From contig JAUIBA010000005.1 in assembly GCA_030427635.1 (NCBI GenBank), forward strand, positions 124,001 to 188,000: a stretch of 64,000 bases of DNA, written 5' to 3'. Under the pieces are notes generated by a model. It made no database searches, was not told the DNA's origin, and worked only from the letters and a program-made list of their open reading frames with translations. The translations under genes and the position numbers were made by a program. This DNA comes from Bacteroidia bacterium. GTDB lineage: Bacteria > Bacteroidota > Bacteroidia > Chitinophagales > Chitinophagaceae. This document shows positions 1-64,000 of the stretch, piece by piece (position 1 is the first letter of the stretch; each line of letters starts with the position of its first letter).

Positions 1-461
1 GTCTTAAAGAGACCATGCCGTCAAATCTGGATAAGTTTACCGTACCATTTGGCGTACCGGAAGTAATAAGGGAAGGTACTGACGTAACCATTGTGTCTTA
101 CGGATCTACCCTCCGCATCATTGAAGACGCTATTAAAACATATCTGGAACCTCAGGGCATTAGTTGTGAGGTAGTAGATGTACGCACCCTGCTGCCTTTT
201 GACGTAAATCACCTGATAGTGGAATCTTTGAAAAAGACTAACCGCATTGTGTTTGTAGATGAGGATGTACCAGGTGGTGCTACAGCTTACATGTTCCAGC
301 AGGTAATGGAAATACAGGGCGGTTACCGCTGGCTTGATGTGGCGCCGCGTACCATCACAGCGCAGGCACACAGACCTGCCTACGCTACCGATGGTGACTA
401 CTTCTCTAAGCCGGGAGCAGAGACAATAGCAGAAGTAATAGAGAAGATGATGCAGGAATAA
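1..461 (+). CDS. 2-oxoacid (pyruvate-type) dehydrogenase E1, beta-domain C-terminus (partial)
   Basis: This is the C-terminal part of a thiamine-diphosphate-dependent dehydrogenase E1. The frame is open to the left edge, so the gene starts outside the window and the ATG at 15 is internal. The visible part is the transketolase C-terminal fold: a GTDVTIVSYGS strand, VVDVRTLLPFD, and the VDEDVPGGATAY segment typical of E1 beta. In Bacteroidota E1 alpha and beta are often fused; that cannot be checked here. The stop overlaps the selU start by 1 nt, suggesting translational coupling. lpdA and lipA, which serve the same lipoate-dependent complexes, lie about 60 kb to the right beyond the prophage. 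Confidence 0.88.
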   Translation, partial: LKETMPSNLDKFTVPFGVPEVIREGTDVTIVSYGSTLRIIEDAIKTYLEPQGISCEVVDVRTLLPFDVNHLIVESLKKTNRIVFVDEDVPGGATAYMFQQVMEIQGGYRWLDVAPRTITAQAHRPAYATDGDYFSKPGAETIAEVIEKMMQE

Positions 462-1507
462 TGATAACCCGTGTGGATACTGACGAGTTTCTGCGGCTGG
501 CGCAGCAGCATCCGGTTCTGGATGTGCGCAGCCCGGGAGAGTATGCACATGCCCATATTCCTGGCGCATTCAGTTTGCCCCTTTTCTCCGATGAGGAGCG
601 GAAAGTTACCGGTACTATCTACAAACAGCAAAGCAGGGAAAAAGCTATAAAAGCTGGTCTTGACTTTTATGGCCCCAAAATGCGGCCAATGGTAGAGCAG
701 GCCGAAGCTATTCTGAAAAGTAGAGGTAAAGGCAAAACACTGCTCATACACTGCTGGCGTGGTGGCATGCGCAGCGCAGGAGTGGCATGGCTCATGGACC
801 TATATGGCTTTAAAGTATATACACTGGCTGGTGGCTATAAAGCATACCGCCAATGGGTATTAAAAAAGGTTGCTGCCCCTTACAGGTATTGCGTCATAGG
901 AGGCTATACAGGTTCCGGCAAGACTGCCATCCTGCAGCAGTTGGCAAAACGCGGGGAACAGATACTGGACCTGGAGGGTGCTGCCGGGCACAGAGGCTCT
1001 GCATTTGGCGCACTGGGAATGCCCGCACAACCAGGACAGGAGCAGTTTGAAAACACACTGGCAATGAGCCTCTCCCATGCCGACCCTGCCAGAAGCATAT
1101 GGATAGAGGATGAGAGCAGACGTATAGGCAACGTAAATGTCCCTGCTGGCCTGTGGGAGCATCTCAGAAAAGGACATGTGTACTTCCTGGACATTCCTGT
1201 TACAGAAAGACTGGCGCTAATCGTAAAAGACTATGGCAGATATCGAATAGAAGAGCTGGCGGCCAATATTATGCGCATACGCAAGCGGCTGGGCGGTCTT
1301 GCCACCCGCGATGCGCTGGGCTATCTTGCCGAGGGTAATCATCAGGACTGCTTCCGCATTCTGCTCACCTATTACGACAGATTTTACAGGCACGATATAC
1401 AAAGCAGAGATAACTATGACCTGCAGGTAACACACCTGCAGACAGACAGTACCGATGCTGCAGCAAATGCAGCGCTGCTAATGGAAACATCTTCCCGACA
1501 TGACTGA
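461..1507 (+). CDS. selU: tRNA 2-selenouridine synthase (SelU/MnmH)
   Basis: Replaces sulfur by selenium at the wobble 2-thiouridine of certain tRNAs, using selenophosphate. An N-terminal rhodanese domain (about residues 5-130) carries the catalytic Cys98 in HCWRGGMRS, followed by a P-loop domain with GGYTGSGKT at 147-155. The length of 348 aa is normal for the family. It overlaps the E1 stop by 1 nt and its own stop overlaps the selD start by 8 nt. The selenophosphate donor is therefore made by the next gene in the same operon. Confidence 0.93.
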   Translation: MITRVDTDEFLRLAQQHPVLDVRSPGEYAHAHIPGAFSLPLFSDEERKVTGTIYKQQSREKAIKAGLDFYGPKMRPMVEQAEAILKSRGKGKTLLIHCWRGGMRSAGVAWLMDLYGFKVYTLAGGYKAYRQWVLKKVAAPYRYCVIGGYTGSGKTAILQQLAKRGEQILDLEGAAGHRGSAFGALGMPAQPGQEQFENTLAMSLSHADPARSIWIEDESRRIGNVNVPAGLWEHLRKGHVYFLDIPVTERLALIVKDYGRYRIEELAANIMRIRKRLGGLATRDALGYLAEGNHQDCFRILLTYYDRFYRHDIQSRDNYDLQVTHLQTDSTDAAANAALLMETSSRHD

Positions 1508-2558
1508 AGAAACAATAAAACTCACCAGATACTCCCGTGGCGCTGGCTGTGGGTGCAAAATAGCGCCCGCTACTCTACAGGAATTACTGAAGACAGACCT
1601 GCCGGAACAATATACCGACAAGCTGCTGGTAGGTAATAACACTGCCGATGATGCAGCTGTTTATGACATGGGAAACGGCAAGGCACTGATAGCCACTACC
1701 GACTTTTTTATGCCTATAGTAGATGACGCTTTCGACTTTGGCCGCATTGCTGCTGCCAATGCTATAAGCGATGTATATGCAATGGGCGGTCAGCCACTGA
1801 TGGCACTGGCTATTCTGGGCTGGCCGGTAGAAAAGTTGCCGGCTTCACTGGCTGCACGTGTGCTGGATGGCGCCCGTACTGTATGTGCTCAGGCCGGGAT
1901 ACCACTGGCTGGTGGCCACAGCATAGACAGTGCCGAGCCGTTCTTCGGACTTAGTGTCAACGGTCTGTGCAATACAACACACGTAAAACGTAACAGTACG
2001 GCGCAAAAGGGAGACATCCTGCTGTTAACCAAACCGCTGGGCACCGGAGTACTCTCTACGGCTATGAAAAGAGAGGTATTGAAAGAGGAGCATTACGAAA
2101 CGCTGGTAGCCTCCATGACACAACTAAACATTGCTGGCAGCATGCTGAGTATGAATGATGGTGTACATGCTATGACAGATGTTACTGGTTTTGGTCTCGC
2201 AGGCCACCTTTGTGAAATGGCAGATGGGGCAGGCCTTTCTGCTGTCATAAATTACAACAGCCTTCCGCTATTGGCTGGTGTAAAAGAATACATGGCCCAG
2301 CGCATGATACCTGATGCTACCTACCGCAACTGGAACAGCTATGGCAGCAAAATACACTTTGAGAGCGGCATAGACGTAATGGAGGCATTTAACCTCCTGC
2401 CAGACCCGCAAACCAATGGAGGGCTGCTTATAGCCGTCAGCCCACACAGCGTTGATGCTATACAGCAGTTACTTACCGGTATTGATGCTGCTGCATACAT
2501 AACACCTGTTGGTATCATCACAGAGCGGGGCACTCACAGTATTATTGTTGGTGCATAA
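1500..2558 (+). CDS. selD: selenide, water dikinase (selenophosphate synthase)
   Basis: Makes selenophosphate from selenide and ATP. The N-terminal glycine-rich stretch GAGCGCK places Cys17 and Lys20 at the positions catalytic in the E. coli enzyme, so this is a Cys form, not a selenoprotein form. AIR-synthase-like metal and ATP motifs follow (DDAAVYDMG, TTDFFMPIVDD). At 352 aa it is full length. Pairing with selU and the absence of selA or selB in the window suggest use for tRNA selenation, although selA/selB elsewhere cannot be excluded. The ATG at 1500 is fixed by an 8-nt overlap with selU. Confidence 0.95.
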   Translation: MTEETIKLTRYSRGAGCGCKIAPATLQELLKTDLPEQYTDKLLVGNNTADDAAVYDMGNGKALIATTDFFMPIVDDAFDFGRIAAANAISDVYAMGGQPLMALAILGWPVEKLPASLAARVLDGARTVCAQAGIPLAGGHSIDSAEPFFGLSVNGLCNTTHVKRNSTAQKGDILLLTKPLGTGVLSTAMKREVLKEEHYETLVASMTQLNIAGSMLSMNDGVHAMTDVTGFGLAGHLCEMADGAGLSAVINYNSLPLLAGVKEYMAQRMIPDATYRNWNSYGSKIHFESGIDVMEAFNLLPDPQTNGGLLIAVSPHSVDAIQQLLTGIDAAAYITPVGIITERGTHSIIVGA

Positions 2559-2589
2559 TACAGCATACCGGTTCATATTACAGCAAGGT

Positions 2590-3045
2590 TCAGGATACCT
2601 CACGACGCATATGTAGTATGGGAAAGGGCTTTCCCATGCCATCCAGCGGAGAGCGGTCGGCTATCTCAAAGCCCATCTGTCTGTAAAACTTCAGCGCAGC
2701 AGGGTTCTGCTCATTGACATCTACCCTGTTAATGCCTGCAGTCCGTATCAGATGTTCTACCAGAAATGCGCCCACACCCTGACGCAAAAAGTCGGGATGT
2801 ACAAACAGCATTTCAAGACTCCCTTCTGATGACCCGGCAAACCCCGTCACCACCCCATCAGCATCCAATGCTAGTACAACATCTACCGCTGCAAACACCT
2901 GCTGATTGATAATAACCTGCCTGAAGAAATTAATATCCTCCTCATGCAGAAAATCATGAGTAGCCCTTACAGAACTCTCCCATAAAGAAAGCAGCAGCGT
3001 TTCATCGCCACTCGTAGCAGCACGGAGCCAATATTCAGGTTTCAT
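2590..3045 (-). CDS. GNAT family N-acetyltransferase
   Basis: A single-domain 151-aa GNAT acetyltransferase. The acetyl-CoA motif is visible as LFVHPDFLRQGVGAFLVEHL (about 83-102), followed by VDVNEQNPAALKFYRQMGFE, the usual beta5-alpha4 region. The RQGVGA pyrophosphate-binding loop is intact. The acceptor cannot be predicted; the layout resembles YjaB-like small GNATs. It is transcribed convergently with selD, 31 bp away, and lies 32 bp downstream of the GNAT-nitrilase gene, with which it may be cotranscribed. Confidence 0.85.
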   Translation of the reverse strand: MKPEYWLRAATSGDETLLLSLWESSVRATHDFLHEEDINFFRQVIINQQVFAAVDVVLALDADGVVTGFAGSSEGSLEMLFVHPDFLRQGVGAFLVEHLIRTAGINRVDVNEQNPAALKFYRQMGFEIADRSPLDGMGKPFPILHMRREVS

Positions 3046-3077
3046 ATTATGAGCGCAAAAGTAAGTAGTACAATATC

Positions 3078-4595
3078 TTATTTCCGGAAACTAAGGTTAT
3101 AAAAATCTGTCCTTCTGTCTTTCAGGTTACGTACACTACCATACATATGCAGCTCATTCAGCAGCAGCAGGTCCACATCCGATATCAGTACCATCTCAGC
3201 ATTGGGTGTTGCCTCACTCTTTATACCATTATAAGGGAAAGCAAAATCGCAGGGGGTAAACACCACCGACTGAGAGTATTGAATGTCCATATTAGATACT
3301 TTCGGCAGGTTACCTACACTGCCCGTAATAGCTACATAGCACTCATTCTCTATAGCTCGGGCCTGCGCACAGCACCGCACACGCATATAGGCATTCTGTG
3401 TATCTGTGAGGAATGGTACAAACAGTATCTGCATACCCTGGTCGGCCAGGAGGCGGGCCAGTTCCGGAAACTCCACATCATAGCATATAAGTATCCCTAC
3501 CCTTCCCGCATCTGTCTCATACACCTTCAGCACATTACTGCCTTTTATTCCCCAGGCCTTAGCCTCGTCGGGTGTTATATGAATCTTCTCATACTGGTCT
3601 ATATTACCATTTCTATGACACAGGTAGCCTATATTTCGCAGCTCCGTACCTTCTATACTGGGCAGGCTCCCTGTTACAATATTCACATTGTATTTAATAG
3701 CCAGCTCTGTAAATTTCGCTCGTATAGCAGGCGTATATCCTGCCAGTTTCCGCATGGCCTCTACTTCCGGCAAATCATTAAAAGCCGCCATAAGCGGTCC
3801 GTTAAACAGCTCAGGAAATACCGCAAAGTCACTCTTGTATGCCGCTACTGAGTCTATAAAGTACTCAAGCTGGGTAAATAGCTCATCCAGGTCTTTGTAC
3901 GGTCTCATCTGCCACTGCACAAGTCCCAGCCTTACATAGCTTTTGCCCTGAAACTGAGGTTTATGGGTTTCTTCATAATTCACATTGTCCCATTGCAGCA
4001 GCGTGGCAAAGTTCATACTTTCGTCATCCTCAGGCATATAGTTCTTCAACACCTTCTTTACATGAAAGTCATTAGAGAGCTGAAATGAAAGAACCGGGTC
4101 ATAAATCTCCTTTTGCTTCACTTTCTGTATATACTCCTTAGGGGTCATATCAGCGGCATACTTTCTGTATCCGGGTATGCGACCTCCAAATACAATAGCT
4201 CTTAATCCCAGATTTTCACATAACTCCTTGCGTGCATCGTATAAGCGGCGCCCCAGGCGCATACCACGAAAGTCAGGATGAATAAAAACCTCAATACCAT
4301 AGAGAACATCACCACGTGCATTGTGGGTATTGAACTGGTAGTTACCAGTTATCTGCTTATAGGTATGCACATCGCCAAATGTGTCATAGTCCACAATAAT
4401 GGATAGAGCGCAGCCCACTACCCTGCCATCGGCCTTTATCACAATCTGCCCCTCAGGAAACTGTTCTATCATTTTCCTGATTGAGGTACTGCTCCAGTAG
4501 TTACCCTGCCATAGCGGGTACGCAGCTTTCATCGCATCTATAAGTTGGTTATAATCTTCAAATATCAGATTGCCTATCTCAATGTAGTTTACCAT
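3078..4595 (-). CDS. GNAT acetyltransferase fused to carbon-nitrogen hydrolase (nitrilase family)
   Basis: A two-domain protein of 505 aa. Residues 1-160 are a GNAT domain (IEVFIHPDFRGMRLGRRLYDAR). Residues about 222-490 are a nitrilase/amidase domain with the expected triad: Glu262 in FPELFNG, Lys337 in YEKIHI and Cys371 in ILICYDVEFPE. This fusion is a recognised family in Bacteroidota. Its physiological amide substrate is unknown. The start is the first Met after a gene-free leader and all three catalytic residues are present. Confidence 0.9.
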   Translation of the reverse strand: MVNYIEIGNLIFEDYNQLIDAMKAAYPLWQGNYWSSTSIRKMIEQFPEGQIVIKADGRVVGCALSIIVDYDTFGDVHTYKQITGNYQFNTHNARGDVLYGIEVFIHPDFRGMRLGRRLYDARKELCENLGLRAIVFGGRIPGYRKYAADMTPKEYIQKVKQKEIYDPVLSFQLSNDFHVKKVLKNYMPEDDESMNFATLLQWDNVNYEETHKPQFQGKSYVRLGLVQWQMRPYKDLDELFTQLEYFIDSVAAYKSDFAVFPELFNGPLMAAFNDLPEVEAMRKLAGYTPAIRAKFTELAIKYNVNIVTGSLPSIEGTELRNIGYLCHRNGNIDQYEKIHITPDEAKAWGIKGSNVLKVYETDAGRVGILICYDVEFPELARLLADQGMQILFVPFLTDTQNAYMRVRCCAQARAIENECYVAITGSVGNLPKVSNMDIQYSQSVVFTPCDFAFPYNGIKSEATPNAEMVLISDVDLLLLNELHMYGSVRNLKDRRTDFYNLSFRK

Positions 4596-4860
4596 AAAGT
4601 CAAATCGTTTAGTGTGTTAATAAAGCCATTCAAAGAATCTGGTCAGGGGTAATGAAGTGAATATACAGCACCTGACACCATAGATATGTGGTTGCTTTAA
4701 ATTACATAAGATTGCCTCATAATCCTAAAATAATACATTTAAATTTTGTTAAAAGAACAAATTACAACATATTATTTCACGTGATTATTAATGATTCCTG
4801 CTTACCTACAGGATGTATACTACAATTGAACAACTATACCAGAGAGACAGGTATACTACA
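4596..4860. other. gene-poor intergenic region
   Basis: An AT-rich stretch between the GNAT-nitrilase start and the atpG terminator. A 77-codon plus-strand ORF at 4688-4921 crosses it but runs through the terminator hairpin and has no family features, so it was not called. The GNAT-nitrilase promoter should lie here, but no clear TAnnTTTG box was found at a plausible distance. Confidence 0.5.
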
Positions 4861-4891
4861 TAAAAATAACGCTGACCATGTATGGTCAGCG
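4861..4891 (-). terminator. Rho-independent terminator of atpG
   Basis: A perfect 10-bp inverted repeat, CGCTGACCAT / ATGGTCAGCG, with a 2-nt centre at 4880-4881. Read leftward it is followed by TTATTTTTA. It sits 27 bp past the atpG stop on the same strand. Confidence 0.85.
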
Positions 4892-4917
4892 CTACTTAAA
4901 AGTCTATTTCGGGAATA

Positions 4918-5799
4918 CTAACCCTGAAGTGCAGCTGCACCGCTCACTATCTCTGTAAGCTCGGTAGTAATCGCTGCCTGACGGGCGCGGTTGTAGCTAA
5001 TCTTCAGTGACTTCAGCAGTTCATTAGCGTTTTCACTTGCTTTATCCATTGCGGTCATACGCGCGCCATGCTCTGATGCATTGGCATCCAGTACCGCTTT
5101 ATAAACCTGAGTGTTGAGTATCTTAGGCATCAACTCTTCCAGCAGTATAGTCATAGAAGGCTCAAATATGAAGTCGGTCTTCTTATTACCTTCCTGATTT
5201 TCCACTTTAGGAATTGGCAGATATGCCTCTGATACAAATGCCTGAGTTGCCGCATTTTTAAACTGGCTGTATATCAGCTCCACACGGTCATACTGCTTGT
5301 TCAGGAAAGCCTCCTGAGCATGTACTGCAGCACGGCGTACATTGTCAAATGTAAGGTCACTGAATATTTCCCAGTAAGCATCTACCAGTTTATAACCATT
5401 ACGCTGAAAATACTCATATCCTTTCTTACCTATCGGCAGTATGGTTACATTACCCTTGGCATGCTGTGCAGCATAACGGGTAGTTATAGTGTTACGTGCC
5501 GCCTTAATGACGTTGGCATTATACGCACCACACAAACCACGGTCACTGGTAACAACTATCAGCAACACCTTTTCTACCGGACGCTCATCGGCCAGTGGCA
5601 GACTAACATCAGATGACGTGGCACTAACAATATTGCTCAGCATTTCCTGCAGTTTCTGTGAGTAAGGACGCATCTGGAGGATAGCATCCTGAGCACGGCG
5701 CAGTTTTGCCGCACTTACCATTTTCATTGCTTTCGTGATCTGCTGAGTAGATGTAACAGATTTAATACGGTTGCGAACTTCTTTGAGCTGACCTGACAT
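4918..5799 (-). CDS. atpG: ATP synthase F1 gamma subunit
   Basis: The central stalk subunit of F1Fo ATP synthase. The N-terminal helix MSGQLKEVRNRIKSVTSTQQ with ITKAMKMVSAAKLRRAQ and the C-terminal helix with SYNRARQAAITTELTEIVSGAAAL are diagnostic; 293 aa is normal. A hairpin terminator follows it, and the gene upstream in the transcription direction is a peptidyl-prolyl isomerase ending in its own terminator. atpG is thus transcribed alone, separated from atpA and atpD. A -7 box lies at 5837-5844. Confidence 0.96.
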   Translation of the reverse strand: MSGQLKEVRNRIKSVTSTQQITKAMKMVSAAKLRRAQDAILQMRPYSQKLQEMLSNIVSATSSDVSLPLADERPVEKVLLIVVTSDRGLCGAYNANVIKAARNTITTRYAAQHAKGNVTILPIGKKGYEYFQRNGYKLVDAYWEIFSDLTFDNVRRAAVHAQEAFLNKQYDRVELIYSQFKNAATQAFVSEAYLPIPKVENQEGNKKTDFIFEPSMTILLEELMPKILNTQVYKAVLDANASEHGARMTAMDKASENANELLKSLKISYNRARQAAITTELTEIVSGAAALQG

Positions 5800-5836
5800 A
5801 TAATGGAGAAAATATATTAATTTGGTAAAATCGCTG

Positions 5837-5844
5837 CAAAATTA
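5837..5844 (-). promoter_or_regulatory. -7 promoter box of atpG
   Basis: On the minus strand this reads TAATTTTG, matching the Bacteroidota -7 consensus TAnnTTTG. It lies 37 bp from the atpG ATG. No good TTTG -33 box is seen at 19-20 bp. Confidence 0.5.
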
Positions 5845-6008
5845 CCTATTTTTCATTGTATCAGAAAGTATTTTTACTGTATTTTATTATCAACAGCTTT
5901 TATCTGACCTGCCAGCACATAAAAAGCGGCAAATAAATCTTCATTTTCACTGAATTACCGGAGATTCCTCATTCCTGGCAAGCGCATACTTCATCACTAT
6001 TACACTAC

Positions 6009-6042
6009 AAAGGCTGCTCCTTTTGTATCAGAAGCAGCCTTT
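6009..6042 (-). terminator. terminator of the PpiC-type isomerase gene
   Basis: A perfect 10-bp stem AAAGGCTGCT / AGCAGCCTTT with a 14-nt loop, 18 bp past the stop of the leftward isomerase gene. Confidence 0.75.
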
Positions 6043-6060
6043 GCTAAAAGACAAGTAAGC

Positions 6061-8016
6061 TTACTTACTGCCTACCATACTTTTGAAAACACTTTCATTA
6101 ACCTTTACAGGATACTCACGCCTCATTTTTTCATTCCATTCTTTTTCCAGGTGATCCTGATATTCAGCTACTACATAGCCTCTTGCTTCATCAAGCGTTT
6201 TGGACGATGGGGCCTTGAATACCTCTTTAGCTACTATTACCGTCATAGCGCCGTTTTCGCCAGGTATTGTCTTTATCTTATTGGCTGTCAGTTCTGCCAG
6301 TGTAGCATCTTTGAACCTTGAGAACTCATAATGTCCACGCTGTACAGTCACGCCATCAGGCCTTTCATGAGTGTTTATTGCTTTCGCAATTTCCTCCTCA
6401 GTGTACTTACCTGCTTTTATCATCAGCATGCCTGTATCATAGGTAGCTTTGTTTTTGAACTTGTACACAGCACCTTCAAAACCCTGGTCCCACATATACT
6501 TTCCTTTACGGGTAGCAAAGAAAGCTTTCAGCCCTACCGTATCGCGCGATGCTTTACTCCACACATTCCTGTCCATAAGCTCAAACAGCATGATACCATC
6601 ACGGTATTCCGTCATCAGCATTTTGAATTCAGGATTTTCCTCTACCAGTTTATGCTCCTGAAAATCTGTAACCACATTATTTACATAAAGATTGTAAGCA
6701 TCTCTTGTAACGGCATTTTTAGGGCCATTCATCCTGCCACGTGTCAGGTTATACATGAATGTTACAAAGTCAGTCTGAGTATAATTCTTACCTGCCAGCG
6801 TGAACATAGGTTTATTCATATTCCTGAAGTCATCCGGCTGTATAGTATTGGCATTGGCGCCGGTATCAGGTATCGCTATCATTTTATTATACACCTCAGT
6901 AAATGCCGCAGGATACTCCTTAAATCCGTTCTTTGACTTTATCTTATCAAAGAAAGCCTCACGTGCAGTCTGCGCGCGGGAGTCGTTATCTACCTTTCTC
7001 TTTATCTGCGCCTTTATGCTGTCAAATGGCTGTAATGGCATTTTTTCCAGCAGCTTTATGATGTGGTAACCATATTCTGTTTTTACTGGTCCGGCTATCT
7101 CTCCCGGCTTTTTCATAGCAAAGGCTGCAGCCTCAAAGTCCGGCACCATCTTACCTACACCAAACGGCTTCATAACACCGCTGTCGTTAACGGTAAACTT
7201 ATCGTCTGAGTATTCCTGTACCAGAGTACCAAATGGCACACCGGCTTTCAGTTTTGCCATCACACTGTCGGCACGTTTTTTACCAGCCATATCAGCCTCT
7301 GGACCTCCCGACCTTGATACCTGTATCATTATCTGAGCCACTTTCACCTCTCCTTTGTTAGAGCGGCGGTCTGTTACTTTCAGTATATGATAGCCAAACT
7401 GTGAGCGGAAAGGAGCGCTAATTTTTCCTTTAGGGGTATTATAAGCCGCATTTTCAAATGGGTACACTGTTTGCAATGCACTGAAGAAGCCTATATCCCC
7501 TCCCCTGTCTCTGGAGCCTTTGTCGTCAGACAGTGCAGCCATAGCTTCAAATGTCTGCGCCTTAGATTTTATAACAGCCGCAATGCTGTCTATCTTCCTG
7601 CGGGCGGCTACCGTATCGCTGCCAGGATAGCAGCTTACCAGTATGTGCGATACGCGCACATCTTCTTTCATCCTGTCATATGCCTCCTGCAGCAGCTTAT
7701 TGTTTATCTGCTCGTCAGTAAGATAGTTCTTGGCCAGCTGCTTCCTGTAATTGGTAAGCTCCCGCTCTATGGATGCTACTGTATCCAGGTGCTGTTTGTC
7801 GGCCTCAGCTACCTTCATTCTGAAAAGGGTATATAATTCCAGGTAGCTTCTCAGCTCCTTTTCAGACATGTCTGGCTTCTTGTTAATACTGTTTTTCTTG
7901 TAAACCCTGAGAAACTCGCTCTTGTTTACCGAATAGGGACCGTAGGTGAATAATGTCTGTGCGTTTACGGCAGCAAATGCACCCGCAGCAACACATGTTA
8001 GTACCAGCTTTCGCAT
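6061..8016 (-). CDS. periplasmic peptidyl-prolyl cis-trans isomerase, two PpiC (parvulin) domains, SurA-like
   Basis: A periplasmic folding chaperone/isomerase of 651 aa. A signal peptide (MRKLVLTCVAAGAFAAVNAQ) is followed by a helical SurA-N-like segment. Two parvulin repeats follow: residues about 117-215 (RVSHILVS ... FGYHILKV) and 222-330 (VAQIMIQVSRSGG ... YGYHIIKL). A long helical C-terminal part completes it. By analogy with SurA it would assist outer-membrane protein assembly. It is 36 bp downstream of the TlpA-like gene on the same strand, so the two are probably one envelope-biogenesis transcript. Confidence 0.9.
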   Translation of the reverse strand: MRKLVLTCVAAGAFAAVNAQTLFTYGPYSVNKSEFLRVYKKNSINKKPDMSEKELRSYLELYTLFRMKVAEADKQHLDTVASIERELTNYRKQLAKNYLTDEQINNKLLQEAYDRMKEDVRVSHILVSCYPGSDTVAARRKIDSIAAVIKSKAQTFEAMAALSDDKGSRDRGGDIGFFSALQTVYPFENAAYNTPKGKISAPFRSQFGYHILKVTDRRSNKGEVKVAQIMIQVSRSGGPEADMAGKKRADSVMAKLKAGVPFGTLVQEYSDDKFTVNDSGVMKPFGVGKMVPDFEAAAFAMKKPGEIAGPVKTEYGYHIIKLLEKMPLQPFDSIKAQIKRKVDNDSRAQTAREAFFDKIKSKNGFKEYPAAFTEVYNKMIAIPDTGANANTIQPDDFRNMNKPMFTLAGKNYTQTDFVTFMYNLTRGRMNGPKNAVTRDAYNLYVNNVVTDFQEHKLVEENPEFKMLMTEYRDGIMLFELMDRNVWSKASRDTVGLKAFFATRKGKYMWDQGFEGAVYKFKNKATYDTGMLMIKAGKYTEEEIAKAINTHERPDGVTVQRGHYEFSRFKDATLAELTANKIKTIPGENGAMTVIVAKEVFKAPSSKTLDEARGYVVAEYQDHLEKEWNEKMRREYPVKVNESVFKSMVGSK

Positions 8017-8052
8017 TGTCTGTTTTGTTTTTTATGTTTTTTTTATGTTCCG

Positions 8053-9486
8053 TCATTTCTGTTTCTCCAGCATCTCCACCAGTGGGGCTATGTTGGTATG
8101 ATCCAGTCTTTTTCCTTTTATTATTTTCTTTTCGTCAAGCAAATATATAGCAGGAGTAGCGTAAACATCATATTTAGCTCTCCAGTCCCCTGTATGGTCA
8201 GGGTCCCATGTAGATATCCAGTCCTCCAGCTTAAATCTCTTGATAAAGTCTGTGGCAGCTGTAGGGTCATTTTCTGTATCTACCGCATATATCTTCATTC
8301 CTTTTTTCTTCAGTACAGCACGGTACACACTATCTATGGCAGGTATTTCTTCCCGGCAGTGGCCGCAGGTAGGCGCATAAAAAACAATTAGCGTGTACTT
8401 TGCCTTCAGGTCATGCAGGCTCTGGTCCTGCTTTATCTCACTCCCAAAGCGTGGAAGCTTTATCTCCGGAGCCAGGTTACCTATCACATTAGGCGCTATT
8501 TTCATAGCTCGGTCCGTGTAGTTGCTCAGTTCATCTGCATTCAGCCATGTAGCATCACCCTTCATGTAGTAGTTCTCTACCAGATACACAAACACTTCAT
8601 CCATCCCCATCACCTTACTGTTCTCTGCCATGCGGGTCAGCCACCACAGTGTATATTTAAACAACTCTTTCGTGCCACGCGTAGCAGCCAGCAGCTTATT
8701 GCCTTCCTTTATCACACTATCAGGCCACGGCAGCGTAAGCCGGTTCATATATTCATCCAGCTTGGCATCATATATAGGTGTGTGTATCAGCCGGTCATCA
8801 TGCAGGTCAAATTTATCCCAGTAGTGCGCCTTGTAGTAGTTATAGGCAAACAGGGTATCTTTCGTCACCCCATCAGCCAGCATATGCTCCCCTTCCGGTA
8901 CCTGTGGCACCTCCAGCGCATTAAATATAGCGCTCAGCAGTGTACCGGGGTGCTTAGCCACATGTGCCCTGCGGTAAGCAGTCAGCTCCTTGTTCAGTAC
9001 AGAAGATTCTTTCCTGATAGCCATACTATCTGCCGCAGTCTTTGCCGTATTAAATTTCTTTTTCACAGCCTGCTGGCGGTCGCCATAGCCTTTCAGAAAT
9101 GCCACATAACTTTTAAACTGCTCATTTTCCGGAGATCCTGCATAACTCACCCCCTGCGGCAGTGAAGCTACATCAGCCGTTACGGTAAACTCATCTCCCT
9201 TATTCAGCAGAAACTCAAAATAAGTCTTACGATCCGAAAGCAGGAACATATAAATGCCACCTATAAAATCGGGGTCTTTACTTTCAAATACTGCTACCCC
9301 CTTTTTATCAAACTTTGCAGAGTCCCGTTTGTAAATTGTAGGCAATGACTTGCCATAGTAGTGTACAAGGTACACAGTAGAGTCCTTTAAGGTGGGTATC
9401 TTAAGGGTTATCCGGTAACCATCCCGGGCAAGGGAACCTGTCGCCATGCCCGCCAGAAGCACAGCTATCAGTAAAATTCGATTCAT
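8053..9486 (-). CDS. exported thioredoxin-like protein of the TlpA/DUF4369-DUF5106 type
   Basis: A periplasmic thiol-disulfide protein of 477 aa. It has a signal peptide (LLIAVLLAGMATGSLA), an N-terminal beta-rich domain of the kind found in Bacteroidota TlpA-like proteins, a helical middle, and a C-terminal thioredoxin fold with active site CGHC at about 374-377 and cis-Pro in YATPAIYLLDE. Presumably it reduces or isomerises disulfides outside the cytoplasm; partners are unknown. Confidence 0.88.
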   Translation of the reverse strand: MNRILLIAVLLAGMATGSLARDGYRITLKIPTLKDSTVYLVHYYGKSLPTIYKRDSAKFDKKGVAVFESKDPDFIGGIYMFLLSDRKTYFEFLLNKGDEFTVTADVASLPQGVSYAGSPENEQFKSYVAFLKGYGDRQQAVKKKFNTAKTAADSMAIRKESSVLNKELTAYRRAHVAKHPGTLLSAIFNALEVPQVPEGEHMLADGVTKDTLFAYNYYKAHYWDKFDLHDDRLIHTPIYDAKLDEYMNRLTLPWPDSVIKEGNKLLAATRGTKELFKYTLWWLTRMAENSKVMGMDEVFVYLVENYYMKGDATWLNADELSNYTDRAMKIAPNVIGNLAPEIKLPRFGSEIKQDQSLHDLKAKYTLIVFYAPTCGHCREEIPAIDSVYRAVLKKKGMKIYAVDTENDPTAATDFIKRFKLEDWISTWDPDHTGDWRAKYDVYATPAIYLLDEKKIIKGKRLDHTNIAPLVEMLEKQK

Positions 9487-9550
9487 ACTATTAGTCTGGA
9501 TTGTTTCCGCTAAAGACGGAAATTCACCTCTTTGTGTTGGTTAGCGCAGT

Positions 9551-9558
9551 CAAAAATA
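9551..9558 (-). promoter_or_regulatory. -7 promoter box of the TlpA-like gene
   Basis: Minus-strand TATTTTTG matches TAnnTTTG, about 65 bp ahead of the ATG at 9486. No clear -33 TTTG. Confidence 0.5.
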
Positions 9559-9731
9559 ACTTATTAATTGTTTTTTGCAGAAAGTAGCCGCATAATTTTA
9601 AAAACCATTCACATAACACAAATACAACCTGTGTAACGCATAAAAACATAACAGTAGTAAATAACACCCCCTGCCACCTTTGTCCATTGCCTGCGCTTAG
9701 ATACTTTTAGTTAATTAAATTTTCCCTGCTG

Positions 9732-10055
9732 ATGTACACTACAATGTTATTCTCTTTGCAGCAGGAGCTCCACGATTGGAGAGGGCTCCTCATTACATTA
9801 TTTATTGGCGCAGTAGCCGGCTATCTGGCTCAGGTACTCACCCCCGGGCGTGGCTACGGCACCATCTTCACCATCATTATCGGTATCATAGGAGGCTGGC
9901 TGGGTAAGATTCTGTTTCACAACTATCTTTCCTTTACCAACAGTGCTCTTATAAATACCATAATATGCGCCACCGCGGGTGCCTTCATACTCTCGCTGGT
10001 GCTCAACCTTATTATAGGCAGTAACGACGGCGACCGCAGCGATTACCGCGCGTAA
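9732..10055 (+). CDS. GlsB/YeaQ/YmgE-type (transglycosylase-associated) membrane protein
   Basis: A small integral membrane protein of 107 aa with three hydrophobic helices and the family's glycine-rich signatures: LFIGAVAGYLAQVLTPGRGYG and IIGIIGGWLGKILF. These proteins are stress-associated but of unknown biochemical function. The start could be Met1 or Met5 (MLFSL). A strong terminator follows. Confidence 0.85.
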   Translation: MYTTMLFSLQQELHDWRGLLITLFIGAVAGYLAQVLTPGRGYGTIFTIIIGIIGGWLGKILFHNYLSFTNSALINTIICATAGAFILSLVLNLIIGSNDGDRSDYRA

Positions 10056-10071
10056 GCCGTGCCTGCTTACA

Positions 10072-10126
10072 GAATAGTAACCCTACCCCACTACTTATAT
10101 TGTGGGGTGGGTTTACTATTCTTTTA
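10072..10126 (+). terminator. terminator of the GlsB-type gene
   Basis: A long inverted repeat: GAATAGTAA-CCCTACCCCAC pairs with GTGGGGTGGG-TTTACTATTC across a 10-nt loop and is followed by TTTT. Confidence 0.85.
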
Positions 10127-10174
10127 ACAAATATTTTTATAGGTTTGAAGGGCTAACCAAAGAGCACACATACA

Positions 10175-11065
10175 ATGAGCCGGATGAAAGACCTTACCGC
10201 ACTAACACTGGTTCCTTTATTCGCATGGCATGGCGCACACGCCCAGGGCATTACTCCGCAGAATATGGAACGGCTGAAAATAATGGAAGACTCACTGGTA
10301 TATGCTGCCGACTCCATGTACCGGGCATTCATACCCGATACCAGAGTAGTATATTCTGAGCGGTTTGCCAGACAGCTCATACGCACGCTGCGCATACAGG
10401 GTTCCTACATGTACCCTTTCGACTCACTGAAGAAGGTCATCAATATTCTGGATGCTGATGACCATGCCTTTCGTATGTTCAACTGGGCCGTTATTCCCGG
10501 CAACATTCCCAAGCGCTACTATGGCGCAATACAGTTACCAAAAGAAGAACTGAAACTCATAGGGCTGAATGACTATACTGACAAGCTGGACCGTGGTCTG
10601 GAAGATAGTGTACTATCCGGTGGTAAATGGTTTGGAGCGCTGTACTATCACATACTGCCCCAGCAGGTCAATGGGAAGAAATTCTATCTCATGTTTGGCC
10701 TTAACAATGCCAGCCCTGTCAGTAACCGCAAAGTACTGGACCCCATGTACTTCAATGACAAAGGCGGCGTAAGCTTTGGGCTGCCGGTATTCAGTATTGC
10801 CTCCTCTGCCAACAGGCAGCAGCCTGTAAACAGGTTTGTGATGGAGTACAAAAAAAGTGTAGCTGCCACCATGCACTGGGATGCCACACAGCAGATGATT
10901 ATCCTGGACCATCTGGAGTCTATGAGCAACGACCCCATGCGCCGTTATACATTCGTCCCTACCGGCCAGTATGATGGCCTCATATGGGCCGATGGCATGT
11001 GGCGTATGAAGCGGGGCATCATGAATGTACAGATACTGGAAGATGGTCAGGCACCAGATGAATAA
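10175..11065 (+). CDS. exported protein of unknown function
   Basis: A 296-aa protein with a signal peptide (LTALTLVPLFAWHGAHAQ) and no domain I can name. The N-terminal third is helical (DSLVYAADSMYRAF). The rest alternates strands and ends in WADGMWRMKRGIMNVQILED. An RYTFVPTGQYDGL segment looks like part of a beta-rich fold. Its composition and TonB-era codon use are host-like. The start could be MSRMKD or MKD. Confidence 0.75.
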   Translation: MSRMKDLTALTLVPLFAWHGAHAQGITPQNMERLKIMEDSLVYAADSMYRAFIPDTRVVYSERFARQLIRTLRIQGSYMYPFDSLKKVINILDADDHAFRMFNWAVIPGNIPKRYYGAIQLPKEELKLIGLNDYTDKLDRGLEDSVLSGGKWFGALYYHILPQQVNGKKFYLMFGLNNASPVSNRKVLDPMYFNDKGGVSFGLPVFSIASSANRQQPVNRFVMEYKKSVAATMHWDATQQMIILDHLESMSNDPMRRYTFVPTGQYDGLIWADGMWRMKRGIMNVQILEDGQAPDE

Positions 11066-11083
11066 TTTTTAACGACTTTTACA

Positions 11084-11091
11084 TACCTTTG
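11084..11091 (+). promoter_or_regulatory. -7 promoter box of the tRNA-Arg locus
   Basis: TACCTTTG, a full match to TAnnTTTG, 42 bp ahead of the first tRNA-like sequence. No terminator lies between it and the intact tRNA-Arg. One transcript could therefore contain the degenerate copy, the GIY-YIG ORF and the intact tRNA. Confidence 0.6.
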
Positions 11092-11133
11092 CACGCCCGT
11101 AGCGCAATAACTACGGTCACAATTGCAGTTACT

Positions 11134-11227
11134 GGTCCGGTAGCTCAGTTGGATAGAGCATCAGCCTGCTAACCTACCTGCCGGTAGGCAGGGCTGAGGG
11201 TCACTGGTTCGGATCCAACCCGAATCA
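11134..11227 (+). pseudogene. degenerate tRNA-Arg-like sequence with palindrome in the anticodon loop
   Basis: The 5' half is identical to the intact tRNA-Arg through the D arm. The anticodon loop reads CTGCTAA and is followed by a 20-bp imperfect palindrome (CCTACCTGCCGGTAGGCAGG) before the 3' anticodon strand. The T stem has two mismatches and the acceptor stem one, so a normal tRNA is unlikely. Confidence 0.8.
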
Positions 11228-11249
11228 GGTAGAAAGTAAGATTAGTGCC

Positions 11250-11556
<307 letters not shown>

Positions 11557-11557
11557 A

Positions 11558-11597
11558 AACGGCGGAAACAGCCTGTAGCAAGGGTTTCCGCCGTTTT
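11558..11597 (+). terminator. phage-borne terminator behind tRNA-Arg
   Basis: A 12-bp perfect stem AACGGCGGAAAC / GTTTCCGCCGTT ending in TTTT, starting 2 bp after attL. It replaces the host terminator that integration moved 44 kb away. Confidence 0.9.
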
Positions 11598-11611
11598 ATA
11601 AAGTTCTCAAA

Positions 11612-11650
11612 CCTGTAGCGAATTTGTTAAACGTCAACGAAAACGTCAAC
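11612..11650 (+). promoter_or_regulatory. candidate integrase arm-type sites (left)
   Basis: The 10-mer AAACGTCAAC occurs twice (11629-11638 and 11641-11650) and once at the other end of the element (55857-55866). CCTGTAGCG at 11612-11620 is the inverse of CGCTACAGG at 55916-55924. Matching words at both termini fit attP arm sites. Confidence 0.5.
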
Positions 11651-11661
11651 AATCGCTACAT

Positions 11662-12888
11662 ATGAAGTATCTAAAGAACGATTGCAAATGCGGCAATCTT
11701 ACAGTATTCCCTAAGACATGGGAAAGAAAAAACGCATCACTGGCTAAAGCCTGGTACATCAATTACAGGTTTTATGACCCCAACTTCCGGGATAAATATC
11801 CAGAAGGAAAACAAGTGCGAATTAAGGGAATGAATGAGTATTCCACCCTTGAAGAGCGGCAGGCAGCTACCCGAAAGTTACTGGAGTATGAATTGCATCT
11901 TCTTGAAGTGTGTGACTACAACCCTATTACCGGAGCATACAATGAATATGCAACTGCCGAGACTCGCGACTATATAGTTTCCCCGGAAACTCCGTTTTCC
12001 AAAGCACTTGATGAAGCATTCGCAAGGATTGGTTACTGTAACAATGCCATGCTTAATATGCGTTCCACACTCAAGTATCTGAAAATTTCAATCGCTAAAT
12101 TGAGATTAGATACCAAACCAGTAGAGGATATAAAACGCCGGCACCTGATAATGATTCTTGACCAATGTGAGCAGGATAAAACTACATTCACAGACTCTAC
12201 ATATAACCATTACCTGAAGGACCTAAAGGCACTGTTTTCCGTTCTTGAAGAAATAGAGACAATAGAGTACAGCCCAGCTGAAAAAATGAAATTCAGAGAA
12301 TATGAGAAAGAGAAGAAAGAATTATTAACAGCTGATGAGCGATTACAAATTGACACCCATTTACCGGCCCTAAATTATCCACTATGGAAGTTTATTCACA
12401 TATTCTGCAACAGTGGAGCACGCACGCCAGAGATAATGAGGTTGAAGTACGAAGATGTCGATTTGGAAGGTCAATTAGTCACTTATACTGTAAACAAGAA
12501 AAGAAAGAACAAACTCGTTACAAGACCAATAAAAGATAGTGTACTTCACTTATGGCAGGAACTAATAAATGAATCAAGCACAGGTAATTACCTATTTTCT
12601 AAAGGGCTTAAACCCGGACCTAAGCCCATCAGAGAAGATCAAATTAAAAAGAGATGGCGATATTGGATACAGCAAAAGCTAAAGATACGCAAGACTCTAT
12701 ACAGTCTGAAGTACCTTAATACAGACACAATGGATGCTCTTTATGGTGCAGATGTAGCTGCTCACCTTAACCAACACAGCGTTCAAATGGTCAATAAGCA
12801 TTATGCCGTTAACCAATCAGACAGAAAGAACAATATCATAAAATTAGCACCTAACTCATTTACTGCAGATACAAAAAAGCCAGCCTGA
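11662..12888 (+). CDS. int: tyrosine recombinase (phage integrase)
   Basis: The site-specific recombinase of the prophage, 408 aa. The N-terminal arm-binding and SAM-like core-binding domains span about 1-225 and the catalytic domain about 225-385. Active-site positions: Arg254 in SGARTPEIMRL, a Lys in the beta hairpin at about 279-283, Ser348-Leu-Lys350 where HxxR is usual, His372 in LNQHS, and nucleophile Tyr381 in KHYAV. The HxxR variant with Lys occurs in some Bacteroidota integrases. The gene lies next to attL and reads into the element. Confidence 0.94.
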   Translation: MKYLKNDCKCGNLTVFPKTWERKNASLAKAWYINYRFYDPNFRDKYPEGKQVRIKGMNEYSTLEERQAATRKLLEYELHLLEVCDYNPITGAYNEYATAETRDYIVSPETPFSKALDEAFARIGYCNNAMLNMRSTLKYLKISIAKLRLDTKPVEDIKRRHLIMILDQCEQDKTTFTDSTYNHYLKDLKALFSVLEEIETIEYSPAEKMKFREYEKEKKELLTADERLQIDTHLPALNYPLWKFIHIFCNSGARTPEIMRLKYEDVDLEGQLVTYTVNKKRKNKLVTRPIKDSVLHLWQELINESSTGNYLFSKGLKPGPKPIREDQIKKRWRYWIQQKLKIRKTLYSLKYLNTDTMDALYGADVAAHLNQHSVQMVNKHYAVNQSDRKNNIIKLAPNSFTADTKKPA

Positions 12889-12922
12889 GAACAGGCCGGC
12901 TTACTTTATACTATGTCAACAC

Positions 12923-13459
12923 TTACATAAGGATGTATGGTATACACACCTTATCCCAATTGTCGCCGTAGAGTCTCTTCGCCTCCGATACCACCAAAGA
13001 AATAAACGCATCCCATTGTTTTGGTGGTATTGTCTGGCACCCTTCACTGGATGTCGTTGTATTTCCTCCTCGGTGTATATTGATACCTAAATAGTCAGTT
13101 TCCTCTCCTTTACCGTCCCTTATCACTGTTACCTTACCCATCTGCTGGGATAGCGCCTGATAACCCTTGTGAAGGCCTATTTTGTGCGCATACCATACCC
13201 CTGTTTTCAGTGTTGCTAACCCCAATCGGTATTGGGCAGATGGGTCTGTATTTCCGTTGAATGCAGCGAAAACATTTGGACTGTCAATGAAAATGGCATC
13301 ATCATAGATACCTCTGTCATTCTTGCCCGGCTCCCCCATTGTGTCGGCATAATAACCCCTCACACCTATTATAATCAGAGGATATTTATTGCGGTCTACT
13401 ACTGGCATTTTCGCCAGTAGCGCTTCTTTTGTAATCTGTGGTTTTGAATTGGGTAGCAT
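12923..13459 (-). CDS. L,D-transpeptidase-like protein, candidate endolysin
   Basis: A 178-aa protein whose C-terminal half holds INIHRGG followed by SSEGCQTIPPKQW. This resembles the HxG...SxGC active site of YkuD-type peptidoglycan enzymes. In a phage its place at the end of the late region, next to small membrane proteins, suggests a cell-wall role in lysis (inference). No signal peptide. An L-alanoyl-D-glutamate peptidase or another cysteine hydrolase fold is an alternative. Confidence 0.65.
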   Translation of the reverse strand: MLPNSKPQITKEALLAKMPVVDRNKYPLIIIGVRGYYADTMGEPGKNDRGIYDDAIFIDSPNVFAAFNGNTDPSAQYRLGLATLKTGVWYAHKIGLHKGYQALSQQMGKVTVIRDGKGEETDYLGINIHRGGNTTTSSEGCQTIPPKQWDAFISLVVSEAKRLYGDNWDKVCIPYILM

Positions 13460-13474
13460 ATTAGTATTGTTGGG

Positions 13475-13822
13475 TTAAGAATTGCTTTCCTGATACACCT
13501 GTTCAAACCATATAGCGTACTGGCCTATACGCTCCCGGTTGCCATCCTGTGCAGCTGTCAGCTCTGCCCCTATGCGTGCAGCCAGTGCTTTACGTGCTTT
13601 GCTGTTGCTGGCTGCTTCCAGGGCCGGGGTAAATGCTTTCAGTGCCGCTATCAACGCCAGCCGAAGCTCATCGTCCACTTTCCCTGGTATCAGGTCAGTG
13701 ATCATAATGGCCTGCCTGCTCTCAAGTATCTGCAGTATCTTGGTTGTAATCTTCAGCGCTTTCTGCGCAGCTTTCTTTACGCTGGCCGGTATTCTTCCGA
13801 GCCACATAATTAACTTTCTCAT
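13475..13822 (-). CDS. phage protein of unknown function in the lysis cluster
   Basis: 115 aa, largely helical, basic amphipathic N-terminus (RKLIMWLGRIPASVKKAAQKALKI) and an Ala-rich central helix (LRLALIAALKAFTPALEAA). No clear membrane helix. It sits 15 bp upstream of the candidate endolysin and behind the holin-like gene, so a lysis role is possible but not shown. Confidence 0.6.
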   Translation of the reverse strand: MRKLIMWLGRIPASVKKAAQKALKITTKILQILESRQAIMITDLIPGKVDDELRLALIAALKAFTPALEAASNSKARKALAARIGAELTAAQDGNRERIGQYAIWFEQVYQESNS

Positions 13823-13853
13823 TTGTATGTATTTTGTGCCCTTCCGGGCGTGT

Positions 13854-14117
13854 TTACTGATTGTTGTCTTCCGGTGGTTCCTTTGCTGGTACCATGGCTG
13901 TAAAGAAGGTGCTGAGGAAGAATGTTCCTACAGCATAGCAAGCCGTTTCCAACTTCTTGTGCTGCTCTGGTGTTACCGGCAGCATATCCAGCCACAATAG
14001 CCCATATAGTGCAGCTGCCGCCAGCATTACAAATACAGCTATTTTCTGGAGCTGCTTAAAAAAGTCAGGGCTTTCACTCCTGAGTCTCTGTAAAAGTTCT
14101 TTGACGAATTCTTTCAT
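13854..14117 (-). CDS. holin-like two-helix membrane protein
   Basis: From the preferred start MKEFVKELL: 87 aa, charged N-terminus, then two hydrophobic helices (IAVFVMLAAAALYGLLWLDML and CYAVGTFFLSTFFTAMV) and a short acidic tail (KEPPEDNNQ). This is the topology of many holins. A longer start at 14144 is possible. The 5' end overlaps the preceding gene by 44 nt. Holin function is inferred from topology and location. Confidence 0.6.
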   Translation of the reverse strand: MKEFVKELLQRLRSESPDFFKQLQKIAVFVMLAAAALYGLLWLDMLPVTPEQHKKLETACYAVGTFFLSTFFTAMVPAKEPPEDNNQ

Positions 14118-14289
14118 TTTTCCCTTGTCTTTTTTCCATATCACCTATACGCTTCTCTATTTCCTTTCTCCACTGCTCCCAATTACCGAGATACCTGCCT
14201 ATGGTGATACTCATAATACAGGCAGAGACAAGCACACTAAGTGCTTTTATCAGAGTCATTTTGAATTCAGTCTTCTCAAAAGATGTCAT
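14074..14289 (-). CDS. single-pass membrane protein with coiled coil, spanin-like
   Basis: 71 aa: one N-terminal hydrophobic helix (TLIKALSVLVSACIMSITIG), then a charged coiled coil (WEQWRKEIEKRIGDMEKRQGKNERIRQ). It is the first gene after the late promoter at 14319-14364. Its 3' end overlaps the holin-like gene, as lysis genes often do. The start could also be MTLIKA at 14259. An inner-membrane spanin role is a guess from shape. Confidence 0.5.
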   Translation of the reverse strand: MTSFEKTEFKMTLIKALSVLVSACIMSITIGRYLGNWEQWRKEIEKRIGDMEKRQGKNERIRQRTFTETQE

Positions 14290-14318
14290 AAAAAAGCGGT
14301 AGGTATGTTTTGCGAATT

Positions 14319-14364
14319 CAAAACTACCTACCGCCGGAATGCATATAAAAAGGTTATACTTTAC
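14319..14364 (-). promoter_or_regulatory. late promoter of the lysis cluster
   Basis: The 12-bp phage motif GTTATACTTTAC (plus-strand reading) at 14353-14364 and a minus-strand -7 box TAGTTTTG at 14319-14326, separated by 26 bp. The predicted start falls about 25 nt ahead of the ATG at 14289. Same architecture as five other sites in the prophage. Confidence 0.72.
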
Positions 14365-14368
14365 CTGT

Positions 14369-16354
14369 TTAGTCGAATGACAAATCGTAAGAGAATAATG
14401 CCCAATAGCTGCGCACTAATGCTGAGGTACCTGTCGGTGGTGCTGGTGGCGTATTGTAATCTATATAAATGTGCATAATGTCCGTTGGATGTGGGGTAAT
14501 TGTATGGTCAAATATGCTGATGCACATAGTATCAACCTGTCCTGATGATAGCTTATTACCACGTACCCATACACGGCTAAGATTTGGAAATATCGGGTCT
14601 CCTGGATAATCAAATAGCTCGGGCACAAAGGAACTAACTCCATTACCAATATTACAATTATGGAAAACGACATAATATAACCATGTTGCACATGTAGCCA
14701 AAAAAGAAGTATCGACATTGCTTACACCTGTGAGGTCGTGGTCTCCAATTTTAAACACCCTTAGATATGGAGGTGCTTCAACGTGTGTTGAAGATATTAT
14801 CGCTCTGACTTTTGGCTCCCCTACTGGGGTCGACAGGGAAAAACTTGAAATAGTAGTAAAACCATCCGTATCTGGTCCTGCATGAAATACCCTCAAAGTC
14901 AACGTCTCCGGAACACCCGTCTGATTATACGTATGATATATATTAGCTGTGCCTGAAGTCATCCACCAATCGACCTGACCATCACCCCAATCTGTAATTG
15001 TTTGAGCATGAAGACCATAATCACTTATAACCTGATACACGAATTTACCAGCGTCCGGTACTAATGAGGTTAGAGTACTCCCAGTTTGAATAGTAAATTC
15101 AAGACGTTTATAAAAGTACACTGTACCGGGTCCGAGGTAATGTGTCTCACCCAATCCTCTATTGTAGAAAATTTTATTCCCAGCCCGCACAACAGTTCCT
15201 GCAGCCCCTGCAGCCGGTATTACAACTGTATTTAGGTAGGTAACGAAGTTATCAATGTCTATATCAGACTCAAATACATGTTCATCACTCAAATTAAAAG
15301 TAGGAGAATCCCCTACCAGCCATAACTGATTTATTGCTGAAGGGAAAATAATCTCACTATCCTCACCTAGTACGAATTCGATTAGCAGAAGCGGATCATC
15401 CTCCCCTACTATTGTGCCGCTGAGCGGATCATACTCCAGCAGGTCAATCTCTGAATGTCTGAGGGGGTAATTATTTTCGCTCTGGTCATTCCACTTTGCC
15501 CCATCAGGCTTTGTATACCTGCTGAAATCTATTTTGAAGTTATCAAAACTCATCAGCCTATTAAGTTTGTCCCATAAGTAATCGGGTATACCCTCATCAC
15601 CTCCTACCCGCCATCTGTAAAGATCTGCCGGCACACTATGAATGGTTCTACTTCTGTAACTCTGGTCTTCGAATATTGTATCGTTTGATGTAGGATTCTG
15701 ATACTCAACTGAGCTTTCAATACGCTGCTGAAATATTAAATCAGGGAAATACTCAAACAATATATCATATTCATTTTCTGTGTGTGTTGCTTCAACAAGC
15801 TGTGTACCAGGGTGGCCAGAATAATCAACTGTTTTGGTATATGGTTCAAAGTTCTTTTTTCCGCCCCGAATAGTTCGTTGATAGCTTCCACGCATGACGT
15901 GTACCGGCTCAGATACATAATAAGAGTTTGTCTCATCAGGATATACGCATTCTATTACTACATAGAAAACTGCTTCGGCATGGTCCGGAGGCAATGTGAA
16001 ATATGATGACACACCTACGGTGACAGTATATGTATTGTAGTCGGTACCATTCGGAGCGATATTACCAGCCACTGTTGCGCTGGGTACACCACCATAATCA
16101 AGGGTGTTTAATACGGTACCTTCTTCATCGAGAAAATGTATCAGGGCATTAGGTGCCAGCGAGTCAAAGTATATAGTCAGGAAATCACCCGTATTGCGCT
16201 TCTGGCAATACGGGATATATCTTTGGTACTCCCTTATTTTTTCTTCGTAAAATCCCTTGTCGAAAGGCCAGGTATTATACAGCTCCGGTAGCTGGTCGTT
16301 AGCCACTATAAACCGTAAGTCGTTACATCTGGTAATTCGCTCATACTTTGCCAT
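14369..16354 (-). CDS. phage distal tail or receptor-type protein
   Basis: 661 aa. The N-terminal region (KGFYEEKIREYQRYIPYCQKR) resembles baseplate/tail-tip proteins of Bacteroidota siphophages. Beta-rich modules follow, and the C-terminal 130 residues contain short leucine-rich-like repeats (FPNLSRVWVRGNKLSSGQVD). The position between tail-tip and lysis genes suits host recognition. Promoter motif and -7 box lie immediately upstream. No catalytic motif seen. Confidence 0.65.
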   Translation of the reverse strand: MAKYERITRCNDLRFIVANDQLPELYNTWPFDKGFYEEKIREYQRYIPYCQKRNTGDFLTIYFDSLAPNALIHFLDEEGTVLNTLDYGGVPSATVAGNIAPNGTDYNTYTVTVGVSSYFTLPPDHAEAVFYVVIECVYPDETNSYYVSEPVHVMRGSYQRTIRGGKKNFEPYTKTVDYSGHPGTQLVEATHTENEYDILFEYFPDLIFQQRIESSVEYQNPTSNDTIFEDQSYRSRTIHSVPADLYRWRVGGDEGIPDYLWDKLNRLMSFDNFKIDFSRYTKPDGAKWNDQSENNYPLRHSEIDLLEYDPLSGTIVGEDDPLLLIEFVLGEDSEIIFPSAINQLWLVGDSPTFNLSDEHVFESDIDIDNFVTYLNTVVIPAAGAAGTVVRAGNKIFYNRGLGETHYLGPGTVYFYKRLEFTIQTGSTLTSLVPDAGKFVYQVISDYGLHAQTITDWGDGQVDWWMTSGTANIYHTYNQTGVPETLTLRVFHAGPDTDGFTTISSFSLSTPVGEPKVRAIISSTHVEAPPYLRVFKIGDHDLTGVSNVDTSFLATCATWLYYVVFHNCNIGNGVSSFVPELFDYPGDPIFPNLSRVWVRGNKLSSGQVDTMCISIFDHTITPHPTDIMHIYIDYNTPPAPPTGTSALVRSYWALFSYDLSFD

Positions 16355-16357
16355 GAT

Positions 16358-16403
16358 GCAAATTACCTTGAGCTATAAGGTGCAAAAAAATACTATACTT
16401 TAC
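16358..16403 (-). promoter_or_regulatory. late promoter of the tail-tip gene, probably leaderless
   Basis: Motif ACTATACTTTAC at 16392-16403 and minus-strand TAATTTGC at 16358-16365 with 26 bp between. The box is a weaker match to TAnnTTTG. The predicted start coincides with the ATG at 16354. Confidence 0.58.
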
Positions 16404-17411
16404 TTACCAAGATAAGATAAGGTGCAATATGGTACTTATGACAGATACAAACGCTATACCAGCAAAAACGAATGATACCTTTTCACTAAGTGTTTTACCA
16501 GGCTGTGGTTTTGATAAAAAGTCGAATAAAACGTATATAAATAGAATATCTAATTCAGCAAATATTATTGCTAGCAATATTCTCCAAAAACCTATAATAC
16601 TGTTATACTTATGTGGTATATAAAACATAATGCTAATCGCAGCAAGAAAATATATTGTATTAGCTATTCTTGTTCGGTTGAAAGTTCTGCGGGCTTGTTT
16701 TATATTGTATCTGAGGTTTAAATTAATAATAGTACTGCAAGGGATTATGAGACTATCCCCTTTAACTGGTTTAAATCTCATAGCTGTGTTAGAATATCTT
16801 TCTGCATTTATTAAGGCAATAGTCTCTAATTCACCAGTATTGGGTGAAATCGTGTAATGTGCAAGAAACCCGGAATATAAAGTAGACTTTCCATTGTCAG
16901 ATATTTTTATGTCAATATTAGTTGATATAACTTTTCCTGTTCTATTACCTGACCTTAATTCTTTCAAGTCGCCTTTGAAATAGTAGTTCCAATAGTTTGT
17001 AAACCTTAGTACGGGAAAATATATATCCAATCTCAATAACCTTACTAAGGTATGAGATGCCCAACCCAATAGAATTGCCATGAATATGGTTATTAATACA
17101 TATCCCATACCATAAAGGAAATTATCAGATGTACACTCTGGCAATTGATTATTACTCAGGTCAGCATAAAACTTACTTATTGGCTGCCGAATGTTATTGT
17201 ATTTGAATCCAGTGAGTCTACCCAAAGTTAACAATGCGGTAAACTGAACTAAGAGACCCCAGAAAATACTGGTAATAAAGCGCTCTGCAAATGACCCTGC
17301 GGTGAATTGCTTTGTGAATTGCCCTGTATAGTAGAACCTTTTGAAAAAGAATCCAGGGATGAAGAGAAGTATTATTACTAATATGCTAACAAGGGTAATG
17401 TTTACTTCCAT
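16404..17411 (-). CDS. multi-pass membrane protein of unknown function (cargo gene)
   Basis: 335 aa with an N-terminal helix (LVSILVIILLFIPGFFF), two more around 45-65 and 100-130, a soluble domain of about 130 residues, and three C-terminal helices. No family recognised with certainty; the PGF-containing first helix recalls DUF6338-like membrane proteins. AT-rich compared with the structural genes, with its own host-type promoter through the upstream 72-aa gene. It looks like a lysogeny-expressed cargo gene, possibly superinfection exclusion (speculative). Confidence 0.7.
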   Translation of the reverse strand: MEVNITLVSILVIILLFIPGFFFKRFYYTGQFTKQFTAGSFAERFITSIFWGLLVQFTALLTLGRLTGFKYNNIRQPISKFYADLSNNQLPECTSDNFLYGMGYVLITIFMAILLGWASHTLVRLLRLDIYFPVLRFTNYWNYYFKGDLKELRSGNRTGKVISTNIDIKISDNGKSTLYSGFLAHYTISPNTGELETIALINAERYSNTAMRFKPVKGDSLIIPCSTIINLNLRYNIKQARRTFNRTRIANTIYFLAAISIMFYIPHKYNSIIGFWRILLAIIFAELDILFIYVLFDFLSKPQPGKTLSEKVSFVFAGIAFVSVISTILHLILSW

Positions 17412-17424
17412 ATAGTGAAAACGG

Positions 17425-17643
17425 TTATTGAACCAAAGTTAACTCTCTATTTCCAGAAAGTTTAATGGTTACTTCCGTTTCCCCCGATTCAATTTGTCGG
17501 ACAGCATCTTTATATTTTTGTGCATCCTCTGGATTGGAAAGAATTTCACGCACCTCATCACTCATCACATCCAAGTCAGATGCAAAGAAAGTCCTCAGTA
17601 CATTCTTGACAGCATTTCTGAATTCAGATAGTATCATGTTCAT
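17425..17643 (-). CDS. small protein of unknown function, partner of the membrane protein
   Basis: 72 aa, soluble, acidic. A helical N-terminal half (FRNAVKNVLRTFFASDLDVMSDEVREIL) is followed by a beta-rich end (TEVTIKLSGNRELTLV). It is 13 bp upstream of the 335-aa membrane protein and is the promoter-proximal gene of the pair. Confidence 0.65.
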   Translation of the reverse strand: MNMILSEFRNAVKNVLRTFFASDLDVMSDEVREILSNPEDAQKYKDAVRQIESGETEVTIKLSGNRELTLVQ

Positions 17644-17672
17644 GGCTTTCGATTGATGATGTAATTATGTGT

Positions 17673-17724
17673 CAAATATAGCATGCTAAACCTTGTGTTT
17701 CAAAATATTATTTATCTAGCATGC
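17673..17724 (-). promoter_or_regulatory. host-type promoter with operator-like repeats for the 72-aa/335-aa pair
   Basis: On the minus strand TTTG (17701-17704), 20 bp, then TATATTTG (17673-17680), a canonical Bacteroidota promoter. TAGCATGC occurs at 17679-17686 within a 10-bp palindrome and again at 17717-17724, flanking the -33 box. This suggests regulated expression from the prophage. Confidence 0.68.
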
Positions 17725-17937
17725 CATAATAAGGGGTAATATTTTAGGCATAATATTATAACGTTATTCTTAGTATATTATTGCTTAAGAACTTAGTAAA
17801 GTTAGAACTTTTACTAAAGCTCTTTGTTACATAATAAAGTCATGCTGTTACATAATTATCACATCTTACTAGTAAGAAACTATAACAATAAGCCAGCTAA
17901 CATCTGCTTGGGTTGCAAATCGCCAATCTAAAAAAAA
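17725..17937. other. AT-rich non-coding spacer
   Basis: Between two divergent cargo promoters; very AT-rich with several short repeats (GTTACATAAT appears twice near 17825 and 17850). No gene seen. Confidence 0.5.
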
Positions 17938-17992
17938 GTAACAAATTTGTTACCAATAAATTTGGTAGAAAGTAACATTTTTGTTACCTTTG
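17938..17992 (+). promoter_or_regulatory. hicAB promoter with twin operators
   Basis: A promoter TTTG (17961-17964), 20 bp, TACCTTTG (17985-17992). Two 16-bp palindromes bracket it: GTAACAAATTTGTTAC (17938-17953) and GTAACATTTTTGTTAC (17972-17987). They are 34 bp apart centre to centre, about three helical turns, and the second overlaps the -7 box. This fits autorepression by the HicB DNA-binding domain. Confidence 0.8.
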
Positions 17993-18012
17993 AATTCTCA
18001 AAGCAAGTCGAT

Positions 18013-18195
18013 ATGACATCAAAAAATTTACTTAAAATTCTAAAGGCCGAGGGGTGGTATAAGGTTGGTCAGGTCGGTAGCCACATTCAAATGAAGCACG
18101 ACTCAAAACCCGGGAAAGTGACAGTTTCTGACCATAAAGGAGATATACCAATTGGCACTCTAAATGCAATTCTAAAACAGGCAGGGCTTAAATAA
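18013..18195 (+). CDS. hicA: HicA-type toxin (mRNA interferase)
   Basis: 60 aa from MTSKNLLKILKAEGW: a double-stranded-RNA-binding-like HicA fold with the active-site His in VGSHIQMKH and the family ending DIPIGTLNAILKQAGL. An upstream in-frame start at 17947 would lie inside the promoter and operators, so the ATG at 18013 is preferred. First gene of the pair; HicA cleaves mRNA when free of HicB. Confidence 0.9.
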   Translation: MTSKNLLKILKAEGWYKVGQVGSHIQMKHDSKPGKVTVSDHKGDIPIGTLNAILKQAGLK

Positions 18196-18247
18196 GCCCT
18201 CCTGTTTACACAACATACTGTACTAATATTTTTAAAAACAACTAATC

Positions 18248-18643
18248 ATGAACGTGCGCGAACAACAAATTATTATTGAGCAAGCCAAAGATGGTACACT
18301 TTGGGGCCGATTACAATTAGGAGAAGACCTATTAACAACATCGGGCAAAGACCTGGACGAACTACAAAAAAACTTTTCCGAGCAATTAGAAGGATTTTAT
18401 CAAATTGATCCAAGAAAAATAAAGTTTGAATTTACTTATGATATTGGAGCTTTTTTTGAACACTATTCAGAATTGAATATTTCCGCTATTGCAGAAAAAG
18501 CCGGAATTAATGCATCACTTTTAAGACAATATAAAAACAGAGTAAAATTTCCATCTCAGGCACAAGTAAAAAAACTAGAAGACGCAATTCATGTAATAGG
18601 ACAAGAATTGACAAACGTTTCTTTAGTATCCGTAACAGATTAA
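18248..18643 (+). CDS. hicB: HicB-type antitoxin with C-terminal HTH
   Basis: 131 aa. The N-terminal part resembles the degenerate RNase-H-like HicB fold (IIIEQAKDGTLWGRLQ). The C-terminal third is a helix-turn-helix (ISAIAEKAGINASLLRQYKNRVKFPSQAQVKKLEDAI) able to bind the twin operators. It starts 52 bp after hicA. Neutralises HicA and probably represses the operon. Confidence 0.88.
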   Translation: MNVREQQIIIEQAKDGTLWGRLQLGEDLLTTSGKDLDELQKNFSEQLEGFYQIDPRKIKFEFTYDIGAFFEHYSELNISAIAEKAGINASLLRQYKNRVKFPSQAQVKKLEDAIHVIGQELTNVSLVSVTD

Positions 18644-18668
18644 AAGGATACTTATCAGCAAAAAAAGC

Positions 18669-18698
18669 AAGGGCTGTCTCATAAGAGCAGCCCTTTTT
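18669..18698 (+). terminator. terminator of hicAB
   Basis: Stem GGGCTG-CTC / GAG-CAGCCC with one bulged T and loop ATAA, followed by TTTTTT. Confidence 0.85.
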
Positions 18699-18700
18699 TA

Positions 18701-18826
18701 TCACTTAGAAACAACCAGGTTAATTAGGTATGCCAGACATATCAACCCGACAGCATATTCAACAATAATTACTGTGAATGGAATAGCCCACCATTTCTTA
18801 TCAAAATGTACTTTGGTTACTTTACG
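18701..18826 (-). pseudogene. hydrophobic reading-frame remnant without start codon
   Basis: An open minus-strand frame encodes KVHFDKKWWAIPFTVIIVEY and continues as a membrane helix ending LINLVVSK-stop. A stop codon lies just upstream and no ATG, GTG or TTG precedes the helix. Probably the tail of a lost membrane-protein gene. Confidence 0.35.
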
Positions 18827-19719
18827 TTATGAGTGTAAACGTAGGTTCTGTTATACACGTCAGATAGATATCCGATTACGTCAAACTCGCCTTCTTTCCT
18901 AGAAAAAAAGTAAGGTAAAATCCTTTCGACAGACCTTTCGTTACTAAAAAGCTGGTCGCAGTATACCAGCCAGGCGTTAGCTATGACGTCTTCGCCCAAT
19001 TCATTCAGCGCCCGCAAAACTAATTTGTAAGTTGAATTTGTTTTGTGCCCAAGTGTCGCGTCGGGAAAACTTTTATCTTTTATTTTTACTTTTCTCCTTT
19101 CGTTATATTGCACCTCAAGTTTTTCAACAAAATCAACCGCATTTTTTTCAGAATAATTAAAGGGAGCCGAAAATTTTTTTTCGGCAGCTTCTTCTCTCTT
19201 CTTTTCTTTTTCTCTATTTTTTTTATTAAGTTCCTGTTTATGTTCCTTTATAAGTTCCTTTTGTTTGCTGTTTTCAGCAAACAGTTTGTAGAAATCAGCA
19301 AATAGTTTGCTGTTTTCAGCAAACAGTTTGTAGAAATCAGCAAATAGTTTGCCATTTTCAGCTAATAGTTTGTTGTTTTCAGCAAACTGATATATTTCTG
19401 CAATTATTGGCACTATCATGTCATAGTTCACAGTGATGTGTTTAACCTTAGGATAGCCCTCAATGGTCACTGTAAGGATGCCAAGACTCTCAAATTTTAC
19501 AATTGCCTTGTCAATTCTGGATCTCTTTATCCCGGTTTCTTTTGTGATCGTGGCCGAGGAGTGGAAAAACTTTTTAAAACCGAAGGATTGGCTTTTTATC
19601 ACGAAATATTCGAACAAAACCACCTCTTCTAACGAAAAAAAGTTGAAATTATACTGCTGCAGACGCAATATATTTATCGCAAAAGGATTGAATTCCTTAG
19701 CTTTGCTATCAGACACCAT
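18817..19719 (-). CDS. winged-helix replication-initiator-like protein with six heptad repeats
   Basis: From ATG 19719 (MVSDSKAKEF) about 300 aa; a longer start at 19788 would run through a strong hairpin, so it is disfavoured. The N-terminal 95 residues look like a winged helix (TITKETGIKRSRIDKAIVKFESLGILTVTIEG). The middle has six 7-aa repeats (LFAENSK/LFADFYK type) and a Lys/Glu helix. The C-terminal domain includes ATLGHKTNSTYKLVLRALNELGED. The repeats are six contiguous 21-bp DNA units. Origin-like repeats upstream suggest a Rep or lambda O-like role (inference). Confidence 0.6.
   Translation of the reverse strand: MVSDSKAKEFNPFAINILRLQQYNFNFFSLEEVVLFEYFVIKSQSFGFKKFFHSSATITKETGIKRSRIDKAIVKFESLGILTVTIEGYPKVKHITVNYDMIVPIIAEIYQFAENNKLLAENGKLFADFYKLFAENSKLFADFYKLFAENSKQKELIKEHKQELNKKNREKEKKREEAAEKKFSAPFNYSEKNAVDFVEKLEVQYNERRKVKIKDKSFPDATLGHKTNSTYKLVLRALNELGEDVIANAWLVYCDQLFSNERSVERILPYFFSRKEGEFDVIGYLSDVYNRTYVYTHNVK
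19264..19389 (-). repeat. six tandem 21-bp repeats inside the initiator-like gene (iteron candidate)
   Basis: Exactly 126 bp = 6 x 21. Two adjacent 42-bp units are identical. Just downstream in the gene (19155-19260) the plus strand is nearly pure pyrimidine and AT-rich, like an unwinding element. Each unit encodes one heptad. Confidence 0.75.
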
Positions 19720-19730
19720 ATATTTTATTT

Positions 19731-19764
19731 TAACGAGTGCCACTTTGCGAGAGTGGCACTCGTT
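19731..19764. promoter_or_regulatory. 11-bp hairpin ahead of the initiator-like gene
   Basis: ACGAGTGCCAC / GTGGCACTCGT with a 9-nt loop, 12 bp before ATG 19719. On the plus strand it is followed by TTTGTTTTG, so it could terminate rightward transcription or act as a leader hairpin or operator for the gene. Confidence 0.55.
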
Positions 19765-19782
19765 TTGTTTTGTGAATATACG

Positions 19783-19904
19783 AACCAAATGGTTTATTCC
19801 TGAAAACCATTTGGTTTAGTTTGGGAGACCCATAGGAAACAAAATGGTTTACCACATTTAACCGTGGGTTTCCCGTGGGTTTTGTTTCGGAAACCCATTG
19901 GTTT
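19783..19904. repeat. origin-like repeat array upstream of the initiator-like gene
   Basis: Contains the inverted pair AACCAAATGGTTT / AAACCATTTGGTT (19783-19795, 19804-19816), AAATGGTTT, TGGGTTTCCCGTGGGTTT (19865-19882) and AAACCCATTGGTTT (19891-19904). The 18-mer and a 12-mer (TGGGTTTTGTTT) recur in the array inside the lambda O-like gene at 46.4 kb. Consistent with initiator-binding iterons. Confidence 0.62.
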
Positions 19905-20118
19905 AGTTCAGTAGGTTCAGCTTTTCTATCTTATCGGTATTTTCCCGGCATCCAGTTATATACCGTGTTACCGCATTATTCACCATTTCCTGCACATAAT
20001 GCCGCTCTGAAGGGAAGTACACAGAGGTCAGCTTATCCTCCCAGTTTTGCACCGCAAAGGTACCTGTAAGCAGCTCTATGATAGACAAGTCAAAGAAATA
20101 GCATATTTCATACCTTCG
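19903..20118 (-). pseudogene. 5'-truncated XRE-type regulator remnant
   Basis: Open from 20118 to the stop at 19903. It begins RRYEICYFFDLSIIELLTGTF, which resembles the last helix of an XRE helix-turn-helix (ICxFFDVSIDELL), then about 45 further residues. A stop lies directly upstream and the only in-frame start is TTG at 20088, after the HTH helix. The N-terminal DNA-binding helices are missing, so it is probably a fragment. Codon use looks genuine. Confidence 0.45.
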
Positions 20119-20122
20119 CTAC

Positions 20123-20368
20123 ATGAAAACTGTAATCATATCACTCAGCGTATTAACAATTGGACTCATTTCATGTTATAAAAACAAATGCCATACCTGC
20201 ACAACAAAGTTGTACAGAAATGGTATACTGCAGAATTCTACAGATACAAAGTATTGTGATAAAACCCGCAAAGAAATTAAAAGCTACGAAGGAACCACTA
20301 CGAGTACTAAGTACGACAGCGTACAAGGAATGGACGTTACAGGAACTTCAGTAACCACTTGTAACTAA
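20123..20368 (+). CDS. small cysteine-rich lipoprotein (cargo gene)
   Basis: 81 aa. A lipobox at LTIGLISC suggests lipidation at Cys18. The mature part has CHTC, a further Cys pair and many Thr/Ser (KSYEGTTTSTKYDSVQG). Opposite in direction to the flanking tail genes; a weak -7 box TACCTTCG is at 20111-20118. A lysogenic-conversion surface protein is plausible; function unknown. Confidence 0.65.
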   Translation: MKTVIISLSVLTIGLISCYKNKCHTCTTKLYRNGILQNSTDTKYCDKTRKEIKSYEGTTTSTKYDSVQGMDVTGTSVTTCN

Positions 20369-22593
20369 AGCCAATCTGGAATTATTGTATCAGCTGTACA
20401 TAATAAATCAAATTCAAAAACAATTTTACGTGTTGGGTTTAATCCTGCCTTGAGTACATATCCGTCTAATACACAACTATTCTTACCTCTTACAACTTTC
20501 ACTCTCATATATCCATATGGCTGAGTAGTCATTAAGTCATCAAGGTCAATAGCTGCAGGTGCCGAAAATGAAAAGACAAATGGTTTATAGAGCATGTTCG
20601 AACTTATCATGTTAATGTTAGACCTTTCTGTTAGGTCTGCACCGCCATACATACTTGAAATAATTGCAGCATTTTTACTTTTTGCTTCATATGACAGTGT
20701 TGTATCTGGCAGGCCGTAGTAATTTGAGCTAAGGAAAGGCAGCAACCTACCCATTTCACGCTGAATACTATGAGTGACATTAAAGACTGTGTCTGCAATT
20801 GCTGATGGTATTCCAGCTGTTATGTTATGAGCTCGATCAATCATTATTGGATTTGGCGAAACGCCAGAGATTAACACATCATTTCCATTACTCTGAATAA
20901 TAAACGTATCGTTATCTGAGCTATTATCAGTAGTTTTCTTCCCTTCCAGGTTTATACGAGAATATTCAATCCCATAACAATCGGCTCTATATGGACTGGT
21001 GTAATCAATATCTTTGATGGTCTGTATTACCGGTGCCTTAAAACTTGCCTGTGAGTTGAATTCATACCTTCCATTTACCTCATCATATGTCTGAGGCTCA
21101 TACCCTGCTATTATTGAATTACCTCTGTACTTATCATACAACGTCATTCTAAAATCAGAAATATTTTCACCAAAATCATAAATCATAACATCACTTCTAA
21201 AAAAATGAGACAAATGTTCATATACTACGGTTTCGACCCCGCCAATTAACTCTATGCCAATGCCGGCGCAATTACTAACTAATCCATGCTGTGTGAACTC
21301 ATTTAAGTTTGTTATAAGTTCTGCTGCAGTTTCACCGAGAGCTACACCTTCTGGTGTTGGTAGCCCTCTGAGTGCATCACCACAAGTAAAATAAGTATTG
21401 AATGGATTTAAGTTATAAACATCATCACCTGGGTACACATCTGTAGTAAGTAGTGAGCTGTAAGCCGGAGGGCTTACTTCATTACCACTTATTTTACCTA
21501 CCAGCTTTTTGAACAATTCCCAATGGCTGATTACCCTTGCAATTGTCTGTGTCTGTCTGTTTTTATATTCTATTGATATACCCCCAGCGCCTTCAGAAAA
21601 TTGGAGGGTCATACCCGATCCAGTACTACTAATACATTTAAAATATACGAAATAATAACACTCAAGTGTGTCAGCACTAAAATCATGAAATGGGGTACTA
21701 GCTGAAAATGTTCCATAGCTGTCGTCACCACCACTTATGTCTACATCACCAATATGTGTGTTATCAATTGAAGAAACTGACGGTTTATTTCCTCTAATTT
21801 CTACCCATACTTCAAGACTAAGAACATCGGGAGAAAGTCCACCAATCGGTATATAGTAGTTGAAATCTATGTTAACTCTGGCTTCATACTGATTCATAAC
21901 TTTAAAAGCCTGTCCAGTGTCAAAATCACCTCCGGGCCAGTTGGTGCCAGGTACTATAAAGTTATTCGGTATACCAAATGGTAGTCTACCCTCTTGATCA
22001 ATATACACAATTGGCATAGTTCGACCTGAACCTCCCAATATTGGGAATATACTTGGTATCATGCTATAATTGTACTGACCGGTTAATAAAATGCCATCCA
22101 TAAGCATGTTTCGGAATTCTGGATTGTCAGCCGGATCAAGCATAGGCACTGAAAAGTCTGTAGTGTCATATGCATTTAATCGTTGAGTTAATCCACCCTC
22201 CATCACTGTTTCACGAGCAAACAGTTCTTCACTGTAGTGTTTACCAAAATTGAACTGAAATTCACCCAGCAGTACATAACTTAATGAAGACTTTTTCCAC
22301 TTCAGAATTTCTATATAGGCAATTGCCTCACCATTACCTTGAGTATTGAAAATAAATCTGAGGATACGTGCAGCATCCTCAACTAATTCGAACTGTTCTG
22401 GCGCATATTTTCTGAATACCCCTTTGTATAAAGTATCCCTTTCCCATAAAAGTTGGATGGACTTCCAATTTGATACTGCATCAAGGTCTTGTGGGTCTGT
22501 GCTCGTTATTACACCAATAACTGGGTCCACCATATAATATTCGCCGATAGAATTCTTTATCCTGAATAGATATTCTTTTTTCATTTTATTCAT
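20365..22593 (-). CDS. phage tail-tip/baseplate protein
   Basis: 742 aa, immediately after the tape measure gene and overlapping it by 8 nt, the usual place of distal tail proteins. The N-terminal part (EYLFRIKNSIGEYYMVDPVIGVITSTDP) looks like a tail-associated domain. Long beta-rich stretches follow, then a region reminiscent of tail-associated hub proteins (SPYRADCYGIEYSRINLEGKK). Family not nameable with confidence. Confidence 0.65.
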   Translation of the reverse strand: MNKMKKEYLFRIKNSIGEYYMVDPVIGVITSTDPQDLDAVSNWKSIQLLWERDTLYKGVFRKYAPEQFELVEDAARILRFIFNTQGNGEAIAYIEILKWKKSSLSYVLLGEFQFNFGKHYSEELFARETVMEGGLTQRLNAYDTTDFSVPMLDPADNPEFRNMLMDGILLTGQYNYSMIPSIFPILGGSGRTMPIVYIDQEGRLPFGIPNNFIVPGTNWPGGDFDTGQAFKVMNQYEARVNIDFNYYIPIGGLSPDVLSLEVWVEIRGNKPSVSSIDNTHIGDVDISGGDDSYGTFSASTPFHDFSADTLECYYFVYFKCISSTGSGMTLQFSEGAGGISIEYKNRQTQTIARVISHWELFKKLVGKISGNEVSPPAYSSLLTTDVYPGDDVYNLNPFNTYFTCGDALRGLPTPEGVALGETAAELITNLNEFTQHGLVSNCAGIGIELIGGVETVVYEHLSHFFRSDVMIYDFGENISDFRMTLYDKYRGNSIIAGYEPQTYDEVNGRYEFNSQASFKAPVIQTIKDIDYTSPYRADCYGIEYSRINLEGKKTTDNSSDNDTFIIQSNGNDVLISGVSPNPIMIDRAHNITAGIPSAIADTVFNVTHSIQREMGRLLPFLSSNYYGLPDTTLSYEAKSKNAAIISSMYGGADLTERSNINMISSNMLYKPFVFSFSAPAAIDLDDLMTTQPYGYMRVKVVRGKNSCVLDGYVLKAGLNPTRKIVFEFDLLCTADTIIPDWL

Positions 22594-25500
22594 TTAAAAA
22601 GTCACCAATGTATTTGGTCCAGTTATGGCCACGCTTCACAACCTTACGGACTTCGCCATTATTGAATATGAACTGAGTCTCTGACTTATTTTCAATAGCA
22701 CTACGGATTGCCTTTGACTCTTCCCTATATGCTTGTATTGTTGCAGCCTGATCAGCCATGTACTGCATTGTCAGATCACCATTTGGATTCACCGCCATGC
22801 GCAACGCAGCCGGAGATACTCCACCAAGCATTGACATATCATTTTCCAGCATTTCCTGATTGTATACATGGGTGCCTTTGGGAAGATATCTATACTGATC
22901 ACTGCTTACTATATAAGGAGCTTTACCAGGCTCCTTAATTAGCTCTGAACCACGCTCACCTACTCTGGCAAGTCCATCTTCAGGATGCCCGCCCGGAGGT
23001 GTTCCCTGCCAGTACTCTGGTATTTGAGCCGATGCTACTCTGGCGAGCTGAACAGCACCTATACCAGCTATCACACCTGCCAGTATCTGCCCTGCTGGTG
23101 GCGGTATTTTAAGTGCATTAACAATGGCAACAGATGTACCGTATATAATTTGAGCCCCGGCAGCAGCCTTATCGGCTATTGCCTGATTTCTCTTTATTCT
23201 TGCTTCCTCCTGCTGAATCTTTCGCTTTTCCTCAGCATACTGAGCCTCCATTATCCGTACTCGCTTGTTCTTCTCTTCGTCAGATAATAGACTCTGATTT
23301 ATGAATGATATCTCCTGATTCTTCTTGTCATCAAGTGCTGTTATCCTTTCGGATATACTATTGAGTTCCTTCTGTGCTGCAGCATCGTTGAAAGCCTGAA
23401 TTGTCTGTATTGTTTCAGTAACCAGCTCCTGTATCTTACCGTTAATCTGTTTCCTTGCCTCGGCCTTCTTTTGTTCAGTACGGATGAAGTTCTGAAGGTC
23501 TGCGTCATACAATCGCTTCTGCGCCTCGTTAAGCGCCTCCTGAAGTGAAGTTGTGTTTACTCCCTGGCGAGATAACAAATCAATCTCTTCACGGAGATAA
23601 TCCACTGTCTGCTGCTGCTTTTCTTTTTGATACTTATCATCAAGATCTTTACGTTTACGGACATACTCGCTATACTTAATGCCGCCAGCTTGCAATTGGT
23701 CAGATAGTGCATTCTGTGCCTGTGCCTCCTCTAACTCAACATTATTTGTAAGATGTTTTATTGATTCAAGGCGCTTTTTTGTTTCATCTTCCTGTATAGC
23801 CAGTATACCTTTTGCAGTCTTATTAGTATGCTCCAGCTCTAACAGTGAGTATTCAGCAGATATATTATTGTATCGCTGCTGTAACATTGATTTTTGAGCC
23901 AATAAATCCTTTTCCTGCTGTGTACGTTTATCAGCTGATTTCTTTTCGATACTCTCAATACGTGACAGAGCCTGCGCTGTCATATCATATAAAGCACTGA
24001 GCCCGGCAGCCTGCGATTGAAATGACAGATCTGAGTACTCCTTATAAGCAGTAATACGCTGCTCCATTGAGAGCTTGTCATTCTCATACACTACTTTGTA
24101 ATATTCGGCTTCAATTTGAAGTCGTTTTGCGTACTCACCATACAGCTCCCGGGTGTAGTCCTGCTCATATTTAAGCGAGTTATCCTTACCTCCTTTTCTC
24201 AGTGGTTTATCAAGAAACCGGCGGCGCTCTTCTTCCAACTTTTTCAATTCTGTAATAGCTCGCTTATGCTCCTCTGTATTCGCGGCATTCGCATCACGTA
24301 GTGCCTGAAACTTCTTAATGTCGCTATCAATATCTGACAGAATACGGCCGTCATGCTTAGGGTTAAGCATGAACTGCAATTCTGTTTTCAGAATTCGCAC
24401 ATCGTCTTTCAGGTCCTCTATCCTTTTAGAATATTGAATAATTGAATCCTTTTGTTCCTTGTATGGATCATTTCCAGCAATAGAATTGTACAAGTCAACA
24501 ATACTATTCCCTTCATCCTTCTGGGCCTTTTCCAGCTCTATTTTAGCTTTTGTTCGTTCTTTTACAAGAAGATTCAGCTCTTCCTCCACTGATTTTATTC
24601 TATTCTGTTGCTCTACTACCCTATTAAGAACCTCAGGAACATTACCCAATTTACCCAACAGAAATGCCTCCTGATCTATTGATTGTAATAATGCAGGATA
24701 TAAGTGTATGAGTTCTTGTATTGCATCAATACGGGCCTTATATGGTTCTGAGAGACTTTGTGCAATGCGTAATAGCTCTGCTGTCTTGGCAACCTCAGTA
24801 TCATATGACTGTCTGATTGTTTCATTCAACTCCTGCATGCTCTTATTAAGGTTCTGAGCGGCTTTATCGGTCTCTGACATTGCATTTCCTGACATTGCGG
24901 TCCGAGCAGTAAATATTGTAAATGCAGAAACCGCAATTGTTGCAATACCATTTAGGCTGAATAGTGATTGAGCAAGGACTTTCCATGTAGGTATTGTTGC
25001 TTCGCCAGCCGCTTTAGCAGCTATATTTGCTGTCTTCAACTCCTTCAGGTGTTGTATAAGTATCGGAACGTTATTTGATATTGCCGACATGTAAGTACTA
25101 AAACTATATGCAGCTGCAGGTGTTTCTCTCAATACCTGCTGGAAGGAATATGCGGCATTTGATGCCTTTTGAAAATTAGAAGATGTTGTGGCAGTTGCAT
25201 TAGACGCACCACCAATTGTGCTGTTAACCTGAGCAATAGAAATACTCAATTTTCTAGCCTTTGCTGTAAGCTCTTCAAACTCGCTACTATTTCCTTTCCC
25301 AGCCAACTGTAGAGCAATAAGCTCTTTTCTTATTTCCCGTAACTGGGCTGTGGCATCCGGATAGTTACCAACATTTCTATAGAAATTGCCGATTGATGCA
25401 TCCAAATCCTTCACTACCTCATCTAATACCTGAATTTCAGATAGAAGCTTTACTCCCCCCTCAGAATTGCGTTCAGTAGCATCCAGCTGCCGCCATGCGT

Positions 25501-26035
25501 CTTTTAGGCGACCTACCTTAATACTAAGCTCATCAACACTACCTGCAGATGCCTGCATTTCCTTTTCTTCTTGTTTCATGGCTACCCGCACTTCTGACAA
25601 TGCCACCTTCAGAGCCACTTCTTCTGCTGTTAGCTTTTCTACTACAACGGTATAATCTCCAGAATCATTCCTTAACTCTCTCAGCTGCTTTTTAACTTCA
25701 GAAAGCTGACGTTCTAAGCTAACCTCCTGCTTTACATTATCCCGCATCGTATCAGACAGCTTACTCAGAAAGGCATTTGCTTCCTCCACTGCCTGCGAAT
25801 AGTCTTTCACAGCCGTTGTAGCCTTTTTATTTGACTCAGCTGCAGCACCGGCGTTCCTGCTGAGGTCAGATAGCGTTTTCGTAGCCTGGAGTCCATCAAA
25901 TGCAATCTTGCCCGCTTTATTAGCTCGTTCCATCTGTTCGATATATGCTTCTATTCTCTTTTCCAGATAATCGAACTGCTGTGCTGCTGCACTGATGTCC
26001 GCAAATTCACTGAGCATATCATTTACCTGTGCCAT
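22586..26035 (-). CDS. tail tape measure protein
   Basis: 1,149 aa, the longest gene of the prophage. N-terminal 200 residues are coiled coil (LERQLSEVKKQLRELRND). A hydrophobic stretch lies near 365-385 (LFSLNGIATIAVSAFTIFTA). Long coiled coils fill 400-900, and a Gly/Ala helix (AAAGAQIIYGTSVAIVNAL) and PEYWQGTPPGGHPEDGLARVGERGSELI occur near the C-terminus, typical of tape measures. The length would set a tail of roughly 170 nm by the usual 1.5 angstrom per residue rule (inference). Confidence 0.92.
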   Translation of the reverse strand: MAQVNDMLSEFADISAAAQQFDYLEKRIEAYIEQMERANKAGKIAFDGLQATKTLSDLSRNAGAAAESNKKATTAVKDYSQAVEEANAFLSKLSDTMRDNVKQEVSLERQLSEVKKQLRELRNDSGDYTVVVEKLTAEEVALKVALSEVRVAMKQEEKEMQASAGSVDELSIKVGRLKDAWRQLDATERNSEGGVKLLSEIQVLDEVVKDLDASIGNFYRNVGNYPDATAQLREIRKELIALQLAGKGNSSEFEELTAKARKLSISIAQVNSTIGGASNATATTSSNFQKASNAAYSFQQVLRETPAAAYSFSTYMSAISNNVPILIQHLKELKTANIAAKAAGEATIPTWKVLAQSLFSLNGIATIAVSAFTIFTARTAMSGNAMSETDKAAQNLNKSMQELNETIRQSYDTEVAKTAELLRIAQSLSEPYKARIDAIQELIHLYPALLQSIDQEAFLLGKLGNVPEVLNRVVEQQNRIKSVEEELNLLVKERTKAKIELEKAQKDEGNSIVDLYNSIAGNDPYKEQKDSIIQYSKRIEDLKDDVRILKTELQFMLNPKHDGRILSDIDSDIKKFQALRDANAANTEEHKRAITELKKLEEERRRFLDKPLRKGGKDNSLKYEQDYTRELYGEYAKRLQIEAEYYKVVYENDKLSMEQRITAYKEYSDLSFQSQAAGLSALYDMTAQALSRIESIEKKSADKRTQQEKDLLAQKSMLQQRYNNISAEYSLLELEHTNKTAKGILAIQEDETKKRLESIKHLTNNVELEEAQAQNALSDQLQAGGIKYSEYVRKRKDLDDKYQKEKQQQTVDYLREEIDLLSRQGVNTTSLQEALNEAQKRLYDADLQNFIRTEQKKAEARKQINGKIQELVTETIQTIQAFNDAAAQKELNSISERITALDDKKNQEISFINQSLLSDEEKNKRVRIMEAQYAEEKRKIQQEEARIKRNQAIADKAAAGAQIIYGTSVAIVNALKIPPPAGQILAGVIAGIGAVQLARVASAQIPEYWQGTPPGGHPEDGLARVGERGSELIKEPGKAPYIVSSDQYRYLPKGTHVYNQEMLENDMSMLGGVSPAALRMAVNPNGDLTMQYMADQAATIQAYREESKAIRSAIENKSETQFIFNNGEVRKVVKRGHNWTKYIGDFLNE

Positions 26036-26660
26036 TATATTCCTTGTTTTTAGTGTTTACTGACCTTGTATATTCTTCCAGCTCCCCGATATATAGTGCA
26101 AAACGATACATATTAAGAGCATTTGTATCAAATGACATTTTTTTAAACTGCTCAATGGCATGTAATTGCCTATACCAATACTTTTTAGGATTCATATTTT
26201 CTTTGCCAGCTTCTTTTTTTTCTATCCCTTCATGCTCTGTCTTTGCCAGCTTCAACTTCAGACTGTAGTTTGCTATGTTGTTTTCAATAAATTGGATGTC
26301 TGACTCTATTGTTTGGGGGGAATACTGTCGTTTGTATCCCCATTCACTCAAGCACCCAGCCAACTTAGACACAACGGTTGTAAGGCCGACAGAATGTGCC
26401 GTTTTAATCCCATCCAAAAGTGATGATGTGCATATTATACGAGTGTGAATTGCCTCCATGTTTGCGAGCCTACGGACATATGCAACTGCTTTCTTATTTC
26501 CTGTTTCAACATAAAATTTACTGAGTAGCTCTTCCCATGCGAGCCACAATTCGACCTCTGTAGCAGTTCCATCCAGTAAGAGTAGTTTATAATCTTTTTC
26601 ACATATACACTTGATAAATACGGGGAACATTAACTGTTCCAGTTCAGTAATAAATTTCAT
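26019..26660 (-). CDS. phage protein upstream of the tape measure, possible tail assembly protein
   Basis: 213 aa, mostly helical, no recognised domain. It overlaps the tape measure start by 17 nt, the place where tail assembly chaperones lie. No obvious slippery site for a programmed frameshift was noticed near its end. Confidence 0.6.
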   Translation of the reverse strand: MKFITELEQLMFPVFIKCICEKDYKLLLLDGTATEVELWLAWEELLSKFYVETGNKKAVAYVRRLANMEAIHTRIICTSSLLDGIKTAHSVGLTTVVSKLAGCLSEWGYKRQYSPQTIESDIQFIENNIANYSLKLKLAKTEHEGIEKKEAGKENMNPKKYWYRQLHAIEQFKKMSFDTNALNMYRFALYIGELEEYTRSVNTKNKEYNGTGK

Positions 26661-26668
26661 TTTATATG

Positions 26669-27142
26669 CTATTTAAAGCCTGTCTTATCCCTTGTCTGAC
26701 TAAGTAGATCCGGTTTTACAATATCAGTCCACACTGTGGCCTTACTTTCTATTGTCAGACCCAGCGCCTTACCCTGGTACTTTGACTGTATACCATTCGC
26801 AAATGATGCTGAGGCATTGTAGGTAACTGTTTTGTTGCTAGCCTTAACGCTGATAGATTTATGAAATACACCTGTAATGATGAGATTGGGTACATCGAAC
26901 TCCATTTCAGGGAAAATGCTCTTCTTCCAAGCGGCATACCTCGCTGCAGCTTCTCTGGTTTTGAACCATGGATCTTCGCTATACTTAGGCGACAGCTGCT
27001 TTCCGTCAGTACTGATCCCCTTATGCAACTGCTTCCTATTCAGGTCTGCTACTGCTGTTCCATTACGGTCAATTATTGCACCTGACATTGCCTGAACGTC
27101 AATTGAACGTACTCTTTCCAATATTTGCTGTCCTGTTGCCAT
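26669..27142 (-). CDS. phage protein of unknown function (tail/neck region)
   Basis: 157 aa from MATGQQILERVRS; a longer start at 27169 adds a hydrophobic MYRPPFLFV and is less likely. The first half is charged (LNRKQLHKGISTDGKQLSPKYSED), the second beta-rich (VPNLIITGVFHKSISVKASNKTVTYN). Order in the cluster suggests a tail completion or tail terminator protein, unproven. Confidence 0.6.
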   Translation of the reverse strand: MATGQQILERVRSIDVQAMSGAIIDRNGTAVADLNRKQLHKGISTDGKQLSPKYSEDPWFKTREAAARYAAWKKSIFPEMEFDVPNLIITGVFHKSISVKASNKTVTYNASASFANGIQSKYQGKALGLTIESKATVWTDIVKPDLLSQTRDKTGFK

Positions 27143-27200
27143 TACAAAGAGAAAAGGCGGGCGATACACCGCCCGCCTTTGATTTTTAAGGTAATACTTA

Positions 27201-27503
27201 CTACTTATTATGCTTATCGGCCTCTGTATTTGCTACCGGCAGAGTTGTTTCCGCTTTGTTATCTGCTTTTTCTGGATTAACAGCATCATAAGCAATATCC
27301 CACAGCTCACCGAGCATTTGTTTCCTCTTTTCGTCAGGAATCCCGATAAAATGCGTCTTATTTTTTGATATATAATCAGCTCTTTTCTGGCTAACTATTG
27401 TGTTTGCAATGTATTGACCATTACCGTACCTGCAGGTTATTGGCTTTACACCTATGGCTTTAGTATTTTTCATTTTCACTTTGTTATTAACCCCTGCAAT
27501 CAT
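27201..27503 (-). CDS. small phage protein of unknown function (tail region)
   Basis: 100 aa (90 aa if MKNTKAIG is the start). The N-terminal half has YGNGQYIANTIVSQKRADYI; the C-terminal tail is acidic and low-complexity. Located between the putative tail tube and tail completion genes; may interact with the tube protein. Confidence 0.55.
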   Translation of the reverse strand: MIAGVNNKVKMKNTKAIGVKPITCRYGNGQYIANTIVSQKRADYISKNKTHFIGIPDEKRKQMLGELWDIAYDAVNPEKADNKAETTLPVANTEADKHNK

Positions 27504-27543
27504 TTAAGAACAGGAGAATTATAAAATGTTGTTACAGTTTCAG

Positions 27544-28560
27544 TTACGGAGTTACATCCGGCAACTTGAAGCGCATCTTATTTGACTCATAGTACTCAAA
27601 CCCAACCGATGCCAGTGCAGTTACATTAACAAACTTTATGTGTGCTACTCTTGCAGGCACATAATCAGGATCTGATGTATCTAACTCCCATGTTACAGCA
27701 CCGGTTGAAGTGTCATATGTGATAGAAAGAATATCAATTGTGTTTCCTGATGTTTCAGATATACACTCAAAGCAGTTGATATCTATTATACTTGGTATAT
27801 ACTCAGCAAGGTTGGTATTATGTAACCCAATCCACATACTACCAGTTATAATACCATCTGTAGCTGTACTTAAAAGTGTAAGCAAAACATCACGAATTGA
27901 GTACTGTTCAGCATATGCAATTAGGTCCATACCGGTTTCTATTATCATTGCATGCTGGTTCATCTCTGCACCATCATACAAGTCAATATTAACCTTGTAC
28001 ATAGCCTCAGTGTCAGGTGTAGGCAGTCCCCAGTCAGGTATGTACAGGCGGCTCATACGCATCCCTTTTGCACCCAGTACCTGAAGCCCGTTAAGGTCAC
28101 CGTCGATCTGATCATAAAGGCGTGTCACCCAGATATTTCCCTTTTTATCAAAAAGAGCAACCTTGAATTTCCTGTGTTTATCCCTGAAACTCTGAATTGC
28201 ATGGAAGTACTGAAAGCCACCATCATCAAAAGTGAATTCATAAGATGGTTTACCCTCGTTTGTAGTGATTTTCTTCCCGTATTGCAATGTCTGAACTGTT
28301 GGGTCTTCACTCTGATTATCCATTGCTTCAAATGGTCCAATGAAATATGCCCTCAACTTTTGGTCAGGGTTTATCAATGCTGTTTCAAGCGCTGCCATGA
28401 ACTCATTTCGTAACTGCTCGTTAGTGAAATGTGCGTAATCCATAATGACTTTAAAGTCAACCGGCAACATGAATGCTCCAACAATAAGAGACGGGTTGAA
28501 TACATTCTCTACCTTTCCGGTGTTGGCAACCGTACTGTTATTAATTAATGCTATATCCAT
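27544..28560 (-). CDS. phage structural protein, probably major tail protein
   Basis: 338 aa. Position (after the connectors, before the tape measure) and a beta-rich sequence suit a tail tube subunit. Segments such as MRMSRLYIPDWGLPTPDTEAMYKVNIDLYDGAE and an N-terminal FNPSLIVGAFMLPVDF are visible. A C-terminal domain (TSTGAVTWELDTSDPDYVPA) may be Ig-like. Identity inferred from gene order. Confidence 0.55.
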   Translation of the reverse strand: MDIALINNSTVANTGKVENVFNPSLIVGAFMLPVDFKVIMDYAHFTNEQLRNEFMAALETALINPDQKLRAYFIGPFEAMDNQSEDPTVQTLQYGKKITTNEGKPSYEFTFDDGGFQYFHAIQSFRDKHRKFKVALFDKKGNIWVTRLYDQIDGDLNGLQVLGAKGMRMSRLYIPDWGLPTPDTEAMYKVNIDLYDGAEMNQHAMIIETGMDLIAYAEQYSIRDVLLTLLSTATDGIITGSMWIGLHNTNLAEYIPSIIDINCFECISETSGNTIDILSITYDTSTGAVTWELDTSDPDYVPARVAHIKFVNVTALASVGFEYYESNKMRFKLPDVTP

Positions 28561-28635
28561 TTCTTATGGCTTTTACTGTATGAAGAAATTGTTTTAAAGA
28601 GAAATTTGCACCTGCTGTGCTGCAGGTGCAAATTC

Positions 28636-29118
28636 TTAATAGTTAAAAAAGTTCTGAAGATTGAATGTAGCTGTCACAGTGCCGGTTGTATTATAGTTCA
28701 ACCGGTAGTACTGGAACTGTGCTTTGGGAATCTTCCAGGTAAATGAGTTTGTTGCAGCATTCGTAAATGTCACCACAGAGTCCGCACAGGTATTACACTG
28801 CGTAAGATCTCCTTTAAGCGGATACCACGGTCCGTTTACTGTATCATCTGCCCCGGTTAGTGTGGCATATCCTGCCAAGGTGCCGCTGTGCCTTGAAATA
28901 TTGAGCTTAAATGTCAGGTTCCAATTATACCTTGACCAAGTAGAAAAGCTACCATTATCATCATCAGCCAGCGTATCAACAGTAACTACCGTTCCTGAAT
29001 TGTTACGCATTACAACTGCTTTGTTTGATTTAGTTACAATTGGTGCCTGTGCATGTATTTCAGCGGCACAAATCATGGTTGTTGCTGCAATCAGCAGCAT
29101 TTTGATGAAGTTTTTCAT
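28636..29118 (-). CDS. exported protein within the structural cluster
   Basis: 160 aa with a clear signal peptide (MKNFIKMLLIAATTMICAAEIHAQ). The mature part is beta-rich with a CNTC pair (GDLTQCNTCADSVVTFTNAATNSFTWKIPKA). Export is unusual for a gene embedded in the head-tail operon, where virion proteins are assembled in the cytoplasm. Function unknown. Confidence 0.65.
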   Translation of the reverse strand: MKNFIKMLLIAATTMICAAEIHAQAPIVTKSNKAVVMRNNSGTVVTVDTLADDDNGSFSTWSRYNWNLTFKLNISRHSGTLAGYATLTGADDTVNGPWYPLKGDLTQCNTCADSVVTFTNAATNSFTWKIPKAQFQYYRLNYNTTGTVTATFNLQNFFNY

Positions 29119-29132
29119 TGTTTTTGTTTGAT

Positions 29133-29729
29133 TTAGTAATTGATTTTTAATGTTAAATCCTGAATCTCAATAGCATCTATCGGGTCGTTAAATACATTTG
29201 CATCCAGTCCTGATCTCCCCCAGTAATAGCGGTCCCACTTTCTGTGTGGTATCTGTTTTTTGCTGTACAATACGAAGAATGCAGATTTATCAATCTGGTT
29301 TAATAGTTCCTCGTATATTGGGTAAAGGATAGGTTTGAATGACTTCTCCAACCTGTCAGACGCTTTCAACTTTGTGCTTGTACAATATGCTATTACCATC
29401 TGAAGAGTAACGGTAGCTTTATATGACACTGGCCTGTCCGTCCACTGTTCCGGGAAGTCCGTAAACAACATCACCATAGGCCACATATCCATTTTACCGG
29501 ATGGATTCTGACTGCGTTCCTTTAATGTCTGCAGTAGTTCTACTGGGTGACCAAACTCAAACCGGATAGACTGTATTTTCGAAGCTGTAACACCAGGCTT
29601 TGATTCCTGCAAAACTGCAAGGTCTGCTGCCTGTATCCTCTCAAGCAGGGAAAGGCCGCTATTATCGGTGGCTACAGATGCCAATCCGACAAGACGCTTC
29701 ATTTCCTCTACTACTGGAATATACTTCAT
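29133..29729 (-). CDS. phage head-tail connector-region protein
   Basis: 198 aa from MKYIPVVEEMKRLVG; this ATG is 1 bp from the stop of the next-upstream gene. No domain named. Pattern includes RFEFGHPVELLQTLKERSQNP and LEKSFKPILYPIYEELL. Gene order suggests a minor tail or tail-terminator protein. Confidence 0.58.
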   Translation of the reverse strand: MKYIPVVEEMKRLVGLASVATDNSGLSLLERIQAADLAVLQESKPGVTASKIQSIRFEFGHPVELLQTLKERSQNPSGKMDMWPMVMLFTDFPEQWTDRPVSYKATVTLQMVIAYCTSTKLKASDRLEKSFKPILYPIYEELLNQIDKSAFFVLYSKKQIPHRKWDRYYWGRSGLDANVFNDPIDAIEIQDLTLKINY

Positions 29730-29730
29730 G

Positions 29731-30282
29731 TTACAGGTTGAAAATATTTGTCCTTCCGAATGGGTTTGTATGGCAATTGTTAAACTCTGGGTAATCAGCA
29801 GCATTTGCTTTTACAAACTCAAGCATCTTGTCAGTAAGTGCTGACATTTCATTATATGCCCGACTTTGCTTTTGGACCACACTTGCCGATGTACTGTTTT
29901 CAGCTTTCCCCTTCACCTCCCCAATTGTTGTAGTGAATGTGATATTATCACAGCTCCAATTGTAGTAGATGTAATTGGCTATCGGTGTGGTCTTTCTTAA
30001 CGCTCCTTCCTGTATTTCATCAGGAGTATTAATGAGGCCTGTCCAGTAATCCATATTCCCGTGACAATTTTCAAATTCGTATCCATACAACAAGCGTTCA
30101 AATCGTGCTGTTAGCGGGTCCATACTATCTGACAGTGCTTTCCATAGGGGATAACCCAGCGCTAGCCTAAGATATTCGGTCTCGTACTTCGAAATGAAAT
30201 AGTCGAGATTTCCAGAAACATCTTCGGACGTTAAGCCAGGTATGTTTATCTCCCCTATGAAATATGACTGATCGATGAGCAT
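29731..30282 (-). CDS. putative head-tail adaptor
   Basis: 183 aa, acidic, helical. YLRLALGYPLWKALSD and TTPIANYIYYNW resemble the small head-completion proteins found after capsid genes in Bacteroidota siphophages (DUF6712-like, from memory). Next but one downstream of the capsid gene. Confidence 0.55.
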   Translation of the reverse strand: MLIDQSYFIGEINIPGLTSEDVSGNLDYFISKYETEYLRLALGYPLWKALSDSMDPLTARFERLLYGYEFENCHGNMDYWTGLINTPDEIQEGALRKTTPIANYIYYNWSCDNITFTTTIGEVKGKAENSTSASVVQKQSRAYNEMSALTDKMLEFVKANAADYPEFNNCHTNPFGRTNIFNL

Positions 30283-30291
30283 TGGTAGTGC

Positions 30292-30540
30292 TTATATGTT
30301 TTCGTTGTCATCAGTGGTAGTTGCACCCGCTTTGGCGGAAACCTTGTTTTCTTTCTCGAACTCTGCCTGCTTTGATGCATCCTTGTATTTAGCAAAGCGG
30401 CTGGCTACGAGGTTACTGGCGGTGAGTGGGTGTACATTGTACTCCCGGCCAACTACCAACATCTGTTTCTTTGAATTAGAGATGCCGATTACCGTTTCTG
30501 TTTTGCGGAGGTTTACGGCTCCTCCTTTGGCTGTATTCAT
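30292..30540 (-). CDS. small capsid-adjacent protein of unknown function
   Basis: 82 aa. The core VIGISNSKKQMLVVGREYNVHPLTASNLVASRFAKY is probably a compact beta-alpha domain, followed by a low-complexity tail. 62 bp after the capsid gene; perhaps a head decoration or connector factor. Confidence 0.55.
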   Translation of the reverse strand: MNTAKGGAVNLRKTETVIGISNSKKQMLVVGREYNVHPLTASNLVASRFAKYKDASKQAEFEKENKVSAKAGATTTDDNENI

Positions 30541-30602
30541 TATCTAACTGATTAAATGGTGTATAATTTGGTTCTACTTGCCTTTGGCTGTATGCGGTAA
30601 GC

Positions 30603-32018
30603 CTAAATCGCGGGAGCTTCCAGCGCAGCCTTAATGACGTCAAGGTCATCATATACAAATGCCGGTGTCTCCACATCCTTTATGAAGTGCATCAGGCGGG
30701 CCTCCACCAGAAATGTCACCCGGTTGTGGGAGAAGTCATCATCATTGTAGCCGACGCGCACGTTGATGTCCATCAATACACGTACGTGTGATTTCTTCAT
30801 ATCTCCAATCAGGATCTTGCCGGCTTCCACCTGGTTCTTTGCAATTACCGGCAGGCCATCGATATTCAGAGCGTTTCTGTCAGCAGAAGGCGGGATGATG
30901 TAGTTGCCGTTGGCGTCCTTGATAGTCCGCAGCTTGAAGCGGGTAGTTGGATGTACGATGGCTGCAGTGGGCATGAAGTTGAGTGTCTCCAGCATCGTAT
31001 TTACAGCCAGTACAGCATCGTATTCATTAGCTTTCTCTGTAGTATTGTCAAGTGCCGGCAGCGCATATGCACTGGCGTATTCAATGATGCCCTTAAGGTT
31101 ATTTCCCAGCCCATCACCTGACAAGAGCTGATCATCAATCTTCAGACGCAGGTTGTCCACACCTTCGCTTCGTATCTCGCTATCAATGAACGGCACGTCA
31201 GAGAGCATTTCTTCGTTCACATTGAAACGTGTGGCCACCTTCTTCACTGACTGGGTTTCTCCTACTATCTCAAAGTCTGAAAGTGGCTTCAGATCGCCTT
31301 CCGCTATGAATGCTGTACCATCTTCCCTGTTTACCTTATTGTACCAGATAACAGTCGGTGTTGATATACTGCCAGTGTCTACAAGGTCAATCAGGAAGGG
31401 CTGATTACGAGGTGCCTCGTTAAGTCCGGACATTACTGTTGTACCCGGCAGTGTGGGAGCTTGGGTGTTGGTAATATTACCTGTGCCCATTATGGCAGCT
31501 GCCTTGAAACTGAGTGTTACATGAGCCTTCTGGTTTCCCTTGATGGCAACGATCTCATCCTTCTTTTCAGTGTATGCTTTCATAAAGGCAGCATGGAAAG
31601 GCAGCACATCGATAGCGGCAAAGCCATTGTCCTTCATCTTTTCAATGAGCTCAGCATGCTTTTTAACAGTTTCCAACGTGTCTGCAAAATCCTGCTGTTG
31701 CTCTTCAGACAACATTGCTTTCTCATGCTTTTTGCGGAATTCCTCAATCGCATCGTCAACAGCCTTTTTGTCAACGTTATCTTTGGCCCACTCTTTGAGT
31801 ACAACGTCCATTGCCTCGACGAACTTCTGGCTCTTCTCGTCGATGGCGTCCCACGAGTTGTTTTTTTTGAATGTAGCAACAAGGCCAACGAAGGCAAGTC
31901 CCACCTTCGCTGAGTGTGTTTTCTTCATGGTTACAGCTACGCCCAATGTGCCAAAGAGCGCCAGCCCGAGAATAAGCGCCTTAGTGTTTTCTCTGATCTT
32001 CAGAATGTACTTTTTCAT
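30603..32018 (-). CDS. major capsid protein, HK97 fold
   Basis: 471 aa. Residues about 51-150 are a charged coiled-coil delta/scaffold region (AVDDAIEEFRKKHEKAMLSEEQQQDF), to be cleaved by the adjacent protease. The HK97-type core follows from about 185 (P-loop, E-loop; VKKVATRFNVNEEMLSDVPFIDSEI; SGDGLGNNLKGIIEYA). The N-terminus is unusual: hydrophobic segments at about 15-31 and 38-50 (ALILGLALFGTLGVAVTM, VGLAFVGLVATF), suggesting membrane contact before processing. Confidence 0.9.
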   Translation of the reverse strand: MKKYILKIRENTKALILGLALFGTLGVAVTMKKTHSAKVGLAFVGLVATFKKNNSWDAIDEKSQKFVEAMDVVLKEWAKDNVDKKAVDDAIEEFRKKHEKAMLSEEQQQDFADTLETVKKHAELIEKMKDNGFAAIDVLPFHAAFMKAYTEKKDEIVAIKGNQKAHVTLSFKAAAIMGTGNITNTQAPTLPGTTVMSGLNEAPRNQPFLIDLVDTGSISTPTVIWYNKVNREDGTAFIAEGDLKPLSDFEIVGETQSVKKVATRFNVNEEMLSDVPFIDSEIRSEGVDNLRLKIDDQLLSGDGLGNNLKGIIEYASAYALPALDNTTEKANEYDAVLAVNTMLETLNFMPTAAIVHPTTRFKLRTIKDANGNYIIPPSADRNALNIDGLPVIAKNQVEAGKILIGDMKKSHVRVLMDINVRVGYNDDDFSHNRVTFLVEARLMHFIKDVETPAFVYDDLDVIKAALEAPAI

Positions 32019-32020
32019 AT

Positions 32021-32767
32021 TTAATTTGTTGTTTTGGAAAGTCCTTTTGTTAACATTTCAAAATTGAATCCCTTCGTTGGCGGCTCGCTTTCGTTTTTGG
32101 GTGGCATTACCGGCCCTGACTCTGCAAGTGCTATATGTTGGGTAATCAGCTTCTTTATTTCGAGTTGCTTTTCATACTGGAGCCCCTTCAGTGCCTTTTC
32201 CGTATCACGTAACAGCTTATTCTTTTCACTTTCGATATCCACACTCTTCATTCCCTCAAAGCCTGTTTCCTCATTGCACCCCAATGACACAACAGAAATC
32301 TCAAACAGGTTAATTTCTTTCACTACGAAGCAATCGTTATCACTATCCCACTCGCAGCTTGACCACACATATTGGTACCCAATACTGAACTGATTGAGCG
32401 TTCCGGATTTCAACTGTTCAAGACATATATCTCCCTGCGGTATCTTATCGATTATTGCTTCGAAATACAGTCCCTTCTCATCCTCTACCAGCTTCGTGAT
32501 GCGCCCCAACGGATTGGTCATATCGTGCATCCATAGATATATTATCTTCCGATTGGTTGAACTTTCCGGGCCACGCTCTTGTATTGACTTGGAGCAACAG
32601 CCTTTTATCAACATATCTCTGGCGCTATCAACATTTCCCCACACAGCAGCATAACCGCTTATAGTGCGGCTATCAGCATTGACCTTCATCTCATTCGCCT
32701 CAATAGCTTTGAAATGTATGGGGCGACTACTGTCCTTTTTGGGTATCTGTTTGGCTATTACTGTCAT
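32021..32767 (-). CDS. HK97-family prohead protease
   Basis: 248 aa. The S78-type protease core shows His81 in YLWMHD and Ser128 in NQFSIGYQY; ISGYAAVWGNVDSARDMLIKG is the typical N-terminal strand. It processes the capsid delta domain. It overlaps the portal gene by 41 nt and is 2 bp before the capsid gene in transcription order. Confidence 0.92.
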   Translation of the reverse strand: MTVIAKQIPKKDSSRPIHFKAIEANEMKVNADSRTISGYAAVWGNVDSARDMLIKGCCSKSIQERGPESSTNRKIIYLWMHDMTNPLGRITKLVEDEKGLYFEAIIDKIPQGDICLEQLKSGTLNQFSIGYQYVWSSCEWDSDNDCFVVKEINLFEISVVSLGCNEETGFEGMKSVDIESEKNKLLRDTEKALKGLQYEKQLEIKKLITQHIALAESGPVMPPKNESEPPTKGFNFEMLTKGLSKTTN

Positions 32768-34139
32768 TACTACCTTTTTTTGAGAGGTTTATGATTGTGC
32801 TTACTAACTGCAGCTGGGCTTCGTCCATATCAAAGACAAGCCTGTCATATATTGCATTGGTAACTTTTTCGTAGCCGCATACTACCCGCCAGTCATTGAG
32901 TGTTATTATACCCATCAGGAAGCGCACACGACATGTTTCATTGTTCTTCCAGTCAACATCTGACTTCTCCTTTTTGTTCTCCTGCAGTACATCTACGTCC
33001 TCAAATGACGGGAACAGATACAATCCGCTTTCTGAAAGCCTGAGATGGTTGTTAAGTGACATTGCTATACTGGCTGCTTCAGGAATGACCACGTTACTGT
33101 ATAATGTTTTCTCGTCCTGATTAGCATTTTCATATGTCGCACCTTCCTTGCGTGGCATTAATGTTCTGGGAACATTGAGGACAGCGAATATTGCTGCTGC
33201 ATCCACTTCAGTTTCAGCAAAAGGGTCCAGGTCTTTGATAGACATTGCAACGTTGATGTAATCAATTGGAAGGTTAGTAATGGCTACCGGGCTTCTATTC
33301 CCGGTCAATCCATACGTTTTGCCGTAATCATCTAGTAGCTGCTCACGTTCCTTTGTAGTTAGTGCTTTCATGCCATCTGCGTCCTGTTTCCGGCTAACTA
33401 TAAACCCGAGAGCACCTCGTTTTGTATATATGACATTTCGAGCTTCATAAACAGCCAGAAGATTACATATTGCTTTCTGTGCTGACAACAAAGGGCTTTT
33501 GCCATGTAGCTTAAGGTCATTGGCGTACAAACTGGCATGCTTTGTATATATAACCTTATCTGGAGATATAGCCACTGTCTGTGAACCCATGGATACATCA
33601 TAACTCTGTATAAGGTCGCTGATAGAGGTCGCTGTAAGTATCTTGAATTGCGCCTGCGGCCTGATATAGACTGTATCTGCAGGCAAATTGAGCATTGTAG
33701 ATACATTCTTATAGTTGAATGATAATGTACCGGGTATATTCATGTACAGGTAGTTTTTGCCTGTTACCTTTTTCAGTGCCACCCATTCATATATAAGCTC
33801 CTGAAAGTTTTGCAACGGATTGGGTTCAGACAGCAGCCGGTTAAGATTCTTGTTGTCATAAACCACTTCATCATTACTTATTTTCCTCACTTGCCACTTT
33901 GCCTGTGCTACTCTGAATGCGATATGATGTACAGGTGCAAATACCTCTGGCATTGTGTGGTAGATGTTTATTAGGCTACTGTCTGAATACTGCCCCCATA
34001 CTGCATTCATAAACCGTCCTAGTTCATTATTGGACAAGTTGAAGAAATAGTTACCATGAGGTGTTGACAAGTCTACATCTACATTCTTTCTCGCGAAAAC
34101 AGGAAGACCAGCCATTATATGTGATAATGCCGAACTCAT
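32727..34139 (-). CDS. phage portal protein (HK97 type)
   Basis: 470 aa. Visible features: AYEARNVIYTKRGALGFIVSRKQDADG, LNRLLSEPNPLQNFQELIYEWV, and the clip/stem region MSIKDLDPFAETEVDAAAIFAVLNVPRTLMP. Gene order terminase-portal-protease-capsid supports this. The start overlaps the preceding small gene by 4 nt. Confidence 0.9.
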   Translation of the reverse strand: MSSALSHIMAGLPVFARKNVDVDLSTPHGNYFFNLSNNELGRFMNAVWGQYSDSSLINIYHTMPEVFAPVHHIAFRVAQAKWQVRKISNDEVVYDNKNLNRLLSEPNPLQNFQELIYEWVALKKVTGKNYLYMNIPGTLSFNYKNVSTMLNLPADTVYIRPQAQFKILTATSISDLIQSYDVSMGSQTVAISPDKVIYTKHASLYANDLKLHGKSPLLSAQKAICNLLAVYEARNVIYTKRGALGFIVSRKQDADGMKALTTKEREQLLDDYGKTYGLTGNRSPVAITNLPIDYINVAMSIKDLDPFAETEVDAAAIFAVLNVPRTLMPRKEGATYENANQDEKTLYSNVVIPEAASIAMSLNNHLRLSESGLYLFPSFEDVDVLQENKKEKSDVDWKNNETCRVRFLMGIITLNDWRVVCGYEKVTNAIYDRLVFDMDEAQLQLVSTIINLSKKGSNDSNSQTDTQKGQ

Positions 34140-34342
34140 TTGATGTCTTCGGCCTCCTGTACCGTTTCATCCGGGCGTGAAAAGTTGTGTATAAGCAGCA
34201 TGTATGCTGCCGCAGCCTCCTTGTCATCTAAATTTGACCAGCGAACGTGAGCATCCAACAGCTCCTGCATAAGTTGCTTACGCAGACTACCTGTTTTTGC
34301 CTTCTTTTTCTTGATGCTTATTGTAAATGGCCCGATGTTCAT
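34136..34342 (-). CDS. small phage protein, first gene of the head operon
   Basis: 68 aa: basic N-terminus (FTISIKKKKAKTGSLRK), then a helix (LMQELLDAHVRWSNLDDKEAAAAYMLLIH). Its stop overlaps the portal start by 4 nt. It lies directly behind the promoter at 34350-34395, with a predicted leader of only about 4 nt. Confidence 0.62.
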   Translation of the reverse strand: MNIGPFTISIKKKKAKTGSLRKQLMQELLDAHVRWSNLDDKEAAAAYMLLIHNFSRPDETVQEAEDIK

Positions 34343-34349
34343 TACAGAA

Positions 34350-34395
34350 CAAAAGTCCTCCTACACACATGTGTGGGCAAATAGTTATACTTTAC
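34350..34395 (-). promoter_or_regulatory. late promoter of the head operon
   Basis: Motif GTTATACTTTAC at 34384-34395 and minus-strand GACTTTTG at 34350-34357, 26 bp apart. A TTTG -33 box (34378-34381) stands 20 bp from the -7 box, so both a host-type and a phage element are present. Confidence 0.72.
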
Positions 34396-34400
34396 CGACT

Positions 34401-35948
34401 TTATGAATTCACAACTACCTGCCACAAATGCGCAAAGTTTGTCCGGAAGTATTTTGCCAACCCAGCACTTGAGTCAGGAGCGTCATCATGAGCATTCTTA
34501 TTTGTACCGCTCTGGTCTTGCCTGTATGATGTTAGCTCTTCTATAAAACGTCTGTACTCAGGTAATTCAAGGCAATCCTCCCGGAAAACAAAATGATTCC
34601 TGATAAATGCAGCAGCCTCCAATATGCGTGTATGTTTGTTGGTTGTATTGTTTACAGCATCAACCTCACAGTCGCTTCCATCTTCCTCAATTGCCCTTTT
34701 GATATTGGTCCTGAATAGTCGCCAGCCGCTGTTACTTTCAATTACTGCTGAGTTACAAGCATGCTGCTTTAGGAACTCCACACATCTTGGCTCATTAACA
34801 TCAGTCCCTTTGGTATTAAAGATAATATCTGCCACATATATCTTATTGCCAATTAGATACCCAACGATGGCACACAAACTGTCACCCCCTTTATCTGCAG
34901 GGTCAATATGCGTGTGCCGGTACTCTGACAGCTTCTCAACAAGTATTTCTTTAGGATTGTAGTACTTAAGATCAGAGTCCGGGAATAATAGACCTTCTCG
35001 CGGCTTGGGGTTCTGCTGATACTGTCGCTGAAAGGCTATGCGTACCTCCTCGTCTGCATTGTCTCGCATCTTCTTGAGGTCCTCTACTGTATGCATAGAG
35101 GGGTCAAGTGCTTCCAGTTCTCCGGCATCATTAACCCCCAGCGCTGGCAGCACAAGCTCTTCCCACTCTCCACCTTCCGAAGCGAGCCCCTCAGTCGCTT
35201 TCAGGTACCCTATCAGGTCCATCGGGTGAAGTCGCTGCATGATGACAATTACTGGAGTATCCCGGCTGTTCAGTCGGCTCTTAATGGTAGAGTTCCAGCG
35301 CCGGTTTACACGCATCCGCTTGATATCCGCATCCGCATCGTCTGGCTTGATGGCATCGTCAATGATCAGTGCTCCGCCAAACTTCCGCTTCTGCCCTATT
35401 GTTATAAGCAACTCATCGAGCCATTCTTCTATTTCGTCAGTCTCATCAGTCCTTGTACCAGCACCAAAACCAGTCACCTGCCCTGCTGCACCGGTTGCAT
35501 ACACTCCTCCGCCGGCCGTGGTATACCATTTCTTTTTACTGTCGGTGGACTTCTTTATACGCACATCAGGAAACAGACGGCGATATTCAGGTGACTGTAC
35601 AATATCTTTTGTTCCCTCGCTATTGTCGAAAGCCAATGCATCACTGGCAGATAGATGTATGAACTTCGCAGCTGGGTTCAGCGATAGCCCATGAGCAATA
35701 AAGTTCTTTACTGCCAGCTCTGTCTTTCCATATCGGGGAGGGATACTTATAAGCAGCCGGCGGCATTTACCCGACAGGACACGCTCCAGCGCCCTGGCTA
35801 TCTGCTTGTGATGCTTACGAACAACAAACTTCCTGTTGTGCAGATTTTTGTAAAAGTATCTCGTGGAGAACTCCAATGACCTGAGACACTTAACAGTCGC
35901 CAGCTTCTGTTTCTTAATTGCCCGTATTTCTTCCTTTGTAACAGACAC
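34401..35948 (-). CDS. terL: terminase large subunit
   Basis: 515 aa. The ATPase domain has Walker A PPRYGKTE (70-77) and Walker B GGALIIDD (Asp197-Asp198). The C-terminal nuclease includes HIDPADKGGD, VIESNSGW and HDDAPDSSAGL, whose Asp residues match RNase-H-like terminase nucleases. It packages DNA through the portal. The gene is complete; starts 2 bp after the zinc protein gene. Confidence 0.95.
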   Translation of the reverse strand: MSVTKEEIRAIKKQKLATVKCLRSLEFSTRYFYKNLHNRKFVVRKHHKQIARALERVLSGKCRRLLISIPPRYGKTELAVKNFIAHGLSLNPAAKFIHLSASDALAFDNSEGTKDIVQSPEYRRLFPDVRIKKSTDSKKKWYTTAGGGVYATGAAGQVTGFGAGTRTDETDEIEEWLDELLITIGQKRKFGGALIIDDAIKPDDADADIKRMRVNRRWNSTIKSRLNSRDTPVIVIMQRLHPMDLIGYLKATEGLASEGGEWEELVLPALGVNDAGELEALDPSMHTVEDLKKMRDNADEEVRIAFQRQYQQNPKPREGLLFPDSDLKYYNPKEILVEKLSEYRHTHIDPADKGGDSLCAIVGYLIGNKIYVADIIFNTKGTDVNEPRCVEFLKQHACNSAVIESNSGWRLFRTNIKRAIEEDGSDCEVDAVNNTTNKHTRILEAAAFIRNHFVFREDCLELPEYRRFIEELTSYRQDQSGTNKNAHDDAPDSSAGLAKYFRTNFAHLWQVVVNS

Positions 35949-35950
35949 AC

Positions 35951-36253
35951 TTACGGCTCGATTTCAGTGAATGATATTATTGGACCACGGTCCGGGCTCC
36001 ATTGATTTTGTGTTTTACCCTCTCCATTACATAGAGGACATACATTGCTACCGTTATCCAGCCTACCTATTCCGAGACATTGAGTGCATGTATACCATCC
36101 ATCCATTTCAGTGGTCTTGGCATCTTTGATAGCATTTAGTCCAGATACAGCTGTCTGATCCTCTGAATAGGTAATAAGTGCGTCCTCAATCTGCGCCATG
36201 CTCAATGAACGATATGACACCTTTTTCTGCTCTGCTACTTTTATTGTTGCCAT
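35951..36253 (-). CDS. small zinc-ribbon protein ahead of terminase
   Basis: 100 aa from MATIKVAEQKKV. The C-terminal half has YTCTQCLGIGR and VCPLCNGEGK, a DnaJ-like four-Cys knuckle. The ATG at 36253 is preferred to 36283, because the promoter -7 box lies at 36258-36265 between them. The predicted transcript starts at the ATG itself. Confidence 0.7.
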   Translation of the reverse strand: MATIKVAEQKKVSYRSLSMAQIEDALITYSEDQTAVSGLNAIKDAKTTEMDGWYTCTQCLGIGRLDNGSNVCPLCNGEGKTQNQWSPDRGPIISFTEIEP

Positions 36254-36257
36254 AAAA

Positions 36258-36303
36258 CAAAAGTACCCCAAGCCATATGGCACAGAAAATTGTTATACTT
36301 TAC
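36258..36303 (-). promoter_or_regulatory. late promoter of the terL operon, predicted leaderless
   Basis: Motif GTTATACTTTAC at 36292-36303, 26 bp, minus-strand TACTTTTG at 36258-36265. The expected start (4-5 nt past the box) is the A of the ATG at 36253. Confidence 0.75.
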
Positions 36304-36319
36304 CTTTATTATTCATTTT

Positions 36320-36892
36320 ATGAGTCCTGAAAAGAAAATTGATGATGTACTAAAGGCGCTAAACAGCGCATACATTAAAAGTATATCAATTATTAAATAC
36401 AAAGATGGAAACATAACAGTGGTTAGCCATCCTGATATAAGCTATAGATATGTATCCATGTCAGATTTATTCATTTCAGTCATGTTTGAGAACTTAAATG
36501 ATGATGAAATCAATCGCGATGTGAGTCTGATTATTGATTTCCTTCTTGACAATGGATTAGTTGGAGTAACTAAAACAAATACGATTCCCGCTAGGGATGA
36601 TAAGTATTACATCACTTGGAAAGGCCGTGTTTTGATTGAAAACGGAGGCTATACTAAAGAGAAAGAGTTGAGAGAGCAAAAAGAACGAATTTCTGAACTA
36701 AAATACAACATGACTATTGCTGGCGCATGGCTAGCTGGTATTGGTTCTATTTTATTAGTCATCATTGAAGTACTCAAAAACGCAAAATGGGTAGTTAGTA
36801 TAGAAGCTGGTACACTTGCAATAATTCTGCTTATGGGTATATTGCTTGGCATTTCGATATGGCAGTTGATACGACCACAATCAAAAAACTAG
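36320..36892 (+). CDS. membrane protein with N-terminal winged-helix-like domain (cargo gene)
   Basis: 190 aa from MSPEKKIDDVL; the longer TTG start at 36290 is unlikely. Residues about 5-110 look like a small alpha/beta or winged-helix domain (RDVSLIIDFLLDNGLVGVTK ... YYITWKGRVLIENGGY). A coiled segment and two membrane helices follow (MTIAGAWLAGIGSILLVIIEVL, LAIILLMGILLGISIWQLI). Opposite in direction to the packaging genes and AT-rich, so an inserted cargo gene; phage defence or exclusion is a possibility only. Confidence 0.72.
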   Translation: MSPEKKIDDVLKALNSAYIKSISIIKYKDGNITVVSHPDISYRYVSMSDLFISVMFENLNDDEINRDVSLIIDFLLDNGLVGVTKTNTIPARDDKYYITWKGRVLIENGGYTKEKELREQKERISELKYNMTIAGAWLAGIGSILLVIIEVLKNAKWVVSIEAGTLAIILLMGILLGISIWQLIRPQSKN

Positions 36893-37368
36893 TATTCTTC
36901 CTCCAGCTCACGATTGATTGCATCAATTTCATCTGGAGATAGCCGTGTATCTAATTGCTGAGGTGTGACCGGTGTAACAGTTGGGTTATCATCATCTTTA
37001 GGTCTGTAGTGTACAGTGGTACCCTCAATGTCTGCTATCAGCTTCTCATACTGCAATATCACCCGCAGCCCTTCCGGTGTGCCTGCAAACTCAGGTTTAA
37101 GGGTTCGTATTCGCATTCTCAATTCCTGAACCTTCTGTTTCCGTTTAACTTCAAGAGTATCATCATCATACTTAACCATCCGCTCCTTTGCCTTTTTTAA
37201 TAGCTCATAAGCATGGCGGTCTGATTTTGCCCAGGCCTTGTCTGTGATATTTTTGATAATAAGAGCCGTAGGCGCTCCATCATATACCCATCCGAGTATA
37301 GCTGTGAGGCGCCGCTCAAACTCGATTTTATCGGGCCTGTTAACCGTTCTCAGTTGTCCATAGGCCAT
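36889..37368 (-). CDS. terS: terminase small subunit (putative)
   Basis: 159 aa. N-terminal HTH-like segment (TAILGWVYDGAPTALIIKNITDKAWAKSDRHAYELLKKAK), then a long charged helix and an acidic end. Position two genes upstream of terL fits. Start codon overlaps the stop of the 97-codon gene before it. Identification is by context and fold pattern. Confidence 0.7.
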   Translation of the reverse strand: MAYGQLRTVNRPDKIEFERRLTAILGWVYDGAPTALIIKNITDKAWAKSDRHAYELLKKAKERMVKYDDDTLEVKRKQKVQELRMRIRTLKPEFAGTPEGLRVILQYEKLIADIEGTTVHYRPKDDDNPTVTPVTPQQLDTRLSPDEIDAINRELEEEY

Positions 37369-37595
37369 TATGGATATATTGTATTGACTATTTCTATCAA
37401 GTCGTTCAGTTCTTCAATACTCGCACGAAGACGTAATGCCTGTAATTCACGCATCTTCTTTACATCATCTGGAATATTATCGATTGGATTGTTATCGAAT
37501 GCAGTAAGAGCCTGAATGCGATTGTTAAGTCTTGACGTAAGCAGATCTTTGATTGGTTGAACAGCCATATTGATAATCTTTATGTTTTCTGACAT
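37368..37595 (-). CDS. small phage protein next to terS
   Basis: 75 aa from MSENIKIINMAVQPIKDLL; a start at 37661 would run through the hairpin cluster margin. Two helices, LRLRASIEELNDLIEIVNTIYP at the end. Ends exactly at the terS start. Confidence 0.58.
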   Translation of the reverse strand: MSENIKIINMAVQPIKDLLTSRLNNRIQALTAFDNNPIDNIPDDVKKMRELQALRLRASIEELNDLIEIVNTIYP

Positions 37596-37642
37596 ACGCC
37601 GGGTTTTAGTCCGGCAAAAATAAGCTTTGTATATCAACCGGT

Positions 37643-37730
37643 ACGGTGGCCCGGAGGCCACCGTGTTCTTTTCAGTGGATTTGTGTCAGGGTGAAAATCC
37701 ACTCAAAAGACCCTCTGCAAGAGAGGTAAA
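37643..37730. other. hairpin cluster beside the terminase genes (candidate cos/pac or RNA structure)
   Basis: Three inverted repeats in under 90 bp: ACGGTGGCC-CGGA-GGCCACCGT (37643-37664), GTGGATTT/AAATCCAC (37675-37702) and CCTCT-GCA-AGAGG. The ends lack a U-run in the leftward sense, so they are not ordinary terminators of the upstream gene. Confidence 0.45.
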
Positions 37731-37756
37731 AAATACAGCTTAACACCCAACAATCG

Positions 37757-39307
37757 TTACTCGTTTATTGTTAAGGCAATATTGGGTTGATATTCATTAT
37801 TATCCAAGGAATCAACGTGTATTTCCTCTGCTTTAATTTCAGGAAACTCCAATTTGATTGCCGCAGGATCACCCTTATAAAACACTAACACATTCTGATG
37901 AGTGCGCCCCGCTTTCCTACTGCTTGAAAACTGCTTATGCACCCTAACAGGCAGGCTACCGGCTACATTCACCAGAATAAGTTCGTTATAATACCTGCAG
38001 CCGGCGTCCTCAAAAGCGTTGATAGTATCCCTTACAAAATTCTTGTAGTATCCCTTACTGTCTCGTATCTCACTTACCACGAAGCACGCGAATCGATTGT
38101 CTTTTAACCGCTTGGCCCACCGTTTAACAATCTCCCTGTAGTTTATCAGGAATTCATCATAGTTCATATTACTCAGGTCTCGGCTATCGTCACTGTATTG
38201 CTCCAGGTCATGATATGGAGGGCAAGAGAACAGGAAGTCAAATAATGTATTATCAGGTAGTATCGTCTCAATATCAAGAGCATCTCCACTGTACCACTTA
38301 ACATATCCTCTTTGTGTTCCCGACAACTGCGGCATATCCTTTAAAGCTATTGCCTGGCTCTCATTTGCTGCCACTTGCTCTGGCCGTAAATCTGTCCCAA
38401 CATAATCCAATCCCAGCAGTGACGCTACTATTCCTCTCACGGAACCACCTGCAAACGGGTCTCCGCATACGGCTGTCGCCGGGCAAAACCAGCGATACAA
38501 CACCTCACAAAGCACCGGGTCAAATATGCTTGCCCCTGAATATATATGCATTCCTCTCTTCTCAGCTTCCGCGAGTATTTCATCCCATGTTGGGTCACGC
38601 TGTAAGAGTACCCTCATCTTATTCCGTAGATTATATACAGCGCCAGACTGCCCGCTTCTCGATATCAATTCGACATCTTCCCTCGTCTCCTGGCTTGCTA
38701 TACCCAGCTGGTGCCACTTCTTTTTCCTTTCCTGCCAATACCCCTGTCTGGTATCAAGTATACTGAAAGGTGGAACTATATAACGGTCTTTTAGCGATAC
38801 GTGCGCTATGTCGGCAATGTCTTTTGAATCTTCACCTGTTGTCAGAGCCGCAAAGCCGTACATATCAAACTCAGACAGTTCAATATCAAAGCGGATTTCA
38901 TCCATAGAGATGTTAAATACATCCATGAAGTCTGTTAACCCATCATTAGTAACATTCGCATATATAGACGAATACACTAACACCAGTTTTGCAGCCTCTT
39001 TCTTGTTGTTACATCTGATGAACGTTGCGGGCAATTCGTCTGGTACTGGTATCCCCTCCTCTATCAACTCCGTAAGCATCATTGTCCTGTGCTTCCCATC
39101 CAGGCAATATATGTTCTCACCATCCTGCCAAACATAGAAAGGCTGGCTGAACTGATTCTCAATTATGGAACGTTTTAGCTTCTGCCGCCTTGTCTCAGAT
39201 AATTGCTTGAAGTTATCTGATTGCAGGAATTGCAATTTTCTCCAACTAACAGGAGATGTGCCTATTACACGAGATGATAAGGTTGGGTGTTTGGTTGTCG
39301 TTTCCAT
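37757..39307 (-). CDS. ParB-domain / DNA methyltransferase fusion
   Basis: 516 aa. Residues about 1-170 are a ParB-like nuclease domain (SIIENQFSQPFYVWQDGENIYCLDGKHRTMMLTELI). The C-terminal part is a SAM-dependent DNA methyltransferase: motif I DPFAGGSVRG and motif IV SCPPYHD (an adenine or N4-cytosine type (S/N/D)PPY). Phages use such proteins to modify their DNA against restriction. It has its own late-type promoter. No cognate endonuclease next to it. Confidence 0.86.
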   Translation of the reverse strand: METTTKHPTLSSRVIGTSPVSWRKLQFLQSDNFKQLSETRRQKLKRSIIENQFSQPFYVWQDGENIYCLDGKHRTMMLTELIEEGIPVPDELPATFIRCNNKKEAAKLVLVYSSIYANVTNDGLTDFMDVFNISMDEIRFDIELSEFDMYGFAALTTGEDSKDIADIAHVSLKDRYIVPPFSILDTRQGYWQERKKKWHQLGIASQETREDVELISRSGQSGAVYNLRNKMRVLLQRDPTWDEILAEAEKRGMHIYSGASIFDPVLCEVLYRWFCPATAVCGDPFAGGSVRGIVASLLGLDYVGTDLRPEQVAANESQAIALKDMPQLSGTQRGYVKWYSGDALDIETILPDNTLFDFLFSCPPYHDLEQYSDDSRDLSNMNYDEFLINYREIVKRWAKRLKDNRFACFVVSEIRDSKGYYKNFVRDTINAFEDAGCRYYNELILVNVAGSLPVRVHKQFSSSRKAGRTHQNVLVFYKGDPAAIKLEFPEIKAEEIHVDSLDNNEYQPNIALTINE

Positions 39308-39329
39308 GTTTTACTGAGCTTTACTGAAC

Positions 39330-39375
39330 CAAAAGTAGGCTTAGCCAAAGGGTTATGGGACATGTTATACTTTAC
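39330..39375 (-). promoter_or_regulatory. promoter of the ParB-methyltransferase gene
   Basis: Motif GTTATACTTTAC at 39364-39375, 26 bp, minus-strand TACTTTTG at 39330-39337. Predicted leader about 18 nt. Confidence 0.75.
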
Positions 39376-39614
39376 CCAGCAGGCCACACAATACAAAGCA
39401 TTAAATTCATACTATTTCTGGCATGATACACCCCCAGACCCCCTCGTTAACTGATTACTTCAGGCCGTACAGCTTCAACTGCATACGTCATTGTATTACC
39501 GGTAGTTTTACTCTTGCATCTACTGATATCCAGTTGCCAACCGGGCAGCAGATTTAAATCAGATTGGCCTCTCTTCTGTCTTCCTGTTGACGTTACCAGT
39601 AAGTGGTAGTAACA
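39376..39614 (-). ncRNA. possible untranslated phage transcript
   Basis: Leftward of the promoter at 39615-39660 about 230 bp contain no ORF longer than 14 codons on the minus strand before the next promoter. Either a small RNA or a long leader reading through to the methyltransferase gene. Confidence 0.35.
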
Positions 39615-39660
39615 CGAAGGTATTTTGTGGTAATTGCATCTGATTTCTTCTATACTTTAC
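39615..39660 (-). promoter_or_regulatory. sixth copy of the late promoter architecture
   Basis: Motif TCTATACTTTAC at 39649-39660, 26 bp, minus-strand TACCTTCG at 39615-39622 (one mismatch to TAnnTTTG). Confidence 0.55.
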
Positions 39661-39711
39661 CGTTTCCCCGTCACTTCTCGACATATATACTATTTCAGGT
39701 AACTTTACCCA

Positions 39712-39978
39712 ATGGCAGAGCGGTTATACAGTATTGTTACTTCTCAGGGAGAATGGACCTGCAGAGTGTTGCCTGTGTGGGTTCTCGGTACCCTCAGCTA
39801 CACCTGCTCCATCATCCCGCCTGTTCACTTCCCCGGTGATGCGGTTCTGCTGCTCAATATGTCTTATGATGCAGATATTGACCGTTTATGCTTCAATAAT
39901 GACGCTCCCCGGCCATCATATGACATTTCTGAGCTGGAGTATATGCTTGGCACTGCTATCCACAGCGGTAATCTTTAG
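39712..39978 (+). CDS. small phage protein of unknown function
   Basis: 88 aa, first of three small rightward genes. Contains GEWTCRVLPVWVLGTLSYTC and a C-terminal YDISELEYMLGTAIHSGNL helix. Not recognised; a second overlapping frame (39734-39988) gives a less protein-like sequence. Confidence 0.5.
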   Translation: MAERLYSIVTSQGEWTCRVLPVWVLGTLSYTCSIIPPVHFPGDAVLLLNMSYDADIDRLCFNNDAPRPSYDISELEYMLGTAIHSGNL

Positions 39979-40121
39979 GCCGGGTTAGGAAGATATCCAC
40001 AAATTTCCTGTTGTTGATTATCGTAATACTGTCGGTTAATAATTTCGGGGTGTTATGGGGGATAATAGCAGATACTTTCGCGGTACGGGTGCCTTTATGG
40101 GGGCATTTGAAGATATGGATT

Positions 40122-40379
40122 ATGGATTATGGCTTGCATATCACTGATATAATCAGCCGTCACGTTATCAGTGCCATCCTGCACATGGCGCACTGTCAGG
40201 GAAAGATTTCAGACACTCATGGTATGTCGCTGGCTGACTTTGTTGCCGTCAATTATAAGTTTATTGATGCATTTGGCCACGCATTTCATCGCAAGCATAA
40301 GTTTGTCATTCAGAAGTACATGGTTAAAGCCGGCATTGAGGACTTTATAGAGCGCATGGTCTTTCTTCACACACATTAA
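40122..40379 (+). CDS. small phage protein of unknown function
   Basis: 85 aa from MDYGLHITDIISRHV; an upstream TTG start at 40011 would add 37 residues. Helical; DFVAVNYKFIDAFGHAFHRKHKFVIQKYMVKAGIEDFIERM is His- and Lys-rich. Spaced closely with the genes either side on the same strand. Confidence 0.5.
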   Translation: MDYGLHITDIISRHVISAILHMAHCQGKISDTHGMSLADFVAVNYKFIDAFGHAFHRKHKFVIQKYMVKAGIEDFIERMVFLHTH

Positions 40380-40391
40380 ATCTCTGGAGCT

Positions 40392-40628
40392 ATGATAATA
40401 ATACCTTGGGAAGAGAAGTCCAGCACTTTGGCTGTTTGTATTGTGGGTGAGTATGAGTTGCGCCGCAGGGGGAGCTGTGAGCCATACCGGTATGAATTTT
40501 GGCGCAATGGTGTTCTTCAGGACAATACCCTTCACTATTTTGATTCCCTCCGTACCTATGTATTCATGCGCGAGCAGACGCGGAAGCGTGATTTATTCTT
40601 TCGCCCGCCATGGCGCAATAATCAATAA
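40392..40628 (+). CDS. small phage protein of unknown function
   Basis: 78 aa: MIIIPWEEKSSTLAVCIVGE, then aromatic and Arg-rich stretches (CEPYRYEFWRNGVLQDN, QTRKRDLFFRPPWRNNQ). Last of the three rightward genes and followed by a hairpin. No family recognised. Confidence 0.52.
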   Translation: MIIIPWEEKSSTLAVCIVGEYELRRRGSCEPYRYEFWRNGVLQDNTLHYFDSLRTYVFMREQTRKRDLFFRPPWRNNQ

Positions 40629-40635
40629 AAGAAAA

Positions 40636-40657
40636 GGGCCCCTGAGAACAGGAGCCC
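40636..40657. terminator. hairpin between convergent small genes
   Basis: GGGC-C-CCTG / CAGG-A-GCCC, loop AGAA, one mismatch. Read leftward it is followed by TTTTCTTTT, so it should stop the transcript of the 75-aa gene to its right. Confidence 0.65.
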
Positions 40658-40739
40658 AAACCATTACTATCTATGACACCACAAATGTATTTCAGCTATG
40701 TGGTGTTATACGAATTTTGTGGATATCTTCTGATTCTAG

Positions 40740-40967
40740 CTACACTTCCGGAGGAAACAAGATTTTGTCTATTCTGTCTAGTTCTTCATTCCGTAGGCTT
40801 TCTGTCAAATACTGCCATTCAATATTTTCTTTACGTGGCACTACAAATACAATTTTATACCCCTCATAGTGATAGGAAACAATTTCGTCAAGATTCACTG
40901 GAGGGTTTTTAATCTTTACATAGTCGCGATATAGTCCCCTGTAGTCGGGTTTTATCCAATTTGCCAT
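40740..40967 (-). CDS. small phage protein of unknown function
   Basis: 75 aa, charged: MANWIKPDYRGLYRDYVKIK, then YHYEGYKIVFVVPRKENIEWQYL. Compact alpha/beta pattern. Followed by a leftward terminator, so it may end the early transcript. Confidence 0.58.
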   Translation of the reverse strand: MANWIKPDYRGLYRDYVKIKNPPVNLDEIVSYHYEGYKIVFVVPRKENIEWQYLTESLRNEELDRIDKILFPPEV

Positions 40968-41007
40968 AGCTTGTATTTTCCTCTAATGTACTAAAATTTC
41001 CATATCA

Positions 41008-41337
41008 CTAAATCACCTCATTTACCTCTCCCAGTCCGGTTGATGCCGGCCCATACACCCCACACCCTTTGCTTTCATACTCCACAGCAGTTTTCAGGTA
41101 GCCGTTACACACATCACATACCACCTCCCCGGTAGTGGTGTCAGCAAAGGTTACTGGTATCTTTCCGGTCGGCAGCGGGTTCACCTCTATGGTAGCAGGT
41201 ACGCACTTGGGGCAGTCGTATATCAGTACATCCTCCTGCTGCATGGTGGTGATCACTTCGCTGAGTGTTATATCTCCGTAGGCATCTATCGCCTCTTTCA
41301 GGTCCCATGGCCTGAGTCTTGTAATTTCTTGATTCAT
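41008..41337 (-). CDS. small four-cysteine (zinc-binding) phage protein
   Basis: 109 aa. YDCPKCVPATIE and VVCDVCNGYLK form two CxxC pairs, similar in pattern to the zinc protein in front of terL. N-terminal helix (DLKEAIDAYGDITLSEVITTMQQ). Function unknown; may bind nucleic acid or protein. Confidence 0.6.
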   Translation of the reverse strand: MNQEITRLRPWDLKEAIDAYGDITLSEVITTMQQEDVLIYDCPKCVPATIEVNPLPTGKIPVTFADTTTGEVVCDVCNGYLKTAVEYESKGCGVYGPASTGLGEVNEVI

Positions 41338-41356
41338 TGTATTGTATATTTATGAT

Positions 41357-41830
41357 ATGATATCTGAAAAAGTTCAAGAGTATATCCTCGATGCATTTGC
41401 GAAAACGCATAACCGACATTTCATCATAATAATTGCGGTTAATATCATTACCGTATGGTGTCTATGGTATTTGGCCATTTTTCTTTTATCACCTTCTACC
41501 TACTATAACACAACATTTTTTATTCAATTCATATTTTCATTTGTATTAACGGTTGGCTGGTTATACATATCTATTATAGACGATATAACTACAGATATCT
41601 CAAACATTATTACAACTGCTTTTATCTCATCATTAATGGCAGTATTTCGATTAGGCTTGATGCTAGCATTATATTCAAGTTTTGATCGATTTTTTTTACT
41701 CCCATTGGGACTTGACAAAACTGTTCACTCTATAGTTGGCATTCAATTCAGAATTTTTGCTTTTGGCTTATATTTAATTTATGGAATTCAGGCTCTATAT
41801 CGTTTTTATAAAAGGTCGCGTATAAACTAA
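41357..41830 (+). CDS. four-helix membrane protein (cargo gene)
   Basis: 157 aa from MISEKVQEYIL; the start at 41342 is a TTG and less likely. Hydrophobic helices: FIIIIAVNIITVWCLWYLAIFLL, FIQFIFSFVLTVGWLYISII, IITTAFISSLMAVFRLGLMLAL and IFAFGLYLIYGIQAL. AT-rich, rightward inside leftward genes. Typical of lysogeny cargo; function unknown. Confidence 0.7.
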   Translation: MISEKVQEYILDAFAKTHNRHFIIIIAVNIITVWCLWYLAIFLLSPSTYYNTTFFIQFIFSFVLTVGWLYISIIDDITTDISNIITTAFISSLMAVFRLGLMLALYSSFDRFFLLPLGLDKTVHSIVGIQFRIFAFGLYLIYGIQALYRFYKRSRIN

Positions 41831-41849
41831 TAACAAACAATACAGTTAA

Positions 41850-42296
41850 TTAGCGATTTGATTCAGGCAATACCATATCAATCGTAAACTCTTTATAATT
41901 CCTACTCGTGTATCGGTACACCTTCCAGCCCATAGATGCCGCGAGGTTATACTTGGTACAGTTGGCAGCATAGCCGGCTTTTGTTTGATGTCCGCCCTTC
42001 TTTCCTGTAGCTACCAGCCCTTCGTACTCCACGGCTATCATAAGCTCAGGGAATGCTATATCAAACTTGAATCGGCGTTCTGGGTGAAACCTGTATTCAG
42101 TCTGGTAAGATATCCCTGCATCGTCCAGCAGTTTCAGTATGTCGTTTATCCGGTTGGCTCCCTTCGGTTTGGCTGCAGGTAGTTTCTGCTGGTCGGGTTT
42201 CGGTCCCGGTTTATTGCCCACGTCCTTCCATCCCCGTAGCTTTCCATCGGCTACCATCTTGTCAAGGTCTTTGGGCGATATGTTCCAGCGGCTCAT
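41850..42296 (-). CDS. phage endonuclease-like protein (PD-(D/E)XK / VRR-NUC-like)
   Basis: 148 aa. The C-terminal half FKFDIAFPELMIAVEYEGLVATGKKGGHQTKAGYAANCTKYN has the D...ExE pattern and GGHQ motif of small phage nucleases related to VRR-NUC or Holliday-junction resolvases. The N-terminal part is basic and could bind DNA. Start overlaps the next gene's stop by 4 nt. Confidence 0.68.
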   Translation of the reverse strand: MSRWNISPKDLDKMVADGKLRGWKDVGNKPGPKPDQQKLPAAKPKGANRINDILKLLDDAGISYQTEYRFHPERRFKFDIAFPELMIAVEYEGLVATGKKGGHQTKAGYAANCTKYNLAASMGWKVYRYTSRNYKEFTIDMVLPESNR

Positions 42297-42955
42297 TGGC
42301 TATCAGGCTTGACGTAGATGAATTTGCCATCCCGGTACTCTATGTTTTTTATCACTCCCGTTCTCACATACTTCATGGCAGCAGCTTTGAACAGGGATAG
42401 GGTACGGTAATGGTTATAATCCACATTCTTGTAGCACTCGGCAGGCGTTACACCCACATCTCTCCACCTCATACACTCCTGCGTAAACAGTTCAACCCAA
42501 TAACCCCACGACGTTACCCGGTTGGTCTGGCTACCAGCCTCGCTCCGTTTCATATAGTCGTGCAGCTTGACGGGTAAGGCTTTCCTGTTGAGCGCAGGCC
42601 TTACCCATTCGGTTATCTGTCCTTTGTTCCCCCTACCACCTACCTCCCGGTAGCCCAGAATTCCTATGCCGTGTTGCTTACATATGGACTCTGCCAAACT
42701 ATGTGGGCGATACTTAACAGGTACCGCTATATACGTCCAATGAAACGATGGTCGCTGGTTGATGGCCTGCTGTATCACATCGAAATTCAGCGCGCACTTC
42801 ACCTCTATCCCTACGCGCAATCCGGACTCATACCCCATAACCTGTATGCCGTCCACTACTATGTCAATGATACCTCCACGGGTGGGCACTTCTTTGTATA
42901 TGTCAAAATCAGCGAAGTAATCAATGAATTTTAATGCCAAATCTGCCTCTTTCAT
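42293..42955 (-). CDS. restriction-endonuclease-fold phage protein
   Basis: 220 aa. VPTRGGIIDIVVDG ... VGIEVK in the first 55 residues gives the D-(x)n-E-x-K core of PD-(D/E)XK nucleases. The remainder includes a wing-like region (SLFKAAAMKYVRTGVI). Probably processes or repairs phage DNA, or binds it. Overlaps the downstream nuclease gene. Confidence 0.65.
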   Translation of the reverse strand: MKEADLALKFIDYFADFDIYKEVPTRGGIIDIVVDGIQVMGYESGLRVGIEVKCALNFDVIQQAINQRPSFHWTYIAVPVKYRPHSLAESICKQHGIGILGYREVGGRGNKGQITEWVRPALNRKALPVKLHDYMKRSEAGSQTNRVTSWGYWVELFTQECMRWRDVGVTPAECYKNVDYNHYRTLSLFKAAAMKYVRTGVIKNIEYRDGKFIYVKPDSQ

Positions 42956-43005
42956 GTCCTATTTTATATTGTTACGTATATTCGATATGTTCCAGCGGGT
43001 GGACA

Positions 43006-43707
43006 TTAATCGTTTTTAACGATTTTAATTGGTGCGATAATCTCATTTAGCTTGCCCTTATACTTAGCCATCTCCTCTTTAGGTGTTCTCAGTGGCATAA
43101 GCAGCATCATAATATCATGAGCATATATTATGGCGCTTATGCCCGCGCCGCTACGTACCCATCGCATAGGAGCATTTACAGCCATACACACCCGCGCCGC
43201 CGCCAGTATGCTATTAGGGTTATGATACACACCGTCTACCAGTACCACACTCCCATTATGTCCCGCCTCATCATCCATATCTGGTATACGTATCATATTC
43301 CCCTCATATTCACCATTACCAGTGCCATCGCACCTATCACAGTCTCGGCTACGCCCACTTTTAGTGTACAGATCACCATCCCCCTCACACCTGTCACACA
43401 GAGTATATACGTCTTCATATGGCAGCAGCAATATCTCATCATACAGCCATTGGGCATCTGTCTCAAAGAGCGCTACATCCTTATTATGCTCCGGTATTAC
43501 ACTACGGTATTCAGGATATAACTTGGAGCGAGTCTCATACAAAGTAGAATTTACATACCCTCTCGGTGCTACTATCAGCTTTATCCCATCGGTAGCTACC
43601 ACTACATCATTATCATACACCGGCACATCTATTTTCCGATGCTTATTATATGACCCCGTACCCGCAAAGGCTTGAACCTCATTATTTATAAACTTTACAA
43701 TATTCAT
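43006..43707 (-). CDS. sliding-clamp-like protein with inserted zinc knuckle (putative)
   Basis: 233 aa. The segments VVVATDGIKLIVAPRGY and KLYPEYRSVIPEH resemble two conserved motifs of the DNA polymerase III beta clamp (ATDGHRL and FPDYRRVIP). Between there and the C-terminus is a DnaJ-like insert with CDRCEGDG and CDRCDGTG. Could be a phage clamp or clamp mimic; the match is by eye over two short motifs. Confidence 0.5.
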   Translation of the reverse strand: MNIVKFINNEVQAFAGTGSYNKHRKIDVPVYDNDVVVATDGIKLIVAPRGYVNSTLYETRSKLYPEYRSVIPEHNKDVALFETDAQWLYDEILLLPYEDVYTLCDRCEGDGDLYTKSGRSRDCDRCDGTGNGEYEGNMIRIPDMDDEAGHNGSVVLVDGVYHNPNSILAAARVCMAVNAPMRWVRSGAGISAIIYAHDIMMLLMPLRTPKEEMAKYKGKLNEIIAPIKIVKND

Positions 43708-43727
43708 AATGCTGGTAATTTTATTTG

Positions 43728-44144
43728 TTACTTTTCTTTCAGGTTCTTCTTTTCCAATATTTGCCCGTGTTCAATGATGAACACATCCCTATCCGTAGGC
43801 GCTCCCCACTCTGGCCGGCCACGCCCTATGCGTATACCTTTACACTCAATGTCCAGTGTGGGCCTGTTAGCTCCGTAGCCATTCACCAGGCGGGTAATGT
43901 CAAATTTCCGCAGTTTACAGAAATAGGTTTTTATCACATCAGCAGCTTTATGCCCGCTATTGATGTCATCCAGTATATCCTCTGCTACTTTTTTCCACTC
44001 ATCCGGCTCTTCCATTGGCATATCTGAGTAGTCAAGAAGCCTCCTCAGCCAATACAGAGATATCTCTCTATACTCTTCCGTTTTCTCTCCTGTTACCGTC
44101 TTACTGAACCATGGTTCAGATATCGGCAGGTGTAGTATGTTCAT
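43728..44144 (-). CDS. ASCH-domain protein
   Basis: 138 aa. The N-terminus NILHLPISEPWFSKTVTGEKTEEYRE matches the ASCH (PUA-like) signature, GxKTxEYR. ASCH proteins bind RNA or modified nucleosides. Coupled by a 1-nt overlap to the 37-aa gene upstream. Confidence 0.8.
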   Translation of the reverse strand: MNILHLPISEPWFSKTVTGEKTEEYREISLYWLRRLLDYSDMPMEEPDEWKKVAEDILDDINSGHKAADVIKTYFCKLRKFDITRLVNGYGANRPTLDIECKGIRIGRGRPEWGAPTDRDVFIIEHGQILEKKNLKEK

Positions 44145-44257
44145 TATTCTTCGGTTATTACGTTTACAATTATTGTTACTATAAGGTTCAGGTCACTTCC
44201 TTTCAGCCGATACATTAGCTTTCGCAGGTCTTTTGCACATGCAAAGTCCTCACGCAT
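44144..44257 (-). CDS. 37-aa phage protein
   Basis: MREDFACAKDLRKLMYRLKG followed by SDLNLIVTIIVNVITEE. Its ATG (44257) overlaps the DUF3127 gene stop by 8 nt and its TAA shares a base with the ASCH ATG (TAATG). This exact fit between two genes argues for a real, translationally coupled gene. Function unknown. Confidence 0.6.
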   Translation of the reverse strand: MREDFACAKDLRKLMYRLKGSDLNLIVTIIVNVITEE

Positions 44258-44528
44258 TCAGGTTGGTGATGTATTTTGTAGTGCCATCCTTACGGTCCAC
44301 GTATGACGAGCCGTTTATATTAAAGTTCACCTTCAGCATATCACCCACGTTGTAGCTATCCACCAGCTCACACTTTCCCTGTATCAGCTGCAGCTTCGCA
44401 TAGTTGGTGTAAGTGTTGCCGTTTATCTCTTCGGCAAGCCGCAGCACGAATTCGCGTTTTTTAAACTTCTCATTGACCTGTTCGGTCTGTCCCTTTGTCT
44501 CCAGTACTCCTGTAATTTCCAGATTCAT
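44250..44528 (-). CDS. DUF3127 protein, OB-fold ssDNA-binding-like
   Basis: 92 aa: MNLEITGVLETKGQTEQVNEKFKKREFVLRLAEE resembles DUF3127, a Bacteroidota family with an OB-like pattern. Encoded directly downstream of dnaB; probably a single-stranded-DNA binding protein for phage replication (inference). Confidence 0.72.
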   Translation of the reverse strand: MNLEITGVLETKGQTEQVNEKFKKREFVLRLAEEINGNTYTNYAKLQLIQGKCELVDSYNVGDMLKVNFNINGSSYVDRKDGTTKYITNLNA

Positions 44529-44555
44529 TGTATTGTGTTATTATGGTTTTGATAA

Positions 44556-46100
44556 TTAAAATGGCATCTCTTCATGCCCGAATGGTCCCGGAGCTGAATT
44601 GTTAAGGTTCTGGTATGCTCTTTCCTGCATTCCCCTGTTATTGTTATGGTCACCATACACAGGTGCATCCGGGTAGGCGGTTCCCAGTTTCAGTATATGC
44701 CGGTCCACATCTGACCAGCGTTGTAGTTCCTTGTTAAATTCCAGCGGCATTTCACCCAGCCCTACGTTCCTGCCCTTAGCTATATTCAGCAGTATCTTTC
44801 CGGCATATATCGGGTACTTAGCTACTATTGTCGCCGGCGGGTTACTCAGAAACATTACTATGTCAGCATCCTGCTCTATTGCTCCACTTTCGCGCAGGTC
44901 ACTCAGGTTGGGTGTTCGGTTTTTTTCGTTCTCTATGCTTCTGTTCAGCTGTGATAGCGCTATAATCGGCACTTCAAGGTCTTTGGCCAGTATCTTTATC
45001 TTTCTACTGTTCTGGCTTACCTGCTGCTCCCTGTTCAGTCCTTTATCCACGTTTTCCATCAGCTGCAGGTAGTCTATCAGTACCAGGTCCAGCCGTCCAT
45101 ACTTCTGTTTCAGCTTCCTTGTTTTGGCCCGTAGCTGAATGTGGTTCAGGCCTGCAGTATCGTCTATGAATATCTTCATCTTAGCCAGCTCAGTAGAAGC
45201 TGCTGACAATCTCATTTTCTCTTCAGCAGTAAGTCTGTTAGGGTTGCTTATCTGGCTCCCCTCCACACCACTCACGCACGATAGCATCCTACGGTGTATC
45301 TGGCGCTCTCCCATCTCCAATGAGAAGATGGCTACTATTTTGGCATCCTTATCGCCGTTGATAGATTTGGCTGCGTTGATGGCAAGGTTTATTGCGAATG
45401 CTGTCTTTCCTACTGAGGGTCGTGCAGCTAGTATAATCACGTCACTTTTCTGCCAGCCAGATGTTTTTTCATCCAGCTCTTTAAATCCCGTGGTTACTCC
45501 GGTGTATAGCTTTTCAGAACGGCTCTGCTCCTCTATTTCCCGCATGGTAGACATCATCCCACGCGATAGCGGTACCGGCTCATTTCTTACAACTTCACCT
45601 GTAATAGACGTTAGCCCATTGCTCACATGGTCCAGCAGGTCAAAAACGTCTGTCGTATCCTCATAGGCCATACCCACAGCCTCACTCCCTACACGTATCA
45701 GTTCACGGCTCATGTGCTTTTCCAGCACTATACGGGCATGTACCTCCACATGGGCGCTGGATATAACCCCCATACTCAAATCAGTAAGAGCTGCAGGACC
45801 ACCCGCAATGTCAAGATTTCCCCTGCGGCGCAACTCTTCCATCACAGTCAGGGCATCTACCGGGCTGCCGTTAAGGTACAGGTGTTGCATTGCCTCATAC
45901 ACTACCCTGTGCGCCTCATGATAAAATACCTCAGGTTTGGATATCAGCCCAAACACTACATCCTGCTGTTCCTTCTCCATCAGCATAGCACCTATCACAG
46001 CTGCTTCCGTGTCTGTAGCCTGCGGCGGCACATGGCCGTATATCATGCTCTCCGCACTTCCTTTACCTTTGCTGATTTTTGAAATAATGTTGTTGCTCAC
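44556..46100 (-). CDS. dnaB: replicative DNA helicase DnaB
   Basis: 514 aa. N-terminal domain (PPQATDTEAAVIGAMLMEKE), then the RecA-like domain with Walker A AARPSVGK (226-232), KIVAIFSLEMGERQI, LVLIDYLQLM and the arginine-finger region. Unwinds DNA at the fork. Overlaps the lambda O-like gene by 4 nt, like lambda O-P or phage O-DnaB pairs. Confidence 0.95.
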   Translation of the reverse strand: MSNNIISKISKGKGSAESMIYGHVPPQATDTEAAVIGAMLMEKEQQDVVFGLISKPEVFYHEAHRVVYEAMQHLYLNGSPVDALTVMEELRRRGNLDIAGGPAALTDLSMGVISSAHVEVHARIVLEKHMSRELIRVGSEAVGMAYEDTTDVFDLLDHVSNGLTSITGEVVRNEPVPLSRGMMSTMREIEEQSRSEKLYTGVTTGFKELDEKTSGWQKSDVIILAARPSVGKTAFAINLAINAAKSINGDKDAKIVAIFSLEMGERQIHRRMLSCVSGVEGSQISNPNRLTAEEKMRLSAASTELAKMKIFIDDTAGLNHIQLRAKTRKLKQKYGRLDLVLIDYLQLMENVDKGLNREQQVSQNSRKIKILAKDLEVPIIALSQLNRSIENEKNRTPNLSDLRESGAIEQDADIVMFLSNPPATIVAKYPIYAGKILLNIAKGRNVGLGEMPLEFNKELQRWSDVDRHILKLGTAYPDAPVYGDHNNNRGMQERAYQNLNNSAPGPFGHEEMPF

Positions 46101-46822
46101 TTTGCCAGTTTTAAAAATCTTGCTTCTAAGTCTGTTTCCGGGTTGGCCTGTCGCTCAGCCCGTTTTTCTCTCAGGTTCTTTACCCATGTCGCTATGTAGC
46201 TGGGGCCGGGCCGGGCCACCTTGAAAAGAATTGTTTTTGCTTCTAAGTCGGCTTCCTCTTTCGTAAGCTCCGGCATGTAGGTTTTCAACTGCATCGATAC
46301 CCTGTCCACGGCCAAAGGATCTACGGTGTCATGCAGTGGTGGAGGCAGTTGAAATTCCGGCGGCGGCGCTTCTGCTACGTTAGTAGCAGTTTTATTTTCT
46401 ATTTGGTTTTCTATTTCCCCCCCCATGGGTTCGTTCTGGGTTTCCCGTGGGTTTCCCACATTAAACCCATGGGTTTTGTTTGGGTTTCCCGTTGGTTTCC
46501 CGTGGTTTTTTGGCGGTCTGCCTCCCTTTGCGCCATTGGCGCGGTTTTTGGTGTATGTAGCCTCCACTTCCCCACGCACTATTTCCAATCGCTTATTTTT
46601 AAGGCTCTCCTCGCCACACTTATTAAACTTTTTCAGCACCCTTTTCAGGTTTTTTATTTTCAGTCCCGATATGCTTAAAAGCTCCTCTTCGTCTGCCGGC
46701 ACACTGCCCTTATCCCACTGGTACAGCAGCAGCTTCATGTAGCCACCTACCTCCTCTGTTGTCATGCCTATGGTACCTATGATGAAGTCCTTTACGTAGA
46801 ATGGGAAGTATGGATATTCCAT
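46097..46822 (-). CDS. lambda O-like replication initiator (DUF1376/YdaU type) with embedded origin-like repeats
   Basis: 241 aa. The N-terminal winged helix YPYFPFYVKDFIIGTIGMTTEEVGGYMKLLLYQWD is the DUF1376 signature. A linker of about 30 residues rich in Asn, Pro, Gly, Lys (GKPTGNPNKTHGF) is encoded by DNA repeats. The C-terminal part holds a helicase-loader-like helical domain. As in lambda O, the origin probably lies inside this gene. Next to dnaB. Confidence 0.8.
   Translation of the reverse strand: MEYPYFPFYVKDFIIGTIGMTTEEVGGYMKLLLYQWDKGSVPADEEELLSISGLKIKNLKRVLKKFNKCGEESLKNKRLEIVRGEVEATYTKNRANGAKGGRPPKNHGKPTGNPNKTHGFNVGNPRETQNEPMGGEIENQIENKTATNVAEAPPPEFQLPPPLHDTVDPLAVDRVSMQLKTYMPELTKEEADLEAKTILFKVARPGPSYIATWVKNLREKRAERQANPETDLEARFLKLAK
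46432..46506. repeat. origin-like repeat array inside the lambda O-like gene
   Basis: Four copies of GGTTTCCC in two 11-bp-spaced pairs around the 14-bp palindrome AAACCCATGGGTTT (46463-46476). TGGGTTTCCCGTGGGTTT (46437-46454) and TGGGTTTTGTTT (46470-46481) recur exactly at 19865 and 19876. Good candidate for the phage replication origin. Confidence 0.7.
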
Positions 46823-46897
46823 TTTTCTGCTCGGTTTGTCTTTAACTGTTCTTTGTCAATTGCTGGCATCTGTTTTGCCAGTTACTGGTATGCTTGT

Positions 46898-47200
46898 TTA
46901 CCTGAATAGTTCGTTCTGTATGGCTGCGCTACGCAGGGTATCAGGTGTTATATCCCTGCCGGCTTCTACAATCTTTAGCAGCTCATCTACACGGCTCTCT
47001 GCTGCCTTACTGGCCCGCAGGTTATCCTGTGTACGCATAGCAAAGTATCCGTTCTGCTTGTCCCGCATATGCTTCACAGCATTGGTTACCTTTGTCAGGG
47101 AGTACCGGGCTGTACGTGTATCTTCATTACACTGTGCCACCCACTTTGCTACTTCATCAGGCACCTGATAGTGCCGGCCATCTATTACAATGTTTACCAT
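46898..47200 (-). CDS. small phage protein of unknown function
   Basis: 100 aa from MVNIVIDGRHYQVPDEVAKWV: a short beta-hairpin start, then long charged helices (YSLTKVTNAVKHMRDKQNGYFAMRTQDNLRASKAAESRVDELLKI). Sits between methyltransferase and initiator genes. Confidence 0.6.
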   Translation of the reverse strand: MVNIVIDGRHYQVPDEVAKWVAQCNEDTRTARYSLTKVTNAVKHMRDKQNGYFAMRTQDNLRASKAAESRVDELLKIVEAGRDITPDTLRSAAIQNELFR

Positions 47201-47211
47201 CACTTATACAT

Positions 47212-48759
47212 TTATTTGGTTAACGATTCCACACACTGCCTTACAAGCCACTCCATAGCTGGTGGTGTTACTGCATTTCCCAGCTGTTTTACCTGGTCTT
47301 TGCTATTCCCGGTTACTACATAGTCCTTGCCAAATGCCATAGCCAGCTTTATTTCATTTGGCTTTAACATTCGGTAGTAACAATCCTCTATTCTTGCCTT
47401 TTGATATGTTATCAGGCTGTGTCTATCCTTTGTTGTAGCTGTTCCAAGTGGTTGAGATATATGTGTACTTGTATCCTGCCCGTAGTAATAATCAATGAAT
47501 GAGTTCCATGCCTCATTTGTCACTATTCCCATATGTGGTACCGTGGTTACAGTAGATGATGCCTCAGTTACTGGCCGGGCTGTACTGTGCCCCTTATTCT
47601 CTACCATCAGTGCCATAGCGTGGTTTATGCCTCCGGCTGTCACTGTCGCCATTGGTCCTGTCGCGGGCCTGCACTCACCTGTCCTGTTCATTTCCACTAT
47701 GTATGGCACTACCAGCGCCATGCTCTGCCGTGTGGTTTGTGTCTGTAGCGTTTCACCTACGCTACGCACGTTCTGTATATTGCCATGCTCTGATTTCAGC
47801 ACCAAAGGCATTATTAGCTTAAAGTGTGGCTGTGTTGGTATCGTTGGCAGCTTATCAGCTACAGCCTTTACTCTACTTTCAGTACCGGTACTTTGCTGGT
47901 CATTAACTATATGCGGGTATCCGCTGTACTTCTTTAGCCCCGCCTCTATCCGGCGTAGCGTGTTGGAGCTGAGCGGCTTTTCCCGGTCTCCTATCCTCCT
48001 GCCTACATCGCTCCAGTCTATGCAGTTGAATGCCGCATAATAGTATGGCTCTACCACCGTTGAGCATTTCGGGCAGCGGTATAGATACTGCTGCTTATAC
48101 TTGCCATAAGGTTTGCGGCTATCTTTCCACCACTGTATAGCATGCACGTCACTTTCGCAGGTGGTACACCTCGCCGCCGGCCGGTAGTCCAGGTCAGGTG
48201 CTTTATTGCCTTTCTTCCAGAATACTACATACATCCTGTCCCTGCTCTGTGGTGTAGGGTGTGCATGCATGCTGTTCAGGTACACACATTTATTCAGGTA
48301 TCCCAGTGAGTGCATTGCCATCAGCCACGCCTCCCACATCACCCAATTACGGGCATCTACCACATTCTCTACTATGATGATGTTGTATTTGTGGTATTCG
48401 GCAAATCTGCACACATCCCACATCGTAGCCCGGCTCCTTTCGGCAGCAGCATCACAAACCCCTTTATCATATAGGCTCAGCTGTGCCTGTACCTGCTTCT
48501 GTCCTTTTGCCAGTGAATGGTTAGTGCATTCAGGCGATGTTATCAGGATATCAGTGCTACGATACCGGCGCGGGTCACATGCGCTTATGTCGGTACATTC
48601 ATGGTCTGTATCTGGGAAGTTCGCCTGATGCGTCTCTATAGCCCGGCTCCAGTGGTTCAGTGCCAGCCGCACCTCAATCCCCGCAGCTCTCGCGCCCTGA
48701 CTGCTTCCCCCAGCTCCACAGAATTGGTCGGTTACCGTTATGAATGAGTTTTTTTTCAT
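47212..48759 (-). CDS. DNA (cytosine-5) methyltransferase
   Basis: 515 aa. FCGAGGSSQGARAAGIEV is motif I; the catalytic loop reads LITSPECTNHS with Cys78 (usually PC); IIIVENVVDARNW is motif VI. An inserted CTTC...CPKC zinc pair lies near 200-240 and the C-terminal target-recognition part ends KQLGNAVTPPAMEWLV (motif X). A second phage methyltransferase, without a partner nuclease. Its early position suggests genome protection. Confidence 0.9.
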   Translation of the reverse strand: MKKNSFITVTDQFCGAGGSSQGARAAGIEVRLALNHWSRAIETHQANFPDTDHECTDISACDPRRYRSTDILITSPECTNHSLAKGQKQVQAQLSLYDKGVCDAAAERSRATMWDVCRFAEYHKYNIIIVENVVDARNWVMWEAWLMAMHSLGYLNKCVYLNSMHAHPTPQSRDRMYVVFWKKGNKAPDLDYRPAARCTTCESDVHAIQWWKDSRKPYGKYKQQYLYRCPKCSTVVEPYYYAAFNCIDWSDVGRRIGDREKPLSSNTLRRIEAGLKKYSGYPHIVNDQQSTGTESRVKAVADKLPTIPTQPHFKLIMPLVLKSEHGNIQNVRSVGETLQTQTTRQSMALVVPYIVEMNRTGECRPATGPMATVTAGGINHAMALMVENKGHSTARPVTEASSTVTTVPHMGIVTNEAWNSFIDYYYGQDTSTHISQPLGTATTKDRHSLITYQKARIEDCYYRMLKPNEIKLAMAFGKDYVVTGNSKDQVKQLGNAVTPPAMEWLVRQCVESLTK

Positions 48760-48797
48760 GTTGTAATTGCAATTCTTATTTCAAATGACAGGTTCAT

Positions 48798-49952
48798 CTA
48801 CGTTTTACTAAAAGGCACATTTGTCAATTGCCTCCCGTTATTGGTTATATAATACAGCCCCTTATCATCCTGTTGTATCCGCATAGTTTCTATCTGGCCA
48901 AACAGCTCTATATTTCCCCCAAGGTCCACCACCCATCCCGTCTGTTTATTCGGGTGAGGGCGCATTACCCTGCCTACCATCTGGTAGTATAATGCCAGTG
49001 ACATAGTTGACCTTGCTATAAGCGTACACTCCAGTTCCGGATAATCAAATCCTGTAGTCAGCACACCCACATTAGCTATGCACCTTATCTTACCAGTGGT
49101 AAACTCCTTTAGCATGCGTTCACGTTCTGTTGCTGGTGTATCACCTGTCAACACCACAGCGCCGGGTATTCCTTTTGCTACTGTCATAGCCTCATCTATC
49201 AGTGTGCAGAATATCAGCAGGTTCTTACGCTTTGCCAGCAGCCTGTTTGCATAGTCTGTTATTTTGGCCGGCATGTCTATCGTCCGGTAGTATGCCCTTA
49301 CTGATGATTCTGAAAAGTCTGTGCCGGTACTATTCATCCTCAGCATGGTCCTGTCTATCATACTCACCGGGAAGTACTCCATCTTCGCCAGATGCCCGGC
49401 ATCAAACAGTACATTGTTCTGTATGTAGTACAGCACTTTTGAGAATATCCGTGGCGTCTGTCGTGTTATAAATCTCAGCTCTGCACCTTCTCCCCCTGTA
49501 GTCAGCCGGTATGGTGTTGCCGTCAGTCCCAGCACCTTTGCATGGCTCATTCTTTTAAAGAAGTCAGCGTACATACCCTGGTATGGGTTACATAGGTGGC
49601 ATTCGTCCACTATTATATTCCTGAATTGTTTGAACAGATGATGCTTCGTTGCTACGCTTCCAATAGTCGCAAAAGTGATGTTGTCTATGTATTTCATACC
49701 TGCAGATGCAGAGTATATACCAGCCCTGTAGCCATAGCTCATAAACTTCTTAACGTTCTGCTCCAGTATTTCCTTCGATGGTTGAAACACTACCGTTTTC
49801 CCTTCCAGTCCACCAGCTATATTGGCTATCACAACCGATTTGCCTGAACCTGTCGGCAGTATTTCTATCCCGTTATAGCTCTTTCCATCATTAAAGAAGT
49901 CTATGCCAGCTTTTATGGCTTCTATCTGGTATGGTCTCGGGGTAAATGACAT
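48798..49952 (-). CDS. superfamily 2 DNA helicase (DEAD/DEAH type)
   Basis: 384 aa. Q-tip and Walker A: YQIEAIKAGIDFFNDG...LPTGSGKS (motif I), DECHLC (motif II, DECH), LGLTATPYR (motif III), and C-terminal GFDYPELECTLIARSTMS and QMVGRVMRP (motifs V and VI). A phage-encoded UvsW/RecG-like or restriction-type helicase used in recombination or replication restart. Confidence 0.9.
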   Translation of the reverse strand: MSFTPRPYQIEAIKAGIDFFNDGKSYNGIEILPTGSGKSVVIANIAGGLEGKTVVFQPSKEILEQNVKKFMSYGYRAGIYSASAGMKYIDNITFATIGSVATKHHLFKQFRNIIVDECHLCNPYQGMYADFFKRMSHAKVLGLTATPYRLTTGGEGAELRFITRQTPRIFSKVLYYIQNNVLFDAGHLAKMEYFPVSMIDRTMLRMNSTGTDFSESSVRAYYRTIDMPAKITDYANRLLAKRKNLLIFCTLIDEAMTVAKGIPGAVVLTGDTPATERERMLKEFTTGKIRCIANVGVLTTGFDYPELECTLIARSTMSLALYYQMVGRVMRPHPNKQTGWVVDLGGNIELFGQIETMRIQQDDKGLYYITNNGRQLTNVPFSKT

Positions 49953-49953
49953 G

Positions 49954-50520
49954 CTACTCTCCCTCCTTTATTGCGTCACTTATGGTAAGCTGTTTTACAT
50001 TGTCATCCTCTTCCTCTTCCTCAATGGCTTCATATTTCCCTTCCTTGTATGCTGCCACTTCATCGCGTACTGCTTCTACTGCTGCATTCAGCTCGTTATA
50101 CCATTTATAGGAAGACATATTATCCATTGGTATTTTAGGAGTTGCCAGTTCTATACGTCCACCTGCAGAGCTCACATACTTGTTTCCTACCAGTATCACT
50201 GTTTCATTTTCCCTGCTGCCTCTTACTTTAATACCGGTCACATTGTAGAGGAGTGTAAACTCATGGCCATGATACTTGTCTATGTCGTCTATCTCTACCC
50301 GTCCCAGCTTAAAGCTGTCATCAATTACGGCCAGATGTACATTCAGTCGCTCAAATGCCTTGCGCATATCTTCCAGTATCACCCCACTTCCTTTTACTTT
50401 GTGAGTGTCACCGCTGCCTATGCCCTCGGTAATTTCAAATACGTAGTCACAGAAGTCATCCTTCAGGTGTGCTTCTTTAATGATGTAGCTGCCCGCAGGC
50501 GCTGTTGCTTTGCTTTTCAT
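49954..50520 (-). CDS. phage protein of unknown function, acidic tail
   Basis: 188 aa. Beta-rich start (GSYIIKEAHLKDDFCDYVFEIT), then an acidic C-terminal run (YEAIEEEEEDDNVKQLTI). Acidic tails occur in single-stranded-DNA-binding proteins; nothing else supports that. Lies 1 bp past the helicase gene's start in the same operon. Confidence 0.58.
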   Translation of the reverse strand: MKSKATAPAGSYIIKEAHLKDDFCDYVFEITEGIGSGDTHKVKGSGVILEDMRKAFERLNVHLAVIDDSFKLGRVEIDDIDKYHGHEFTLLYNVTGIKVRGSRENETVILVGNKYVSSAGGRIELATPKIPMDNMSSYKWYNELNAAVEAVRDEVAAYKEGKYEAIEEEEEDDNVKQLTISDAIKEGE

Positions 50521-50521
50521 T

Positions 50522-50971
50522 CTATAATTGATTGTTTAAGTAATGATCTATTGTCATCTGCTCGTTCGGCTCCGGTATATACACACCCAGTACCAGGATG
50601 GCAAACTGCCTTATCCTATCGCAGTAGTCGCTGAAGTCTACTGTGCTCAGGCAACCGGTACTCTTGGCTATCATCAGTACCCCGCCATCTTTCACTTCTA
50701 TTTCCGTTGCGTTAAATTTTGATTTCAGGAACTCATGCGTTTCGTCCTGGTCAAAGTCGTTTCCATAGCTGTTAATGGCTTCCATCACCATTGGTACTAC
50801 TACAGCCCAGTAGTAGCCGTTCTGTCCGGCACTGCGGCGCTTACGTTTCAGCTTTAGGGTTAGCACCACGTTACTGCCGGCATGCTTCATGCGCCAGTTG
50901 GTCAGCTCATCCTGTTTGTACACAGTTAGCTTTCCCTCAGGGGTTATATGTCCGGCCAGCTCCAGCATCAT
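50522..50971 (-). CDS. NinB-like recombination protein (putative)
   Basis: 149 aa. KRRSAGQNGYYWAVVVPMVMEAINSYGNDFDQDETHEFLKSKFNA matches the pattern of NinB/DUF1367-type phage recombination proteins (RSxxQN...W...HE). Flanked by an ERF recombinase module, which supports a role in recombination. Confidence 0.65.
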   Translation of the reverse strand: MMLELAGHITPEGKLTVYKQDELTNWRMKHAGSNVVLTLKLKRKRRSAGQNGYYWAVVVPMVMEAINSYGNDFDQDETHEFLKSKFNATEIEVKDGGVLMIAKSTGCLSTVDFSDYCDRIRQFAILVLGVYIPEPNEQMTIDHYLNNQL

Positions 50972-51315
50972 TCGTCATCACCTGTTATATACCTAGCTGC
51001 CGCTTCTGTGCCGGGTTCAGGAAGCGCTATTGACTGTTTAGCCACCACCTCACTTACCTGCCACACCTGTATGGGAGCTACATTTATTCTGTCAGCCATA
51101 TACCGGGCTGTTATCTCATCTACCGGGTTTATGGCATATATAGCTGCATTGTTCAGCAGGCGGGTATATTCCGGCTGCTCTTTCGTTTCGGGTACATCTA
51201 CCCGCAGCATGTTGGTCCCGGCTATATTCTGCTCAGTGCAGTAGCCTGCTATCTTCTGGTGGCCAAACAGTTCTATGATGGCCCACGTTTCAAACTTTTG
51301 TGCGTTCTGTGACAT
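50968..51315 (-). CDS. conserved phage protein of unknown function
   Basis: 115 aa: WAIIELFGHQKIAGYCTEQNIAGTNMLRVDVPE and AIYAINPVDEITARYMADRI. I recognise this as a family often seen in Bacteroidota phages and genomes but know no function. Start overlaps the NinB-like stop region by 4 nt. Confidence 0.65.
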   Translation of the reverse strand: MSQNAQKFETWAIIELFGHQKIAGYCTEQNIAGTNMLRVDVPETKEQPEYTRLLNNAAIYAINPVDEITARYMADRINVAPIQVWQVSEVVAKQSIALPEPGTEAAARYITGDDE

Positions 51316-51320
51316 TGTTA

Positions 51321-52064
51321 TTACTGATTTAAGTCTGCCAATATTTTTCTAAGTACATTTTTGGTATCCTCCGGAAACTGGTTGCTTATTACCCAATTTG
51401 CAAACTGAATATTGTCCCTTACAGGAACATCCTTTGTTTTGCTTCCAAAAGAATAGGTTGGTAGTCCATCTTTATTGATGTATATCTTTCCTGCTATGTC
51501 CAGAGTCTTCCTGCCATCATTGCAGTATATATCCAACTCATCTATTGTCATGGCTGACAACTCAGGGTATCTTACTATTTGTTCATAGTATATATCCATA
51601 GCGGCGATAGTATCTGCACCTGCTGTATGTGCATCTTCATGTGTCTGGTTCAGATAAAATTTCTTTGCTGCTGATAGGTCTCTACGCTCTTTTAGGGTGT
51701 ATATCTTATAGCTATCCAGTATCGCTTTTATTGTTATGAATACACCATTACTTGCCAGCTCTCTTACTAAAAGTGGCACATCAAAGTGCCTTATGTTATA
51801 TCCTGACAATATGCACCCATCAAAGTATTCACCTATTGCCTTAGCGTATGCAGAGAATGGCATTTTACCAGATACCATTTCATTTGTTATACCGTGTACC
51901 TCAGTTGATTCTGCAGGTATTTCTACTGGTGGTTTTACCAGTATTTCTTTCAGCCCGTATGACTCACCAGTAACATAATTTCTTTTAATAGCAGCTAATG
52001 ATATTATATAGTCTGTGTCCGGGTTAGGCCCAGTGCTTTCAATGTAAAAAAAAATAATGTTCAT
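51321..52064 (-). CDS. DnaQ/DEDDh exonuclease-family protein with altered motif I
   Basis: 247 aa. ExoII GYNIRHFDVPLL and ExoIII HTAGADTIAAMD match DEDDh exonucleases, but ExoI reads FFYIESTGPNP, where DxE is expected: Tyr7 replaces the first catalytic Asp. Possibly an inactive or altered nuclease, or a binding subunit. Overlaps the next gene by 4 nt. Confidence 0.8.
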   Translation of the reverse strand: MNIIFFYIESTGPNPDTDYIISLAAIKRNYVTGESYGLKEILVKPPVEIPAESTEVHGITNEMVSGKMPFSAYAKAIGEYFDGCILSGYNIRHFDVPLLVRELASNGVFITIKAILDSYKIYTLKERRDLSAAKKFYLNQTHEDAHTAGADTIAAMDIYYEQIVRYPELSAMTIDELDIYCNDGRKTLDIAGKIYINKDGLPTYSFGSKTKDVPVRDNIQFANWVISNQFPEDTKNVLRKILADLNQ

Positions 52065-52327
52065 TTCCTGTACCTTTTCTTTTTGGGTGGCCTTGGTGCA
52101 CGGCCGTTTTTGAATATTATTTCATATTTATCATGGCTCACAGGCAGGTAGTCCGACGGTAGCCCGGTTGCTATGGGTATTGGTTCAGAATACAGTTCTA
52201 TGCTTTTATAGTACCACCTGCCTTCTTCCTTATACACCCTGTATTCTGCCGGGAATCTGTCCTTTTTCTTCAGGGGTGTTACTACTGCAGTACACCCGTC
52301 CGGGTTCATAGAGCAGCAGGTTATCAT
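52061..52327 (-). CDS. small basic phage protein of unknown function
   Basis: 88 aa with a Cys-rich start (MITCCSMNPDGC) and a very basic end (RAPRPPKKKRYRK) that could bind nucleic acid. Encoded between the ERF and DnaQ-like genes with 4-nt overlaps on both sides, so part of the recombination operon. Confidence 0.62.
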   Translation of the reverse strand: MITCCSMNPDGCTAVVTPLKKKDRFPAEYRVYKEEGRWYYKSIELYSEPIPIATGLPSDYLPVSHDKYEIIFKNGRAPRPPKKKRYRK

Positions 52328-53304
52328 GCTGCCTGTCCTTTTATGGCTTTTATCCTGCTGTTTATCTTGTGCATGATGCTTTGAGACCTATCGCATATCA
52401 TGCTATTGTTTTTGTGTATTCTCAGTACCTGGGCCTCAGTTACGCAGTAATCCAATGCTGTTACAATTTCTTCCTCACTCAAACCATTACGGGATATCTG
52501 CTCGTTTACCTGATACGCAGCCTTAAGTGACGCTTTTTGTGATTCACTGAGTATATACACGTTCAGTGCCTGCTCATATACTTGCAGCTCACCTTCATTT
52601 AGCCGTTCTATTACTTTGGCAAACTGTGCATCCTTTATCATGAATTTCCCGCTATTATCAGCTGCCTTTGGTTCTTGCGGCTGTGTTGCTTCCTGCTTGC
52701 GCTTTTTAAAAGATGCCTGTAGTTCAGTATCGCTATCCACAGTTCCACGGTTTGCATTATAGAGGGCTACTATTTCTTCTTTGTTTGCCGCAACAGCCAG
52801 CGTTGCCTTGATTGCAGGTGCATTCCCGTTGTAGTTCCTATTAAATGGAGATATTGGGGCTGAGGGCACTGACTGTGCCGCTGGTGGGACTTGTTGGGGC
52901 TGCTGCTTACCGCTTTTTCCTTGCTCTGATGCAGCATTGCCATCGTCATCCTCATCTATATTCAGTCCCAGCGTTGCCGTAAGGGAGTATCTGCGGGCAT
53001 ATGTTATTGCAGATCCTATCCCCTGCGGGGTGTTATTGGATGGAGTAAGGTCATATTCTGTTTCTATCCATTCCCCGGTCTCGGTATGCATAAGTATGGT
53101 AGTCAGCTTACCCCCTTCTGGCAGTTGTGTATAGCTTAATGAATGCTTTGTGAGCAATGGTTGTATTGTATCAAGTATACCGGTCAGTGATGCATATCTG
53201 CTTTTGAAATGTGGGTTGGTGCTGTCTTTCGTTATCTTAATACCCTCTGCCTGGAAAGCACCCAGAGCAGACATTAATTTCTGAAATGAGTCAGATCGTT
53301 TCAT
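52324..53304 (-). CDS. erf: ERF-family single-strand annealing recombinase
   Basis: 326 aa. The ERF core spans about 1-125: SDSFQKLMSALGAFQAEGIKITKDSTNPHFKSRYASL, then SYTQLPEGGKLTTILMHTETGEWIETEYDL and GIGSAITYARRYSLTATLGL. A Gln/Pro/Ala-rich linker and a helical C-terminal domain follow. Promotes annealing of phage DNA ends. Confidence 0.92.
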   Translation of the reverse strand: MKRSDSFQKLMSALGAFQAEGIKITKDSTNPHFKSRYASLTGILDTIQPLLTKHSLSYTQLPEGGKLTTILMHTETGEWIETEYDLTPSNNTPQGIGSAITYARRYSLTATLGLNIDEDDDGNAASEQGKSGKQQPQQVPPAAQSVPSAPISPFNRNYNGNAPAIKATLAVAANKEEIVALYNANRGTVDSDTELQASFKKRKQEATQPQEPKAADNSGKFMIKDAQFAKVIERLNEGELQVYEQALNVYILSESQKASLKAAYQVNEQISRNGLSEEEIVTALDYCVTEAQVLRIHKNNSMICDRSQSIMHKINSRIKAIKGQAA

Positions 53305-53306
53305 GT

Positions 53307-53585
53307 TTACAGCTTTTTTATTATTGAATTTTGTTTACTATATACCTCTATGAGCAGGCTATCTACATGTGCCCGGGTCTGCGTTCTGTTACCCCATACC
53401 ATTTTATAGGTATGGATACGCTCTTCTACTGCATATAGCTCTTTTAGGCTGTTACTGGCCTCTATTTCCCTCAGTAGCTCGTTATATGCTTCTTCACACC
53501 GCTTCTGGTCTCTGCATCGCAGTTCCCATTCAGTTGCTGGTGCCGGGGAGAAGAATGCTTTTATGTACTCTATCAGCTTTTTCAT
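53307..53585 (-). CDS. phage protein of unknown function
   Basis: 92 aa, helical and charged: MKKLIEYIKAFFSPAPATEWELRCRDQKRCEEAYNELLREIEAS. No domain seen. Coupled to the gene above by a 4-nt overlap and 2 bp before erf. Confidence 0.58.
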   Translation of the reverse strand: MKKLIEYIKAFFSPAPATEWELRCRDQKRCEEAYNELLREIEASNSLKELYAVEERIHTYKMVWGNRTQTRAHVDSLLIEVYSKQNSIIKKL

Positions 53586-53917
53586 GCCCTTATCCTTTTA
53601 GGTGAATAATAGCCGGTCCTGCCCTCTCTGATGTTGATTACCCTGCTGCACAGCTGCTGTATATCTTCTTTTGTGGCAGTATTCAGCCAGTTGGTAAACA
53701 GTATATACTGTTCCTGCTTCGTCTCCGGCAGTCTCTTCTGCTCTCCCTTCCACTGCTCATGCAGTGCTGCATAGGTCACAGTCTTTACCAAGTATTCCGG
53801 CTCTTCCTCCAGTCGTGCGTTGGGCGTGTAGCAGGAGCATATATACTCCCCCATTACGTTAGCCTTGTAGAAGTCTACTGCTATCAAGGCTGTGCTGTAA
53901 TCTGTGGCTTGTGTCAT
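53582..53917 (-). CDS. phage protein of unknown function
   Basis: 111 aa: DYSTALIAVDFYKANVMGEYICSCYTPNARLEEEPEYLVKTV, ending in basic SPKRIRA. Helical pattern; no family recognised. In the early operon. Confidence 0.58.
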   Translation of the reverse strand: MTQATDYSTALIAVDFYKANVMGEYICSCYTPNARLEEEPEYLVKTVTYAALHEQWKGEQKRLPETKQEQYILFTNWLNTATKEDIQQLCSRVINIREGRTGYYSPKRIRA

Positions 53918-53923
53918 AGCTTT

Positions 53924-54124
53924 TTATGGTTTTCTATGTTTGATATTTCGGTGTCTTCTCTGTATCAGTTTTGCTTCCTGAATTTCAGTTAACCTACCCT
54001 TTCGGGGAGCCGGAGACGTTTCCGCCTCCAACTCTGTTCTCAAACCTGTAGCACGCTGCAGACCTGCCAGAAAAAATGCTTCAAGACTTTTTACATCTTC
54101 CAGTATCTCTTTCGGGTCTCTCAT
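53924..54124 (-). CDS. small phage protein of unknown function
   Basis: 66 aa: MRDPKEILEDVKSLEAFFLAGLQRATGLRTELEAETSPAPRKG with a basic tail (KLIQRRHRNIKHRKP). Overlaps the DnaA-like gene by 4 nt. Confidence 0.55.
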   Translation of the reverse strand: MRDPKEILEDVKSLEAFFLAGLQRATGLRTELEAETSPAPRKGRLTEIQEAKLIQRRHRNIKHRKP

Positions 54125-54414
54125 TTTCTTAATATTTTATCTTCAAGTGATTTTATTACAGTAGCAAAGGCGTGGTCACCATTGGATATCTCTTCTATCT
54201 TCTTCCTGGCATCGTATACATTCTGTTTGTTCTTATACCCGAGTATATCCGCTATTTGTTGTCCGGTTAGTTCAGTGTATCTCCATAACAGGAATGTTGC
54301 TGTTTGCCTTGCACTGACAATCTGAACTGTATCCCGCCTACGGCTCTTATTGTCAATCTCCATTCTGGCGATTCCGAAGTGTTCACAGACTATTGTTAGT
54401 ATTTTCTCATTCAT
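54121..54414 (-). CDS. DnaA domain IV-like DNA-binding protein
   Basis: 97 aa consisting only of a DnaA C-terminal DNA-binding domain: SARQTATFLLWRYTELTGQQIADILGYKNKQNVYDARKKIEE corresponds to the HTH and signature helices of domain IV. No ATPase domain is present. A phage regulator or origin-binding factor is likely. Start overlaps the 35-aa gene stop (ATGA). Confidence 0.78.
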   Translation of the reverse strand: MNEKILTIVCEHFGIARMEIDNKSRRRDTVQIVSARQTATFLLWRYTELTGQQIADILGYKNKQNVYDARKKIEEISNGDHAFATVIKSLEDKILRK

Positions 54415-54518
54415 TGTATTGCAGTAATCAATAGGAAGAAAATCATTGTAAGTAGTGTTGTCGCAAGCACCACATACACCGGCATTGGTGAGTATGGTAC
54501 TATCTCATAGAGGCGCAT
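54411..54518 (-). CDS. 35-aa single-helix membrane protein
   Basis: MRLYEIVPYSPMPVYVVLAT continuing into TLLTMIFFLLITAIQ: one membrane helix. Its TGA overlaps the ATG of the DnaA-like gene (ATGA) and its ATG lies 19 nt inside the 49-aa gene. This coupling is typical of real phage genes. Function unknown. Confidence 0.55.
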   Translation of the reverse strand: MRLYEIVPYSPMPVYVVLATTLLTMIFFLLITAIQ

Positions 54519-54649
54519 AGTAACGTAAGTAGCAGGAGAGTAATCATTGCATGAGTTCCAACAATAATCATAAGGTCATTCAGGCGTTGTTTTCTGTACT
54601 CTTTGGCCCAACGGTACTCACCAAGATTGATTCGATATTCGTGTGACAT
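54500..54649 (-). CDS. 49-aa single-helix membrane protein
   Basis: A charged start (MSHEYRINLGEYRWAKEYRK) followed by a helix (LMIIVGTHAMITLLLLTLLC). It precedes the 35-aa membrane gene with a 19-nt overlap. Two tiny membrane proteins in a row right after the early regulator suggest an exclusion or lysis-timing role, not testable here. Confidence 0.55.
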   Translation of the reverse strand: MSHEYRINLGEYRWAKEYRKQRLNDLMIIVGTHAMITLLLLTLLCASMR

Positions 54650-54701
54650 AGTATAGTTGTTAAAATGAATTGTGATTTTCTGGCACGTATTGTGAGTGGT
54701 G

Positions 54702-54941
54702 TTACTCGGCGTTTGTTAGTGCAGCTCGGATGATTTCAATCTTTTCCTGACTACCTGACCCAGCAAGAAGAACCCTGAATAGTACCTGACGTGATACTCC
54801 AATATCATCTGCAGCTTCTGTTACAGATTGGAATTTTTTAGTGTATTGCCTAAGTGCCTTCTTTTCGTCAGCTGTAAGAGCTACACTTTTGCGCTTAGTT
54901 GTTTTTGTAGTATCTTGGTCTATTGTATTTGTTGCGAACAT
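54702..54941 (-). CDS. early phage regulator, HTH (Cro-like position)
   Basis: 79 aa from MFATNTIDQDTTK; the start at 54989 lies upstream of the predicted transcription start. FQSVTEAADDIGVSRQVLFRVLLAGSGSQE is a helix-turn-helix. Divergent from the repressor across the operator region, the position of Cro in lambdoid phages. First gene of the early leftward operon. Confidence 0.72.
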   Translation of the reverse strand: MFATNTIDQDTTKTTKRKSVALTADEKKALRQYTKKFQSVTEAADDIGVSRQVLFRVLLAGSGSQEKIEIIRAALTNAE

Positions 54942-54973
54942 TTTCTTTGCGTTTTGTTTGCAATACAAAGTTT

Positions 54974-55010
54974 GGGAATTTTTTCCCATTTCACAAATTT
55001 ATTGTGAAAT
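54974..55010. promoter_or_regulatory. early operator/promoter between Cro-like and repressor genes
   Basis: Two palindromes: GGGAATTTTTTCCC (54974-54987) and ATTTCACAA-N5-TTGTGAAAT (54988-55010). Within the second lies the minus-strand -7 box TAAATTTG (54994-55001), so repressor binding there would shut the early leftward promoter. Confidence 0.7.
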
Positions 55011-55025
55011 AATTCTTTTTATAAC

Positions 55026-55769
55026 ATGTCTGTAAGGGAGATAATTGAGCGATTTGGAATAACTCAGCAACAACTTGCTGACTTTACGGGTATTCCCAGA
55101 GATAGAATCGGCAAATGGGTGCAACAAAACAGGATGCCGCCAAAGGCTACTGACCTAAATGCAATAAACGCCTTTGTGAACTATTTCACACAAAATACAT
55201 TTAGCAACCTCAAAGACATTGTTGACAACTATTACTACGATGGTAGTGGTGTTAAGATACGTTCTGAGCTTGAGCCAAAAGCTGGCGCTGAAAAGACAGT
55301 TATTCCACTAGGTAAGCATGCTCATACAAGATTAAAAACTAGCGAGTATAAAGATGCCTTTTCAGAATGGGGTGGATTACCAATGTACAACCTCCCTATA
55401 ACGGCATCATTCATTGCATCATATCGGGATGAGCAGGGCATAATGCCTCAGTATTATTTGTATGACCCCCGGTTTAGGGACTGCGATTTTGGCGCAATTA
55501 TCACCGGAGATAGTATGCACTCTGAAATAAGGCATGGTGACTTCATAGCCTGTAAGGAAATAACAGATATGAGCTTTGTTGTATATGGTGACATCTATTA
55601 TGTTGTAGGTAAGAATGGGCTGGAAACATGTAAGTATCTGAATGCAGATCCGGACGATAAGGATAGTTTTCTTCTGGTACCAAGGAATGAGAAAATAAGC
55701 CCCAGCCCAATCAAAAAAGACATGGTATTGAAGATGTATAAAGTTAGAGGAATAATCAGAGGATATTGA
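55026..55769 (+). CDS. phage repressor, XRE HTH plus S24 (LexA-like) peptidase
   Basis: 247 aa. N-terminal HTH (IIERFGITQQQLADFTGIPRDRIGKWVQQN). C-terminal S24 domain with Ser163 in ITGDSMHSEIRHGD and Lys203 in GLETCKYL, the serine-lysine dyad of self-cleaving repressors, so SOS induction is expected. Rightward, last gene before attR. Confidence 0.92.
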   Translation: MSVREIIERFGITQQQLADFTGIPRDRIGKWVQQNRMPPKATDLNAINAFVNYFTQNTFSNLKDIVDNYYYDGSGVKIRSELEPKAGAEKTVIPLGKHAHTRLKTSEYKDAFSEWGGLPMYNLPITASFIASYRDEQGIMPQYYLYDPRFRDCDFGAIITGDSMHSEIRHGDFIACKEITDMSFVVYGDIYYVVGKNGLETCKYLNADPDDKDSFLLVPRNEKISPSPIKKDMVLKMYKVRGIIRGY

Positions 55770-55777
55770 TATTGAAA

Positions 55778-55789
55778 GTTATACTTTAC
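55778..55789. promoter_or_regulatory. seventh, solitary copy of the phage 12-bp motif
   Basis: GTTATACTTTAC 9 bp after the repressor stop. No -7 box lies at the 26-bp position. Also part of the palindrome ACTTTACTAAAGT (55783-55795). Confidence 0.5.
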
Positions 55790-55856
55790 TAAAGTAAGAT
55801 AGCTGGCAAAAACCGCGCCAGTACTACGTTTCATCGTTCTAAAAAAGACATAACGG

Positions 55857-55924
55857 AAACGTCAACGGAAAAATCAATGAAATTGAGAAAAGCAATATAA
55901 TAATCTAAGTAAAACCGCTACAGG
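55857..55924 (+). promoter_or_regulatory. candidate integrase arm-type sites (right)
   Basis: AAACGTCAAC at 55857-55866 and CGCTACAGG at 55916-55924, matching words next to the integrase gene at the left end. Lies 36-100 bp from attR. Confidence 0.48.
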
Positions 55925-55959
55925 TAAGGGTTTCAGGAAATAGTACTCAATGACACTAC

Positions 55960-56004
55960 GCCTTCTAAGCTGAGGGTCATTGGTTCGAATCCAATCCGGA
56001 TCAC
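55960..56004 (+). repeat. attR core of the prophage
   Basis: 45 bp identical to 11512-11556, the original 3' half of the host tRNA-Arg. The sequence to the left is phage, to the right the host terminator. Together with the left core it bounds an element of about 44.5 kb. Confidence 0.94.
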
Positions 56005-56053
56005 TCACAAAGCCTCGCACTATGCGGGGCTTTTCTTTTTATATCAAATCATA

Positions 56054-56141
56054 GTAGCTCAGTTGGATAGAGCATCAGCCTGCTAACCTGCCTGCCGGCA
56101 GGCAGGGCTGAGGGTCATTGGTTCGAATCCAATCCGGATCA
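56054..56141 (+). pseudogene. tRNA-Arg-like sequence A with palindrome insert
   Basis: From TAGCTCAG onward it matches tRNA-Arg, but the 5' acceptor strand is not complementary to CCGGATC. Anticodon loop CTGCTAA, then the 20-bp palindrome at 56087-56106. Not a normal tRNA. Confidence 0.8.
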
Positions 56142-56147
56142 CTCACA

Positions 56148-56178
56148 AAGCCTCGCATTATGCGGGGCTTTTCTTTTT
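56148..56178 (+). terminator. terminator in the tRNA-like array
   Basis: AAAGCCTCGCA / TGCGGGGCTTT stem with T-run; a similar hairpin follows attR and each tRNA-like copy (also near 56009-56039, 56286-56317 and 56423-56452). Confidence 0.8.
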
Positions 56179-56191
56179 ATCTCAAATCATA

Positions 56192-56279
56192 ATAGCTCAG
56201 TTGCATAGAGCATCAGCCTTCTAACCTGCCTGCCGGCAGGCAGGGCTGAGGGTCATTGGTTCGAATCCAATCCGGATCA
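56192..56279 (+). pseudogene. tRNA-Arg-like sequence B with palindrome insert
   Basis: As copy A but with the arginine-type loop CTTCTAA before the palindrome (56225-56244) and TTGCATAG in the D arm. The 5' acceptor strand is lost. Confidence 0.8.
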
Positions 56280-56329
56280 CTCACAAAGCCTCGCACTATA
56301 CGGGGCTTTTCTTTTTATATCAATTCATA

Positions 56330-56417
56330 ATAGCTCAGTTGCATAGAGCATCAGCCTGCTAACCTGCCTGCCGGCAGGCAGGGCTGAGGGTCATTGGTTC
56401 GAATCCAATCCGGATCA
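56330..56417 (+). pseudogene. tRNA-Arg-like sequence C with palindrome insert
   Basis: As copy A, with loop CTGCTAA and palindrome at 56363-56382; the D arm carries TTGCATAG. The 5' acceptor strand is lost. Followed by a last, slightly decayed terminator. Confidence 0.8.
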
Positions 56418-56563
56418 CTCACAAAGCCTCGCATTATGCAGGGCTTTTCCTTTTGCCCCCTAATCGTCTAGCATCGGGATTGACTGGTAAAAGGTGAGGA
56501 TATATACCCCTTCTGGTAGCGGCAATGTAAGCAACAGGCGCAGTCCTCACACCAGAACAACCT

Positions 56564-57187
56564 TTATATCTTCCTGAACATATAACCACCCGGCGACTTT
56601 GTGTAGCCTACCCCTTTCATTGATTGGGTTATCGCTTCCTTTGTAGGATGCGCTCCTTTCATAGGGATAAAGTACGTATCAAGGTTCTTGTCAGAAATGG
56701 TAAAGCTCTCATCGCTTTTGCGGTTGTAAACGGCTATCAGCTCATAATCGTTATCTAAATACGCCAGCGATGCATCGCCATGTGAGTTATTGCACACAAG
56801 CAGCCCCTTATGCTTTAAATACTTCTTTGTTGCCTGTCCTACAAAACCCGCATATTGAGATATAATTAAGTCGAACTGATTTTCACCTGCGGGGAGCTCT
56901 TTGTTATAGTCCTGCTGGTAAAAATGTATGGATGCTTCGGCCTCATATTCTTTATGGCTGCTGATAAATTCCTTCACATCCGCTGCTTCATAAAACCTAT
57001 ATGTGTTACGGAACGAGTCCACATAAGTAACATCAGAGAATATAAGTGAGGGCGTTATATGCACATGACAGCCGGGATAAAGTACCCGCTCTATTTTGTA
57101 CACCTTATTCAGCCTCCTGAAAAGGCCAATAGAAGTATATTCCTTATCTGCATGATACTTTTTGTATAGTGATAATCCTGCTATCAT
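56564..57187 (-). CDS. methyltransferase-like protein of unknown specificity
   Basis: 207 aa. VLYPGCHVHITPSLIFSDVTYVDSF looks like the first beta strand and acidic loop of a Rossmann methyltransferase, with FDLIISQYAGFVGQ as the later motif. The GxGxG loop is atypical (PGCHVH). Substrate unknown. It could be a bacterial class I SAM-dependent methyltransferase; confidence in the fold is moderate. Confidence 0.6.
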   Translation of the reverse strand: MIAGLSLYKKYHADKEYTSIGLFRRLNKVYKIERVLYPGCHVHITPSLIFSDVTYVDSFRNTYRFYEAADVKEFISSHKEYEAEASIHFYQQDYNKELPAGENQFDLIISQYAGFVGQATKKYLKHKGLLVCNNSHGDASLAYLDNDYELIAVYNRKSDESFTISDKNLDTYFIPMKGAHPTKEAITQSMKGVGYTKSPGGYMFRKI

Positions 57188-57215
57188 GCTTTTTGCCTTT
57201 TATTAATCTGCCACC

Positions 57216-57788
57216 TCATATACTTACCGGCATATCTAAATGCATAACAGAACGCTGAGGATTGCCTGCCCCGAACTGCACTTTATAGTGCTGGCCTGCT
57301 TTTAGCCTCCCTTCCTCATAGTCTGGTGGCAAATCCTGAATAGCTTTATACCCTATGCCCTGTATTTTATACACATACTCCATTGCATAGCCTGACAATG
57401 CCTTGCTCAAAAATCTGAATTTATATATCCTCACTATTTCCCCTTCCGCTTCATAGGTTCGCTCGTTATCATCAAAAACGGGTAGCCAGCTTAATGGCAT
57501 ATAATCCGTAGGGTCTGCAGGGTTTACTTTAACTACATATTTCTCACCTAAGTGATTACCGCAGCTTACCCTGCCACCACCATTATATTGCTTACCATTT
57601 ACGTAATATTCCATTTCGCCTCCGGCACCCTTCCCATGATTCACATACGTTACCATTCCCACTGCAGTATCCCATCCCGAAAAATCAACCCGCACACTGG
57701 TAAAGCTATTAGCAATATACCCTATTGCGATGATCAGTGAAACTGAAAGAAAGACTACAGAAGTAATTATTACCCGTCGTTGATTCAT
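57216..57788 (-). CDS. membrane-anchored DUF3592-like protein
   Basis: 190 aa: an N-terminal membrane helix (IITSVVFLSVSLIIAIGYIANSF), then two similar beta-rich modules (VGMVTYVNHGKGAGGEMEYYVNGKQYNGG and YEVKVNPADP). The repeated pattern, short strands around GEKYVVKVNPADPTDYM, suits DUF3592. Exported face likely periplasmic; function unknown. Confidence 0.6.
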   Translation of the reverse strand: MNQRRVIITSVVFLSVSLIIAIGYIANSFTSVRVDFSGWDTAVGMVTYVNHGKGAGGEMEYYVNGKQYNGGGRVSCGNHLGEKYVVKVNPADPTDYMPLSWLPVFDDNERTYEAEGEIVRIYKFRFLSKALSGYAMEYVYKIQGIGYKAIQDLPPDYEEGRLKAGQHYKVQFGAGNPQRSVMHLDMPVSI

Positions 57789-57853
57789 ATTTAAAACAAA
57801 TTATCAGATGCTGTGACCGCTGATGCAAACACCGACACAGATACCACCACAGT

Positions 57854-58423
57854 TTACCGCTCCACTATATAATCCAGCTCTGTTACCCCGCAGGCAAACT
57901 GCTGTGTGTGCAGTAGTTTAAGTTTTGTTCGCTCTTTTATGTTTGCAAACAGCGGAATACCCTCCCCCAACACAATGGGATTAACAAACAGCCAGTAGCC
58001 ATCTATAAGGCCATGCTGCATGAGGGAGTGTGTAGCAGTGGGGCTGCCAAAGAGCAGTATATCAGGGCCATCCTGCTGCCTTATTTCCTGTATGCGTGCT
58101 GCTATATTGTCGCTTATAATGGTTGTGTTGGCAGGCGCTGCACCCCGCATAGAGGCCGAGAGCACTATTTTATGCGCCTTGCTATACCATGCCGCGTGTT
58201 CTATATCGTGCTGTGTGGCATTGGGCTTATCGGCAGCCGTAGGCCAGTAGCCTTCCATCATATTGTAGGTAATGCGTCCATACAAGGCAGTATCGCCCGT
58301 AGCTATGCGCTTGCCTACATAACTAAAGATCTCCTCGTTGACCTTTATCCAATCCATTTCCCCATTAGAGCCTGCTACAAAGCCATCCAGAGATATATGC
58401 ATGAATGAAATTATCCTTCTCAT
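57854..58423 (-). CDS. dihydrofolate reductase / RibD C-terminal-like protein
   Basis: 189 aa. ISFMHISLDGFVAGSNGEMDWI is the N-terminal strand and loop of the DHFR/RibD-C fold, and ILLFGSPTATHSLMQHGLIDGYWLFVNPIVLGEGIPLF the nucleotide-binding region. NADPH-dependent reductase; substrate unknown, commonly annotated as dihydrofolate reductase family. Confidence 0.88.
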   Translation of the reverse strand: MRRIISFMHISLDGFVAGSNGEMDWIKVNEEIFSYVGKRIATGDTALYGRITYNMMEGYWPTAADKPNATQHDIEHAAWYSKAHKIVLSASMRGAAPANTTIISDNIAARIQEIRQQDGPDILLFGSPTATHSLMQHGLIDGYWLFVNPIVLGEGIPLFANIKERTKLKLLHTQQFACGVTELDYIVER

Positions 58424-58642
58424 ATGATACTGATTTACTGGTGTCTGCTTTTATTGCGGTACAGCATATACCGTACGCCAAAATAACAAAAACAGCCGTA
58501 TGTTTCTGAGTTTACTCAAGTATCAGTTATGTGGTATTGTAGATGTGTACTATCCGGAAAAGTCTAACTCAGGAGTGAGCGATGTTATGCTATCACTTCT
58601 ATAGACCATTAAAAAAAGTGGGGAGATATGATTTTGAATGTG

Positions 58643-59509
58643 TCAATCTAAGGGGTGGGAAGTTTTATTTTTCTGTTGCTGCTCCTTTTCTTTCAGTATG
58701 CGTAAGTGCTTGTTTAGCATTTCTTTAAAGGGCAAATCATCGTCGGGAACAGGGAGATTACTTCCCGAAAAGTTCGCAAAAATTGCTCGCGATATTTTTT
58801 TAATGTCTGGCTTCTTTGTCGCAGGTTCCGGTGTGGTTTCTTTGTCTGTATCCGTGGCTGGTGATGGTGGTGCTGAGGGTTGTTCTTTTGCTTCATCATG
58901 TCTGGGTGGCGGTGGGGTGTCCGGCTTCGGTTCTTTTGTGTCAGCAACGGGGTCGTCAGGAGGTATGGGGTTACGGGCTTCCTCTTCATCTTTCCAGCCT
59001 TCCATTGCTTCATCGAATGGGGAAGGGATATGACCATTTTTATCGAACTCTGAGGTGAGGAAGCTGTGCTGATGATAGGGCTGGTAGTCGTAAACCATAT
59101 CATCTACTATAGTCCGTGCCTCATCGGCCAGATGGGGAGCGCGATGGGTGAGTTGCTCCATAAAGGAGTTAGCCATCTGCATGTACTCGCTGCCGGAGCA
59201 GCGTTTGCTGAGTCTGCTGATAGAAGTGGTGAGCTGATGGATAACCTGTGTCTGGTCTTTAGTGATGCTGACGGCAGAGTAATAATCGCCCAGCCTATCA
59301 TTAACATATAGATTGAGCAGGTGGTAACATTTGTCCATAATAAGAATGGGCATGTTGCGAACAGAGCGGCGTAGCTGGTCCCAGTTGCCCTGCTGCGCCC
59401 ATGAGGTGATGGTGCGGCGGCTAACGCCTACTTCATTGGCAATGGCGGTCTTGGTGAGTGAGGACTGGAAGTATAGCTCTTCGGCCTGCTGGCGTTGGTT
59501 CGTTTTCAT
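58643..59509 (-). CDS. HTH protein related to phage terminase small subunits
   Basis: 288 aa. The N-terminal HTH (QAEELYFQSSLTKTAIANEVGVSRRTITSWAQQGNWDQLR) resembles gpP/terminase-small-type DNA-binding domains. The middle is helical and the C-terminal third is Pro/Glu/Lys-rich low complexity. It is outside the prophage and stands alone, so a host paralogue or a relic of another phage. Confidence 0.65.
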   Translation of the reverse strand: MKTNQRQQAEELYFQSSLTKTAIANEVGVSRRTITSWAQQGNWDQLRRSVRNMPILIMDKCYHLLNLYVNDRLGDYYSAVSITKDQTQVIHQLTTSISRLSKRCSGSEYMQMANSFMEQLTHRAPHLADEARTIVDDMVYDYQPYHQHSFLTSEFDKNGHIPSPFDEAMEGWKDEEEARNPIPPDDPVADTKEPKPDTPPPPRHDEAKEQPSAPPSPATDTDKETTPEPATKKPDIKKISRAIFANFSGSNLPVPDDDLPFKEMLNKHLRILKEKEQQQKNKTSHPLD

Positions 59510-59837
59510 GTTCAGTGGATTTAGGTTTATGTTTTGGGTGTAAAGTTGGGGTACTGGTGCGTGATGGGAAAATTGGGTTTTAGTGATATGCAGCTATGTG
59601 CATGTGGTATGCCTTTTGGCGCATATGATGTAAAATAGTTTGCAGTGTGGGTGCGGGTTTCGGTGTGTTTGGTGTGTTGTATTCTAACCACAAGGGGCAC
59701 AAGGGATTCACAAAGGGGGATGTGTGGGTTTGCGGGTGAGATAGGGCACAAGGGTGTGACGTGATATGCCCGTGGGCTGGTTGCAGGCGGGGACGCCTGC
59801 AACGGCGGAAATTTTTAATACCCTCTTTATACATTAG
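59510..59837. other. non-coding stretch with repeats
   Basis: G/T-rich plus strand. A repeat-like text ACCACAAGGGGCACAAGGG (59688-59706) resembles elements dispersed in related genomes (from memory), and TTGCAGGCG-GGGA-CGCCTGCAA (59781-59802) is a perfect 9-bp inverted repeat. Minus-strand ORFs here are His/Pro/Thr-rich artefacts. Confidence 0.5.
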
Positions 59838-59845
59838 TAACTTTG
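59838..59845 (+). promoter_or_regulatory. -7 promoter box of the T5orf172 nuclease gene
   Basis: TAACTTTG matches TAnnTTTG, 71 bp ahead of the preferred ATG at 59916. Confidence 0.55.
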
Positions 59846-59915
59846 CATTTCTGTTGATTTTCAATAATACATGAAAATTTACACCAATGTAATTTGTCTA
59901 AAACCTCAACACATA

Positions 59916-60665
59916 ATGAATGGATACGTTTACATCATGACCAATGAAGCGATGCCCGGACTGATAAAGATTGGACGAACTCAAAAAAGTCCTGAGGAGC
60001 GACGACGCGAGCTTTCAAAACCAACCAGTGTACCAAAAGAGTTTGTTTGCGAATATGAAATATATTCAAACGACATAGTTGCATTGGAAAAACATACTCA
60101 GACCGTATTGAAGAATGAACGATACAATAGAAATAGAGAATTTTTTAGAGCAGACTTAAGTGAGGCAATTAACATTATTAACAAAAAAGCTAAAGAACTA
60201 CGATTAAAAAGTCAATTATTGACTAAGGGAACGAATGAAATATTTGAACCGTATGAAGCTATAGAAGTATTAGGTAGATTGCATGCACTCTATCCTGGAA
60301 TGATCAGATCTGAAATCATTTCAGTTAGAGTATATCAGACAAGTTTGCGATGTTATTTAGAAATGACTGAAGAAAAGATATTTAATGGAGAACAAAGCCC
60401 CCCTCTTTTAGATATTAAAATTCACAGACAAGACATGGCATTTATTTGCGGAGACGATTATGATATCGATAGAATAGATGACTCTCAACATAAGTGCCTA
60501 GCATTTGATCCATCAAAAGGTGTCTCTTTCAATGCCAGAGTATTTCTGGAGGAATTCGATAGCTATTCTAAACTAATGTGTTTTGATCTTTTTACAGAGG
60601 AAGCAGGACAAGTAATATCAAAAGAACATTCTAGAATTCACAACATAGATGAAAATCCATTCTGA
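59916..60665 (+). CDS. T5orf172/MUG113 GIY-YIG domain protein
   Basis: 249 aa from MNGYVYIMTNEAMPGLIKIGRT (a longer start at 59871 is possible). VYIMTN and IKIGRT are the GIY and YIG strands, RRRELSKPTSVPKEF the family's SSPTG(V/P)P-like loop, and REFFRADLSEAI ends the domain. C-terminal domain unrecognised. AT-rich relative to its neighbours, which suggests recent acquisition. The domain is common in phage and mobile proteins. Confidence 0.8.
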   Translation: MNGYVYIMTNEAMPGLIKIGRTQKSPEERRRELSKPTSVPKEFVCEYEIYSNDIVALEKHTQTVLKNERYNRNREFFRADLSEAINIINKKAKELRLKSQLLTKGTNEIFEPYEAIEVLGRLHALYPGMIRSEIISVRVYQTSLRCYLEMTEEKIFNGEQSPPLLDIKIHRQDMAFICGDDYDIDRIDDSQHKCLAFDPSKGVSFNARVFLEEFDSYSKLMCFDLFTEEAGQVISKEHSRIHNIDENPF

Positions 60666-60923
60666 TACCGCTGCAATATTGATCTGACGTAAAGCTTCAT
60701 AATAAAACTAACATCAATTCTGAAATGCTTCACACAAGGGGTAGAAAAGAACAGGCCTTTTGCTTCATGCCAAGTCACACCTATACCAGATTGTAAACAG
60801 TTTAGGCGCAAATGCATCCCGACAAATCATAAATATCACCGATAGTTATGCCACTGCCAGCGTGTATATTATTATGTAACACAGCACGGGGGACGCATGC
60901 AATATATCTCCCCGCTTTTTTAT
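60666..60923. other. non-coding region upstream of lpdA
   Basis: No ORF with family features; AT-rich. It holds the lpdA promoter at its right end and no obvious hairpin behind the T5orf172 gene. Confidence 0.5.
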
Positions 60924-60931
60924 TACATTTG
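60924..60931 (+). promoter_or_regulatory. -7 promoter box of lpdA
   Basis: TACATTTG matches TAnnTTTG; predicted leader about 40 nt to the ATG at 60976. No TTTG at -33. Confidence 0.55.
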
Positions 60932-60975
60932 CTCCGCAATCACCAATTAAATTATTTACCAAACAATAAAGCATT

Positions 60976-62382
60976 ATGGCATACGATGTGATCGTAGTAG
61001 GAAGCGGACCGGGCGGCTATGTGGCGGCTATACGCGCCTCACAGCTCGGATATAAGACAGCTATAGTAGAAAAAGAAAATCTTGGTGGTATATGCCTCAA
61101 CTGGGGCTGTATCCCTACCAAAGCCCTCCTGAAGTCTGCCAGTGTGTATGAAAACTTTACACATGCAGCAGATTATGGTATCGTTGCCACTGACTTCAAG
61201 GCCGACTTTGGCGCTGTGATAAAGCGTAGCCGCGGTGTTGCAGACAAAATGAGCAAGGGCATCCAGTTCCTCATGAGGAAGAACAAGATAGATGTGCTCA
61301 CCGGCATGGGTAAGCTCAATGCCAAAAAAGAAGTAGAAGTAACCGGTGCCGATGGTAAGGTAACTACCTACCAGGCACGCCACACCATACTGGCTACAGG
61401 TGCCCGCAGCCGTCAGCTGCCTAACCTGCCTATAGATGGCCAGAAGGTAATAGGCTACCGCGAGGCTATGGCACTGCCACAGCAGCCAAAAACTATGATA
61501 GTAGTAGGCTCTGGCGCTATAGGTGTAGAGTTTGCCTATTTCTATAACAGCATAGGTACCAAGGTTACTGTAGTAGAGTTTCTGCCACGCATAGTGCCTG
61601 TAGAAGATGAGGATGTATCTAAAGAGCTGGAAAAATCTTTCAAGAAAAAAGGCATCACCGTAATGACCAACGCTTCTGTAGAGAAAGTGGACATTTCGGG
61701 CAATGGCGTAAAAGCTACTGTAAAAACAGCTACCGGCGATGTGGTTCTGGAAGCAGATGTGGTACTGAGCGCAGTAGGCGTATCGGCCAACATAGAAAAC
61801 ATAGGACTGGAAGCGCTGAATGTAAAAACAGATAAAGGAAGAGTAGTAGTAGATAAATACTACAAAACAAATGTAGATGGTATCTACGCCATAGGTGACA
61901 TAGTACCGGGTCAGGCACTGGCGCACGTAGCATCGAAAGAAGCTATTATATGCGTAGAGGCTTTTGCCAATAAGGACGGCAAATACCACCATGTACCAGA
62001 GGCGCTGGACTATGGCAATGTACCGGGCTGTACTTACTGCTCGCCGGAGATAGCCAGCGTAGGCCTTACTGAAAAGCAGGCACGCGAGGCCGGCTATGAG
62101 GTGAAGGTGGGTAAATTCCCATTCTCAGCATCGGGCAAGGCTACAGCAGCAGGCGCTCAGGAAGGTTTTGTGAAAGTGGTATTTGATGCCAAATATGGCG
62201 AGTGGCTGGGTACGCACATGATAGGCTACAACGTAACAGAAATGATAGCCGAAACTGTGGTAGCACGCAAGCTGGAAACCACATGGCAGGAAGTGCTGGA
62301 CAGCATTCACCCGCATCCTACTATGAGTGAGGGTATTAAAGATGCCGTAGAAGTAGCACTGGGCGAGGCTATACACCTCTAA
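60976..62382 (+). CDS. lpdA: dihydrolipoyl dehydrogenase (E3)
   Basis: 468 aa. FAD-binding GSGPGGYVAA (10-18), redox-active Cys40 and Cys45 in GGICLNWGCIPTK, NAD-binding GSGAIGVEFAYF, and the C-terminal dimerisation domain with the catalytic His-Glu region HPHPTMSEG. Re-oxidises the lipoyl groups of 2-oxoacid dehydrogenase and glycine-cleavage complexes. Its partner E1 is at the left end of the window. Confidence 0.97.
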   Translation: MAYDVIVVGSGPGGYVAAIRASQLGYKTAIVEKENLGGICLNWGCIPTKALLKSASVYENFTHAADYGIVATDFKADFGAVIKRSRGVADKMSKGIQFLMRKNKIDVLTGMGKLNAKKEVEVTGADGKVTTYQARHTILATGARSRQLPNLPIDGQKVIGYREAMALPQQPKTMIVVGSGAIGVEFAYFYNSIGTKVTVVEFLPRIVPVEDEDVSKELEKSFKKKGITVMTNASVEKVDISGNGVKATVKTATGDVVLEADVVLSAVGVSANIENIGLEALNVKTDKGRVVVDKYYKTNVDGIYAIGDIVPGQALAHVASKEAIICVEAFANKDGKYHHVPEALDYGNVPGCTYCSPEIASVGLTEKQAREAGYEVKVGKFPFSASGKATAAGAQEGFVKVVFDAKYGEWLGTHMIGYNVTEMIAETVVARKLETTWQEVLDSIHPHPTMSEGIKDAVEVALGEAIHL

Positions 62383-62397
62383 TGGTCTACACACAAT

Positions 62398-62437
62398 ATA
62401 ACAGTAAGGGGTCTCGTATGAGACCCCTTACTGTTAT
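62398..62437. terminator. bidirectional terminator between lpdA and osmC-like gene
   Basis: A perfect 18-bp inverted repeat ATAACAGTAAGGGGTCTC / GAGACCCCTTACTGTTAT with loop GTAT, between convergent genes. Confidence 0.9.
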
Positions 62438-62850
62438 TAAGCTTCCGGCCATATAAAGGACATGGTCTTTACCATATCGGGGTGCAGGCTATAGAATACC
62501 GGGCAGGTATTGGCTATATGCTCTATTTTCAGCTTCTGCTTATCTGTAAAAGGTTTGCTGCGCGGAAAACGGAATACCAGCACTATCTCTGATATACGGC
62601 GCGGGTCTGATGCCATAATCTTGGTAACATCGCAGGTAGCGCCGTCTATATCCAGGTCGTGTATAGGTGCTGCTATACCTAATGTGGTGAGGATACAGGT
62701 AGCCAATGCGGTAGCCACGAGGTCGGTAGGCGAAAAGCGCTCTCCTTTCCCTTTATTATCGGGCGGTGCATCTGTTTCTATAGAAGTGCCTGATTTTACA
62801 TGAGTGGCGGTAGTACGTAATGCCCCGTCATAAACGATAGTTACAGTCAT
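62437..62850 (-). CDS. OsmC-family (peroxide-reducing) protein
   Basis: 137 aa. The two conserved cysteines are Cys52 in VATALATCILTTLG and Cys116 in ANTCPVFYSL, the OsmC/Ohr redox pair. Reduces organic hydroperoxides or acts in stress tolerance. Short member of the family (YhfA-like). Confidence 0.88.
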   Translation of the reverse strand: MTVTIVYDGALRTTATHVKSGTSIETDAPPDNKGKGERFSPTDLVATALATCILTTLGIAAPIHDLDIDGATCDVTKIMASDPRRISEIVLVFRFPRSKPFTDKQKLKIEHIANTCPVFYSLHPDMVKTMSFIWPEA

Positions 62851-62944
62851 GAGGTTGTGATTTTTGTTAAATTTACATAGTTAGCATCAGCAGAAGAAAG
62901 TTTATTTTTTCAAATAGGTATAACTGTCTAACTTTATAACATCT

Positions 62945-63757
62945 ATGCCCATATCAGGAAAAATAGTCCTTTTTGTGCTCGCCTGTGCATCCATCCCTGC
63001 CGGCGTTTACGGGCAGTCTGTATCCTCATCGGCAGGCAATCGTACTCCGCTTAAGGTAGCACCGCGTATAGCGCCTGCACCTACCTCCGAGATCAGTTTT
63101 GGCTACCGGCTGCATACCGACGGTTGGAGTGTGTACATGGATTATGGCATGATGCGCACACGCGAAACGAAGGATAAGGACAAGTTTTACAATACGCACA
63201 TACTGCAGTTTGAGCTATCGGAAAAAAAGCACCCCAAACAGGAAAAGCTAACAGTGCAGGACATGGGGGGCAATACCCTGGGCAAATACGTATTTGGCAA
63301 AATCAATAACTTCTATGCAGTAAAAGGCGGTTACGGCTACCGGAAGATGATAGCCGGCAAGCCCGACCCCGGCTCTGTATCCATACACTGGACAAGTGTC
63401 ATAGGTCCGTCGCTGGGGTTACTGAAACCCTACTACCTCAATCTGGATGGTTTATCGGGGGCAAACGGCTCTATAAAGTACTCTGACGATACGCGGCCTA
63501 AGTTTCTGAATCAGCAGTTAATAATAGGCGGCGCCGGCTTCAGCAAAGGGCTTAGCGAAATGAAAGCGATACCCGGCGCACACTTTAAGACCATGTTCCA
63601 TTTTGACTTTGCGGCCGATAAGCATACGGTACTGGCTGTGGAAACCGGTGTAGATATAGAATATTATGCCGAGCCTATACCAATTCTCTATAACAGGGAA
63701 GCTCAATCCTATTTTGCCAGCCTGTTCATGTCGGTGCAATTTGGCAAACGTTGGTAA
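62945..63757 (+). CDS. exported, probably outer-membrane beta-barrel protein
   Basis: 270 aa with signal peptide (KIVLFVLACASIPAGVYGQ). The sequence alternates in short amphipathic strands (ISFGYRLHTDGWSVYMDYG, AVKGGYGYRKMIAG) and ends FASLFMSVQFGKRW with a terminal aromatic residue typical of outer-membrane barrels. Function unknown. Upstream of lipA. Confidence 0.72.
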   Translation: MPISGKIVLFVLACASIPAGVYGQSVSSSAGNRTPLKVAPRIAPAPTSEISFGYRLHTDGWSVYMDYGMMRTRETKDKDKFYNTHILQFELSEKKHPKQEKLTVQDMGGNTLGKYVFGKINNFYAVKGGYGYRKMIAGKPDPGSVSIHWTSVIGPSLGLLKPYYLNLDGLSGANGSIKYSDDTRPKFLNQQLIIGGAGFSKGLSEMKAIPGAHFKTMFHFDFAADKHTVLAVETGVDIEYYAEPIPILYNREAQSYFASLFMSVQFGKRW

Positions 63758-63778
63758 CCATTGTAACTTGCATCTTAT

Positions 63779-64000
63779 ATGCAGGAACTTCCCGTAATCA
63801 GTAACGTAGATATAACACAGGATACAAGGGTAAAAAAGCCCAACTGGCTTCGCGTAAAACTACCCATCGGAGAGAGCTACAGACATGTGCGCAATCTGGT
63901 GGATACGCACAAGCTGCATACCATATGCGAGAGCGGCAACTGCCCTAATATGGGCGAATGCTGGGGAGAAGGTACGGCCACATTTATGATACTGGGCAAT
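63779..64000 (+). CDS. lipA: lipoyl synthase (partial, N-terminus)
   Basis: Inserts sulfur into octanoyl groups to make lipoyl cofactor. 74 residues are visible, including Cys50, Cys55 and Cys61 in [21 protein letters not shown], the auxiliary iron-sulfur cluster of LipA. The gene runs off the right edge. Lipoate made here serves complexes that use LpdA. Confidence 0.96.

Follow-up and report, generated by a model that had tools for sequence, protein, structure and literature searches.

A putative class of late promoters in a Bacteroidota prophage, with a DnaA-domain-IV protein as candidate activator

The window analysed here, a stretch of 64,000 nucleotides from a Chitinophagaceae bacterium (GCA_030427635.1, contig JAUIBA010000005.1, positions 124,001 to 188,000), contains a prophage of 44.5 kb bounded by att repeats. 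The integrase gene adjoins the left repeat, and the packaging, head and tail genes form a long cluster read from the minus strand. A CI-like repressor gene, a Cro-like gene and the gene of a small DnaA-domain-IV protein lie close to the right repeat. Many early proteins of the prophage have no Pfam hit.

Table 1. Features of the prophage, in window coordinates. Sequences of the putative promoters are given as tag, spacer and -7 box.
Feature	Coordinates	Strand	Details
attL, 3' part of tRNA-Arg (tRNA 11482-11556); left prophage boundary	11512..11556	+	45-bp direct repeat with 55960-56004; ARAGORN
Integrase	11662-12888		PF00589; adjoins attL
Late gene cluster under the putative late promoters (methyltransferase, terL, portal, prohead protease, capsid, tail genes, probable lysis module)	12923..39307	-	synteny with relatives
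Putative late promoter P14364	14319..14364	-	GTAAAGTATAAC, 26 bp, TAGTTTTG; counterparts G017 4612, G634 4980
Putative late promoter P16403	16358..16403	-	GTAAAGTATAGT, 26 bp, TAATTTGC; no counterpart assigned in G017 or G634
Putative late promoter P34395, terL/portal intergenic	34350..34395	-	GTAAAGTATAAC, 26 bp, GACTTTTG; counterparts G017 20726, G634 21323
Putative late promoter P36303, upstream of 35951-36283 and terL	36258..36303	-	GTAAAGTATAAC, 26 bp, TACTTTTG
Putative late promoter P39375, second of tandem pair, before methyltransferase gene	39330..39375	-	GTAAAGTATAAC, 26 bp, TACTTTTG; counterparts G017 24523, G634 23448
Stretch without long ORF between tandem promoters	39376..39614	-	G-rich block conserved in three phages (3-way alignment)
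Putative late promoter P39660, first of tandem pair	39615..39660	-	GTAAAGTATAGA, 26 bp, TACCTTCG; counterparts G017 24767, G634 23681
Candidate activator, 97-aa DnaA-domain-IV protein (LGYKNKQNV at recognition helix)	54121..54414	-	PF08299 E 9.8e-12; orthologues in G017 and G634
Cro-like HTH protein	54702..54989	-	alignment; AF2 mean pLDDT 76.9; weak Cro/Xre fold likeness, best E 0.057
CI-like S24 repressor	55026..55769	+	PF00717 5.7e-10; N-terminal part diverged from G017
Seventh tag copy, between CI-like gene end and attR	55778..55789	+	no -7 box at 26 bp; no counterpart in G017 or G634
attR, direct repeat of attL	55960..56004	+	

The 10-mer TATACTTTAC occurs seven times in the window, always on the plus strand, against an expectation of 0.27; seven copies were reached in none of 100 shuffles. 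Five copies share an exact 12-bp sequence, which we refer to as the tag, and those at 16392 and 39649 deviate at its first two bases. At six of the seven, a minus-strand -7 box of the TAnnTTTG type is found exactly 26 bp away. Both the seven positions in one orientation and this spacing had been put forward in a sequence-only reading of the same DNA, and they proved correct throughout. Three of the six boxes match TAnnTTTG exactly, two have one mismatch, and the two-mismatch box of P16403 matches the TAnnTTGY box described in PMC9723704. The tag of P14364 begins 4 nt beyond the end of the 14369-16354 ORF. A blind search for 9-mers that precede -7 boxes by a constant distance recovered the tag on the minus strand, with 5 window sites as compared to at most 2 in 100 Markov shuffles. 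Since the seventh copy has no box at 26 bp and is not conserved, it is probably not a member of the promoter class.

The stretch between the tandem promoters folds weakly as RNA (-5.85 kcal/mol, 3 sequences) and is possibly a leader RNA or a packaging site. Using its G-rich block as a marker, we matched three contigs, two of them nearly identical, and saw no tag pair around the block.

Two related phages, in genomes G017 and G634, carry the same layout with an altered tag; the latter was found via its repressor and then searched blind. The G017 phage has GTAAAATATAAC/T where the window has GTAAAGTATAAC, at six sites, each 26 bp from its box, and the G634 phage has GTAGTCTATAGY at four sites with spacers of 26, 26, 27 and 26 bp. 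The blind 9-mer search returned 5 sites in G017 and 3 in G634, and 100 Markov shuffles of each gave at most 2 on that strand; for G634 the signal was weaker with shorter words (8-mers, 3 against 2 in 5 shuffles; 6-mers with exact boxes, 2 against 2). Leaving out the copy at 55778, the 17 tag copies of the three phages yield a pooled set of 16 sites, which are not independent, since they come from three related phages only. GTA---TATA is invariant in all 16, a spacer of 26 bp is kept by all but one of them (27 bp), and the box is an exact TAnnTTTG in 11 (the 27-bp-spaced site included). In 10 of the 16 the tag starts 0-8 nt past the end of the preceding gene.

The middle triplet of the tag is AAG at all six window sites, AAA at all six in G017 and GTC at all four in G634. 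All copies within one phage change together, the pattern expected of coevolution with a reader that the phage encodes. Four promoters occupy corresponding places in the three phages, and a fifth is common to two of them, P36303 having the relative place of G017 22292 and none being present at that place in G634. The gene after the tandem pair differs, being a methyltransferase in the window and G017 and a terminase small subunit in G634. Because the two relatives keep the layout, the places and the spacing with a concertedly altered tag, these sites very probably constitute a phage-specific late-promoter class with an activator site. The comparison strongly supports what the sequence-only reading had proposed on this point; among the genes behind the promoters, the terminase, portal, capsid and methyltransferase identities are supported, and its 'lysis' and 'tail-tip' are inferred labels.

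The -7 box TAnnTTTG is shared with Bacteroidota housekeeping promoters (PMC7366714, PMC9723704, PMC6847099), from which the prophage promoters differ by the extra upstream tag. A G at -10 occurs in 4 of the 16 phage boxes (the 27-bp one counted); PMC6847099 reports that F. johnsoniae promoters almost never have this base at that position. Most sites have a T-tract at -37 to -33, and TTTG at -36 to -33 is found in 3 of 16. According to the same paper, host promoters of Flavobacterium johnsoniae likewise have a weak -33 element. Absence of the -33 box is weak evidence, because Flavobacterium promoters show little -33 and the T-tract occupies its place. The earlier idea that an activator replaces the -33 box is supported as regards the activator site but not as regards the replacement, since the tag, at about -50 to -39, does not reach the -33 position and stands upstream of it.

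Among known systems, the late promoters of phage P2 are similar in that several late operons each carry a copy of the activator site and a phage protein activates them (PMC3931495). Their site is TGT-N12-ACA and their activator Ogr a CX2CX22CX4C zinc protein, whereas the prophage has GTA---TATA and a DnaA-IV candidate; the element shared by the phages does not match the P2 site, and no zinc-finger activator is common to them at BLAST 1e-3. The middle promoters of T4 likewise combine a phage element with a host -10-type element at fixed spacing. However, the MotA box is centered at -30 and replaces -35 (PMC2988021), whereas the tag is centered near -44.5, with 26 bp between its end and the -7 box. 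The tag promoters belong to neither the P2 Ogr nor the T4 MotA family.

To the whole-genome motif search suggested in the sequence-only reading, the answer is divided. The 10-mer is not prophage-specific and was rejected as a marker on its own, with 38 of its 45 copies in the 4.25-Mb genome outside the prophage (reversed control, 18), but the tag with an exact box occurs three times in the whole genome, always within the prophage (control, 0). In the 35 genus genomes there are 8 tag-and-box places, 7 of which fall in two phages. Genome G023 has a tag, 26 bp and a box at a gene of non-phage look, and G166 has the arrangement inside a long ORF.

Beyond the three phages, sampling of genomes and viral contigs yielded no further example of the class. 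None of the other genomes among 394 of the family has three tag-and-box places; 28 others have one or two, scattered, as are those of a reversed-pattern control. In viral contigs, a fixed gap of 26 gave 22 stretches with one match apiece. With a variable gap, the highest counts among the matches listed were at gap 30 after the 10-mer and at gaps 23 and 29 after the 12-mer, as against 11 at gap 26. More distant terL relatives were covered by 89 loci (9 plus the best 80 of 194) with 1.1 Mb in total. There, no 12-mer stood 26 bp from an exact box even when as many as 2 mismatches were allowed, and GTA---TATA with a box at 26 bp gave no exact match and 3 with one mismatch, similar to several other gaps. 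De novo searches of those loci of at least 11 kb revealed no tag of such kind; in L383, with a tenfold repeat, and in L315, other words came out above the three shuffles made of each. Nothing over shuffles was obtained from the G017:C66 region or from four phage records, two of which have DnaA-IV relatives. A further phage, G635, showed no tag sites in the 44,208 of its 44,801 bases that were searched, and is a weak control because its structural genes are mostly unrelated. Titles and abstract openings from our searches of open-licence papers described no activator-driven late-promoter class for Bacteroidota phages.

Candidate activators were weighed among early-region proteins only, by linking ORFs of at least 45 aa across the three phages with BLAST at 1e-3. 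Four were linked: CI and the DnaA-IV protein in all pairs, and the Cro-like protein and a 101-aa protein each via the window protein. Late genes could also be activated by a protein that is not encoded among the early ones. The DnaA-IV protein measures 97-106 aa in the three phages. Its model (AF2 mean pLDDT 87.7) best matches 3pvp and 1j1v, complexes of the DnaA DNA-binding domain with DNA, at TM 0.86-0.89. It resembles DnaA domain IV and the DnaA box in its predicted fold, its PF08299 family and the TAT part of the site, and differs from DnaA in the lack of an AAA+ domain (97 aa only), in the 3' half of the tag and in having KQNV where DnaA has DHTTV. The latter, also visible in the 1j1v alignment, is the DnaA recognition signature.

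The recognition helix carries KQNV in the window and G017 and SANA in G634, in parallel with the tags, and among the four linked early proteins only the DnaA-IV protein has a DNA-reading helix that tracks the tag. In E. coli DnaA, Arg399 reads TTA and the helix reads TnCACA (PMC5742627). With the DnaA box aligned to the tag in a register chosen by eye, its positions 6-8 coincide with the variable triplet. An AT-rich motif easily matches half a DnaA box, and box position 1 varies (T 10/16, C 6/16). The protein could also serve replication; G017 and G634 each have a second, canonical one. In its favour as activator, G635 shares CI and the Cro-like protein but of DnaA-IV proteins has only the canonical second one, and it has no tag sites in the part searched. 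Profile A2 confirmed none in viral contigs and, at 1e-12, only the window's own protein in the 394 family genomes. Profile A6 matched in 259 of 396 order genomes, where the matches listed, except its own, fall in ORFs as long as chromosomal DnaA (405-628 aa).

Based on the sequence comparison and the structure model, we consider the 54121-54414 protein the probable late activator. Of the candidates named earlier (DnaA-like, zinc and small HTH proteins), the DnaA-like one fits best. The zinc protein (41008-41337) is weakly zinc-like and was rejected as a shared activator, having no homologue in G017 or G634 at BLAST 1e-3. The small HTH protein (54702-54989) looks Cro-like and does not track the tag: its helices diverge between the window and G017, and RITLGR is common to G634 and G635, the latter without the tag. 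CI was rejected as well, since its N-termini differ between window and G017 though the tags differ by one base, and the CI proteins of G017 and G634 can be aligned over almost their whole length at 58% despite more different tags.

A real promoter class with another phage activator, be it the Cro-like protein, the 101-aa protein (46898-47203) or an unrecognised DNA-binder, is a possibility that we regard as clearly less probable. The 101-aa protein is likewise linked across the three phages, though without a Pfam hit, and the many early proteins lacking one leave room for such a binder. In G017, the Cro-like protein has a weak match to sigma70 region 4 (E 7.9e-4, short of the curated cut-off). 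The Cro-like helix does not follow the tag, however, and the window protein's model resembles Cro/Xre folds (best E 0.057); the zinc protein has no homologue in the other two phages at BLAST 1e-3.

The tag is AT-rich, adjoins the T-tract and, in G023, accompanies one apparent host gene, as an UP-like element or a host regulator site strengthening the promoter might. Such a role, with no phage activator, is improbable given the invariant G1 and T2, the concerted, phage-specific changes, and the concentration of tag-and-box places in two phages of the genus with no other family genome reaching three. Operators are typically repeated sites near promoters, and the copy at 55778 adjoins the CI-like gene; still, a repressor operator holding the late genes off in the lysogen seems even more doubtful. 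The tag keeps a strict distance on the upstream side of the -33/-7 region, and from window to G017 only one of its bases is altered whereas the CI N-terminus is different. Chance repetition in an AT-rich phage, to which the 38 copies elsewhere in the host genome would correspond, is practically negligible in view of the shuffles and of the spacing, strand and corresponding places in three phages.

Our overall explanation is that these are activator-dependent late promoters with the DnaA-IV protein as the most likely activator, to which we assign a probability of roughly 60%. The sites with their spacing, synteny and concerted change, the predicted DnaA-IV fold and the parallel between its helix and the tag in three phages are observed; promoter activity, late timing, binding and activation are what we infer. 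The host's main RNA polymerase would read the promoters, its housekeeping sigma factor binding the TAnnTTTG box (-12 to -5). The activator, most likely the early 97-aa protein encoded just after the CI/Cro switch, would bind the tag at about -50 to -39, in fixed orientation and distance beside the T-rich -33 region, with its arginine loop at the invariant TAT side and its recognition helix at the phage-specific triplet. Once bound, it would recruit or stabilise polymerase, and about five gene blocks (packaging, head, tail, probable lysis) would be turned on together from their six promoters.

More broadly, we lean slightly towards the view that a DnaA DNA-reading domain without its ATPase became a late-gene switch in a lineage of temperate Bacteroidota phages, where its specificity shifts with all late promoters in step and the minor-groove side and the 26-bp geometry stay fixed. 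If this is true, it would provide a testable late switch for Bacteroidota phages and a new job for the DnaA box-reading domain, as well as natural matched protein and site variants for studying the joint change of a regulator and its many sites.

The window (G000:C1:124001-188000 of the 4.25-Mb genome) holds a prophage whose integrase and CI-like S24 repressor genes lie on the + strand, whose late genes lie on the - strand and whose early region runs leftward. The motif TATACTTTAC, here called the tag, occurred seven times in the window, always on the + strand (0.27 expected; at least seven in none of 100 shuffles); on the transcribed strand it reads GTAAAGTATA(AC), upstream of leftward genes. 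Six copies had a TAnnTTTG-type -7 box exactly 26 bp downstream (TAGTTTTG, TAATTTGC, GACTTTTG, TACTTTTG twice and TACCTTCG), and the coordinates and box sequences of the sequence-only reading, which had proposed a late-promoter class here, were all correct on recheck. The seventh copy (55778), located between the CI-like gene and attR, had no box at 26 bp and no counterpart in the relatives, and is omitted from the 16-site counts below. The label "late" is suggested by the content of the genes served. A 200-aa ORF on the opposite strand had no Pfam match and is possibly a moron.

Features of the prophage and its relatives (W, window; G, related phage G017; X, related phage G634; L, extracted loci)
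Feature	Window	G017	G634	G635	Remark
Prophage	11512 to 56004				44.5 kb; edges are a 45-bp repeat of the tRNA-Arg 3' part
Tandem repeats, 138 bp, with tRNA-like sequence	55969-56454				at attR and to its right; matched by Rfam tRNA
ORF, 200 aa	36290-36892				+ strand, opposite strand within late region
Two phage DNA methyltransferases	37757-39307 and 47212-48759				one with ParB-like N-terminal part
Promoter	W14364	G4612	X4980		three-way; end of same tail gene
Promoter	W34395	G20726	X21323		three-way; between terL and portal
Tandem promoters	W39375+39660	G24523+24767	X23448+23681		three-way; alignable stretch between
Promoter	W36303	G22292			two-way; upstream of terL
Stretch without long ORF	39376-39614	L145 4524-4721	L445 8449-8635		between tandem promoters
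CI-like protein	55026-55769	L147 2563-3306	L429 9692-10477	L430 9572-10507
Second DnaA-IV protein		L145 6823-7308	L429 2693-3118	L430 4975-5379	canonical DHTT helix

A search of the whole host genome found three combinations of motif and exact box, all inside the prophage (control, 0). Across 35 genus genomes, three genomes held eight such places in total, the spacer being 26 bp throughout; this prophage accounts for three, the G017 phage for four, and the last precedes a non-phage-looking gene of a same-genus genome. At this last place (L308 6864-6909, G023:C322), GTAAAATATAAC is followed after 26 bp by TATCTTTG, either by chance or as the same arrangement put to host use.

Two related phages showed the same layout with an altered tag. 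The G017 phage (contig C136; terL ~60% identical, structural genes co-linear) has GTAAAATATAA(C/T) at six sites, all on the same strand; a box-like octamer follows each after 26 bp, and five of the six octamers are exact TAnnTTTG. G634 (IMGVR_UViG_3300002098_000070) was located through its conserved CI-like C-terminus, and a blind search for k-mers keeping a constant distance ahead of -7 boxes returned GTAGTCTATAG. The 8-mer occurred three times versus two in five shuffles, and the 9-mer three times versus at most two in 100; with 6-mers and exact boxes, the count stayed within that of the shuffles. The four copies (4980, 21323, 23448, 23681) have spacers of 26, 26, 27 and 26 bp. On its strand, no other 11-mer recurs as often as the tag in any of the three phages.

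The tandem promoters precede a methyltransferase gene in the window and G017, and the terminase small subunit gene in G634; no counterpart was assigned to W16403 or to G3384. The stretch between the tandem promoters, possibly a cos/pac site or small RNA, contains a conserved block near AGTT..AGGGGTCTGGGG, with one or two bases differing in G634.

Positions 1-3 (GTA) and 7-10 (TATA) are constant in all 16 sites, while positions 4-6 read AAG, AAA or GTC according to phage; T occupies columns 13-17 in 12, 11, 14, 13 and 8 sites. With the -7 box at -12 to -5, as placed in PMC9723704 and PMC6847099, the tag would lie at -50 to -39 and the T-tract at -37 to -33. We put the probability that the late-promoter class is real at about 0.9.

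Tags that all change in one phage, at constant places and spacing, are the trace that an altered reader acting in trans would leave; a host reader would probably be the same for every phage. At a BLAST threshold of 1e-3, four early-region ORFs link the three phages: CI and the DnaA-IV protein in all pairs, and the Cro-like and 101-aa proteins via the window protein. The CI-like C-terminal parts are 68-75% identical to that of the window. The N-terminal HTH part argues against CI as tag reader, as it differs between window and G017, though their tags are one base apart, and aligns between G017 and G634, whose CI proteins match over nearly their full length, though these tags differ more. For the Cro-like protein, the helices also differ between window and G017, and RITLGR is common to G634 and the further phage G635, yet the latter lacks the tag. 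The DnaA-IV helix follows the tag (LGYKNKQNV in the window, LGYPGKQNV in G017, LGYSGSANA in G634), and we somewhat favour this protein as the candidate activator. G635 lacks both the tag and this protein, which supports the link, though its structural genes are mostly unrelated. No second DnaA-IV protein was seen among the Pfam-scanned window proteins.

The predicted DnaA-IV model (mean pLDDT 87.7) superposed on the DnaA DNA-binding domain-DNA complex with a TM of 0.86-0.89, and K63, Q64 and N65 aligned with H, T and T of the E. coli DHTTV signature. By our count these E. coli residues are 434-436. Helix 434-451 of E. coli DnaA reads TnCACA and Arg399 reads TTA, according to the review PMC5742627. 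Setting TTATNCACA on GTTATAYTTTAC, a register chosen post hoc and hypothetical, would bring the invariant TAT onto box positions 2-4, the triplet that varies onto 6-8, and T (10/16) or C (6/16) onto position 1.

The three tag-carrying phages are mutually related. Further examples were not found among 394 family genomes (28 others had one or two scattered places), 22 fixed-gap viral-contig stretches or 89 terL-related viral loci (nine plus the best 80 of 194 relatives); a 298-genome order sample gave one more 26-bp place, inside a long ORF (G166). Two terL-related viral loci had other motifs above three shuffles: ATAAATTT at gap 21 before four -7 boxes (L315), and TGGCTCCG at gap 17 ten times (L383), the latter probably a coding repeat.

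The layout works like the P2 Ogr and T4 MotA promoters, as described in PMC3931495 and PMC2988021, but the defining features of either system tested here were absent. By sequence and by predicted fold the candidate is a member of the DnaA domain IV family, though no DnaA initiator. The sites would therefore be activator-dependent phage late promoters of a kind distinct from those of P2 Ogr and T4 MotA.
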